DNA of 64,000 bases from Gossypium raimondii. Its lineage: Eukaryota > Streptophyta > Magnoliopsida > Malvales > Malvaceae. Each line of letters opens with the position of its first letter. Within the stretch, counting starts at the first letter, position 1. Below the pieces are notes generated by a model that was not told the origin of the DNA, did not search any database, and saw nothing but the letters and a program-made list of their open reading frames with translations. Made by a program: the position numbers and the translations under genes. The stretch spans positions 5,208,001 through 5,272,000 of the forward strand of contig NC_068567.1 in assembly GCF_025698545.1 (NCBI RefSeq), in the 5' to 3' direction. Shown one piece after another: positions 1 to 64,000 of this stretch.

Positions 1-493
1 ACGCTGAACCGACACCAGGGCTAGAACCAGGCGACGATGGCGAAGACGACCCACCACCGCCATCGCTGCTGAAATTCAAAGAAGACATTGACATCCTCCT
101 AGTATGTTGTGGTCTTTTCACCATCTTCAACCCCAAAGCCCTTTTAACCCTACTGGAAGGGGCATTCACCGCCCCATGGTTAGCCCGCCGACTAGGTGAA
201 CCCGGTCCTTGTGATGATAGCCCACCCGAACTCCCTTCATCCCCGTGATGATTATGCTGATTCTCATGTGATGAATAAAACATCAAAGCATTCCGACCCC
301 CGAATCCCGGCGACGAACGACAAGACGTAAAGAAGATTTCGTAAGCCGTTTCACGAATATCATCATGGTCGATAGTTTCAAGCTTGCCAAAAGGCCATGC
401 AAGGTCTATATTGGCGGAGCTAGAGGAGGTGGTGGGGGAGGTGGTCAAACCATAGAGAGGACCAGAGAAGAACTCCCGACGGGATTGGACCAT
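1..493 (-). CDS. 5' end of a PATROL1/unc-13-like (DUF810, MUN domain) gene, cut by window edge
   Basis: An open minus-strand frame starts at ATG 493-491 (protein begins MVQSRREFF) and runs without a stop to position 1, about 164 codons. A Ser/Thr-rich leader is followed by the block DLAWPFGKL, then a helix-like stretch ending RETAYEIFFTSCRSSPGFGG. That block is typical of the N-terminus of plant DUF810/MUN proteins, of which Arabidopsis PATROL1 is the studied member; it helps deliver the plasma-membrane proton ATPase in guard cells. Downstream comes a Gly/Ser/His-rich low-complexity stretch. The MUN domain itself would lie outside the window. Family assignment is by eye from the N-terminal motif; which paralogue this is cannot be told. 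No splice donor is needed within the visible part. Confidence 0.75.
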   Translation of the reverse strand, partial: MVQSRREFFSGPLYGLTTSPTTSSSSANIDLAWPFGKLETIDHDDIRETAYEIFFTSCRSSPGFGGRNALMFYSSHENQHNHHGDEGSSGGLSSQGPGSPSRRANHGAVNAPSSRVKRALGLKMVKRPQHTRRMSMSSLNFSSDGGGGSSSPSSPGSSPGVGSA

Positions 494-2350
494 GACGGAG
501 GGGCGAAAGGGAGAACTCAGTGACCGGCGGAGAATGGGAAAATATCCGACGAGGCAAATAAGGGACAGAAAAAGGATAACATTTCTTTTTATAAAGAAAG
601 AGAATAATACAAAACATACAGAGAATAATTTTTGTTGGTTATGGATGACACCATGTTTGTGTCAAAGAAGGAAAAGAGAGGACGAAAAAAAAGAGCATGG
701 ATTTGTCTGATGGGTTTGGCAACAACGTTGTAGTACCATTCAAATCAGCAAAGATAGGTTGGTGATTCACACTTAACATAGCCTCCCCATTTTTATTTTT
801 TAAATACTATTTTAAGAATATATATATATATATATATCAAATATTGGTTTTATTCTTGATTAATTCCGGGGTTTAAGTTGTCGATTGAGTCTTAACTCAA
901 TCGACATGGATATTGTTGTCAATATAGGAGGATTTGAGTTGAAGTGTAGTAAAACACATTATCCTCCTATTTATAGGTTGGCCAGGTGATAATGCCATTG
1001 TATTCGCGAACTATTTGTGAGCTAGTTTGGCCAAGGGTCCTTGAGGAGCTTGCGAGGGGTTAGCTATGGACGATTCGATAGTCTACCATGTGTCCCATTC
1101 TATTAGGGGTATAACAATCATAAACTAGGATGGACATGGGAGACATTTTTTATACGTTAAATGTAACTCAGAATTAATATTTATTGTTTAAAAAATATAG
1201 TTCATTGTTTAACGAAGTTAATATTTTTAAAATTTCTATATAGACGTAAATGATTTATTTTAAAATTGACTTGTATTTAAACAAAATTTAAAATATTTTT
1301 ATATATTAAATATTAACTTTATCACCAGATTTATTTCAAGATTAAATAAATATTAACATGATGTGCTCATAGATGAAATCCTTGTGTGTATCATAGTTTT
1401 GCGTGACAAAGCTTCATTAAGAATTTTCCAGAGAAATATAATGACCTTGCATGGTAATTAGAGTTTCCATAGAAACTGTCATATTTTCTTCGAGGTTATG
1501 TTGTTTATCTGTAAATTGGTGAGTCTTGAAATAAGAATATTTCACTAAAATTTCTCCATTGTGACTATCCATAATGGACATCTCATTTCCAATTGTTCTT
1601 TGATTAGGTGTCTCTATCCGATATAATTCTTTCCATTTGACATGCTTTTCCACAATCTAGAGTTTCTCGGTTTTTCCCATCTTTCAAGGAAGTGTTCATT
1701 TGAGCAACTTTGATTATTCGCATTTCTCCATGCTATTTTGGCCAATGGAGCTTTGTTCGAGATTTGCATCCTTTTTTGCTCGAGTTTCATTGTGTTCTCT
1801 TCTTCTCCCTAGCTACCAGAATTTCCATTTTATTATAAATATTGTTTAGGGATGGAAGGAAATAGAATTTTATCAGGGTAAGTTTACCTCATTGGTCGAG
1901 TAGCTTGTTTTCCATGAAAGAGAGTTTGGACTCCATTCAGTTTAGCATGTCAAGTTCCATTCCCGAGTATTTGACGCCTTCTGTTGCCATCTTCACCTAT
2001 AAAACTCCTCTGAGCATTCTTTTAAATTTTGGATTATAGTTGTTGCTGATCTTAAGCCTCAACCCTGAGAAAGAGTAATAGTGATTCAATATGCTTTTAA
2101 CTGCATGGCATGATTCTCTGTTACTTCTGATGAGTCCTTATATCTTCACTTTCTCGTTCTAATTTACTGATTATTAAAGAAAGAATATTTTGACATAAAA
2201 CAGAACTGAAAGGTAAAAGAGGAAAAAATGAATATTCTTTCAGTGAGGTTTCACAAATATAAATAAATTAATTCTGACAATAAAATAAAATATGAATTCC
2301 AACATGAAATTTGCAAATAAACCAACTATTCATAAAATTATGTTCTTAAT
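494..2350. other. intergenic stretch between the DUF810 gene and the left duplication arm
   Basis: AT-rich DNA with no convincing gene. There is a short (TA)n run near 820-838. A minus-strand open stretch at 1417-1653 is polar and low in complexity; it matches nothing I recognise and may be a decayed retroelement fragment. The 5' leaders of the two divergent genes (DUF810 leftward, hnRNP-A rightward) must lie at either end. Confidence 0.5.
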
Positions 2351-2682
2351 TTAAAACCCAGCCCAAACGAAACTAGACCTATCAGATCCAATAGTTCGAT
2401 CTACATGAAATCGCAACCGTTCATTCCCAAAAATATTCCAAAATCTCAGCCGTCCAAACAGCACACAACACGATCCCTCACACTTTTCTTCCCTTTCTTT
2501 ATTCTAGGCTTTAGAGCAGCTCTAACTTCCTCTCTCAAAATCGGCCCCCAAAACATTTTCTCTTCGTTATTCTCCAAATCCCTAAAAAAACCCCCCAAAA
2601 CCCTAAAACCTAAAACAGGGCTATAATCGGAAGCTTGTTTCATTAGATTTGGAGGAATAAAAGAAAAGAGTAGAAAGGGGGA

Positions 2683-4442
2683 ATGGATTCAGATCAGGGG
2701 AAGCTGTTTATTGGAGGGATATCATGGGAAACAAGTGAGGATAGGCTAAAGGAGTACTTTGGTCAGTACGGCGACATCTTGCAGACTGTTGTCATGAGAG
2801 ATAAGGTCACGGGGAGACCTCGTGGCTTTGGATTTGTTGTCTTCTCAGATCCGTCCGTCATCGATACTGTTCTTCAAGAAAAGCACACCATTGATGGTAG
2901 AACGGTAATTTTTTTTAATTTTCTTAAGATGATTTTCTAGGGTTATTGTTATCTGCAGTGTGTTTTCCTTTTTAATACTAACTCTAGGTAAGGAATTAAA
3001 TTTGGGGTTTTTATGTTGTTTTCTCTTGATTTACTGTTTTATGATTGCATGTTTCCTTGTTTTCCTTTTTTTACATATTGTAAGTTTTCTTTCTAAGCAC
3101 GGGAAGGTACTTGGATTTCTTAGTGTATGCTATATTCTTTTGGAGCCAATTTTGCACTTTAAGGTGTTTTTAATTTTTATACTATATGTATATTTGTAAA
3201 GATTATACGAGTTTCTGTATTTTATCTCTATTCTTGTTGGCCTTGCCTGGTGCAAAGATAGTTCCCAATTATAAGATAATTGTTTCCCAGGTTGAGGCAA
3301 AGAGGGCATTATCTAGAGAGGAGCAGCAAACCTCCGCTAGATCTGGTAATTTTAATCAGGGTAGAAATTCTGGAGGTGGTGGAAATATCAGAACCAAGAA
3401 GATTTTTGTTGGAGGGTTGCCTCCGACTTTAACTGAAGATGGATTTCGCCAATACTTTGAGGCTTATGGTCATGTAACTGATGTAGTAATCATGTATGAC
3501 CAGAATACCCAGAGGCCTCGTGGGTTTGGTTTTATCTCCTTCGACAGTGAAGAGGCGGTTGATAGGGTTTTGCACAAGAGTTTTCATGATTTGAATGGCA
3601 AACAAGTTGAAGTGAAACCGGCCCTTCCTAAAGATGCCAATCCTGGTGGGGCTAGCCGGTCTATGGGTGGTGGTGCTGGTGGTTTTGGAGGTTACCAGGG
3701 ATATGGTTCTTCTGGTGGGAATTCAAGTTCTTACGATGGTCGTATGGACTCCAATTACATGCGTGGCCAGGGTACTGGAGCTGGCTTTCCACCTTATGGT
3801 TCATCAGGATATGCACCCGGCTATGGTTATGGTCCTGCTAGTAATGGTGTTGGTTATGGTAGTTATGGCAATTATGGTGGTGCAGGTGCTGGTTATGGTG
3901 CCCCTGCCGGTGCAGCTTATGGGAATCCCAATGCTGGCTATGCAAGTGGGCCTCCTGGTGCCCCTAGAAGTTCATGGGGCACTCAAACTCCATCTGGTTA
4001 TGGTGCTATGGGTTATGGGAATGCTGCTCCTTGGGGTGCTGGTCCTGGTAGCGGTGGTCCAGGTTCTGCAGCTACTGGCCAATCTCCCACTGGAGCTACT
4101 GGGTACGGCGGTCAAGGTTATGGATATGGGGGATATGGATGTAATGATGGATCTTATGGGAACGCTGGTTATGGGGCTGCTGGAGGTCGTTCTGGTGGTA
4201 CACCAAATAGTAATGCTAGTGCAGGTGGGGGAGATCTACAAGGGAGCGGTGGTGGCTACATGGGAGGTGGATATGGTGATGTAAATGGAAGTTCAGGGTA
4301 TGGAAATGCATCATGGAGGTCTGATTCATCCCAAGGTTCAGGAAATTATGGGGGTAGTCAGGCCAATGGTCCTCATGGTGGACAAGGTGGCTATGGTGGT
4401 GGGTATGGTGGTGCACAGGGCCGACAAGCTCAACAGCAGTGA
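2683..4442 (+). CDS. hnRNP-like glycine-rich protein with two RRMs, copy A
   Basis: Two coding exons, 2683-2904 and 3291-4442, joined across an intron (donor ACG|GTAATT, acceptor TTTCCCAG|GTT), give 457 residues. RRM1 lies at about 6-80, with RNP2 KLFIGGIS (7-14) and RNP1 RGFGFVVF (47-54). RRM2 lies at about 110-186, with RNP2 KIFVGGLP (111-118) and RNP1 RGFGFISF (151-158). From about residue 190 the protein is Gly/Tyr/Ser/Ala-rich and low in complexity, ending QGRQAQQQ, a prion-like tail of the kind that drives condensates. Such plant proteins (the RBGD/hnRNP A/B-like group) bind RNA in nucleus and cytoplasm and join stress granules. The frame is intact. Compared with copy B, residue 184 just after RRM2 is Pro instead of Arg, and one tail Gly is Cys. 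The intron can be read through for part of its length, so open frames extend upstream of exon 2. Confidence 0.92.
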
Positions 4443-6582
4443 TCCTATCGCTTGAACGACAACTTGATCTCTACCTCTTCTGTGCATAGCCTTCTCTTTG
4501 CTCTTGTAATTGTGATGGTTTCTTACTCCCAGCAGCCACAGGAGAGGCTCAAGTTGGATTTCAAATCCCCTTGGGATCGGTTGGATTGCTTGAAACCCTG
4601 TAGCTTGCAGTATCTATTTTGTTAGCCATAATAAGTAGTTTTGAGGCATAATAGATGCCTTTATTCAGTTGTGCTACTGAGTGTAGTTTTATTTGGCGTG
4701 CTTTCTTTCTTTTTGTCTTGCTGCTCCAGTACCTTATGTTTGGTAGTGTTTAAGTAAGCCTTAATAGTTTATATATCTTAAATTTGTGTTGTCTTGCTAT
4801 TTTGAATATTTTGTTGTTTATATCAATCTAGGAAAATTTGACAATATGATTATGCTTGATTTGATACGATCAGTAGGGTATGGAGATTTACCAAGGATTT
4901 TTATTCATAGCAGTGGAGCTATGGGCCACTTGGGTTGATCACTCGTAGTGATAGCGATAAACGTAGTGGTAGTTGACACTTGAGGATGGCATAATCATTT
5001 TTCCCCTGTATTTGCCCTTGTGTTGTACAGGCGGAGAGATGCTCAAGAGTTCAAAGGTGGAGTCAAGTGTCCACTCATGGCTGAACCCAAGCTTTGTGGT
5101 GGGGGTTGTTCAGTGAGGGGTATGTTCAGCAGAGGACTTGCTCAGTTCATATTTTGAATTAACTTGAGATGGGAGAGGCTCTTCCCCACCCAGGTCTCGC
5201 CACTACGCCGTGAATTCTTGGCTTTTGAAGTCGAATGGTTTCCCTATCTTCCTCCAGGTTCTGTGGGGTTTTATTCAAGATGGAATTGAATTAGTGAAGC
5301 ACACTGCTCGGGGGTATGTTGACCCGAAGCTTAGCTGACAGATCAAGATTACAGTACTCCCAAATTATTGAGTGTGCCTTTTGATTCTTTGGAGTAGTGA
5401 TTACTGCTTATAGAGCACTAGAAAAGTACATGTCCTTAAAGTTCCCATTAGTTTTGGAATGAATTAATTGAGTTTTGCCAAACATTTAATGCAAGGGCTT
5501 TTTCTCCTTTTTACTGGCAGTAGGTTAAATTCTCATGAATACTTTTGGTAACCTCATAATTATTCATTATTCTGGGCAGTTGAATTGAGTTTCGGTTGGT
5601 GTAAGGAGATAAGGACTTAGGGTTTATGTTTTCAGGATTTGAATGCTCAAAGCATTTAGGATCAAGCTTTTATACGTTCGGCTTCTTGACAACAACTAGA
5701 AATGACTTGGTGAATGTATGGCAGCATGTATGGATAGAAAAACTCAGCTTCTCTATTATCAATAGAGTTAGGCAATGAAAACCGCAGCTCTGATTATTAC
5801 ATTAGCTTTAGTTATTGCATTGAGAATTGAAAAAGCTGGTAGAAGGTAAGTAATGGGCGATGGTTGTGCAGCAACAATTTGGCAGCCTTGACCGAAGTGA
5901 AAACCTTGGAATGGACATCCAAGTTGTATGCTTAATGCCTTTAAACAAGATCAGTTTTGAAGATGAGTTGTTTTCTGCTTTTATTATTCTAAAACTACTA
6001 TTGCTTTCTACTTCTGTTGCTTAGCTAGTGCAAATGAAGATTAAGTTTTTAAAGGAATTATTGGTTTTTTTTTTGAGATGTTGAAACTCATTATCAACAT
6101 GATTTCACGAATTCTCAATTTATATTGCCAGCAATTTTAACCCAGAGGATGAATACTGTGTTTTCTGTTTTTGAAAAAAGTTCACTTTTGAGAAGCTTTA
6201 TTGAAAAGTTTTTTTTTTTTTCAGAAGTCAAGTTAAAAATTTATTTAAAAAGTTATTTGTTTACAAAAAAAATTTATTTGAAATAAAAATTTGGGTTGAG
6301 AAGTGTTTTTTAAATTTAATGATGAACAAAGCTGAAGTGGTAGCATTCTCAAGTCAGACCATGTGGTTACCGATCGCTCAAGGTTTGCTTTTTTTTGACA
6401 TTTAAATAGATATTTTTCGCTTTTTGAAGTTCTGATAACGTTATCGACGGTAGTATTGGACTTGTTGAGGAATTCATTGGTTTTGGACAAAGAATGAAAT
6501 CCCTCAACAATATGCTCCAATATGTAACAACTTTATGTAAAAAGATTGGTGATTGTGAAGATTGAGAGATTTGAGTTCAACC
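4443..6582. other. hnRNP-A 3' UTR and convergent spacer, shared with the right arm
   Basis: No gene of its own. The stretch from the hnRNP-A stop to about 6000 matches, in reverse, the spacer at about 51840-53447. For example, a block around 4940-5130 mirrors one at 52805-52965, and a block around 5640-5790 mirrors one near 51950-52150. It should contain the hnRNP-A 3' UTR and polyadenylation signals. Similarity fades near the hAT-like MITE at 6583. Confidence 0.6.
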
Positions 6583-6871
6583 TAGAGGTGATCATGGGTC
6601 GGGTCGGGTCTAGACAAAATTTTAGGCTCGGGTTCGGCCCGACCTGAAATATGAGACTAAAAGTTTGTCTAAGTCTGGCTCGAAAGAAAATTGCTAAGCC
6701 TGAGCTTGGTCCGGCCCGACTCATATTAAATATATATTTAATATACAAAATATATATTTGATTAAAAATAAAAAAATATATATTTGATTAAAAATAAAAA
6801 AAATATTTTTTACTCAAATTCTCTCATTTTTTGGGCAGATCATACCCAGCCCGGCCCGATGATCACCTCTA
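6583..6871. mobile_element. hAT-like MITE, 289 bp
   Basis: Terminal inverted repeats begin TAGAGGTGATCATGGG and end in the complementary GATCACCTCTA, followed inward by GGGTCGGG and its complement CCGGCCCGA. An exact 8-bp target duplication GTTCAACC flanks it (6575-6582 and 6872-6879), the length made by hAT transposases. The core is AT-rich and has no coding capacity. A longer member of the same family sits at 33156-33696. Confidence 0.88.
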
Positions 6872-8040
6872 GTTCAACCTATCGGAGATTGACTTATTGG
6901 CCGGTGGAATGAGCAGAAAATCTTTATAAGGATCCATCATTTTTCTATTTAATTCACTAAGAAAGTAATATCTAGTTTAGTTTGAGAAAGTAATATTCAA
7001 TTTAGATAGAAAATTTTTTGAGTGTCTAATTTTTCGTATATTATAATTCATTAATATTACGTTTGGTAGGAGTATTGTTTTTTTATATATGTTTTAGTAT
7101 ATGAGTGAGCAATAAACTAATTCAATTAATAATATTTTTTTATATATGTCTTGTAATACCTAAATTTTACCTGCCCCCTAATGAACAGTCCATTTCTTTT
7201 ACAAAAACCAAATCTGAATTACAAACAGGCTTATATGGCCCAAACCCGGAATAAAACAAAAAAGCAAACAAGAATCGGCAGAATAACAAGAAAATCGGAG
7301 GAAATCAGCGAGATGCACTAAGAGATTTCATACCTTTTTTCTTTTGTTCATGACTGCTATAAAGCAGACTCAAAATATTGTAAAATGGGGGGATTCTTCC
7401 GGAAAATCAATAAAAAGAGAAAACATATTCAAAAATATTGGAATAACACTGGGAGAGGGAAAACTTACCTTTTCGCCGGAATCGCCGAGTTGGTGCCCTC
7501 TCCGTCGCAATTGGAAACTGAGGCATCGACAGAGGCCGTAGTGTGGCTTGAACGGCGGCGGCAGTGAGGAGAGCAAAACCCTACCAGAGGGTTCCTCTGC
7601 TGTTTTAAAACAAGGGAAAAAATGAAATTTTTTTTAAGAAAAATTGATTTTATAACGGTCATGAAACGACGCCGTTTGAGGTCTACTTCAGTAGCCTCAA
7701 AATGACGTCGTATAGGCCGAAACCCGACGACCCGACCTGAAAGGCACTAGATCCGCGTGTTTTATAGCACATGGGAAATTTTGCCAATCACTCCCCTTAC
7801 TTTTGTAGCGTATTTAAATTAAATTTCTGATTTTTTTAAATTTTGCTTCGCATTTTGTTTTATTGCAAATTGGTCCCCGTCGCTGCGCAGCATTTTAGGG
7901 AGATGGATTATTTCTGATTTGGCCCCCCATGTAATCCGCGTGTCGCAATTTGGCCCACAATTTTGCTTAAATTTCATTTATTTCCTGTTGTTTTAATTTT
8001 GTTGACTATTTAGTCCTTTTTTTATTTTTGTTTTTAAATT

Positions 8041-8094
8041 TTATTATTATTATTATTATTATTATTATAATTATTATTAATATTATAATTATTA
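8041..8094 (+). repeat. (ATT)n microsatellite within the solo LTR
   Basis: An ATT trinucleotide run, interrupted toward its end. Longer versions occupy the same place in the two Gypsy LTRs at about 23763-23815 and 32343-32397. Open frames over it on both strands are poly-Ile artefacts. Confidence 0.85.
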
Positions 8095-8881
8095 TTTCCA
8101 TGTACATACATACATTTTTTATAATATATATGTGCATATATGTTTTAAATTTTGTAGAAGATATACAAGTACATATTTTATTTATTTTTATCTTCACAAT
8201 TTTTATATACACGCATATACATATATTTATTAATTAATTTCGATAATGTAATTATTATTTAATCCATATGTATATATATTATATGTACATGTACATGTAT
8301 ATATATTTATATTTATATTTTTTCTAATGAATATTCTTTTATATTTATATATACACATATATATCTATGTTTTTTATTTATTTTTGAAAATGCTTAAATA
8401 CATACTTATATTTTTAACACATATTTTATAATTTATAAATATATATATATACACATATTTATATATTTTTCTTTATTTTCATAAATGCATTAGATATTTT
8501 GTTCATATAAATTTTATAATCCAAAATTTTATATGTAAATCATATGTATGTCTTTTATAATTTCGATGTATATATTATATATCTTTTATTTATTTTGTTT
8601 ATTTACTTCATTTGTTATTTATGTGTTCACATCTATATTTTAAAAGAATTTTTTATTTTGCTCATTTATTTGATATTTTGCATGTCATTGTTTTTTATTT
8701 AATTTCGTTTATTTACTATTTATGTTATTTCTATATCATTGTTGTATTTATTATAATTTGTTATTACGACATTTATACATACATTCAATATAACATTACA
8801 TCATCTTCCTCCTCGATTTTAAAAATAGAAAATTTTCAAAATAGAGATAATACTCGTATTTAGGATTTTCAAGGAAATTGA

Positions 8882-9217
8882 GCCCTAACGTATTGGGTAC
8901 CAATTTTCTTTGTTAAATCTAACAATCGAGAATTGCTCTTTAATCAAAAAATAAAAACTCATTATTGGGAATTCAACACGTTGTGTCCTAACGTATTGGA
9001 TGTGAGGCATAAATTTCTCGAAATGAAGATTTTTTTAAAAAAATAATAAAGGAAATATCCAATGTTTAGAATTTTGAGAGATTGTGCCCTAACGTATTGA
9101 GGCTCGATTTCCTTGTAAATTTTAAACAAATGAATATTCTTTTAAATTTCATTACACAAGTATTTTGGACAAACTCACTTTTGAAGAAATAAAATATCGT
9201 GCCCTAACGCATTGGGT
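8882..9217 (+). repeat. four spaced copies of a CCCTAACGTATTGG motif in the LTR
   Basis: Motif copies begin near 8882, 8985, 9086 and 9201, roughly 101-115 bp apart, each followed by a diverged AT-rich spacer that often contains a TTTTCTTYGTT/AATCGA-like segment. The array is also present in the 5' LTR (about 24362, 24466, 24566, 24689) and in the 3' LTR. Confidence 0.7.
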
Positions 9218-10070
9218 GTGACATTTTCTTCTCCAAAATGAGAGAGTCTTAATGAAAAACTCAATTTAATTAGGGATTATTTTTTTCATTCGACCTTAAG
9301 ACATTAAATAATCAATTTGGTACCAATTTTGGGCATTATGAGGGTGCTAATCCTTCCTCGTACGTAACTGACTCCCAGATCCGTTTTTCTAAAACTCGTA
9401 GACCAAAGCCGTTTTTAGGTATCCAATCACACCTCAATAAAAAATTGGTGGCGACTCCCAATTTTTTGTTTTTTAAAGTCGACAACTAAAATCTCTGTTT
9501 TCAATGGTTTCGACATGTCTAATTTTGAATAGATTTTAATTTCAAGTTTAAAATTGTATTAACTATTCTTTATTTTATGTCCAACTATTATAATATATGT
9601 GTAATAAATAAATATTTTTCTCATGTTATTATACTTGTAACCAAACGAGGAATAAGAGTTGTGTTTTCAACCTTTATTAGCAAAAGTTGAAGGTTATTGA
9701 GTGAATTGATATAGGGTGCGCGAGAATAAAGTTGCAATAAACTTTGGGCTGGTTGGATTTATATTAGAGTTTATACAATGATTGAATAGTGAATTTATTT
9801 CTGAATCAGTTCTTGCATATGTAGGTTTAAAATCGAACTATGTAAGCAATTGTAATGTTCTTTTCTATTTTATTCATTGTGTATTAGCGAAATCTTAAAT
9901 ATTATTTTTTTATATTTGAATAAAGGTTAAAATATACCATAAGTTTATGTACATTCCGACAATAGAAATACAGTGACTAAATTTTAAGATTTAGAAGAGT
10001 ATAAACATTTATGACATATTTTAACCTTGAATGAAAGAAAAGAAATAATTAAGAAGCAGAAGGGAAGCCT

Positions 10071-12421
10071 CACTACACCAAAACAGGCCTTTGGCGGCAT
10101 CTTTTGTGGCGTTTGATAGACAAACGCTGCTAAAAATCGACCATTAGTGGCGCTAATCCTAAAACGCCGCAAAAACCTGAACACCTAGTGGCGTTTTCTA
10201 AAAAACACCGTAAAAGAACATCATTAGTGGTGTTTAATTTACATGCATGTGTTTCTGTTATAGTTGATTTATTTTTCAAATTCTTATATTATATTATACC
10301 GTTTGTAGCTGAAAATGGTGGGACGCGCAGAGGTCAAGGACGTACGCTACTTAGAGAGTTATACGAGTTAGATCCAGTCGAGCGTGTCAAAGTTGGATGA
10401 AACAGTTTTGGTCAGCCTGTTGGATCAGAAGCTCGACTTTTAGCAGGATACATGGGCATTTTAGCACGAAATCCAAATATGTTGCCTATCAACTACGAGT
10501 CATGGCATGAAATGCCCGAAAGCAACAAAAACCAAGCCCTCGATAATATTAAGGTAACAAAATGTTAATGCCATCTGTAATGCTTGGGAAATAGTTTCAT
10601 TTATATTTACTTTATTAACTTGTGTTTTTTGTTTTTTGTAGGCGAGGTTTGCTTTAGAGGTCTCGGATGCTTACGTAAAGAAGGCATTGGGAAAAAGATG
10701 GAGAGACAATAAAAGTACTTTGAAGAAAAATTATTATAAAACAAAAACAATCCTAGATGAGAAATTGCAAAATGTCCCGCCGGGTATGTTGAGGTACCAA
10801 TGGGAAGATGCGGTTAGATTTTGGCATTCGAAGAAAGGCGAGGTATGACGTACTTCCAAACTATTGTAATTATTTTAGTTTATAGTATTTTCTATTTACA
10901 TACTAAAATTTCATAACGAGGATCGTGAACAAGTTGGAAAAAAAGAAGTGAAACAAAAATTCACCCACAGTAAGGTAGAAGTTTTGCATGTGTAGCTCAG
11001 ACGGATGTATTTTTAATTTTTTTAATATTGTCGAATATGTATAACTTTCTGTTAAATAATATTTATACTACCATATTGTAGGAACTATCGTCCGGTCAAA
11101 AAGTTGGACGCCTTCAACTTTTTGAAATTACACATAGGAAGAAAGATGGATCTCCCATGACTCCTGAAGTTGGTGAAATAATGGTACGTTTACTTAATAA
11201 GATTTGACTTATTTTAGTTATTTTTAGTGTTTATTTTCTAATGGTTTAATTCATTGCTTGTAATGCGACTATTGTTATGTTGCATATGTTTTTTAATATA
11301 TAATATTGTGTTCCTAACTATGTGATTTATTTATTAGGAAAAACTAAAGGATAAAAATGAGTCTGAAGCGATTGCTTCTAGTGATAGTTCTGTTCATCTT
11401 GAAGACATTGATAACCGGATTATTACTGAAGTTTTGGGTCCTGAAAGGTATGGTCGGGTTCGATTTCAAGGATCTTTTGTTAGCCCAACCCAATATTTTG
11501 AATCCAGCTCCCACCAATACATGGCTTGGGAGTCGGGCTCAAGTCAAGTTCAGAGGTTGAAAGACCGGATATTTGAAATGCAAGCGACCACGCTTGAGGT
11601 TCAAAGGAAATATGAAGAACTCCAGCTACAACTTAAAGCAGAGGCGGCAGCGAGGGAAGCAGAAGCTGCAACGAGAGAAGCAGAGCAGGCCAAAAAGTAA
11701 GACGAACTCCAGCAACATCTTCAGGCTATGATGAAGATGTTTCAGTCGCAACTTTCGCCTTCATAGTGTATGACATAAATATTTTTATCATTTTAACATT
11801 TAACATTTTTGCAAAAATACTATGAATTCACTTTTATTTATAGATATTAATATTATTTTATTCGTTTAATTTGAAATATTATATAAATTTATTGCTTTTG
11901 GCTGGTTTAAATCTGGTTGCTTTTGATTTGTTGCTACAGGAGGGTTGAAAAAATAAAAATTTTAATATAAAAAAATCCCAAAAATAGTGGCGTTTTTGTA
12001 TAAAAGCGCCGCTAAAGAATTCTTTAGCGGGGTTTAAAAAAAACGTCACTATTTTTCATGTTCTTTAGTGGCGCTTAAGAATAAACGCCGCTAAAGAACA
12101 TGATCTTCATGGCGTTTTTTCTAAGCCGCTAAAGTACATGGTCTTTAGCGTTTTTTTTAAGCTACCGCTAAAGAACATTGTCTTTAGCAAGATTTTTTCC
12201 TAAGTTACCGCTAAAGAACATGGTCTTTAGAGGTTTTTTTTTTCTACCGCTAAATAACATGGTCTTTAGCGGCGTTTTGTTTGTAAACGCAAACGTTTAT
12301 GACGTTTTAGTTAATGGCCTTTTTTTGCGGCGCTCGAAGCATCATAAATACCTTTAGTGGCGTTAAAAAGCGCCGCTAAAGGCCTAAAAAAACGCCGCTA
12401 AAGACCTGTTTTGGTGTAGTG
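10071..12421 (+). mobile_element. CACTA (En/Spm-type) element, 2351 bp
   Basis: The ends are exact inverted repeats CACTACACCAAAACAGG...CCTGTTTTGGTGTAGTG. A 3-bp duplication CCT (10068-10070, 12422-12424) flanks them, as expected for the CACTA superfamily. Subterminal arrays of short repeats of the type TAGCGGCGTTTT / AACGCCGCTAAAG cluster inside both ends (about 10085-10235 and 11985-12410); these are the usual binding sites of the accessory TNPA-like protein. It carries a TNPA-like gene but no TNPD transposase, so it is non-autonomous. The host target is the last coding exon of CPS-A. Confidence 0.93.
10310..11700 (+). pseudogene. TNPA-like / plant transposase (Ptta/En/Spm, PF03004-type) gene inside the CACTA element
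   Basis: Spliced coding blocks can be followed on the plus strand: 10310-10552, about 10642-10841, about 10920-10978, about 11083-11183 and about 11339-11700. The first encodes NGGTRRGQGRTLL, then an in-frame TGA at 10398-10400, then GQPVGSEARLLAGYMG. The second contains KKALGKRWRDNKSTLKK and a WEDAVRFWHSKKGE end. The last contains a LGPERYGRVRFQG block and a C-terminal Glu/Ala-rich coiled coil ending EAEQAKK. This order is that of plant En/Spm accessory transposase proteins, which bind subterminal repeats. The stop codon at codon 70 and the loss of reading frame in the third block indicate a non-functional copy. Confidence 0.75.
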
Positions 12422-15400
12422 CCTTTGAATAGGTTGCCAAGTGCAGCTACATTTCAGGGCGAGAAAATACAACCTTCATTTGCAAAACATTAATGATAAT
12501 TAGATGGCATAAACAAGGTACAAAATACATGTATTTATGTTATTTGGACTTCAAATATTTTTTTTTTGTAGGATTATATCTCGTACTCATGGTAATTACC
12601 AAGAGTATTGGACTTGAAACCAGCAGCACAATAATCAAAATAGTATTCCCATGTTCGAATGAACTTGTCATTGAATCCCAAAGCATTGATTTTGCTATGT
12701 AACCACGACACAATCAACTTTCCAAATTTCATTAATACTACATAAGGTATTATTTATGTTCGACACGTATTTTAATATTCTTAAAAGACATATCTTGGTA
12801 CCTACATTTAGGTATGTGTTGGAGACAAAATTTCAAATAAGAAAATGGAAGTGTTGGAATAGCACACAAATGTACCTCTGCTTCTCCAAGAAATTCTTTC
12901 TCCAGTGTCTAAGAGTTTGGTAGTAATGACGTCCTATGTTTTCCACATACTCCACACTACAATTACACATCTTCCTTCACTTTTCTCCATAACCAAATAT
13001 GTGTATAATAGAAACCAAAACAAAATGCAAGGATATGTGCATAAAAGTTTACTAGGGAGGAAATTGCATTATACCAGAGTCTGGATGCAGCATTCATGGC
13101 TGTTGTTACCCCTACCAGGGAAGAAGTATTCCTTGATAAAATCTGAACTCTTCCTGTATTCATCGAAACGCTTTTCTGGTATTGATGTGAACTGCAGTAA
13201 CATGAACCACCCCACGCATTAGACTAAATAAATGTACTAGCTAATAATGATAGCCATAGCTAAATGGCTATAATAATATTCTTCAAGCTTTAGCTACTTG
13301 TAAAACAAGAAGGCCATCTTCTGCTAACACTGATTCGCAACAATCGAAGAAGTCTTCCATGTATTCATGGCCAACAGCTGCTATCATCTCACTGGAGATG
13401 GCCATATAGTATTATGATCTTTTCTTGGGTATGTAATAGGGGTAACATTGGTGGCTTAAAGAACTTACCAAGATATAATTTTGTCATACTTGTAGGTGCT
13501 AGGTAGTTGTCGATAGTCACAGAGTTGAAATCTTATATTTTCCTGACAATAAAGTTCAAAGAAATTCTGAATCCTAATCCACGGAAGTCGACTTTCAAAG
13601 TTAAAATATAGAGATAGCAATGGCTATGAACCCCTGAAAGTCAATCAGATGCAATGGCCAGAGCCATTGACAAAATTAAAAGCATATCATGACTTCAATT
13701 TAGCCTTCTCTACAATGGTAGATAATTAGTAGCTTATATTTTTTGTCATTAAGTTGCAGTTTATCATATAGGTACCTGAAGTCCAGCTTCCTTCACTCTT
13801 TTTTCTGCAAGTTTGAACTGCTCTTCGGATAAAGTAATCCCGATATATTTGCATCCAGTTCGTTTGACAACCTCGATAGCTAAGCCTCCCCAACCACATC
13901 CAATCTCAAGAATTTCATCTTGTTATCAATTCTAGCCTGGAATATTGCAAAAGGAAAATTTGATAGGTTAAGGTATGGCTAGAAAGTATTATTACTATAA
14001 GGAATTACTTCTTCAATTAGAAGAGAGAATTTTCTCTGTTGTGCATCTGTCAAATCTTCATCTTCTGTCTGTAAAACAAACCAAAAATGAAGTTACCAAC
14101 AATCTTGTTTTAATAAATTATTACATGAAATGGCAATCATTGACAGTGAGTCTAACCTTAAACACTGCACAGGAGTGTGCCATTGTTTCATCCATGAATA
14201 ATGCAAAGAGTTCATTACTCTATGAACACAAACTATAGAATATTTTTATATGCATTTGGTATGTCTTAAAATCTAAAAAAGCTGCATATTATCACTATAC
14301 ATATTAGTTGTTTCATGTTTGAACTTGCATAAAGACTATTGTAGCAATAAATTTTATGTCATGGCCTCGTACCAGGTCGTAATGGCGTGAAATGTTCCTA
14401 CGAGCTTGTGTAAGAGTATTTCTCCTTGAGAAATGCTTGAAGCAATACTTTGCAGATGTTAAACCAGCTGTAAAAAAAACGGTGTTCATCGACGCCTAAA
14501 CAGAATGAGTTAGATACAATCTCAATTGAGATTTAGGAGAAGAATATAAAAGCTATGTTACTCTTCGATTATTCAATTTTCTTGAAATGCCAGCTTCCGA
14601 CACCCATATGTTAGACACGGCTATTTGTATGACATGAATATGTTAAAACTTTTTTCAAAATGTCCTTGTATTTAGAGGATCATAGCAACATAGGTAATGT
14701 ATTATTGTGGTTTACAATTAGTAGTATACCTTTTCTTAATTGAGCTGGAAGAAATCAAACCTCTGTTGGCAAAAAGAATCTGCAGGTAACAAGGCAAATC
14801 TAATGAAAATAAATACCAGTGGTTATAAACTCATTGCTATTATCATGTCAAAATTTTTTTACCATTAAAACATTTAAAAAACCATATCTTTTATCACCAA
14901 AAGAAATATCTCCATTGATATATGCATCTGCAAGGCTTATATCTGCAGCAGTCCTAACCTGAAAAGCAATTTTTGTACTCATTAGTGGCTGATATATAAG
15001 GAAATTGCATCCTTACGAGAATTTACCTTCCAATAAAAATAGGGGTTGTGAACATTAATAACAGTTTTTAGAGAACACTTTTTAGTAGTTCCTTCAAAGG
15101 TAAACATAGTACCACCGTTCTCCAATAAACTGCTCATGGAAAAAGTAAAAGATATTGATTGTTAAAACTATAAACAAAAAATGAAGTTCATGGTTGAATG
15201 AATCAGTGGCATAGACTGAACATAGATTGTAGCAACTCACATAACAGACCCGGTTGATATAAAATGACTGAGGAATTTAGTAACAAAAAGACGTGCCCCG
15301 GTTTCCACTAGAGAGGGTACCATAGGCTTTGGATTGCTTAGAAGAATATAACAACTTTTTCCCAGCAAACCATTTGCAGCAATCATCCCAGCCTGGAAAG

Positions 15401-15432
15401 AAGTGAACATCACTTGTGAACTGCATTATTAA

Positions 15433-17649
15433 TTAAACTCTTTTTATTTGTTTCAATCAAACTCTGATTAGTCTAAATTATTTTATTATTATTTGACCTA
15501 TGAATTTAGCTTATAACTAGGTTCTTTTATAACCTTAGAAAACACACCTATTAAAGATTAGAACTAATAACACATTTAGAGAATTTTGTGTTTACGTCTT
15601 AAGCGTTCTTTGTTTTCGGGTTTTCGGGGTTTAGTTTTAATCTCCATCTTTTGTACTCATTATAGTAAAATTATTTTTGCCTGTGATTTTTTATCTTCTT
15701 TGAAAGGGTTTTTCCACGTTAAATTTGTATGTTCAATTTCTCAATTTCTTATGCTATTTTTACTTGTTCATTGCTTAATCGGGTCGATTCTTAACAAGTG
15801 ATATCAGAGCTAATTCAATTTTCATAAATCAGCCCATTTAGAGATGGTAACAACAAGGTTTGAAATTGAGAAGTTCGACAGTAAGACAAATTTCAATCTG
15901 TGATAAGTTCGGATGATAGCAATTCTAGTTCAATCCGGCTTGAAAAAGGTTGTTACCGGGAAAAAGCCTGAGAATCTAAATAAAACAGAATGGGAAGAGC
16001 TTGATGAAAAGATTTTTTCTGCAATCCAGTTGTGCCTCGCGAATACAGTATTGCAGGAGGTATTGATGGAAAAGACCTCATCCACCTTGTAGAAAAGGTT
16101 AGAAACTCTTTATACGATTAATTCTCTGGCTAACCTTTTAGTATTGAAACAATGTCTATTCATTACTCTTTTAAATGATTTAAAGAACGTTGAGGTTCAG
16201 ATTGACGATGAAGATAGGCTATGCTATTATTGTGCTCTTTACCCCCTTCATACAAGTTTTCCAAGGAGACTCTGGTTTATGATAGAGACAAACTCTCATT
16301 CGAAAATGTAAAGGGTCATTTGTTGAGTAGAGACAAACTCGACAATGAGTTCGGTTTGAATAACAAGGCAGATAGGCAAGCTTTTGTTTTGGTAGCGTCA
16401 AAGAAGTGAGACAAAAGGTGTCGCTATTATAAGAAGCTAGGTCACATCAAAGTAAATTGTTATAAATTGAGAAATAAAAGAATTGTTGTGAGTAATGAGG
16501 AAGATGTAGCTGGTGCTAATTTGGCCGACAAAAGCGGTGATGATTTCTTATTAATGTCAACAAGCGAAAACTCTAAGCTTACGTCCGAGTGGATCCTAAA
16601 TTTGGGATGCTCTTTTTACATGTGTCCCAATAGAGAATGGTTTTCCACATACAGTTCGATTGAATGTGGAGTTGTGCGCATGGGAAACGATTCATCCAAT
16701 AAGGTAATTGGTATTGGTACTGTCAGGTATGTACTTGATTTACGAAAGAATCTCATTTCTTGAGTATTTTAGACTCGAATGGATGCAGAACCAACGTCAA
16801 GTCGAGCGACATTAAGGTATCTCGTGGAGCTCTCATTTTGTTAAAAGGTAAAAGAACTGGTAGTCTTTATATTCTGGAAGGTTCTACAGTGATCGGTGAA
16901 ATCAAATGTACCTCGTCCATTACGGAGTTGAAGTCAACTCGTTTGGAGCAGAGGCAACTTAGTCATAGGAGGGAAAAAAGTTATGACCGTTTCGTTGAAG
17001 AGAGATTCTCTTTTGGATGCAAGTTTTGAAAAGTCAGGGCATTGAATTCGTGAAAATCAGACCCAGGTTAGTTTTGATTTGGCAGTGTACAAGCCGAAGG
17101 CTAGAAGTCTTTTAGTTTCTAAACACAGATTTGACTCAGTTAATTCCCTGCATAGTTCAAGATAGGCTTGTGGCGGGCTTTGGCAAAGATGACGTTGTGA
17201 AAATATGAGTCAAAGTGGAGATTTGTTAAGTATGACTCCTATTTCAGTCAAATTTGAGAAATAATCTTCTAGTTAAACTCCGTTTATTTGTTTTAATCAA
17301 ACTCTAATTAGTTTAGATTATTTTATTATTATCTGACCTATGAATTTAGCATATAAATAAGCTCTTTTACAACCTTAGAGAACACTCTCATTAGAGATAA
17401 GAACTCATAACACATTTAGAGAATTTTGTGTTTACGTTTTAAGGATTCTTTGTTTTCGAGTTTAGTTTTTATCTCCATCTTTTGTACTTTTCGTTCTTTT
17501 GCCATTGTAGTAAAATTATTTTTGCCCGTGATTTTTTATTCTATTTGGAGGAGTTTTTTCATGTTAAATTTGTGTGTTCAATTTCTCAATTTCTCAATTT
17601 CTTCCACTATTTTTACTTGTTTGTTGCTTAATTGGGTAGATCCCCAACA
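15433..17649 (+). mobile_element. truncated Copia retrotransposon in the CPS-A exon 10-11 intron
   Basis: Two direct repeats flank the element: a 5'-truncated left LTR (about 15433-15796) and a complete right LTR (17224-17649, 426 bp, TGTTAAG...CCCCAACA). After the left LTR lies TGATATCAGAGC (15799-15810), a one-base variant of the initiator-Met tRNA primer site. A purine tract CAAAGTGGAG (17211-17220) precedes the right LTR. CPS-B shows the empty site, with a short intron at 47382-47568. The left LTR has lost about 40 bp, so no target duplication can be seen. Confidence 0.88.
15844..17100 (+). pseudogene. Copia gag-protease remnant
   Basis: Broken plus-strand frames encode, in order, a Copia gag start (EKFDSKTNFNL, then a stop), a gag core with SAIQLCLANTVLQE, a degenerate zinc knuckle (YYKKLGHIKVNCYKL; two of the usual cysteines altered), a protease-like block (EWILNLGCSFYMCPNREWF, where the catalytic Asp of DSG is replaced by Asn) and a GAG-pre-integrase piece (KGKRTGSLYILEG). 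Integrase, reverse transcriptase and RNase H are absent. Several stops and frameshifts separate the pieces. Confidence 0.8.
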
Positions 17650-18170
17650 TACACTTTTTTTAAAAATAAAATAAAAAACTTGGTGAAATATTATATTAGA
17701 AAAACATCCTAATCATATAAGATATCAAGGTGAACTAATTTGATAACATGGTAAGATAAGAAACAATCACAATTCCTACAACTAACCAAGTTACAAAGTA
17801 ATGTATGGTTAAAAGTTCACTACCTTTAATCCATCTTCATGGAAGCCATAACCTAGAGAAGGGAAGTTACTATGATGAATTACTTGTGCCAAAAGATACT
17901 ATAAATAGAAAACCAATGCTTAGAAATATAGATATGACATGAGGACATGCATAAAACTAACATATGATATATCTTAGTATTAGCCAACTAGCTGCTATAA
18001 CAAATCATTTCTGCTGTGAGTGCTAAATTCATGCTAGCTTTCACTGAACCTTAGATAAACATATTTATCCATATTCATATTTACGGTAGGTTAGATGAAT
18101 ACTAAATGTGATCAACAGAATCTGCTCACCTTCGCATGCTCCGCTAAACCAAATTCCAATCAAGCTCAAG

Positions 18171-18424
18171 CATAGCCCACAAATTATTAACATAAGTTTA
18201 TATATTGCATATGCAAGTAATTATATTCATCCAATATAAAAACAATTTAATGTATTTATTTCTTTAAATGTGTATAATTGAATCAAAGTTAAAGTTTCAA
18301 ATATATATATTTGAATCGCAATTAAAGTTTTATGTGTATAACTGCACCAAATCAAAGTTCATATATCAAATTGCACATTGAATCAAAGTTCATGTATCAT
18401 ATTGTGATTTTTTAATAATTAATA
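18171..18424. other. inner junction of the left arm
   Basis: AT-rich filler between the truncated ninth exon of CPS-A and the antisense solo LTR. It has repeated AATCAAAGTTCATGTATC-like phrases and no gene. This is the breakpoint side of the inverted duplication. Confidence 0.5.
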
Positions 18425-18805
18425 TGTTGAGGATCGACCTGATTAAGTAACGAACAACTAAAAATAACGAAAGAAATCAAAAAATTGAATATATAAATTT
18501 AACGTGAAAAAACTCATTCGAAGATGATAAAAAACCACGAGTAAAGATAACTGTACTATAATGGCAAAAGAACGAAGAGTACAAAAGGTGGGATAAAAAC
18601 TAAATCCAAAAACCTGAAGACAAAGAATCCTCAAAATGTAAATACAAAATTCTCCAAAAGTATTATAAGTTCTAATCTTTTAATGAGTGTATTTTCTAAT
18701 ATTGTAAAAGAGATAGGATAAATTCGTAGGTCAACTAAAACAAATAAGCGAGTTTAATTAGAAAATTATCTCTTAAATTTAACTGAAATATGAGATATAC
18801 TCAAG
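18425..18805 (-). mobile_element. solo LTR of the same Copia family, antisense
   Basis: Read on the minus strand this segment follows the 17224-17649 LTR throughout, including the GAGAATTTTGTRTTTAC and TTTTGCCATTATAGTA blocks, and ends GGTCGATCCTCAACA. No internal sequence adjoins it. It lies just inside the inner end of the left arm, 0.25 kb from where CPS-A homology stops. Confidence 0.75.
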
Positions 18806-19144
18806 ATAATAAAGAAATATTTTAATATGATTATTATTTAGGAGGTTATTATTGTATTTCCCCTTTTTTAAGGAATTTTTAAAAAAAAGTATATCATTTA
18901 GTTTTGTTCCTCTAGTTGTTTTCATGTTAGTACACTTTTTTTTTATACATTTCAATCAAGTTAAGAGAAATTAATGTAAGCTTTAGAAGCGCACAAAACC
19001 CAATATGGTCTACAAAGGTGACTCTCCATAGCTCTTAAACACGTGTAAGAGGCTCACCATGACTTAGCAGTTTACATTTTCATAAGGACACTTGTAAGCT
19101 GGAGAAGACTTAAAAGGAGCCTATATACCTCCTGTCGACTAAGG

Positions 19145-21959
19145 GCCAGTTCTTCATTGCTTTTGAGAAGTGCTTTTGAGAAGTGCTTTTCAAAAGTGCT
19201 TTTCAGAAGTGCTTTTGAGAAGTGCTTTTCAAAAGTGCTTTTGAGACATTTGAGTGTTTGACATTGCTGTCAAAAAGTGCTTTTGAAGGATAAAATGTCC
19301 ATTTTAGACATGAGATTATAATGTAACAAATATGTATTTAAATAATGTTCAAATTAGTTAATATTATTATATTTTAGCAAAAATATAAAAAAATAATTTA
19401 TTATAACTTATTGTTAATATTTTAATATATAATATTAATTTTAAATATTTCTAAGTAATTAATATCAATTATTTATAAAATTTAATTAGAATATATAAAC
19501 TATATTTAAATATTTAAATATAAAATTAAATATTTGTAATTAGATATTGACACGATTGTATTATTATAAAAATATATTTTATTTTTATTAATTAAACACC
19601 TATCAATTTCGTTTCAACTGTCATTGTATTGTAATGTTATAATGTGTTTGTTCTAATATATGACAATGCACATTGTTTGTCATATTTTTGTTCCAATTTA
19701 ATGCACACTACTATTTTAGTGTAATGTTTGCCAATAATTGTTTCAAAATGGTATGAACTTTGGACCAAAAGAAAAAAAAGTTATATAAACAACAATTCAA
19801 TAGAAAGCCGACAAAATTAATTGAAGTTGGTTCGATTCGGTTAATTATTTTAACAGAAAAAAGCTCAATTCAACTCAGATGTTGAACGATTTTGAATAGA
19901 CCAACAAAATCAGCATTGCCTACATACCAACAAAAGAGCCATAACAGTTGCAATAACCCTGCATCAATCATTTCGAGTGTATTTAAGCTTGATAGGCATT
20001 AGTAACACATCCACAACAAGCATTCAAGAACACTACAGGACTTGAAAAGAAACCAAACAAAAATGAAAATGACACCTTATCCATAAGACAAAAATGGAGC
20101 TGCTATTGAAGCAATTAAACAATGGAGGATATTAACTCCAAACACCAATTACAACGTTGTAAAGATTACTGCAGCCAATTTACATATACAAATAAGCGAA
20201 AAATATGCAAAAAAGGATTGGTCACTAAAATCAACCTCACCTCTGCCCATTCACAAATTGTTTCTGGGAAGCTTCTGTGTATTGTAATCTGCTATTGATG
20301 CATACCCTATGGCATGGTTATACTCAGGAATTGCAATAACCTAATAAAACATTAAAAAGAGTTCAGAATTTATGAGACAATTGCAGTAAGCTGACAACAA
20401 ATTGAACAGCATTGCCTACAAATTGAACAGCATTGCCTACATACCAAATATTTTAATATTTTCAACTTAAACTTTAGTTTTAAGTATATGATGGGAGAGA
20501 GACATCAAGGTCGAAGGCTCAGGTGTTTGCCACCTGTGCCAAGGTATATGTTTTAGTGCTTGCTATTTCTCCTTGTACAAATTGCATAACAATGTGTCAA
20601 CTTTTTCAAACTGATGTGGACCAGAAAAAAATATAGCCAGCCTAGCTAAATATATATACTTGGAGCTTGATCCAACCTATATATACATGTGACTTGGATT
20701 CTAACACCATCTATCGAATCTGATCTTCCCCAAATATCTGAAATATGGTTGGTTTCCAAGATTCAAAATTACAGAGACAGATTATATAGAAGGTTTAAAA
20801 TTAAATAAACCAAACCACACCAATTTAACTTTACTGGGAAGATATGAAATGAGAACATTTCATTTCAACTACTCTACTATTGTATTCAGTCTTTGACTAG
20901 TTTAAGAGTAAAGACATCTTAAAAGCTTTAGGTAGATAAACAGGCAACAAGAACCCAAACAGATTGAAGCACCAAAACCCCATATTAGCCAAAGCCAGCA
21001 CTCTTCCCACGTAAACTCTCTTACCAGATCCCGCATACTCGTTATCCACCTTTGTAAACTCACACCTCAACCAGTCTACTAGGCTAAAAATCCTCGTATT
21101 GTAAACCATAACATGCACGTCAATTGAATATTGCTAGAGTGCAGTTCAGTAAGAGAAGTCGGTTATTATTTTTCATCTCTTAACAGCAAAAGCAGTATAA
21201 AGAAGGAATCCGTCCTAGAACGACTAGTACCGTGAACAAAATGCTTTGATGCATACCAGCTTTTCCTCCATTGATGATTTCTAGATCGAATAACATCAAG
21301 ACGAGCAACAACAAATGCTTGAACACAGTTTAAGAATCTTCAAATGCAAACGGATCCCATTTTTTTTCCTCTCAGAAACCACCAGATTAGACAAATTTTA
21401 ATAAAGATATTCAACTAAAAGTCGAGTTGTTCTCATTCTCTTTGGTTATTGATTATTGGGGAAGTTCAACAAACAAAGGAGAGCAAAATAAGACAATGTG
21501 AACATAGAAGATTGAAACAAGAAAATAAACCATAGTTGAAATCATTTGTCTCAAGAAATACCAGCAAATCAACAGCTTCAAACTTTTAATCAACAGCAAA
21601 TCAACAGCTTCAAAATATAAAACAGAATAAGAAATATAAAAGAAACTCTCACCTGCTGCGGAAGAGGAACAAAGAACAGAAAATAAAGCTTTGAAAGCTG
21701 AAAATGGGGAAAAGAAATCGGGTTTCACCAGCAGAGGGGAAAGAAGGAGCCAGCAGAGGGGAAAAACGTTTGGGGGAGAAGACAGGGGTATTTGGTCAAT
21801 TTTCACCGAAAAGCAATTACAGCAGAAGAAAAGGAGATGGAGAAGCACTTTTTTGATGGAGAAATTGGATGAGAAAAGGAAGCCGTTCTTTGCTGCTTTT
21901 AAGAGAAAAGCACTTTTGGGTGGAAAAGCACTTCTCAAACGGGATAAAGAGAAACTAGC
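19145..21959. mobile_element. non-autonomous element with AAAAGTGCTTTT-rich inverted termini
   Basis: The left end (GCCAGTTCTTCATTGC, then repeated TTTTGAGAAGTGC units to 19280) is an imperfect inverted match to the right end (units near 21843-21935, ending GAGAAACTAGC). A shorter relative with the same termini and the same internal AT-rich block lies at 63483-63984. Near the right end is a leftward first-exon-like stretch with a good donor (GCAGCAG|GTGAGAG, about 21653). Further in, at 20260-20343, is a leftward acceptor followed by a short open exon containing EYNHAIGYASIADY and a stop. These could be pieces of a captured host gene. I cannot identify the gene, and a clear target duplication was not found. 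Confidence 0.5.
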
Positions 21960-22100
21960 GTTATTCTGTCAAATCCTCGTCAAACTCTACCAACCTCCCA
22001 CAGATTAACTAGAAATCGTGTAAATCGTCACCCTCCACCAAACTGCACAAAAATAAAGGCTTATTACACTCGTTTAACCAAATGCTCCATTTTTTTATAT

Positions 22101-22437
22101 GGGATTAAGCATCATTTAATCTCTGAATAATTGGTAAAAAATTTTAATTTGGTCACTAGATTTTCTTTAGTCCATATCAGTCTTGAAATTTAGAAACTTC
22201 TTTTCATTTGATCCTGAATTTTGATTTTCTTTGACAACATGACATTATGAGATTATGCAACGTCATCACTTGAAAATTTAAATTATATAAAATAAAAAAT
22301 ATTTTAAAAAAACCACGTCATCCGACCTTAACAAAAATCTAAGTTTAAGGATTAAATTGAAAAAAAATCAAAATTTGAAACTAAAAAAAGTTCAAGGACC
22401 AAGATGCGGAAAATCAACAAGTTCATGGCTTTATCCC
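22101..22437. mobile_element. degenerate MITE
   Basis: The ends GGGATTAAGC and GCTTTATCCC are inverted, and inner blocks (TTTGGTCACTAG, TTGATCCTGAATTTTGATT) face diverged complements. The flanks TTTTATAT and TTCTATAT differ by one base over 8 bp, suggestive of a MULE-like target duplication. It is non-coding. Confidence 0.5.
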
Positions 22438-22647
22438 TTCTATATTTCCTCCTCCTGTCGGTGTCAAGAAAAAAAACATTTCATTTAAAATAAAAAAAGA
22501 AGTATCTAAGTGAAATAGATCGAAGGCGTTCTAGTATTTTGCACTAGTCTTTTTCTTCCATATAACCTACTAAATTTAGTATAAGTTGCGGTTATACACT
22601 CAATTAAGTAAATTGCAAAAAAAGGTATATTTATAATAATAATATAA

Positions 22648-23761
22648 TGTAACAGGCCCAATTAGCCTGGGCCGCACAAACCAAAAAAATAATAAATTGG
22701 AGGTCACAGTCCAATTTTTACAAGCCCAATAGCAGGCCCAACAACCAACTACAAACCCTAGCCCAACAAAATCAATTCACCGAAACCCTAAGAGCCTCCA
22801 GCAGACTCCAGCCGCCGCACGTCTCGGAACCGGCCTCCTCCACGCCTTGCGCCGTACCCCCCACGTTTCACCTGCAAAGTGGACTAAAAGATTCCAAAAG
22901 AGAAAAATAGTGTAAAATAAAAAATAAATTGTATTTTCTTTCGGTTATAAAAGGCAGACATCAAATCTGTAAAATAGGAGGAGGATTTTTTTTTTGAACA
23001 AAGAGAATACAAAGAAAAGAAAAAACAGATTCGAAAAACGGAGGTGATTATTTTTTAGTTTACTTTGTGGGTGTTCGATTTTGTTTACTTATTTATTTAT
23101 TTAGTTTTGATTTTTTTATTTTTTATTTACTTAAAATATAAAAATGGAGAGGGGAAACTTACCTTTTCACCGGAATCCTGAGTTGGTGCCCTCTCCGTCG
23201 CGATTGGAGACTGGGGCATCAATGGAGGCCGTGGGGTGGCTTGAACGCCGGCGTTATAAGAAAATGAAACCCTAGCAGAGAGAAAGGGTTTCTCTGCTAT
23301 TTAGTGTCAAAAGGGGGGGAAAGATTGAATTTTTAGGGAAAAATTTGAGTTTTATAAGTAAGTGAGACGGCGCCGTTTAGGGGGGTCTCTACGGCCTCAA
23401 AACGACGTCGTTTTGATCCTTATGGCCCTGGACCTGCGCAGTGACTCGACCCGGGGAAGGATCCGTGCGTTTTGGTATTTTGGGTTATTTCGCATGTAGC
23501 TCCTCTTCCTTCCATGTGCATTTCAATTTGGTCCTTTTTTTTATTTTCTTTCACATTTAACCGCATATTTGATTTTTTTTTATTCAATCTAGTCGGTGCA
23601 AAAGTGTTGCGTTTTGAGGGGAAGGAATATTCTTTATTTGACCCCCATGAAATCCACATTTTCGCATTTTGATCCTTTTTTGTTCTAAATTTCATTTGTT
23701 TCCTAGTACTTCTTTTTAATTACGATTTATTTATTTATTTATTTTAGTTAGTTTAATATAG

Positions 23762-23817
<56 letters not shown>

Positions 23818-25027
23818 TCCATGTACATACATACATTTTTTTTATTTTTAAAATATATGTGCATATATGTTTTAAACTTTTGTAGAAGATATACGTGTAC
23901 ATATTTTATTTATATTTTATTATTATTTTATCTTCATAATTTTTATATACATGTATATACATAGACATTTATATTTTATAATACATATACATTTTCCTTA
24001 TTTTATAATCCATGCACATATACATATATTTTTATAATATATATACATAATTTTTAGAAATTATTATAAGTTTTTGTTTTATATATTTCATTCCTTTTTA
24101 TATGTATGCTTTTTAATATATGCATACGCATATTTTCAAATTTACTTATATATTGTACTTATATATATATACATATTTTGTAAATACATATACATATATA
24201 ATTCATATTAAAGTATTTGTTTTATGTTGTATATTAACATTTTATCATTTTTTTTAAAAAAGGAAAATATATTTGGTTTCATCAAAGCATTAAAACTATT
24301 TTTGTTCAAAGGCTTTCAAAATAAGGCAATATTCGATATTTGGGATCTTCGAGGGGATTGAGCCCTAACGTATTGAGTTCTAATTTTCTTCGTTGAATCT
24401 AAATAATCGAGAATGCTCTTTAATCAAAAACATAAAAGCTCATTATCGGGAAATCAATACGTTGTGCCCTAACGCATTGGATATGACACATTGCTTTCTC
24501 GAGATGAGGATTTTTTTTTAAATAATAAAGGCAATATTTTGTATTTGGGAAATTCGAGAGATCATGCCCTAACTTACTGGGTTTCGATTTTTCTCTTTTA
24601 ACCTAAATAATCGAATATCCTTTTGGAATTTAAATGCATGAGTTTTAAATCAAAAGATAAACTTAATTTTGAAGATTAAAAATGTTGTGCCATAACTCAC
24701 TGGGTGTGATGTTTTATTTCATTAAAATAAGAATGTTTTATTATTTTAATTCATTCAAGTTAAAAAGTTTTCTTTTAAAATCTTTTCAAATTTTTGGCAC
24801 CAAGACATTAAACAATCAATTCGGTACCGATTTTGGGCGTTACGAGGGTGCTAACCTTTCCTCGTGCCTAACTGACTCCCGAACCTATTTTCTCAAAATT
24901 CGTAGACCTAAAATCGTTTTCAAGGTGAACCAATCACACAGTAATAAAAGATTGGTGGCGACTCCAATTTTTGTTTTTAGAAAGTCGACGTCATTTTTTT
25001 TTTAAATATATAAAAGTGGTTTTGACA
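22648..25027 (+). repeat. 5' LTR of the Gypsy element
   Basis: A 2380-bp LTR. Long stretches, for example 23880-24240, are identical or nearly so to 32460-32820 in the 3' LTR, implying an insertion younger than the solo LTR at 7152. It contains a (TTA)n run near 23763-23815 and four CCCTAACNYAYTGG-type motifs between 24362 and 24710. Confidence 0.88.
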
Positions 25028-25030
25028 GCT

Positions 25031-25048
25031 TGGCGACTCCGCTGGGGA
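25031..25048 (+). other. primer-binding site of the Gypsy element
   Basis: TGGCGACTCCGCTGGGGA lies three bases after the 5' LTR end. The same GGCGACTCC phrase also occurs inside the LTR near its 3' end (about 24956), so part of the primer-site motif is duplicated within the LTR. Confidence 0.7.
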
Positions 25049-26169
25049 CCGGTTAGAGAGTCGAGCTGTAAATTGATTAATTTTTGTCTTTTGGTCGAGA
25101 AATTAAAATTTGTTTTAAAATCATGATTCTCTCTTGTGCATTATTTTCATGATTTTGATCATAATATGTTTTGTTTGGTTGGTCCAAATATGTTAATATG
25201 TATTTGCATTTTGCATTTTGCATTGCATAGGTTGGTCAATTTTACCCCTATAAGTGGGAGCGAGAAACTAGTCCTTCGTGAGATTTTCACCTCCGTGCAG
25301 GATAGTGGACCGCTTTCGGGATGCATCCGTACCTATGTCTTCGTGAGATTTTCATCTCCGTGCAGCCATAGGGAAATGTATTCCACTGAACTAAACTCGG
25401 TCCATATGAGCCTATAATGGGTGAGGATCGATGAATCTGCTGGTTTGGGTACCATTTGCTCTAGAAGCCAAACCTCATATAGTGAACCTTAAGAACTCAC
25501 CCTAGGTAGAACTACACTAAACCCTAGTAGGTACCCGAATAGGTGTTTTATTATTTCTTGATTGTATTGGATTCTACGTTTATATCTGATACTAACTTGT
25601 GTTCTGTTTTGGCTGCATGACATTTTGTCTGCATGACATTTCATCATAGAAAAGAGGTGTTGATTCACGTTTGGTTGCTAAATAGAGAGCTTGCCATGGA
25701 AAACGGATTTCTTAATAAAGTGGAAGTCAATACGGTTGTCTGAATATAGTCCAAGAAAATGTTATGCGAGAAGTGTAACAAGAGGAGTATACGACCTTGC
25801 TACGTTGCCTAAAGATTCAAGTTAGCAAAGATTATTCAAGAGTCGTCAAACTTCCCAACCTTTTAAAGAAGCTCATGAGCATAAGTGAGTGAGGAGTTGT
25901 GACCTGGATCAAGCAAAAGGAGCTAGTAGATGTCTATTGGAAAATTCGCAAGATGCATCTTAATATCCGGATGATCGAGGGCAAAGCCGTATATATATTC
26001 ACTTTATATAAAGAAAATTATCTTCTAGTAAAGTTTTCTAAATTTAATTGAATCTGAATCAACGTCTCTTTAGGCATTCATTTCATGCATTTGCATTACA
26101 TGACATCATATGCATTAGAATCCATTGAAAGAGTCTAATTGAGTAAAATTATTTCAATTAATTTAGAAA

Positions 26170-27155
26170 ACCAACACCTTTACAGTATCCAAGCAAAGAC
26201 TAGAGAAATAGAACAAAGGTTGGAGAAATTAGAGCGAATGCAAATATAGATGCAAGAGCAACTGACCAAATTTCAACAGGAAATGAGAGATATGATGATA
26301 GAATTACAGAGAACTATGACGAGCCAGTTAACCCGATTGCTAGTTGGAGAGTTAGAAAAGGAGAAAAACTCAGTGGTCCACTTTGGGAATAATAATGAAG
26401 ACCCTGCTTATCACTTAAGTTTTACTCCTATAAGTGTCTAGGTTCAGCCAGATGCAAGTCCACAAGGGGTACTCTTTACTATCAGGCCCTAACAATATCA
26501 GACTGGTACATTGACCCCGACGAATTACTCGACAGGCCTAGGTTCTAATTTAAGAGGCAATCTAACCAATCCTGTGGCTCTTGGTAATCCAACAGAAATA
26601 AAACAGGCGATGGTAGAATACCTAGATACTGTAAAAGCCCCAAAGAAGAAGGGGAATAAAGTGGATAATGCAATAAGGTACAACAGGGGCTACTCAAAAC
26701 CAATCACTGTGGAACAGCCAAAGACAAAAACCACCAACCATCAGGACCCTTTAAAGCAAGAGCCTTACATGAGGACAAATATAGGAAAGCTTCAGTTCAA
26801 GCCTATACCGATGTCATATAGAGAGCTATATCAAGGCTTATTTGATGCACATGTGGTATCCCATTTCTACTTGAAACTAATGCAGCCCCCATTTTCTAAA
26901 GGATACGATGCAAACGTTCAGTGCGAATATCATGCAGGAATGACGGGGCATTCGATAGAAAACTGCATCACCTTCAAGAGGATAGTTGAAAGACTCATTA
27001 ATATAGGCGTTGTCAAATTCGATGAGGCCTCTAGTGCAAAAAATCCGCTACCCAATCATATTGATAATAAGGTGAATGTGATGTATGAAGAAGTGTTGGG
27101 AAGCGTTCACATCAATGTCGTATTGGAAGACACAAAAGAAAAGGGACCTTATTAG
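26170..27155 (+). pseudogene. Gypsy gag remnant
   Basis: Plus-strand frames encode a coiled coil (REIEQRLEKLERMQ, stop, MQEQLTKFQQEMRDMM), then after another break the signature region FKPIPMSYRELYQGLFDAH, QPPFSKGY, CEYHAGMTGHSIENC and FKRIVERLINIG. This is the conserved C-terminal part of plant Gypsy gag, with a CCHC-like zinc finger. At least two in-frame stops precede it. Confidence 0.8.
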
Positions 27156-27629
27156 ATATTCGCCCTTATAAACTTGAGAGTGTTCTAAATAATTGAACTG
27201 CAGAAGAAATCCCTGTAGTTTTTAGAGCTTATTTAGAGTAATGTTCAGAACACACTTGTTTCTTTTAGCCTAGAGGCAATAAGAATTCCTTTATGAAATA
27301 GGCTCATGTTTGAACGTCGTTATTCTAATAAAATATATCTTTGCATATATTTTTGAGCCAATATTTTTTCATTCTTTTCAAAAAATTATTCTTTCATTCT
27401 TTTGGATTTTCTTCCACATCATTCTTTTATTCATTCATAATCATATTGTACAAATAATTATTCATAAATTCATACATTCTTTTGTATATTCTTTGGTACT
27501 TACTATAGGTCCCCAGATATCAATGACATGAGTGACGCTGCTATAGACTCAGAATTTCCTTCTGAGCGAGGCATGTGTTTAGAGGGATCTCATGACTTTA
27601 AAAATGAAATAGATTGTAGCCTATCTTCG

Positions 27630-28695
27630 GACTTGTTGAGGATGGTAGAGCAGGAAGGAAATTTTACTTCCTAATGAGACAATGGAGATTGTGACCTTAA
27701 GGGAACGTGCATAACCGGAGAAACAAAATAAGACATTGTTGAGTTACCTCAAGAGTTCAAAGATGTCTTCACATAGGCATACCAGGATATGCCCAGGTTA
27801 AGCACTGACATTGTAATCTGAACAACAGCACAATATCAGAAATTTACAGTATGTTCAAGATTAACATCATGAATAATGTAGTGAAAGTTCTTTACCGAGG
27901 CAATGCCTTCTCTTTGACTTATAATAGCTTTGCCTCTGAAGAAGGAGAAGGGACCAAGGTGAAAACCCGAAAAGGGCGACTCAAATTTTGAGCAAAATAA
28001 GGCCTGGACATCATCATCATCGAAGGCTTCTAATGGGCATTGCTTCATTTTTAAGATCATTAATTCTTTCACTAAATGGGTAAAAGTTGCTTCATACGCC
28101 AATACCGTCATATGTCAATTCCAGAGAAGATGGTGTTGGAAAATGCGTTGAACTTGAATGATAGCGCCATAGCTGAGGTCTGTAATCAATTCCAAATTAG
28201 ACACCACGGTTCATCACTGTATCGCCCAAAAATGAATTGCGGGAAAAATGTCTGAGACTTACAAGGGCTGGCATGAGAAATTAAGAAATTACCATTTGCC
28301 CTCATTGCTTGTCGAACATCTATCAAGACTTCCACCGGGGTAACACCTTTCTCTTTGGTTTACGGGATGGAAGCAGTTTTACCCGTTGAAGTAAAAATTC
28401 TTTTTCTCCGGGTATTGGATGAGCTAAGAGTTGGATGAAGCAGAATGGATCCAATTTTCAACACAATTAGATATATCAAAGGCGAATGATGCGAGCCTAC
28501 AACCAAAAGGTTCGTCTCAGAGAATTCAATAAGGGGAACCTAATGTTGAAAAAGATCTTTCCTATACAAAAGGGTTTTAGAGAAAAATGGATGCCAAAGG
28601 CCTTTTCCGAAGGAGCTTTGATCTTGAGTAGAATGGATGGTAAAAACTTGCCAAATCCTGTAAACTCAGATTCAGTCAAGAATTACTTCACCTGA
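27630..28695 (+). pseudogene. Gypsy pol remnant: RT leader fused by deletion to integrase C-terminus
   Basis: About 27735-27815 encodes ELPQEFKDVFT, a stop, then AYQDMPRLSTDIV, the leader just before reverse transcriptase in plant Gypsy pol. From about 28070 the frames read FTKWVKVASYAN, then YKGWHEKL, a FSGYW/ELDEAEWIQ region and MMRAYNQKVRLREF, ending MDGKNLPNPVNSDSVKNYFT with a stop at 28693-28695. These are integrase core and C-terminal blocks. Everything between (catalytic RT, RNase H, most of the integrase core) is missing. The surviving part is interrupted by multiple stops. Confidence 0.75.
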
Positions 28696-28710
28696 AAAAG
28701 AAGAAGGGAC

Positions 28711-28915
28711 CAAGGTGAAAACCCGCAAATGGCGTTTTGATTCCTAAAAAAAAAAAGACTAAGGTGAAAACTCACAAAGGGCGCTTTGGGTCCAAAAAAA
28801 TAATAATAAAGGAAAAAGAAAAAGAAAATGGAGAGGCCAAGGTTAAAACTCACAAAGGGCGCCTTGAGACCAACGGGGATTTGAGTTGAAAACCTGAAAA
28901 TGGCGGCTCAAATAT
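28711..28915 (+). repeat. short degenerate repeats GGTGAAAACYCRCAAAGGGCG after integrase
   Basis: Four phrases of the type AAGGTGAAAACCCGCAAATG, at about 28712, 28761, 28838 and 28885, are separated by purine-rich spacers; a related copy lies at 27957. They lie in the untranslated region after the pol stop. Confidence 0.65.
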
Positions 28916-30113
28916 TGACCAGAATGGGGTACGAGGTGATCAGAGCAATTCGAATTTTGACTGGATTGGGGCATGTGGTGATCTTGTTATATCTGAATCA
29001 ACAAGAAAGGGTAGGTAACATCTTGGGGTATCGACAAAGTACTGTAGATCTCCTAAACATATGTCAAACTCAGAATGGTCTTCAGAAAGCTGGTATAGAG
29101 AAGCTTAAGCTGCGATATTTGGGGCACCAAATCTTTATACTATTTATACTGAATTTGTTATTCTTGGAATACTTCATTCATGTCCAAGATACACATTCCC
29201 AATCAATTTCATTATTATCCTTCTGCACTATTTTTGATAATTTTATTCCTTTCGAGCTATGCTCAGAACCAACTTTATTATTATCCATTATTATGACCTT
29301 TTTTCCAAGCATGTTGCATTGGAATAATGATTAATGGACTAATAAAACTTTCACAATGGAAGTTTTGCATATTACTCTAGAAGTTTCTAAATAATACAGG
29401 AACCTGAAACAGGACTATTGTTTAAAACGCATCAAGTTTAAAGGTTGGAAATCTAAGAAGGAAGAGTCTAAATTAAGACTATCTCTTTGGATTTTGTTGT
29501 CAACAACATTGATTGAACAAAATGACAATATATAGTGCTGGTGACAAAGCTTAAATGAATAAGCAAACAATGATCACCGAATAATAAGAAAAAGCTATTC
29601 TTGGAAAAGAGAATTCTTCATTTGTGCATAGGCATGGTGTAAAGTGCCAAAGAGTTTCATATTCTGAATCCTTGAATTGTGATAGGAGAGGATTGAGAAA
29701 AAGCCATATATTTCTACCCTTGGGTTACAGTGAGAGAATGATGGTACAAATTTTTACGTCCCAATGGATTGAACTTTGAGGTTTACAATGTGGGCAATCT
29801 GACTAAGTGTTTCTTTGGAAACGCCAGCTGAGTAAGAAAGCGTTATAGTACGTCAGTGATAAAGCCTTAATAAACTTAGAGCAATGACAGCCTAAGCCGG
29901 ATCATTCTTGAAAAAAATAAAATTCTGCATTCATTCAAATATCATTCATACACATCTAGTTAGGAGCATTTGATTCATGCTGATCATGACATCCTAATCA
30001 TTAGGCATAATTAGGTTCATGAAATGAATCATACAGATCATGTTCCCCAAAGAACAGATCGGTGAAATCATAAAGCCTTATCTCCCTGAGCAGCAGTGGA
30101 GCAGTCTGAAAAG

Positions 30114-30520
30114 AGCAGATCTTGTCTTCCTGTATTGGCAGCGAAGTAAATCGAAGATAGCAAATCTTATCTTCTTGTATTGGCAGTGAAGTAGATCGAA
30201 GATAACAGATCTTGTCTTCCTGTATCGGCAGCGAAGTAGATCAAAGATAGCAGATCTTGTCTTCCTATATTGGTAGAGAAGTAGATCGAAGATAGCAGAT
30301 CTTGTCTTCCTGTATCGGCAGCGAAGTAGATCAAAGATAGCATATATTGTCTTCCTATATTGGTAGCGAAGTAGATCGAAGATAGCAGATCTTGTCTTCC
30401 TATATTGGCAGTGAAGTATATCGAAGATAACAGATCTTGTCTTCCTATATTAGCAGCGAAGTAGATCAAAGATAACAGATCTTATTTTCCTGTATTGGCA
30501 GCGAAGTAGATCAAAGCGAA
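30114..30520 (+). repeat. 45-bp tandem repeat, about nine units, in the Gypsy 3' untranslated region
   Basis: The anchor GCGAAGTAGATCGAAG or close variants recurs at 30141, 30186, 30231, 30276, 30321, 30366, 30411, 30456 and 30501, exactly 45 bp apart. Because 45 is divisible by three, the minus strand stays open with a 15-residue period (30167-30469). It is non-coding in context. From 30520 to about 31090 a more diverged array of roughly 40-50-bp units continues, with TTATCTCCCTGAAGTTGCAG-like phrases. Confidence 0.9.
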
Positions 30521-32343
30521 GCAGGTTGAAGATATCAGTCTACTTTCCTGGCGTTGCAGTAAAACAGATTAAAGCTAAAAAGTAGCAAATCTTCTTTCCC
30601 TAGCGTTGTAGTGGAGTAGATTAAAGCTGAAGGCAGCAAATCTCATCTCCCTAGTGTTAAAATTAAAGAAAGCAAGTCTTATCCCCTGATGTTGCAGTGG
30701 GGCAGATTGAAGATGGCGAATCTTATCTCCCTGAAGTTGCAGTGAAGCAGATCAAAGCCAATAATACTATCTCCCTAAAGTTGTAGTGGAGCAAATTAAA
30801 ATGATAGATCTCATCTCTCTGAAATTACAATAGAGTAAATCGTATCAAATTCTATCTCCCTGAAATCGCAGCGGAGCGGATTAAGACCGCAGAGCTTATC
30901 TCCCTAAAGTTGCAGTAGAGTGGATCAAAATGATGGATCTTATCTCTCAGAAGTTACAGTAGAGCAGATCACATCAGACTTATCTCTTTAAAGTTGCAGT
31001 GGAGCAAACACAAGTTGCAAACCCTATTTCCCTGATGTCGCAGCAGAGTGAATTGAAGCACCAGTTCTTATACCCCTGAAGATGCAGTGGGTTAGAACAA
31101 GGTTACTTGAAGAAAAGAAGCACTAAAGAAGTCGAGGCCCAGTAAGACAGGGCATAATTGGGCTTTTTAGTCTTTGCTCTGTTCCCGTTACACGACAACG
31201 AGCAAAGAGGGGCAGTTGTAACAGGCTCAATTAGCCTGGGCTAATACAAACAAAAATAATAATAAATTGGTGGTCACAGTCCAATTTTTACAAGCCCAAT
31301 AGCAGGCCCAACACCCAACTACAAACCCTAGACCAACAAAACCAATTCACCGAAAACCTAAGAGCCTCCAGCAGACTCCAGCCGCCGCACATCTCGAAAC
31401 TGGCCTCCTCCATGCGCGCCACGCCTTGCGCCGTACCCCCCACGTTTCACCTGCAAAGTGGACTAACAGATTTCGAAAGAGAAAAATAGTGTAAAATAAA
31501 AAATAAATTGTATTTTCTTTCGGCTATAAAAGGCCGACATCAAATCTGTAAAATAGGAGGAGGATTTTTTTTTAACAAAGAGAATACAAAGAAAAGAAAA
31601 AACAGATTCGAAAAATAGAGGTGATTATTTTTTAGTTTACTTTGTGGGTGTTCGATTTTGTTTACTTATTTATTTATTTATTTTTGATTTTTTTTATTTT
31701 TTATTTACTTAAAATATAAAAGGGGAGAGGGGAAACTTACCTTTTTGTCGGAATCGCTGAGTTGGTGCCCTCTCCGTCGCAATTGGAGACTGGGGCATCG
31801 ACAAGGCCGTGGGGTGGCTTGAACGGCGGCGGTATAAGAAAATGAAACCTTAGCAGAGGGTTTCCCTGCTATTTAGTGTCAAAAAGGGGGGAAAGATTGA
31901 ATTTTTAGGGAAAAATTTGGGTTTTATAAGTAAGTGAAACGGTGCCGTTTAAGGGGGGTCTCTACGGCCTCAAAACGATGTCGTTTTGATCCTTATGGCC
32001 CTGGACCTGCGCAGTGACCCAACCCGGGGAAGGATCCGCGCGTTTTGGTATTTTGGGTTATTTCGCATGCAGCCCCTCTTCCTTCCATGCGCATTTCAAT
32101 TTGGTCCTGTTTTTTTTGTTGTTTTATTTTCTTTCACATTTAACCGCATATTTGATTTTTTTTATTCAATCTAGTCAGTGCAAAAGTGTTGCGTTTTGAG
32201 GGGAAGGAATATTCTTTATTTGACCCCCATGAAATCCACATTTTCGCATTTTGATCCTTTTTTGTTCTAAATTTCATTTGTTTCCTAGTACTTCTTTTTA
32301 ATTACGATTTATTTATTTATTTATTTTAGTTAGTTTAATATAG

Positions 32344-32399
<56 letters not shown>

Positions 32400-33155
32400 T
32401 CCATGTACATACATACATTTTTTTATTTTTAAAATATATGTGCATATATGTTTTAAACTTTTGTAGAAGATATACGTGTACATATTTTATTTATATTTTA
32501 TTATTATTTTATCTTCATAATTTTTATATACATGTATATACATAGACATTTATATTTTATAATACATATACATTTTCCTTATTTTATAATCCATGCACAT
32601 ATACATATATTTTTATAATATATATACATAATTTTTAGAAATTATTATAAGTTTTTGTTTTATATATTTCATTCCTTTTTATATGTATGCTTTTTAATAT
32701 ATGCATACGCATATTTTCAAATTTACTTATATATTGTACTTATATATATATACATATTTTGTAAATACATATACATATATAATTCATATTAAAGTATTTG
32801 TTTTATGTTGTATATTAACATTTTATCATTTTTTTTTAAAAAGGAAAATATATTTGGTTTCATCAAAGCATTAAAACTATTTTTGTTCAAAGGCTTTCAA
32901 AATAAGGCAATATTCGATATTTGGGATCTTCGAGGGGATTGAGCCCTAACGTATTGGGTTCCAATTTTCTTCGTTGAATCTAAATAATTGAGAATGCTCT
33001 TTAATCAAAAACATAAAACCTCATTATCGGGAAATCAATACGTTGTGCCCTAATGCATTGGATATGACACATTGCTTTCTCGAGATGAGGATTTTTTTTA
33101 AAAATAATAAAGGCAATATTCTGTATTTGGGAAATTCGAGTGATCGTGCCCTAAC

Positions 33156-33696
33156 AAGAGGTGCTCATGGGCCGGGCGGCCCGGCCCGACGGCCCGCCCA
33201 AAATATGGTAGGGTTTGGGTAAAAATATAGGCCCGAAATATGGGCTTGGGCAAAAAAATGAGGCCCGTTTAGAAAACGGGCCGGGCCTCGGGCACCACTT
33301 TTTCGGCCCGGCCCGGCCCGATATAATAAATATATTTATTTTTTAATTTTAAAATATTTTTACATACTTTTAAATTTTTTAATTTTAAAATATTTTTATT
33401 TTTTTAATTTTAAAATATTTTTAAAATACTTTTTTAATTTTTTAATTTTAAAATATTTTTATTTTTTTAATATTAAAATATTTTTAAAATACTTTTTTTA
33501 AAATTTTTTAATTTTAAAATATTTTTAAAATATTTTTAAAATACTTTTTTTAATTTTTAAAAAATTTTAAAATAAAAATGGGCCCGGCCTATGATTTTTT
33601 CCCGGGCCGGGCCTGGGCAAAATCTTAGGCCCATATTTCGGGCCGGGCCGAAATTTTTTTATGGGTCCGGCCCGGACCAGCCCATGAGCACCTCTA
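33156..33696. mobile_element. hAT-like MITE, 541 bp, nested in the 3' LTR
   Basis: Termini AAGAGGTGCTCATGGGCCGG and its complement are GC-rich, around a TTTTTAATTTTAAAATATT-rich core. An exact 8-bp duplication GCCCTAAC flanks it (33148-33155, 33697-33704); the 5' LTR at 24566 shows the empty site. Related to the 6583-6871 element. Confidence 0.92.
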
Positions 33697-33796
33697 GCCC
33701 TAACTTATTGGGTTTCGATTTTTCTCTTTTAACCCAAATAATCGAATATCCTTTTGGAATTTAAATGCATGAGTTTTAAATCAAAAGACAAACTTA

Positions 33797-36386
33797 GGGT
33801 CCGTTTGATTGCCAGTAAAATGTTTTCCGTAAAATAATTTCTGGAAAATGTTTTACTTTTCTGTAAAATGATTTACTAGAAAATATTTTCTGGTGTTTGA
33901 TTGAATTTGTGTAAAATATTTTTCATTGTTTATGATTTCGAAAATATTTTAGGAAAAGTTGTTTTTACATATATTAATATATATTAATAATTTTTTATAT
34001 TTTAAATTGTTTTTACATATATTACAATGATTTATTTATAAATAAATAAATCAAATTAAATATATAATAATACTCAATTATTAAAATATAAAAGCGTTGT
34101 AAACTACTTCTGAAATTTACTAATTAGTAGTGAATCAATTGTAGTGATCTCCTGATGAAATTACGCTCAGCATAAAAACAATTACGAGAAATGAATTCAA
34201 TGCCAAAGTACAAGATAAATGGAACCAGTCATTACTTGGTATGAGGTTAATGCTTGCAATAGAGGGATCAACACAATCAGTTGATAACTTTAAGAAATTG
34301 ATTCGAGGTCAATTATTCTTCTGAATCATAAAATGGGAAAAAGAACAATAAAATTAATGATACTGAGACAATAAAAATTATAACAGATGATCGTTTATCT
34401 TGGTCTTCCAGATGTCGATGTTTGCACTAAAGATGCGGCAACTCTCATTAACAGCCCATTACCACACAATTATACACAAAAGTACCTGCCCGTGCCTTGA
34501 CAGCAAGCACATTCCACTCTTGTCCATCCATGTTTCCCTCATCTGGATTCCAAGAATGCAGAACAATTACTCCATCATCATGCCCTCCATGATCTCCAGC
34601 TCCTATTACTAGTAAAGAGTTAAGCCATAACAAAGTAAAATTTATAACAAACTTAGTTATCTGATGATACTTAGAGAAAGAGGGATGATGAAATGTTGAA
34701 CCAAAAACTAAATTAAGCAAATTGAGCTGTTTCAGAATTGAATGATGCGCATTTTAGTTCTGAAGCAATATACAATATGTAACATCATCAAAAAGAAAAT
34801 AAAAGAATGAGATTAGGAATCTTTAAGTTCCAGACAAATGGAAGAACTACTATAGAACATACTCTAAGTAAGAGAGGAATATGCCAAATGTTGGGAACAT
34901 AATGAATATTTAGGATGTTCGCAGCCTGTGAAGAACCAGAAGGATAAACACAATCCTTAGTAAAGATGACCAAACTAACTCAAAAGAATACAAACCAATT
35001 TTGCAATCAAATTTACCTCAACGTGACAAAATTGTGAAAGCTTCATCTTTGTATTATCCAATAATGGCTGTAAGTCACCAACCAAAAAGGTGTATTTACC
35101 ATCAATTTAGGACAAAGCTCAGATCAAGAAAACAAAGAAATCAAAAGGATATCCAGTAAGATAGGAGAAAACACAAGCAAACCCAAGGGCTAAAGCTAAG
35201 AAAATGCAGTTGTTCACAAAATATTTCTATGATATGAATGCTATAGATACAATGCCAAGTTTTATACGACAAGTTCAACAGCAGTTTGCAGCAAAACTTA
35301 TGCAAGTAAAGCGCCAACATAATGCCACACCCCTCAAAGATGATAATGATTACATAGGTTCATGCCAACACATTTAAAAACTAATAAAAATGCCTAAAAG
35401 TGCTACAATGAGCCAACACAATAATACTACAGAAAGATAAAATGCAATGATGCAATTCCCCAAACGATTCTAATGAAAAATCACCTACCACAAGAAGTAC
35501 ACAGGAGGCAGTGTACCTGAGCTAAGCGACATGTAAGCAGATCAGGAATTAGGCTGACATGCATGAGGCAGAAGTTATCTTTCCCTGAGGAAGAAAATGA
35601 AAATTATTATGACACATGAGGATTAATATCCAAATATACCAAATAGATTGATATAGTCTCTTTGAACCACTCCATAGATGCAGAATCAAATGTTCTAGAT
35701 TGAGGTTTAACAGAATGGGAACAGCTACAAGACATTCCCACTAATCCCATTTGAACAAATAATGTGTGAACTTAAAGACTTTGAATTTTTGCTCATTAGT
35801 TGTGTCTCGGCCGCCACCACCATTACCATATCTGAATTATTTCATTACCACCAACAAAAATCCAACTTGCACAGTTCAAGGAAGATGAAACGGTAAATAA
35901 CAAAAACCATAAAAAATTAAAAAGAGGGATTAACCAGCAACCAATTGGGCCAAAACAACATGTTGCTTCTAAAAAACAACTACATATTTCTTCCTTTTCA
36001 TTCATACCTTCGAGAGAGGAAGATGAACGCCATCGTCGATTGGTGCAGTGTAGATTTCGACAACGAAAGGCGGAAAGGAGGAAAATCAAAGATGAATGCC
36101 GGCGGTTTGTGTTGGGAACCATTGCTGGCTGGCGGCAAGCACTAAATCAGGGTGGGAAGGAAAGGGGAAGGGGAAGAGGCTTTGGGTTACATTTACTGCT
36201 GAAGAGAAAAACTTTGGAAAATGTCTTACCAAATGATAAACGGTAAGACATTTTCCTAAAATGAAGAGTTCTTTTCCCGTGTTTTGGAAAAGCTTTTACA
36301 ATGGGAGTTCATTTTCCACCAAACAAATAGTGGAAAAGGAGGAAAATATTTTCCGTAAAATGTTTTACAGGTAAACAAACACAGCC
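33797..36386. mobile_element. PIF/Harbinger-like non-autonomous element, 2590 bp, nested in the 3' LTR
   Basis: The ends GGGTCCGTTTGATTGCC and GGTAAACAAACACAGCC are imperfect inverted repeats, extended by CAGTAAAATGTTTTCCGTAAAAT and its complement. A TTA duplication flanks it (33794-33796, 36387-36389), and the 5' LTR gives the empty site. TTA targets and GGG..GTTTG ends fit PIF/Harbinger. No transposase is visible. Leftward coding-like pieces occur: 34448-34620 (LLVIGAGDHGG, WNVLAVKARAG) and a first-exon-like stretch 36122-36012 with donor CGAAG|GTATGA. They may be host-gene fragments; a kelch-like origin is only a guess. Confidence 0.8.
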
Positions 36387-36753
36387 TTAATTTTGAAGAT
36401 TAAAAATGTTGCGCCCTAACTCACTGGATGTGATGTTTTATTTCTTTAAAATAAAAATGGTTTATTATTTTAATTCATTCAAGTTAAAAAAATTTCTTTT
36501 AAAATCTTTTCAAATTTTTGGCACCAAGACATTAAACAATCAATTCGACACCGATTTTGGGCGTTACGAGGGTGTTAACCCTTCCTCGTGCGTAACTGAC
36601 TCCCGAACCTATTTTCTCAAAATTCGTAGGCCTAAAATCGTTTTCAAGGTGAACCGATCACACCGTAATAAAAGATTGGTGGCGACTCCAATTTTTATTT
36701 TTAAAAAGTCGACCCCGTTTTTTAAAAATATATATATAAAATTGGTTTCGACA

Positions 36754-39268
36754 TATACGATTAAAGATATTTAGCTATTTTAATTTTTTTAAATATCTAA
36801 TTTATATGTGATGCAATGGTAGCATATAAAAAAATTTGATATTTTTTATGTTTGTTTTACGATTTATGTTCGGGCTATTCTACTCAACAAGATCATCTCC
36901 AAGATTTAAACCTCATTCTCCTCTCGAGAGTACAACGTACCTTAGCACTGCATCTGACTCTTGTTTGTTATGGCAGCATATAAATTAATACAATATTAAT
37001 GAACCATTAGTGGTCATATGTTAAAAATTGTAATAATTATATTTACCTTTTAATCATTTTTAAAATTATTCATTAATTTATTAATAGGGTAAACTATACT
37101 AGTAATCACTCAATTATCAATAAATTTCTCTTTTGGTCACCTGACTATTTAATTTTGTCTTTTTTTGTCACCAGTAGAATAATGGTGGCAGCTTTTAAAA
37201 TTGACATAATAATAATTTTAACCCTCAATATTTATAAATTATTTCAATTTAGTCTTGATTTTAAAAAATTTAACCCTTAACATTTATACATTATATAATT
37301 TAATTTTTTTTTTCAGGTTTGCTTTATTTATAACCTAAAGGATTAATTTTAATGGAATGAAAAAAGAAAATTTGAAAACATATTTTCAGTCAAAAAAGAG
37401 CGATGAGCAAGTGAACCACGTAGAGACCAAAACAGCTGCATATAAGCACGAAGAAGCTGTGGACTCCAACACTTTGCCCCATGCCCATCATTTTCCATGT
37501 TTCAAACAATATATGAGTCGGGTCAGGTTGATTTGATTTGATTTTTTTTTAGAAAAATTAAGTTCGGGTTTTGTCCAATTCACTTTAGTTTAAATTTTGG
37601 ATAATATTATAAATTAAAATTACTTTTATATTAATATTTCAAATAATTTTATTATTAAATATATATAAAAATAGTTAATTAATAAAAATTATGGTTGGCC
37701 CAATCTAGGAGCTCAATTCGGATGGATATTTTAAATAATTTTATAATTAAATTTAAATATATCTAATAACTATAATTAATATTTTCATTAAGATCAATTT
37801 AAAAATAAAAATACATTTACTGGTTTTTCAATCTTCAAATGCATCGTTTGGACCATTCTTTAAGTTGTCCATGTTTTCCACACGCATGCTATGACTATTC
37901 TATTAATATATAATTTTCTTTTCGAATGTTTGAAAAAATTATAAATTGTATTTAAATAATAGGAGTTTAAATTATATTATCATTTTTTGTCAATAAAAAA
38001 TTGTCCTTTTACTCAATTTAGGAGGATATACATAAATAAAATGAATGATTTTAAATCCGATTACTTCATATATTTTTAAAAATAAAAATTGAATGAGTTT
38101 TGAATTTAAATATGATCTTTCTATAATCGAAAAAAAAACAAATTCATGAGTTTGAATATTCAAATAAAAACATTTAGATGGTCCCATTTTGTCTTTTACC
38201 AATACATATGGTGAAACATCTTAAAAGAAAATGGAAAGCAATTATTTATCATACAGCTAAATAAGTACTGACTTTCTTAAAATGTGGATTTTAAAGGAAA
38301 TAATTATTAAATTAATTTTTTCGAAAAATTACAAGACTAGGTAAAAATAACGAAAATTTGCAGAAAAACGCTTCCAACAGCATTTTCCTTCTTGTCCTTT
38401 TTTAAGGTTAGAATTTTGTTTTTTAAAGTAGGTTTTGTGAAAGTTAGGGTTTAGGGTTTTATAAAGTTTTTTTATATTTTTAATATTTTTATATATTTTT
38501 TATAATTTTTTGGGATGTAAAGTTAATAATTATTTAATTCAATATTTAGAACATCGTATTTACATGCGCTCTAAGCCTCATTCACACACAGATGCAAGAC
38601 AAGCACCTTAGAAATGAGCTTACACAGAACTGCACATAAGCTGATAGGATGAAACTGATGCATACGGGTGGGATTACTAACTTTTGGAAGGAGCACTAAG
38701 TTCGTATGATTGATATCAGCAAGGGATAAACCGACATTCAAGCAGGCCAAACAAAACTGAGTAACACCAAATCCAACGATGTGCCAGTATTGCTGATAGA
38801 ACAGAACAGGAAATCCGTCAGGCCCCGAAGCTTTCGTGGGCCGTATTGAATTTAATATTTACCATTTGAGTCAATATTGAAATTCTAAAATTCGAAAAGT
38901 ATAAAGATTAAAATTGACTAAATTATAGTATAATAAAGTAATTAATGGGTTAGGTTATCTGATCAAACTCGAAAACCCACTCAAAATTTAGAGGATTTTA
39001 ACAAAAATATTATACCTAAAAAATAATGTTGGACAAAAAAGGCTGGTTTAAAATGTGTCGAGCTTGACTTCAATATTCAAAGCCCAATCCTAATCTAACC
39101 TAACCTATTTTTAAATTTATAGTATTCCATTATTTATTTAGTTTATATATTATATTATTTATATCATATGAAAAATTAAACATATAATATTATAATGTAA
39201 ATATTAAAAATATAATAAGTTATTTAGGTTTAGTGGTGAAAAAATATTTAATGTTTAGAAATTTAATA
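36754..39268. other. AT-rich intergenic DNA with TE relics
   Basis: No host gene seen. A fragment near 37086-37200 resembles the left end of the 39278 MITE family (GGGTAAACTATACTA). A LINE fragment lies at 38545-38860. Otherwise it is long A/T-rich tracts. Confidence 0.5.
38545..38860 (-). pseudogene. LINE (L1-type) reverse transcriptase fragment
   Basis: The minus strand reads KASGPDGFPVLFYQQYW, then SLADINHTNLVLLPK, then HPISLCAVLCKLISKVLV and a stop. These are consecutive conserved blocks of plant L1 reverse transcriptase (the APGPDG, LIPK and FRPISL regions). Only about 100 codons remain; no endonuclease, 3' tail or target duplication was seen. Confidence 0.82.
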
Positions 39269-39277
39269 AAAGAATAA

Positions 39278-39810
39278 GGGTAAACTACATCTAAGGTCAC
39301 TAAACTAAAAATAAGTTTATATTTTGGTCACTCAACTTTAAATTATTACAAAATGGTCATTAAACTGTTCGAAAGTTTTCATTTAAGTTATTGAGTTGTT
39401 AAAACTATTATTGTATAGCCTTCTCTGTTTGCATCATATACACTAATAGACAGCTCTCATTCCCTTTCTCTTCTACAGTTCAGTGTTTTTTTTTTGCATG
39501 AAATAATTTTAAACATCATAAATCTGCAAACCCAATTCCAAACAGCTTTCTTCTCCGATCTCTAATACTAGTCGTCAGATCAACTTGGATCAAAAATATA
39601 TTCTTCTACTCATCAATGTGTATTAATCCATCATATTGATCGTTAAATCGTCACTTGAAGCTCGCTAGTTGAACTAAACAAAACTTAATAACCTAATAAT
39701 TTAAATAAAAACTTTTGAATAATTCAATAACCATATTTTAACTTTTTTTAAGTTGAGTGATCAAAACATAAGCTTACTAACAGTTAAGTGACTTTAGGTC
39801 TAGTTTACCC
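39278..39810. mobile_element. MULE-like MITE, 533 bp
   Basis: Inverted ends GGGTAAACTACATCTAAGG and CCTTTAGATCTAGTTTACCC-type (actual right end TTTAGGTCTAGTTTACCC) face each other. An exact 9-bp target duplication AAAGAATAA is present at 39269-39277 and 39811-39819, the length typical of Mutator-like elements. It is non-coding. Terminal fragments of the same family appear near 37086 and 44342-44359. Confidence 0.9.
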
Positions 39811-39819
39811 AAAGAATAA

Positions 39820-40930
39820 ATATATAATGTTTGTAAAAAAATAATAATCAATAATAAAAATAATTACGTCTTAAAAAATATGTTGGAGCCTAAATGAGCT
39901 TGAGTTAATTATTTACAACTATGGGTATGTTTGGACAAAAGTATAGTGTCTCGAGCCAAATTAAGCTTGACCAACTATGTATAATATTGATATCATGCAT
40001 GATACTAATTCAAACCCAACTTGAGCCACGAGTACAATTACTAAATCTATAACTTACGCATAGCATCTTTAAGAGATTTTAAGAGTTTTGACTAAACTAG
40101 AATTTGTTGGCTTCAATTGTGTTGAGAGAAGAATGGGTTCAGTTAGAAGTGTTCATAGGTCAGGTTCGAGTCGGGCCTAAGTATGATATTAATATACTTT
40201 ATGTTTACTCAAGCTTGGCCCAGCTCGAAATATATATAGGATTAAAGTTTTGCTCAAACCCATCCATATTTGTAAAAAAACTAATTCAAGCCCATTTTAG
40301 GTTTGTACGTATTATTTTTTAAAATTTTAAAAATATTTATATTATATTATTTTAATATTTAAAAATTTTATACATTTTTTATTTATTGAAAATTTTTATA
40401 TAATTATTTTAGCTTTTTTTTTAATGTTTACATTAAAGTAATATTATATATTTAGTATATGTTTAATTTTTTAATGTATTTTAAATAACAAAATATAAAG
40501 TATTATAAACTTAAAAACGAATCAGACCGGGTTAGGCTCGGGTCTTAAATGTTTAAGCTTAAGTCTGACTCATATTTTAAAGTGGCTAAATTTTTTTATC
40601 TAAATTTTCTTAAATTTCAAACAAAGCTTTGGATCTAAACGAATAGTGCGCCATTAATTAGTTAATTGGGGCAGAATTTTTGTGTCTTGTAAATCTAAAC
40701 GTTGTTTCCATTTCATTTTGTTTTTTAATGCGGCTGTTTGGTAATAAATAAAGTCCAGCCGTTTTTCTTTAAAATATTAAATCCAACTCTAATTCTTGTT
40801 AGAGTATTAAATACTGAAGGAATGATAGAGACTGGAGGAGGGGTACCAAATTGAATAATAGAGAAACAATAAAGGAGCTAAGTACCAAAGCACACCGCAT
40901 TTCTAGATAGCCTTGTTTTTTTTTTTTTTT
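39820..40930. other. intergenic DNA upstream of CPS-B
   Basis: No gene. At 40140-40215 a degenerate hAT-like terminus (AAGTGTTCATAGGTCAGG, CGGGCC) of the 6583 family is visible, with no matching right end. The rest is AT-rich and should include distal CPS-B promoter sequence. Confidence 0.5.
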
Positions 40931-40936
40931 TAATGT

Positions 40937-41308
40937 ATATATAAATATGACTTATCTGCTCTGCTATAATTGAGAGCCTTTTAGAATCAGAGGATAAAAC
41001 AGTGGCCTCCCTATCTCCATTCACTATTTTCTTCTCTCTTCCTCTTCTTTCGAACCATTTTCAGGTCAGTATTTCTTTTTTGCATTATCTCCATTTCTTA
41101 TTCAGTTTCAGTTCAAAATTCACTCCCAACATTTTCTGAAAAATAGCTGCTTCATGTCGCATGGCTTCTTTTTTTTTTTTTAGAAAAAGGGCTAGTTTCT
41201 TTTATGACCAAAAGGTCTGAAAATGACAGCATTATCTGAAACTCTCACCTTCAAAAGAGTTCATAAATTCAGGGTTTTGTTTTTTTTTTGGGTGTAGTGA
41301 AATAAAGG
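40937..41308 (+). promoter_or_regulatory. CPS-B core promoter and leader with a probable 5' UTR intron
   Basis: A TATA box TATATAAAT lies at 40937-40945. A pyrimidine-rich leader follows (about 41015-41060, TCTTCTCTCTTCCTCTTC). A donor CAG|GTCAGT at 41064/41065 and an acceptor GTGTAG|TG at 41297/41298, after a T-run, would remove a 233-bp leader intron and leave a few bases before the ATG at 41309. Both calls are from motif reading only. Confidence 0.5.
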
Positions 41309-44300
41309 ATGAAAATAGCAGTGGTAGGAGGAGGGATAAGTGGGGTGGTATCAGCCTATACTTTAGCCAAAGCCGGTGCAAATGTAGTGCTTTACGAGAA
41401 AGAAGAGTATTTGGGAGGCCATTCCAAGACCGTTCACTTCGATGGTGTTGATTTAGACCTTGGTTTCATGGTTTTTAATCGCGTAAGTTTTTTACCATCT
41501 CTTTTTCATTTTCTTTACCGACGCTTTTAGTCGTTTTCGTCGCTAAAGCTTTTACTTGGTATTGCTGGAGAGGAGATAAAACTGGAATTATAGGAATTTG
41601 GAAGACTACAAATCTACAAAAATCAAAATAAAAAAATAATTTTTGAATAAAATGGAATTTTTTAAAAATAATTTTCTCTCTTCTTTTATATATTTATACC
41701 ATTTTCATATTATAATTATTTTTAATGAGCTGGAAAATAATGGTAGTTCTTGTGTGCTTGAAAATCAGACACGTAAAACCCTAGTTTTCACGTGTTTTCA
41801 AAACCCTCTATATTTTCTTTCCTTGAACCTAAACAATTTTCCACAGCATTAGAATAGTTTAATTATTTCCTTTTCTAATACATTAATTAATAATAAATAT
41901 ATTAAAAATAATTAGAAAATGTAAACTGATCCAAGGCCATGGACAAGGGGTGGTTCCTGCCTTTTTCTTTGTCTTTTTATTTGGTAGTTTGTTAATAAAT
42001 TTATAGATTAATTATTGTCTCAAATTAACCCTTTTTTTATGAGAAGTAGACAGAAAAATAGTAATTAAATTTAGTACTTTTAGGGTTTAGGGATTACAAT
42101 CTTAATTTTTAAAAGATTAATTGATCAAATTTAAAATAAATAAAAAATTTATTACCAAATTAAAGAGAAAGTATTGAAAGATCAAACACTTATATTAGGA
42201 GTGTGGAAAAATAAAAAGTTTTGACAACAAAATAACAGGTGTTGAAAGAAAATAAGCAAAAATTCATTTATTTTAAATGAAACAATTTATGTTATAAAAT
42301 AATTATTTTTCAAAGATTTTAATACAACCTTTTCAATTTTTTTGCAAAATGAATTTTTTATGAGAGGATGAATACACCAATTATATATTTTAAAAATATA
42401 AGTTTTTTTTGTGGGACTGCATGTGTCTTCACCACTTGTTGAAATGTAATTATTTCTTTTTTGGTCACCTTATTATCTTTAATATTTTGGTGTTTTTATT
42501 TTTGTGTTAGTTAACTGATGACTAAAATAGGGGATATTTACTAAAATATTATAATAAAAATAAAAAATTACCAAAATGTTATAACTTTTTTTTTATTTAC
42601 CAAAATATTATTTTTTTTTTGATTATTTACTAAAATATACCAAAAAAAAAGTCTGCAAAAAGCTGACACCAGCCTGATCAGGCCAATCACATTGGCGGCA
42701 CCAAAGGTGCCAAAGAGATTGGTGGTGCCAAATGACTAAAATTGGGCTAATTGCCTTCTAAGCCCTCCTTATTTATTATTTTCTTTTTATTCCCCTTCAA
42801 CTCATTTTTTTATTTAATAACTCTATTTTAATTTAATAAACTATTAAGTAATACTTCATTTTTTAAATTAAAATAGAGTTATTAAAACTTGACATGCAAA
42901 TTTACCATTTTGAATTTTGAAAGTGAATTGTCTTTGCATGCACTAAAATTGAAATGTGAATAATTGCCTTCTAAGCCCTCTTTAGAATTCTAATTAAGTA
43001 ATAACTCTATTTTAATTTAATAAACTATTCTCATTTAATAACTCTATTTTAATTTAAATGAGAATAGTTTATTAAATTAAAATAGAGTTATTAAATAAAA
43101 AAATGAGTTGAAGGGGAATAAAAAGAAATTAATAAATAAGGAGGGCTTAGAAGGCAATTAGCCCAATTTCAATTTTAGTGAGCCAGCAGCAGCAATTCAC
43201 TTTCAAAATTCAAAATGGTAAATTTGTATGTGAAGTCCTTAAAACTGCAAATGGCCACTTAATTAGAATTCTCTCATTTAATAACTCTATTTTAATTTAA
43301 AAAAACTAAGTATTACTTAATAGTTTATTAAATTAAAATAGAGTTATTAAATGAGAATATTTTATTAAATTAAAATAGAGTTATTAAATAAAAAATGTGT
43401 TGAAGGGGAATAAAAAGAAAATAATAAATAAAGAGGGCTTAAAAGACAATTAGCCCAATTTTAGTCATTTGGCACCATTGGTGCCACCAATATCTTTGGC
43501 ACCTTTGGTGCCGCCAATGTGATTGGTCTGATCAGGCTGGTGTCAGCTTTTTGCAAGCTTTTACAGGTATTTTTTTTTTTGATATATTTTCGTAAATAAT
43601 AACAAAAAGTTATAATATTTTTGTTAATTTTTATTTTTGTTATAATATTTTAGTAAAAAACCCCTAAAACAGACAATATTGAGTAATTGCAATGAAAAAA
43701 AAGCACATTTGAAGGACCTCTTATTGTGGTCTAGGGAATGTTTTTTTAATAAATTAAAATTAAGTTGATGTGACTCTAGCCTAAATAAATATTTAAATAT
43801 AAATATTTATAGACGATGGATTAGGACACACTCATTTTTTTTGGTGACATATTTAAAAAAAAATAGATTTGTTTATAATTTAGTATTTAAAATATTAGGA
43901 AAAACAATAATATCGTCTTAAAAGGAATGGTTGAGGTTTTTCTACTTTAAGGTTTAAAGCTTAAATCTTATTATTGTCATTTTAGGTTGTATCCAATTGG
44001 TGTTAAGTTGATTTGTGATATCAATTTAATAAAATATATATAATTATCAAGAAAATTTCAAAAATAATTTTTTTATATTTATGATTATTTTATAAAATAA
44101 TATAATTATATTCCATACTTAATTTGTATTCATATACTAAACGATATTATAATATAAATTTAATACTTATAAAGTTCTGTATTAAAATCTAAAATTTAAC
44201 TTTTCAATACATAATTATTTTCAGTAAATTTTATTTCAAATATTCATGAAAAAAAGAGTAAATAATGAATCCAGTATTTTCACGAGGAACATTTTATAAT

Positions 44301-47300
44301 TTTTGAAATTGTGTAATCAAAATGTACTAATAATTTAGTGACAATGAGTATAGTTTACCCAAAAGAAAATACAAGTTGAACATTAGTGCTACTATTTCAA
44401 GGAGTAGATGTTGAAACTTTCATGCAGGAATTGTAATTGAAAGTTTCTTCATTGATAAACATAATGTTTGATAAATTTATTAGTGGGGATATCTCTGAAA
44501 TGTGTGTGCGCGCTTTAATGTGATGACATTACTTTATGGCAGGTTACATATCCAAATATGATGGAGTTGTTTGAGAGCCTTGGGATTGATATGGAACCAT
44601 CTGATATGTCACTCTCAGTGAGCCTTAATGAAGGCAAAGGCTGTGAATGGGGCAGCCGTAATGGCCTTTCAGCCTTGTTTGCCCAAAAATCCAACCTCTT
44701 CAATCCTTACTTTTGGCAAATGCTTAGAGAAATTCTCAAATTCAAGAATGATGTTATTAGGTGAGCAATGATAAAAAGTCTTTATGATACTCCAAGATGA
44801 ATTGTAAGTGTTGGATATGAAAATATGTCGTCTTTCATTTCTGATTTTGCAGTTATCTTGAATTGCTCGAAAACAACCCGGATATTGACCGTAATGAAAC
44901 ATTGGGACAGTTCATAAAATCAAAGGGTTACTCTGAATTATTTCAGAAGGCTTATCTGGTGAGATATATCATAGACCTCTCTACATTTTCTGATATGCTT
45001 TTTCTCGTATCAAAGTCGACATGTTTGACGAAATGTCTCATTAGTAGCCAATAGCAATGACAATGTTGTAGTTTTTTAGGTGCCTGTATGTGGTTCAATA
45101 TGGTCATGCCCTACAGAAAGAGTTATGGATTTTTCAGCTTTCTCTATTCTTTCATTTTGCCGCAATCATCATCTACTTCAGGTACATTCTCTTACAAATG
45201 AAAGTATTATATAAAGTATTTGGTAAGAATCACTCGTGGACTATGTTACTCGGACTCGGGTGAGTTTTAGACATGAATTTGTATGGAAAATGAAAGTCTG
45301 GCTAACTTAGGTCATGGCCAGTATGAGCTTTCTATGTTAGTTTTGATTTGATAATATTACTTTGCTTGTCTTTATAGATCTTTGGACGACCACAGTGGAT
45401 GACCGTTCGATGGCGTTCACATCGTTACGTCAATAAGGTACCAGTTCTCATTATAATTTCCTCTTCTTAGGTTGCACCGTTTTGTATCCAAATTCATTGT
45501 TACATGCAAATAGATGTAAGCTCCAGGCATTTTATTTTTGCTGTTGGGTTATTGACAAAATGTAATCAGGTTAGAGAAGAGCTGGAGAGTAGAGGTTGTC
45601 AAATAAGAACTGGTTGCGAGGTGCATTCTGTTTTGAGTGATGCTGAAGGTTAGTATCTAAATTCAAAGTTTCGTTCGAGTATTTTGCTCCGACATGATTA
45701 AGATTTTTATACAACAAAGCTGGATTCAAAAGTTCTCAACATTTTATAACTAATGTGCTTGTGAAATGATCATCGCAGCATGGTTTCCACTTTCAACTTG
45801 TTTTCTCAGAAGCTTCTACTTGCTTCATTCTTACATTCTCATTCTCTAAGATGATCCATAACATGTTTAAACGAAGCCTTTTATGATGATTAAGAGTAAC
45901 TTGGCTTCTGTTTTGCATTATCTGAATAAAACTATTTCTTAAAACTGAAGAAATATGACAGATATGGCATTTATATTTAGACTTTTTCTCATGTCAGAAG
46001 CATTTTGTGGTTCCACTGGTAATTCTAAAGGTTTATTACAGGTTGCACTGTATTATGTGGAGATGACTCTCACGAGTTATATCAAGGTTGCATAATGGCT
46101 GTTCATGCACCAGATGCTTTGAGATTGTTAGGGAATCAAGCAACATATGATGAATCAACAGTGCTTGGTGCTTTCCAATATGTCTATAGGTACCATTATT
46201 GAATACATTATATAACTGAAACTGATATTTTATGCAATCCCTGAGATATTTCCATTTATCTCAAATACCATGAAGAGATCTTTACTTCCATTGAAGGCTT
46301 CGAGAACCATAAAAAAAGGATTTTGATCATTCAGTTTTGCACATTCATTTGTGATTCTCTTTATCTGGCAGTGATATTTATCTTCATCGTGACAAAAATT
46401 TAATGCCCAAAAACCCAGCAGCATGGAGTGCATGGAATTTTCTTGGAAGTACAGACAAGAATGTATCTTTGACATACTGGCTTAATGTGCTTCAGGTAGC
46501 TATTATGTTCTCTTTGCTTAAATACACACTCTTGAGTCCAAAACCTACTTGTGAAAAGGAATATGTTATGTTGATTAGTCCTTTTGGTACTCATAGTTCA
46601 AAATGTGATTGCTTATATTATACTAGGACAGTATATGATCATGAGGACTGTTTTAGAGCTTCCACCAACTACTGGTGATGTTAAGATATGGAGTGGGAAT
46701 GCCTCTTGAAATTGGTTTCTAAAGTTATAACACTATTAACTTGGAAGATGACAATCAGAAATTATATTTTTCTAAAAAGGTAAGGTAACCCAAAATTACT
46801 ATGAGAAAATTGATCTTATCACTAATGTTATTAGACTGCAATGTATGAATTTGCAGAATCTAGGAGAAACAAGCCTACCCTTTTTGGTCACTCTCAATCC
46901 AGATTATACACCAAAACACACCTTGCTTAAGTGGAGAACAGGCCATCCAGTACCATCTGTTGCTGCAACAAAAGCTTCTCTTGAGCTTGATCGGATTCAA
47001 GGGAAGAGAGGAATTTGGTTTTGTGGAGCATACCTGGGTGAGCAGATTCTGTTATAAAAGACCCTCTGCAGACTGTCTTTGTTTTGTTGGTCACATTTTA
47101 TTTTTCAAAATTCCTTTCCATAAGTTATTTATGCAGAGTATACATCTGACCTACAGTAAATATGAACATGGATATATATATCTTCCTCTAAGGCTCACAT
47201 TGTGCCTAAATTTTCCTTGTTAGCCAGTTAGTAGTGTTTTAATTTGCTGATGTCTGACATCTGAAAACTAAAAATACTTGCGATAATTTGGCTCAAAACT

Positions 47301-50300
47301 AGGAAACTTCACTTTCAAATAATTCATCATAGTAACTCAACTTTCTTTTCAGGCTATGGCTTCCATGAAGATGGATTAAAGGTAGTGATTTCTTTTAATC
47401 ATAAATTATTTCTTACCTTACCATGTTCTCAAACTAGTGCATATTGATCTCCCATATGACTAAAGGATGTCTCCCTAATATATATACTTCACCAAGGTTT
47501 TTACTCTTTTTTTCAAAAGGATGTATTTATTATATGGCAGTTCACAAGTGAGGTTCACTTCTTTCCAGGCTGGGATGATTGCTGCAAACGGTCTGCTGGG
47601 AAAAAGTTGTAATATTCTGAGCAATCCAAAGCATATGGTGCCCTCTCTGATGGAAACAGGGGCACGTCTTTTTGTTACTAGATTCCTCAGTCATTTTATA
47701 TCAACCGGCTGTGTGATGTGAGTTCCTCCAATGTCCTACTTTGCTGCTGGTTGTTGTCTGTCCTAATGTGTGCACACTTGTCAAATTATAAGATCATTAT
47801 GTGCTTTGATTGCCAATGCAGGGTTTCAACTTTAGGTTTAAGATCAGTATGCTTCATCTATTGTCCAAATCATTTTTGTTCTTCACTTAAGAACCATAGG
47901 CAACTATTAGCTACTAATACTGTCAATTGTTTCACCTAAAGCCGGACCATCCTGATTTAGACTAAGTATCCAACACTCACCTCAAGACCAAGTAGCAAAC
48001 CCTATTTTTGAAGCATTTATCATGTCATTTTCATGACAATGTGCATGGTTTGAACAGGCCAACTCGTTCAAACCTCTTCATTCGATATGAACCAGCTATC
48101 TATGTTTAGACTTCTGTTTTGGATAAAGGATTCTTGGACTTCTGAAATGCTATTTATGCCCTTGATTCAACCATGAGCATCATATTTTTCTAATTTTAAT
48201 AATTAATAACTTTTACTTTTTCCATTAACAGTTTATTGGAAGAAGGTGGCACTATGTTTACCTTTGAAGGAACTAGCAATAAGTGTTCTCTAAAAACTGT
48301 AATTAAAGTTCACAGTCCACATTTTTATTGGAAGGTAAATGCATTTGAAATCAATCGTTCAATGAAGATACCATATGATTATCTTATGTTCTGACTTTTT
48401 ACTTTGTCCTACACTCATGTCAGATACATATTTCCATATGTGTAAGAGCATGATTCTCCAAAAATAGGAGAAAATATATTGTATCCAACACTCACCTTGA
48501 ATCTCAATAATGTAGATGATTATACATTATTATGTCAAACTATGTACAATGTATCGAACTTATGGATATGATTTTCTTTATGCATGATATTGCAGCAACT
48601 AATGAGCACTAAGAATTGCTTTTTCAGGTTATGACAGAGGCAGATTTAGGCCTTGCGGATTCATATATCAATGGGGATTTTTCTTTTGTTGATAAAAAAG
48701 ATGGTCTGCTGAACCTTGTAATGGTAAGAAAATGACACAATCGTAACAACATGTTATAACTACCGGTATCTGCGTTCATCAGATTTGCCTTGTTACCTGC
48801 AGATTCTTATTGCCAACAGAGATTTGATTTCTTCCAACTCAAAACTTAGTAAGAAAAGGTGTACTCTTAATTATAAACCCAAGATGATAAGCATATTCTT
48901 CACCTAAATCCCAGTTGAGATAGTATATCTAACCCTTTATGTTTAGGGGTTGGTGGACACCATTGTTGTTTACAGCTGGTTTAACATCAGCAAAGTATTT
49001 CTTCAAGCATGTCTTAAGACAAAATACTCTTACACAAGCACGTAGGAACATTTCTCGCCATTACGACCTGGTACGAGGCCTTGACCTGTAAATTCTTTGT
49101 TGTTTATCCAAGTATGCTGAAGTATCTTATGCTCGATGTGTGTGTGTATATATGATTATTTGCAGCTTATTAAGATTTTAAGACATACATAATGCTTATA
49201 ATCATTCTTTGTATTCTTAGAGTAATGACCTTTTTGCACTCTTCTTGGATGAGACAATGACATACTCTTGTGCAGTATTTAAGGTTAGACTCACTGTCAA
49301 AACTTGGCACTTATGTGATGATACTATTAAATAAGATTGTTGGTAATTTGATTTTTGTTTGTTTTACAGACAGAAGATGAGGATTTGAAAGATGCACAAC
49401 ACAGAAAGATCTCTCTTTTGATTGAAAAAGTAAGTCCTTACAGTAATAATATTTTCTGTTCATGCTATAATCTTTTATCGAATTTTCAATCTCAATTTTC
49501 CAGGCAAGAATTGATAGCAAGCATGAAATTCTTGAGATTGGATGTGGTTGGGGAAGCTTAGCTATTGAGGTTGTCAAACGAACTGGATGCAAATATACCG
49601 GCATTACTTTATCCGAAGAGCAACTCAAACTTGCAGAAAAAAGAGTGAAGGAAGCTGGACTTCAGGTACCAATATGATAATCTGCAACATATTGACAAAA
49701 AATATAAGCTGCTAATTATCGGCCAAATTGAAGTCATGATATGTTTTTAATTTAGCAAATAGACTTTAGTAGTAATTTTGTAAGTATCAGCTTTAGCACC
49801 AGTTCGTGTTTGTCAATGGCTCTGGCCATTGCATCTGATTGACTTTCAGGGGTTCATAGCCATTGCTATCTCTGTATTTTAACTTTATTGTCAGGAAAAT
49901 ATAAGATTTCAACTCTGTGACTATCGACAACTACCTAGCACCTACAAGTATGACAGAATTATATCGTGGTAAGTTCTTTAAGCCACCAATTTCACCCCCA
50001 TTACATACCAAAACAAAGATCATAATACTATATGGCCATTTCCAGTGAGATGATAGAAGCTGTTGGCCATGAATACATGGAGGACTTCTTCGGTTGCTGT
50101 GAATCAGTGTTAGCAGATGATGGACTTCTTGTTTTACAGGTAACTGCAGTTTGAGAACATTTCCAGTATTTAGCCAAGATCATGAAAATTACTAGCTATG
50201 TTGCTCGGACTCTTCATTTTTTTGGAAGTGTCTGTATTCAACATTCATGATACGGATATATGATGCGCCGAGGACATTAAAAAAACTTAGAAAAAATCTG

Positions 50301-51434
50301 ACACATAATTGCATCTGACACTATACCCGACATCAAGTAACATAGATTACCAGTACATTTGTTTTGACTACTATTTGGGGTGGTTCATGTTACTGCAGTT
50401 CATATCAATACCAGAGGAACGGTACAATGAATACAGGCGAAGCTCGGATTTCATCAAGGAATACATCTTCCCTGGTGGATGCTTACCTTCTCTGGCTAGG
50501 ATAACAACAGCCATGAATGCTGCGTCCAAACTCTGGTATAATGCAATTTCCCCCCTTGTAAACTTTTATGTACATAACCATGCATTTTGTTTTGGTTTCT
50601 GTTATACACATATTTGGTCATGGAGAAAAGTGAAGGAAGTTGTGTAATTGTAGTGTGGAGCATGTGGAAAACATCGGACTTCATTACTACCAAACGCTTA
50701 GATATTGGAGAAAGAATTTTTTGGAGAAACAGAGGTATGCCATTCCCAATACATTTGTATGCCATTCCAACTTGCATGAAAATCTTGAAAAAGAAAATTG
50801 AACACACTTGTGTTAAAGTACGTGTCAAACACTCGCACACAAGTTCAATCCAAATAATGTAGATAAATAAGACTTTATCTAATAATTTAATAACCTTTTC
50901 AATGAAATTTGGAAATTTGATTGTGTTGTGGTTACATAGCAAAATCCATGCCTTGGGATTCAATGACAAGTTCATCCGGACATGGGAATACTATTTTGAT
51001 TATTGTGCTGCTGGTTTCAAGTCCAATACTCTTGGTAATTACCAGGTGAGTCTCAAGACACATCTATATTGTCCCCATTTTCATTTTTTTCTTTCTAGAA
51101 TAATATTAACCAACACTTTTTTATTGAAATTGTGAGGTATTATCCGACAAAAATATTAGAATAGTTTTTATAAAAAGATTGTTTGAAAATACTTAAATCG
51201 AACACTCGCCCTGAGTCCAGATAACATAAATACATGTTTTTTCTTCCTAGACCTATTTGAATATCTTATGAACTATTTGAGAACCATGCATTTCTTGGAA
51301 ATATAGACCGTGCTTATGCCATCTAATTATCCATTAAGTGAGCTAATGTTTTTCAAATGTAGGTTGTATTTTCTCGGCCTGGAAATGTAGTTGCACTTGG
51401 CAACCCATACAAAGACTTCCCCTCAGCTTCTTAA
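41309..51434 (+). CDS. cyclopropane fatty acid synthase, intact copy B (CPS-B)
   Basis: Twenty-four coding exons join in frame to 865 residues: 41309-41482, 44543-44760, 44853-44958, 45080-45181, 45378-45437, 45570-45648, 46042-46189, 46372-46495, 46857-47037, 47353-47381, 47569-47717, 48232-48334, 48628-48723, 48803-48858, 48947-49070, 49221-49283, 49370-49429, 49504-49665, 49895-49968, 50046-50139, 50399-50535, 50654-50734, 50940-51045, 51363-51434. All introns are GT..AG. The N-terminal half is an FAD-dependent oxidoreductase-like domain (dinucleotide motif VVGGGISG, residues 5-12), typical of plant enzymes. The C-terminal half is the methyltransferase: SAM motif LEIGCGWG (634-641), Cys600 in YSCAVF, Glu704/Glu707 in CEMIEAVGHEY, His790 and Tyr824-828, matching the bicarbonate-site residues of bacterial enzymes. 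It adds a methylene from S-adenosylmethionine across the oleoyl double bond, giving dihydrosterculate (precursor of sterculic and malvalic acids). Length fits the family. Confidence 0.95.
42530..43664. mobile_element. fold-back / long-TIR MITE inside CPS-B intron 1
   Basis: The 1135-bp segment is a near palindrome. The left side reads GGGGATATTTACTAAAATAT, then CTGACACCAGCCTGATCAGG, GGCACCAAAGGTGCC and TTGCCTTCTAAGCCCTCC. The right side repeats these blocks in reverse order and complement, ending TATTTTAGTAAAAAACCCC. The middle contains further nested inverted copies of AATAACTCTATTTTAATTTA. The flanks TAAAATA and TAAAACA are a possible diverged MULE-type target duplication. It has no coding capacity. 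Confidence 0.85.
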
Positions 51435-53447
51435 TTATTTATTTTCTCCTTATTTCAATCGTACCATAGCCATGATTTGAGCTTGTTGAAAACTGATGCT
51501 ACACGCTTGGTTTCTTTCAAATATGGTATTTGAGTGCATATCTATACATTGATGAATGTAATTCTGGCATGCCTCGTAGGAACTTGCCAGCAGGATTATA
51601 TTTTTACATGGACATTTATTTTAATTCTCTGTTCAAATTTTATTTATTAAATGCCATATATTAAAATAATTATAAAACCTGGATCATTTTATCTCATTAA
51701 AATGGAACTTCATTCCCATGTGGATATGCGCCACCAAAACCCAGAATTCCTTTAAAACGGAGAGTACTATACAAGTAAAACATTGAAAGGAAGAGAAGAA
51801 AATAGAACCCAGAACAAGAGTACTATACAAGTCTTACTGTTTAAGGGCATTAGCACATGCACTAAACATGCAGGCAGACAACTATTTGATGCAGAAGTGT
51901 ATTACTCAAAAACAGAGTTCGAGTCAACAGCATATACGATATATCTGAAGTTTTCATTGCCTAACTAGCCTAACTCGATTGATAATGGAGTGACCGAGCT
52001 TCTATTTTCTATCTATACATGCAGCCATTCTGTCACCAAGTCATTTCTAGTGATTAGCAACGTTTGAGCCCTTAGTCCCGTTGTCTAGAAGCAGAACACC
52101 TAAAATCCTTGATACTAAATGCTTTCAGCACTACAATCCTGAAAAATGAATGCGTTTCATCATCAACCGTATGTATCCAAATCCTTCCGCCGACCAAAAC
52201 TCAATTCAATTGCCTAGGTTGACACTCAAAAGTCAAAAACTACTAAAAGCCTCCTCTCCCATTTCCACTGTATTATTAGTTTATTACCTAAAATGTACAT
52301 TAGTGGGGAACAATGAACAATTATGAATAATACAAGGTTACCAACAGAATTTAACCTACTGTTTGTAAATGGAAAGAAAGGCCCCTGCACTAAATGTTTG
52401 GCAAAACTCAATTAATTCAGTCCAAAACTAATGGGAACTTTAAAGACATACTTTTCTAGAGCTCTAATAATCAATTATCATACTATAAAATTTACTCCAA
52501 AGAATCAAAAGGCACAATCAATAATTATGTAATCTTGATCTGCCAGAAAGCTAACAGCTTTTGAATCAACATACCCCAAGCAGTTTGCATCACTAATCCA
52601 ACTCCATCTTGAATAAAAACCCCACAGAAACCAGGATGAAGATGAGGAAACCTTTTGACTTCAAAAGCCAAGAATTTGTAGTGTTGGGACAGCACCCGGG
52701 TGGGGAAGGGCCCCTCTCATCTCATGTTAATTCAAATTTTCAACTGAGCAAGTCCTCTGCCGAACAAACCCCACACTGAACAAACCCCACCAAAAAGCTC
52801 GGGTTCAGCCATGAGTGGACACTTGACTCCACCTTTGAACTCTCGAGCATCTCTCCGCCTGTACAACACAAGGGCAAATACAGGGGGAAAATCATTATGC
52901 CATCCTCAAGTGTCAACTACCACTACGTTTATCGCTATCACTACGAGTGATCAACCCAAGTGGCCCATATCTCCACTGCTATCAAAAAAAATCCTTGGTA
53001 AATCTCCGTACCCTACTGATCATATCAAATCAAGCATAATTATCTATCATCAAATTTTTCTAGATGATATATATAACAATAAAATGCTCAAAACAGCAAG
53101 ATAATACAAATTTAAGTTATATAAACTAATATAGCTTAAACACTACCATAGATATGAAGGTATTGGAGCAGCAAGAAAAAAATATAAAGCAAGCCAAATT
53201 AAAACTACACTCAGTAGCACAACTGAAGAAAGGCACCTATTACGCCTCAAAACTACTTATTATGACTAGCAAAACAGATACTGCAAACTACAGGGTTTCA
53301 AGCAATCCAACCGGTCCCAAGGTGATTTATCATCCAACTTGAACCTCTCCTGTTGCTGCTCGCGTAAGAAACCATCACAATTACAAGAGCAAAGAGAAGG
53401 TCATGCGCAGAAGAGTTTGAGATCAAGTTGTCTTTCTTGTGATAGAA
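51435..53447. other. convergent spacer with the 3' UTRs of CPS-B and hnRNP-B
   Basis: About 2.0 kb between two stop codons that face each other. It matches the left-arm spacer over most of its length and holds no gene. An open frame at 52811-53104 lies in this shared noncoding DNA and is not conserved as a frame in the other arm. Confidence 0.6.
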
Positions 53448-55271
53448 TCACTGTTGCTGAGCTTGTCGGCCCTGTGCACCGCCATACCCACCACCATAAC
53501 CACCTTGTCCACCATGAGGACCATTTGCCTGAGCACCCCCATAATTTCCAGAACCTTGGGATGAATCAGACCTCCATGTTGCATTTCCATACCCTGAACT
53601 TCCATTTACATCACCATACCCACTTACCATGTAACCACCACCACTCCCTTGTAGATCTTCCCCACCTGCAACAGCATTACTATTTGGAGTACCACCAGAA
53701 CGACCTCCAGCAGCCCCATAGCCAGCATTCCCATAAGATCCATCATTACCGCCATATCCACCATATCCATAACCTTGACCCCCATACCCAGTAGCTCCAG
53801 TGGGAGACTGGCCAGTAGCTGCAGAACCTGGGCCACCACTACCAGCACCAGCACCCCAAGGAGCAGCATTCCCATAACCCATAGCACCATAACCAGATGG
53901 AGCTTGAGTGCCCCATGAACTTCTAGGGGCACCAGGAGGCCCACTTGCATAACCAGCATTAGGGTTCCCATAAGCTGCACCTGCAGGAGCACCATAACCA
54001 GCACCTGCACCACCATAATTTCCATAACTACCATAGCCAACACCATTATTAGCAGGACCATAACCGTAACCAGGTGCATATCCTGATGAGCCATAAGTTG
54101 GAAAGCCAGCTCCAGTACCCTGGGCGCGCATGTAACTACTGGAGTCCATTCGACCATCATAAGAACTTGAATTCCCACCAGAAGAACCATAACCCTGGTA
54201 ACCTCCAAAACCACTGGCACCACCACTCATAGTACGGCTAGCCCCACCGGGGTTGGCATCTTTAGGAAGGGCCCGCTTCACTTCAACTTGCTTGCCATTC
54301 AAATCATGAAAACTCTTGTGCAAAACCCTGTCAACTGCATCTTCAGTGTCGAAGGAGATAAAACCAAACCCCCGAGGCCGCTGAGTATTCTGGTCATACA
54401 TGATTACTACATCAGTTACATGACCATATGCCTCAAAGTATTGGCGAAACCCGTCTTCAGTTAAGGTCGGAGGCAATCCTCCAACAAAAATCTTCTTGGT
54501 CCTGATATTTCCACCACCTCCGGAATTTCTACCCTGATTAAAATTACCAGATCTAGCAGACGTTTGCTGCTCCTCTCTAGATAACGCCCTCTTTGCCTCA
54601 ACCTGGGAAACAGTTATCTTATAATTGGGAACTATCTTTGCGCCAGGCAACGCCAATAACAATACAGATAAAATACACAAACTCGGATGAAATTAAGCGC
54701 GCGCCCGCACACACACACACACATAAGCACAAAAACACCTTAAATTGTAAAATTGGCACGAAAATAATATAGCAGACACTAAGAAACTCCAAGTATCTTC
54801 TCATGCGTAGGCAAAAGACAATAAGATAAAACATACAAAATTAACAATGAATAGAACAAAATCGGAGGGGAGGGGGGAAAAACATGGAACCATACAATCA
54901 TCAACCAGTAAATCAATAAAAAATAACTTATAAACCCCCCAAATTTATTTCCCTCCCTAGAGTTAGTATTAAAAAGGAAAACCCACTGAGATAACAATAA
55001 ACCTAGAAAATCATTATAATAAATGTAAAAATAAAATTAAAAACCTCACCGTTCTACCATCAATGGTGTGCTTTTCTTGAAGAACGGTATCGAGAACGGA
55101 CGGATCTGAGAAGACAACGAATCCAAAGCCACGAGGTCTCCCCGTAACCTTATCTCTCATAACAACAGTCTGCAAGATGTCGCCGTACTGACCAAAGTAT
55201 TCCTTTAGCCTATCCTCACTTGTTTCCCATGATATCCCTCCAATAAACAGCTTCCCCTGATCTGAATCCAT
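53448..55271 (-). CDS. hnRNP-like glycine-rich protein with two RRMs, copy B
   Basis: Exon 1 is 55271-55050 and exon 2 is 54602-53448; the intron has donor ACG|GTGAGG and acceptor TTTCCCAG|GTT. The product is 458 residues, colinear with copy A: RRM1 with KLFIGGIS and RGFGFVVF, RRM2 with KIFVGGLP and RGFGFISF, then a Gly/Tyr/Ser-rich tail ending QGRQAQQQ. It keeps Arg at 184 and regular Gly in the tail where copy A has Pro and Cys, so it looks the less altered copy. The role should be RNA binding with a condensate-forming tail, as in the RBGD/hnRNP A/B-like group. It converges on CPS-B with about 2 kb between stops. The intron carries a short (CA)n run at about 54705-54722. Confidence 0.93.
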
Positions 55272-55649
55272 TCCCCCCTTCTACTCTTCTCTTCTATTCC
55301 TCCAAATCTAACGAAAAACGCTTCCGATTCTAACCTTCCTTTTAGGTTTTAGGGTTTTGGGGGTTTTTTAAGGGACTTGGAGAATGAGGAAGAAATAATT
55401 ATTTTGGGGGGCCGATTTTGAGAGACAAAATTGCAGCTGCTCTAAAGCCAAAGAATAAAGAAAGGGGAAGGGAAGAGTGAGGGATCGCGTTGTATGCCGG
55501 TTGGACGGTGGAGATTTTGGAATATTTCGGGAATGAACGGCTGTGATTTTGTTTAGATCGGACTATTGGATCCGATTGGTCCAGTTTCATTTGGGCTGGG
55601 TTTTAATAAGGTTCTCGTTTTCTTTTAACATAAAATTCTTTTGTGGAGA

Positions 55650-56338
55650 ATAATATAATTTTTGACCCCTAAACTTGGCAATTAGTTTCACTTTGGTACT
55701 TGTATTTGTACTTTTTTATTCATTTTGGTCCTTGAACATAGAAATTAGATTCATTTTGATCCCTAGACTTGGATTCTGTCAAGATTCGATGATGTGAATA
55801 GTGTTATTGGAACAGGACTAGATCAGACGAATTGAGAACCAATCGATATAATGGTCTAAATAAAAGGGTTGAATTGATTGATTTGAAAACTACTTTAAAT
55901 TGGTAAAATTTGAAAATGAGGACAAAAATGGACTATTGAACAGATTGAACCATTTTTTTATTTTTAATATTTTTACGAATTTTTAATTATTGTTACTATG
56001 GCTGTCGAACCAATCGAACTGGTTGAACAAGAATTGGTGGTCTAACTTGTTCAACCACTTGTTTGGTTATTAAAATACTGAATGTGGCACTATGAGATTG
56101 TATTACACCATCACTTTTTTTATCAAAAGGAAAGAGCACAGTATGATAGAAAACTATCAACCAACTTGTCACACCATCACTTTAATATTTATAAATTTCC
56201 AGGTGATTTTTATATTTTTCGAATTTAAGGATTAAAATGGATCTAGTTGTAAAGTTCAAATGCTAAAGTAGACAAAAAAAAAAGCATAGGTACCGAAGTG
56301 AACCTAGTTGCTAGCTCAAGGGCCAACAAATATATTAT
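55650..56338. mobile_element. probable MITE next to the outer end of the right arm
   Basis: The left end (TAATATAATTTTTGACCCCTAAACTTGG, then TTTCACTTTGGTACTTGT and TCATTTTGGTCCTTGAACAT) faces a diverged complement at the right end (AAGTTCAAATGCTAAAG, GGTACCGAAGTGAACC, AGGGCCAACAAATATATTAT). The centre has a second inverted piece around GGTTGAACAAG. It is non-coding and begins within 50 bp of where arm homology stops. Confidence 0.55.
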
Positions 56339-56367
56339 CCCAAATACTTTATATAAATTTTCATGAA

Positions 56368-56868
56368 TTAATTGCACCAAACATCCTTAAACTAACCACA
56401 TTTTAAATTGATCCCTAAACTTCAAATCATTCTAATTACATCCCTAAACTATCGAGGTTATATCAATTAGCTCCTTTTATTGCTAAATCGTTAATTTAAC
56501 TGTTAAACAATAAGTCAAATCTTATGTAACAAGATTTAAAATGAATTTTTTAAAAAAATCAATATTGTAAAATATATGTTTTAAAAATCTTAGTTTTGAG
56601 GTTTCAAAACTTTTTACGGAACTTTACCATTCACTATTTTCTTTTCAGTTTAACTTTATTTTTATTTTTACTTTCAAAACTTATACGATAAATTTCTATT
56701 TATTTAAATTTAGCTACATAAAATTTAATGTGTCATTTAACGATTTTAATAACGAAAGGACTTAATTGATTTAATAACTATAGTTTGAGAATATAATTAG
56801 AATCTTTTAAACTTAAAACTAATTTAAAATGAAAGACATGATTTGGGGATATATGGTACAATTAACGT
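56368..56868. mobile_element. TIR MITE flanked by TTAA
   Basis: The ends TTAATTGCACC and GGTACAATTAA are inverted. Inner blocks (TTTAAATTGATCCCTAAAC, TAATTACATCCCTAAACTAT) face complements at 56770-56845. The family and the exact duplication (TA or TTAA) cannot be settled by eye. Confidence 0.6.
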
Positions 56869-57247
56869 AATTATCATCATGGATTTTATTTAAAATATAA
56901 AAATTTATTTATGTTAAAAAATTAGAAATAATTGTAATGGAATTAAAGAAAATTGAGATTAAAACAATATTTGAAGCAAACAATTTAATGGGTTTAATAT
57001 TTTTATATGATAGTAGAGGTATGGATGAGATAATATGGTTGGAATTCGTATAGAATTCCACTTCGATTAATATTTTTGTACTCTTTTATCTCAATAAAAT
57101 GTGAAATTATTATTATTTTAAGTCACTTTTAATTATTTTAGATAGATTAGATATATTGTATAAGTAGAAGTCTCTTTTTATTTTCTGTAATTATCTAATT
57201 AAGTAGGGATTATAATCCACCTTCGTATATGTATTGCATATAGGACT

Positions 57248-57280
57248 CTTCCTCCTCCTCTTCTTCTTCTTCTTCTTAAT
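57248..57280 (+). promoter_or_regulatory. pyrimidine (CCT/CTT)n patch
   Basis: A run of CCTCCTCCTCTTCTTCTTC type directly upstream of ATG 57306, resembling the pyrimidine patch of plant core promoters. It could equally be a plain microsatellite. Confidence 0.4.
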
Positions 57281-57305
57281 CATAAGAGAGATTATTGTAT
57301 TGGTA

Positions 57306-57783
57306 ATGGCTTGTTTTGAAAATCATAAGCAAAATAGACCCGGAAAATCACTCAAACATCCCCTTCCTGCACATTCAGTAAGCCTTTTTTTTTTTTAACC
57401 ATGACTTCACTGCTTCATTTAATTTTTGCTGATTAATGGGTTTTTTTTTTTTTTTTGCAGAAACTTGATATTCCTTTAAATCATGACATCCCAGAAAATT
57501 CCTTTTTCGTTTGAGGTCAGTTACTTAATAGTTCGAAATACTGATGTTTTTGACGCATTAAAGAACTGGATTTCCTTTTTTTTTTATTGAGTGAGGTTTA
57601 ACTTGAATGTTGAAATCATTGAGCCTATTCCATATGAACATATCAACAGTGTTGAAGAAGAAGGAGAAGAAGAAGGGAGAATTAAATATTTGAAATCATT
57701 CCATTCAAAGAAGTTGAAGCAAAAATATCACGAATGCAGACCAAGCTATGGCTTAGTTTATTATAGTAATAATGTCAGTTTAT
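57306..57783 (+). other. doubtful small spliced transcript
   Basis: An ATG at 57306 opens a 24-codon exon (MACFENHKQNRPGKS...) with donor TCA|GTAAGC at 57377. A T-rich tract and GCAG lead to a second exon that adds 17 codons and stops at TGA, giving about 41 residues. A further open stretch (57591-57783) contains VEEEGEEEGRIKYLKSF but cannot be joined in frame without crossing a stop. It may be a small-protein gene, a decayed gene or a non-coding transcript; I do not recognise a family. Confidence 0.3.
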
Positions 57784-57859
57784 GATTCTTTCATTCATTT
57801 TTAGATTGTTTGATGAGGTTTGGTGATTGAATAATGTGGTGAGCTTGAATCATACAGAC

Positions 57860-58120
57860 TATAATACTCGGATTAGGATGATTTTGATAACCATTGGTAT
57901 ATCAGTAGCTCTTTCTTTATATATATGTGTATATATATTATTCGTATATGGACTAATTTGTCCATTTTTTGAGTAAAGAGACCCAAATATAATCTGACTC
58001 CTTTGTTCAAGGACCTGCATAATACTTTCTTTGCCTATATATGTTACTTGGACCAGGGCAATTTTGATAGCCTTTGGCTCCATTGGCATATCAGTTGGTC
58101 TCTTTGCATATATGCAGAAC
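57860..58120 (+). repeat. local diverged direct duplication
   Basis: Phrases around 57862-57910 (ACTCGGATTAGGATGATTTTGATAACC...GGTATATCAGTAGCTCTTT) recur at about 58048-58105 (ACTTGGACCAGGGCAATTTTGATAGCC...GGCATATCAGTTGGTCTCTTT), about 190 bp apart. No gene is evident. Confidence 0.5.
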
Positions 58121-58908
58121 AGTTATCAATTGAATATTTTAAAGCTCTTCATCAGTTACCGATATCAAAATCGGATCGTAATGGAATTCCGGGGTATGCA
58201 TCGATCTATCATGCAGCACATTGTGACAAAAATTCTATGCTCTAAACAAAGACAACCAGAATATGCATAGTTCACACACTGCAACAAGAACTTGATGGTA
58301 TCAGTTCAGAAGTTTCCGGTACTCAGATTCATTTGCAGTTCTAAAGAAACATATTCGTACATGACTCGACTAAACAGTTACCATAATAACAAAGCTCAAC
58401 AGCTTGATCTATAACTCATAATTTATCAGCAGATGGGGAAATAGCAACAAACAATGTTATTTATGGAGATCTAACATTCAGAAGAACATAAGCTGCAAAG
58501 CATTTGACTGTTTCCTTTCAGTATCAAGGAATGCTATCTCTTCTAACATTGTTCGACTCGTATATATCAACATACAAGAAAAAGCAAACAAAAACAGAAA
58601 CAATCGTAATGATTAATGAATACACATCGTGCAAAGATAAACGGTCATCTTCATCTGCTTCTGTTTCTGAGATAAGGTCCGTGAAATTCTCATCTGTTAA
58701 TGGTGGAACATGTTATAAACCCCCATGGGGGGCCTCCAATTTGATGCAAAATTACAAGAAGACCGCCTCGGTCAGCTTCTGGATGTTCTGTTCTATCCTT
58801 CCAAAAAAGAGTTGAAACCAGTGCTATCTGGTAACAAGATATCAAACTCGAGGTTGAAAATGAAGCCCCATCGATTTTTTTTCCAGCAGAAAAATAAATG
58901 CCCGATAT
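58121..58908. other. probable 3' UTR and downstream flank of the CaaX-protein gene
   Basis: It lies downstream, on the minus strand, of the stop at 58909. A minus-strand stretch near 58710-58520 stays open with acidic residues (ENFTDLISETEADEDD) but has no start or splice link that I can support. The plus-strand open frames here are short and unlike known proteins. Confidence 0.4.
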
Positions 58909-60354
58909 CTACATTATTATACATATGCAGGAATCTTTATCCTCGTCGTCTTCAGAATCGCTCACATCACTGCAAGCACGGATAGGACATTAGGAAATGA
59001 GAGATACAACAGTGAATCAACCGAAAAAAACACATTATCATCATATTACAAGGCCAAATTGTAATTCACACTAGTAATCCTTTTCTTTTGTAGTTTGACA
59101 TACATCATGAACGCATAAAACCTAGAGTTACCGAGCAATATATGCAAAAATTGTGTAGGATCGTTCATGCTCAATTAGCAATTCTTCCAGCATAAAACAA
59201 TACTAATACAAAAGATCCCAAAATAGGCCACCATATCGATCACAAAAACCAAAAAATATACCATGCAATAGAATTCCACTCGAATAACTCGTAATTAAGA
59301 CACCAAGAACTATTTAAATCGTGTTATTAGAGAAGATAGTCCATTATACTCAAAGCAAAGTTCTTGATGTTCTAAATCAAAGCATCAAGAGAAGATAGTC
59401 CATTGGATGCCAACGCATTAAAAGGCATAGATCACAAACTACATAAATAGAACATAAAAACACGAAATCCCCCGGGCAGATATTCACCAGGTTATTGATT
59501 CAGATAACCTCTATAGCTAATACGAACGGAACTTTTGAAGAAAGCTGCAAAAGCATGCTGTAATAGAAGGCATTTGGCACAATTAAAATAGTTGAAAACC
59601 TTGTCCTAAAACTTTACAATGAGTGACAGCCAAGTCCTCGGATTCATTCGTAGGAATTCAAAACAAGAAACGAGAATTTGATATAAACCAATTATTAAAA
59701 CAGCAAATTATCCCCAAATCAAACCCTTAAAAGGAACACAATCATACATCTACAGAACATTAAAAAGGGATAAACATTGCATTGCCTTAAGAGTGAAGTT
59801 TATATGCAACATAAAGCTGTCAACTTTGCACTCATTTGTTCTATTCTAAGAATTATCATTTAGTTAGACACTGATATGTACACATCAAAAATGGAGGACG
59901 GCATAACATGTTTTAAGGACAAAATGGTAAGCAAGTAAAAGCACAGGGGATTTGCAGATACTATCAAGTAATTATGTTCTTTACACTTGATCAAATTCAA
60001 ACAGAATATGCAAACAAAGAAACCAAACGAAAAGAACCAAAGTTCTCAAAACATCAAACAAAAGTAGTGTCATGTTAGAAGATAAACTCCAAAAAAAACA
60101 AAAACCCAATTTTACCTTGGTTCAAATTCCATGACCTCCACAAGTTTATCACCATTTCTATCATTCCATTGGACTTTTCTCCTTGTCTTTTCAGATTTTC
60201 TTGACATCCCACCTTTTTTAGGTAGCAACAAAGAATTTGACTCACTGTATTCTTCTCCATCAGTGTGATCTTCAGTTTCTGTGGAATCTATGGAACTTAA
60301 AGAGTTCCTTTTATGTCCATTAACCTCCTTCACATCATTAGGGGCAGCATCCAT
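58909..60354 (-). CDS. small acidic protein with C-terminal CaaX box
   Basis: Exon 1 is 60354-60116 and exon 2 is 58969-58909, joined through donor CCAAG|GTAAAA and acceptor CTTGCAG|TG, giving 99 residues. The N-terminus is polar (MDAAPNDVKEVNGHK). A basic central block (RKSEKTRRKVQWNDRNGDKL, then VEVMEFEP) is followed by an acidic SDVSDSEDDEDKDS stretch and the end CICIIM. CIIM fits a CaaX prenylation signal (Cys, two aliphatics, Met, favouring farnesylation), so membrane attachment is predicted. The RKVQWNDRNG..EV.EFEPSD core is one I associate with a conserved plant family of unknown function; no activity is claimed. ATG 60354 was chosen because the upstream in-frame codons offer only TTG. 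The intron is 1146 bp. Confidence 0.78.
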
Positions 60355-60399
60355 TGACAATTCTACTCAAAAGCTTTGAATCTATTGAATAACTTGGAT

Positions 60400-63300
60400 T
60401 TCAAGAAGAAAAAAAAGGGGTCTTTTATAATAAATTATAAAGCCCCTTAAAGATTGAGATTTTTCAAAAAAAAAAAAAACCAAATTACCCAGAAAGCAAA
60501 AGGAGATGAATGATCAAACCCTAACCCCCAAAATTTAAAATTTTTATTTTATTCTGGGTGGAAAGTGGAATCCTTCAATTTGATAAAATCCCAAGAAAAA
60601 AGTCAACCCATTGTTTTTGACACCATAAAGAAAACCATAAATTGCAAATTCAATTTTCAAGGGGGAAAATAGAAAAACCATGAAACTTGAGAATCTCAAA
60701 TCAAGCTAAAAAATTCCAATCAGCTTAAGATTTATTTTTCCTGGGAAAGTGATGGGAAAAAAATTTTGAGTTAAAAAAAAAAAAAAAACCAGCTTTTGAC
60801 CTTTAATGAAATACAGAAATGAAGTAACCAAAACTCTATGAATTGACAAATTTTTTTATCTATGAATATAGAAAAAGAAAATTAAAAATTAAAACAAAAA
60901 GAGAAAATCTTGGAATTTGTCTCTAAAATAAAATCAATTAGGTAAAGCATTTTTATTGGGTGAGGTGTCAACGTTGGAGGAGAAATCGATGGAACTTTGA
61001 TCAAAACGGTAAGATCTTAGCGTGTTTATATCGTGTCTTTTATATATATTAATCCTCAAAAACATGGGATAAATTTATCCATAATTTTAACAATTTTGAT
61101 CCTTTTTTAATTTCAAATTACGATTTTTATATATAATGATTTTTTGAAAATATATAAAATTAATATAATGATAATTATTTGGTGTAGTTGAAAATTATCA
61201 ATTATCTTAATTATTTATATTTATTTTTAAATATAATTTAAAATATATGATAAAATCTCAAATTATTTTATAAAATTATAAATTTTATACGAAATAATTA
61301 TGATTAATATAATGCATTATAAAAGTCAAAGCATTGATTAATGATTTTTTAAATCAAACGGAATCTTTGATTAATAAATTATTCAGTGTTTAAAGTAAAC
61401 TATGGCACGTGAAAAAAATTTAAAATTTATTAGATGTTTTAACTAAACTTTAATTAAGATGATAAATTTAAATGTTTAAAATTATAATATTTTAGGTTTA
61501 AATTTTATTTTTGTAGGATTTTATTAATTTTATATATAATTATTTTGAAATGATTACAATATTTATAATAAAGTGATTTCAAAGGTGGTAAAAAAATCTT
61601 AAGAATAAAATAAAGGACCAAATTTTAAACATGTAAAAATTTTAGAGACTTAGAAAAAATCATTAAATCAAGTTTAAATAATAAAATATAAAGTTACTGA
61701 AAATTTTATTAAAAGAAATTCTTTTATCAATTTAAGGGACTTGGATTGATTTTTTTAGGAATTTAAGAATTTTGTTAGCTTTGGAGTATTTTGATTTTTG
61801 TGAATATTTATATTTGAAATTTATATCCATCAAATATTTAAATAAGATATAAAAGTCTGATTTAAATATATAAAAATTCATAAAATCAATAATGTGAATT
61901 TAGATATTTACTGAATTTTGTATTCATTTTGTTTAAAATAATTATTCGAATTGATATATATAAGTCTTCGGTTTTACCATACGTAATTAATGGGTTTTGT
62001 CGAGTTATATTTTGGTTCTTCGTACATTTGTGTTTTATGTTAGTATGATCTCAAACATGTATTTACAATTATAATATACTTAAAATTATATTGTATTATA
62101 TTATATTTGTATTTATAAACTTTAAAAAATATTCTTTCAAAAAAATAACTAACAAGCCAATTTACCAGTCCAACCAATTCCAATAGATTCGTACCAAACC
62201 CTCAATCAATTGGTCTATTACCTCTCTCTGAACTAACACCCTAATCGATTCGCAATCCAACCGATTCAATTCAAACAACTATACTTAAAGTAGCGATTAA
62301 AGCTTTCGTTTAACACCCAAATGACGTGAATTCAAACTCCATCGTCTCCTTCCCTTATGATAATCAAAATAAATAAATAAATTATAGAAATAAATGTTAA
62401 AAAATATATATGAGTAATAAAATATTTATTCCATCCCAAAATTGGTCCATAAATTTGGATAACATTTTTTTTTGCTTTTTTGCAAAAATTCATAGAGTCC
62501 ACACATATAAATGATAAAAGACAAAAGAGTCCTTGGATATATACTTGATGAGAAATGGACGATGTCTCTACTTTCAAGTGCAAATTGGAAACACAACAAA
62601 AAGAGTCCATGTACAATGAATGGATGCTAATACTCTATTTCCTTTGCACTTCTCTGGTTTCAAAAGCAATATCATTCCCAATTATCTACATTAAATAGAA
62701 TTAAATTAATATAAATATAAAAAAATAAAAAATCCGACAAAACCGATACATAACATAAAAATATAATAAAACTGAAGACTCAAGTATTGTAATTGCTCGT
62801 TGTGAAATTTGAATCCGAATATTTAAAGACCCAATGTCACAGCTTTAATTAACAATACCAAAGCCCCACTAGAATAATCAAATTACAATATATAATCGAT
62901 TTTAAATCAAGATAAATTAGATCAAGTCAATTCAAATTTTAAAATTGTTGAATTATTTTGATTTGTGTCAATTTTTAGTGTGACTCGTTTTTGAGCTATT
63001 TGGTTCGAGGCTTTTTTTTTTTTTTGTTAAATCATTTGAGTTCATATAATGTACGGTTCTAATCACTTCAGGTTTGAGTCATTTCTAGTTATTTGTTCAA
63101 GTAATTTTAAGTCTTAGGTCAGTTTTGGATAAATTTAAGTTCGAATTATTGACATTTTACAATCAAATTAGGTTAGAACATATCTAAATTTAAATTGATT
63201 GGATCATATTTTGAATTCAACTCAAAATGGATTGGTTTTACATTATTATCCACATAAATACTTGTCATGATATTGAATTATACAAAATTTAATATTTTAA

Positions 63301-63482
63301 AGAATAATTCTACTATTGAATCGTAGGTGTCTAGAACAATGAGAACTTTTATAACGAGAAGCATCAAAACCAAAATGTTTTTACCCCGGTCGAGTAAATC
63401 ATTCTAAACCATAGATTTATGCATATCATCAAAATAAAATAAATAGCTAACTCTTTTTTTATCATCGAATAAAACAAATCAT
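60400..63482. other. AT-rich intergenic DNA
   Basis: It holds the 5' flank of the CaaX gene (A-rich tracts to about 61000), then very AT-rich DNA without a gene, RNA gene or clear mobile element. An open minus-strand stretch at 62332-62616 is low-complexity and unsupported. Confidence 0.5.
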
Positions 63483-63984
63483 AGTTTCTCATTGCTTTTG
63501 AAAAGTGTTGTGAAAATACTTATGAAAAGATTGGTTTAACATTTAAATAATGTTCAAATTAGTTAATATTATTATATTTTAGTAAAAATATAAAATTAAT
63601 TTATTGTATTTCATTACTAATATTTTAGCATATGAAATGTAAATTTTAAATCTTTGTAAATAATTAATATTAATTATTTTTAAAATTTAATTCAAATTTA
63701 ATTAAAATATAACAATTATTAATTTAAATATATAACTTTATATATTTGATATAAATATCAATATAAAAATAATTATATATTTAATATAAACATTACGTAA
63801 AATATATTAGAGTATAAATAAAGATTAAAAATATCATTTTGGCTCAGAAGCGTTTTCAGAAAAAACAAAAGTTAAAAAAGAATTATTTTTGCTTTTGGAT
63901 TCAAAAGCACTTTTCAATTCAAAATTTGTCGGTTTAACATTGATTAAAGCTTTAAAAGTACTTTTGAAAATTAACGAGAAACAA
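63483..63984. mobile_element. short relative of the 19145-21959 element
   Basis: The ends AGTTTCTCATTGCTTTTGAA and TTTTGAAAATTAACGAGAAAC are inverted. The internal stretch around 63540-63720 (TTTAAATAATGTTCAAATTA, TTAATATTATTATATTTTAG) closely follows 19339-19500. At about 500 bp it is MITE-sized, so the two are long and short members of one family. Confidence 0.65.
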
Positions 63985-64000
63985 GCTTTAAATTTCATTT

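Follow-up and report, generated by a model that had tools for sequence, protein, structure and literature searches.

How did a gene for an hnRNP and part of a cyclopropane synthase gene come to lie twice, in opposite orientations, within 64 kb of the Gossypium raimondii genome, and what has become of the two copies? The window analyzed here is the whole 64-kb stretch, C3:5208001-5272000; the assembly comprises 281 contigs with 750,779,957 bases in all. The window was compared with itself and with a sister locus on C9 (48.36-48.42 Mb); for the latter, 80 kb of C9 was set against 164 kb around the window.

Geometry and gene content of the arms

A first-pass annotation had described an inverted duplication of a gene pair in the window. 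Self-comparison bears out the inverted duplication: an interrupted anti-diagonal joins 2351-18157 to 55606-47010. The last visible homology at the inner edge lies at about 18171 on the left and 46980 on the right, within coding segment 9 of the synthase gene, so that the arm cuts this gene and the pair was not duplicated whole. At the outer edge, homology ends on both arms 332 bp 5' of the hnRNP start codon, and the sequences diverge beyond. The left arm measures 15,821 bp and the right arm 8,627 bp. The principal features are as follows.

2..661, minus strand: 5' end of a PATROL1-like gene, which extends left beyond the window and borders the duplicated copy on its left side
2351..18171, plus strand: left arm (self-blastn and junction reading); the derived copy in our best reading
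2351..2682, plus strand: 332 bp before the start codon of the left hnRNP, common to the right copy; no similarity seen further upstream
2683..4442, plus strand: left hnRNP A/B-type gene, intact, 457 aa, two RRMs (RRM_1); exons 2683-2904 and 3291-4442
12590..18157, minus strand: left synthase copy, a pseudogene starting inside coding segment 9, with a broken frame
41309..51045 at least, plus strand: right cyclopropane synthase gene, GhCPS3 type, 23 coding segments recognized; FAD oxidase part, then CMAS domain; the C-terminal-most exon lies outside the model
46980..55606, minus strand: right arm (self-blastn); the source in our best reading, oriented as the C9 sister locus
53448..55271, minus strand: right hnRNP A/B-type gene, intact, 458 aa (RRM_1); exons 55271-55050 and 54602-53448

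The reverse-complement homology runs through genes and noncoding DNA alike, save for one unalignable intergenic tract, and noncoding divergence between the arms amounts to a K2P of 0.13 to 0.21. A global alignment of the arms (6,882 columns, 89.9%) pushes unalignable parts together and was left out of these estimates. A genome search with a 601-base piece of the left arm returned two long matches, which are the left and right arms, and six short repeat matches. Scans of the window for tRNAs and Rfam families gave 0 hits each.

We presume from their two RRMs and Gly-rich tail that the hnRNP genes belong to the A/B subfamily. The features of plant hnRNP A/B proteins (an intact frame and RRM domains) are present in both copies. 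The subfamily name follows PMC545797, as excerpted. The name of the PATROL1-like gene comes from an adjoining open reading frame of the same gene (PF25761 TPR_PATROL1, L028 6820-7809); a Pfam search with the 220-aa fragment inside the window gave no match, also at E 10.

The right synthase carries Amino_oxidase and CMAS domains, and its structure matches are bacterial cyclopropane synthases. Other meanings of "CPS" were rejected on these domains and structural relatives, which indicate a plant cyclopropane synthase. Excerpts of PMC3132707 give the motif ILEIGCGWG and two qPCR primers for GhCPS3. The right copy shares the motif and matches the primers at 24/24 and 23/24 bases, at 45609 and 46155; the oxidase part, the CMAS domain and the motif that mark the GhCPS3 type are thus all found in it, and we identify it from its sequence as a GhCPS3-type gene. 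In yeast, GhCPS3 gave no cyclopropane product (PMC3132707, in excerpt), and the excerpts of that paper contain no genomic neighborhood and no account of this locus. The right synthase gene has a long first intron, in which inverted and direct repeats cluster at 42528-43666.

Unlike GhCPS3 (PMC3132707), the left copy has no oxidase part and carries frameshifts, and it is not a complete open gene. The left arm contains nothing that corresponds to segments 1 to 8 of the right synthase. Within the left copy, the frame is shifted in segments 15 and 18, segment 21 has lost 20 bp and there is one in-frame stop, whereas no frameshift occurs in the compared segments of the right and C9 synthases. These lesions bear on whether the structure could be an assembly or haplotype artifact, which we consider highly improbable: the arms differ by a K2P of 0.13 to 0.21 outside exons, the left copy has frameshifts and insertions of its own, the genome search places both copies separately, and no support for an artifact was found in the sequence.

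The sister locus and the origin of the copy

Six blocks are collinear between the two loci.

C3 5182-5187 kb: C9 48416-48412 kb
C3 5204-5208 kb: C9 48411-48407 kb
C3 synthase: C9 48402-48394 kb
C3 5282-5284 kb: C9 48383-48382 kb
C3 5292-5294 kb: C9 48380-48379 kb
C3 5311-5320 kb: C9 48366-48356 kb

The blocks flank the synthase on both sides and all share one orientation; scattered repeat matches fall off the line. On C9 the PATROL1-like gene stands head-to-head with one synthase, of which 10/10 queried coding segments were matched once each, with 91% residue identity over segment 18. No second, inverted synthase copy was found between PATROL1 and the synthase on C9, so one of the two copies is absent from the outgroup locus. 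A search for hnRNP at this locus gave no match even at E 10.

Taken together, these comparisons make it probable that the structure is a local inverted segmental duplication in which the left arm derives, as an inverted copy, from the right arm. The right synthase keeps the order and orientation seen on C9, which makes the left fragment the extra one. The ancestral-like order is that of C9, a PATROL1-like gene head-to-head with a cyclopropane synthase. The extra copy, comprising hnRNP, its 332 bp upstream and the synthase from coding segment 9 onward, lies reversed in the interval that separates PATROL1 from the synthase. We suggest that a break near PATROL1 was followed by repair or replication template switching, which copied about 8 to 9 kb of nearby DNA in reverse; this mechanism is favored because the copy as a whole was not seen to be framed by transposon ends or target duplications. 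None was recognized by eye at 2351 or 18171, where age would blur them. The left synthase, headless, has since decayed into a pseudogene, and each arm has gained and lost DNA on its own.

Several observations count against this reading. It leans on one collinear outgroup locus, C9, which itself has lost hnRNP. At C1:1935894-1936514 (L047), a PATROL1 relative is flanked on either side by a synthase gene of another clade, at distances of 54 and 59 kb. One of these synthases is head-to-head with it and the other not, and C1 is ambiguous as a guide to polarity. A further PATROL1 relative, at C10 41.79 Mb, has no listed synthase nearby. Consecutive Arabidopsis locus numbers denote adjacent genes, and we take DUF810 and PATROL1 to be one family. 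At2g33410 is an hnRNP A/B gene (PMC545797) and At2g33420 a DUF810 gene (PMC7112179), both as given in excerpts, and these numbers could mean that PATROL1-hnRNP adjacency, the state of the left arm, is old.

Old adjacency would also fit an inversion with staggered breaks, the mechanism that we initially preferred. The spacer of about 29 kb would have been inverted and the break region duplicated oppositely at both ends. Two junctions would then be old, PATROL1-hnRNP at the outer edge of the left arm and the continuous synthase at the inner edge of the right arm. The right inner junction is indeed continuous, and the geometry is a known signature: excerpts of reports on Drosophila subobscura (PMC5080602) and herring (PMC11499932) describe breakpoint duplications, with which this locus shares two inverted copies of about 8 to 9 kb around a spacer. 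The herring duplications span 8 to 60 kb, and their authors favor recombination between them (PMC11499932, in excerpt). Under staggered breaks, the synthase of the ancestor should have turned its 3' end towards PATROL1, but C9 has the 5' end there, like the uninverted window. The spacer is thus oriented as in C9 and no inversion is indicated, which, on the orientation of this one outgroup locus, led us to set the mechanism aside as unlikely.

The same Arabidopsis locus numbers would be accounted for if the left site were the source, with hnRNP beside PATROL1 from of old, a complete inverted copy made at the right site and a later deletion that took the 5' part from the left synthase. The left inner junction could then be a deletion scar. 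This history needs an extra deletion, and the C9 synthase has the orientation of the right arm; we regard it as quite improbable.

A local inverted duplication from the right arm, the reading that we prefer, is an already known kind of event, here unusually easy to read. As in other such cases, genes and spacer were copied oppositely nearby, the partial copy decayed and one was kept. Nothing essential differs; particular to this locus are the kept hnRNP copy with a nonhomologous upstream region and a sister locus in the same genome that gives polarity.

DNA gained and lost by the arms

The arms had been said to differ only by four insertions, all in the left arm. The insertions themselves are real, as judged from target site duplications (TSDs) for the first three and from two LTRs and a Pol_BBD domain for the Copia-like element, but much else differs as well. 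The elements and tracts are listed below.

6069..10026, unstranded: left-only intergenic tract holding the MITE and the solo LTR; it replaces right 51459-51735, with no detectable homology
6583..6871, unstranded: short MITE, which we take to be hAT-like; 8-bp TSD GTTCAACC, terminal inverted repeats
7152..9515, plus strand: solo LTR, 5-bp TSD TGTCT; a relative of the LTRs of the spacer element
10071..12421, unstranded: CACTA-type element, 3-bp TSD CCT, with CACTA ends that form an inverted repeat; the right arm has the empty site, which is clean
about 15425..17650, plus strand: Copia-like element with two LTRs and a Pol_BBD domain; ends approximate, no TSD resolvable
22654..36748, plus strand: LTR element in the spacer, its LTRs about 2.4 kb long (22654-25025 and 31217-36748)
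47843..48055, unstranded: right-only insertion, 213 bp, absent from the left arm and C9
48355..48517, unstranded: right-only insertion, 163 bp, absent from the left arm and C9
50192..50348, unstranded: right-only insertion, 157 bp, absent from the left arm and C9; partial matches at 7 other places in the genome

The target duplications of the MITE and the solo LTR are perfect. The right arm had been proposed as an empty-site control for every element. It serves cleanly for the CACTA element and approximately for the Copia element; for the MITE and the solo LTR it offers no control, because the left-only tract that flanks them is without a right counterpart. Homology of this tract to the 277 bp on the right was sought in three ways and none was found; left 6069-10026, with MITE and LTR left out, scored 64.5 against right 51735-51459, a score matched by 71 of 200 shuffles.

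The claim that the insertions postdate the duplication is borne out for the CACTA element by its TSD and the clean right-arm site. It is less firm for the Copia element: its right-arm site was located, but the K2P between its LTRs (0.137 +/- 0.022), although below that between the arms in the hnRNP 5' flank (0.202) and intron (0.208), is level with that of the 3' flank (0.131). Another Copia-family LTR lies in opposite orientation at 18423-18712, just inside the left inner junction, with a K2P of 0.21 to 0.23 to the Copia LTRs of the arm.

The left arm also has a further left-only stretch of 121 bp near 14681 and deletions of its own. In the right arm, smaller right-only segments of 82, 62 and 31 bp are likewise absent from the left arm and C9, and a right surplus of 367 bp at 47733-48099 reads as part right insertion and part left deletion. 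The near-equality of the arm lengths once the four elements are subtracted is there to see, but it is the product of offsetting insertions and deletions. The left-only tract, the right-only insertions, the left deletions and the noncoding divergence dispose of the view that the arms differ only by four insertions; nor do all insertions hit one arm once those of 213, 163 and 157 bp are counted. The chance of four out of four falling in one arm is 0.125.

The spacer element is younger than the duplication. Its LTRs differ by a K2P of 0.031 over the first 1.9 kb (1,909 columns) and 0.076 over the last 0.36 kb (361 columns), and other DNA, about 3 kb long, splits the second. Inside the element, at 30114-30516, a 45-bp unit is repeated nine times in tandem; read on the minus strand, the array is an open frame for a repetitive peptide.

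Age of the duplication and fate of its genes

The right synthase and its C9 paralog differ at a Ks of 0.418 over 830 codons. Excerpts of two reports place the cotton whole-genome duplication peak at a Ks of 0.4 to 0.6 (PMC5955557), a range that includes the right-C9 value, and the cotton-specific polyploidy at about 0.52 (PMC6324235). Between the arms, Ks is 0.215 for the hnRNP pair and 0.279 for the synthase pair, which evolves faster. Because both values are below that of the right-C9 comparison, the duplication is placed after the cotton paleopolyploidy. The A and D genomes split 5 to 10 Mya, and A-D pairs in tetraploids fall at a Ks of 0 to 0.1 (PMC5955557, in excerpt), for which reason the duplication should be older than the A/D split. 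Cacao and durian, at a Ks from cotton of 0.41 and 0.38 (PMC6324235, in excerpt), should by these values be without it. We give the age as an order of Ks values because published dates for the polyploidy differ.

The fate of the arms was read from a three-way alignment of left and right with C9 as the outgroup; when the Copia element was retained, the 5' part came out misaligned, and that version was set aside. In the main stretch, unique changes in coding columns number 90 on the left and 30 on the right (of 1,292), against 87 and 116 in noncoding columns (of 1,377), a contrast between coding and noncoding DNA with a Fisher P of 2e-8. Noncoding columns by the inner breakpoint, which are poorly aligned, make the left arm the faster (75 versus 46 of 429), and this counts against the right arm as source. 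Taken together, the counts fit the notion that the left synthase has lost constraint.

The hnRNP copies differ by 20 substitutions in 457 aligned residues and one gap, with a Ka of 0.023 and a Ka/Ks of 0.109. Both are under purifying selection, since 24 nonsynonymous changes were seen where about 104 would be expected had one copy drifted neutrally. Few of the 21 residue differences (20 substitutions, 1 gap) can be polarized by paralogs: R184 is common to 8/8 paralogs and differs in the left copy, and at position 243 the right copy differs from 7/7. A genome search gave 91 matches among the 150 of 180 candidates scored. Within that set, the best matches outside the window are 57 to 61% identical over the second RRM, two short ones reach 74 to 76% over 43 to 46 residues, and no close copy of this hnRNP type turned up outside the window.

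A tentative explanation for the survival of the left hnRNP, which we hold to be possible rather than likely, is promoter capture after the rearrangement. Severed from the upstream DNA that it once had beyond the shared 332 bp, this copy would have been kept under strong purifying selection because it captured regulatory sequence from the PATROL1-like gene that faces it head-to-head. If this is true, the local duplication would have brought hnRNP back to two copies after loss of the polyploid copies, since the genome search, among the 150 of 180 candidates scored, shows just two close copies of this type.

Provided that the age estimate is right, cottons of both the A and the D genome are expected to share the structure, and cacao and durian to lack it. 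The locus offers a clean small case, in which one event left, side by side, one gene copy that is selected and one that is dead, and a sister locus in the same genome polarizes most of the changes.
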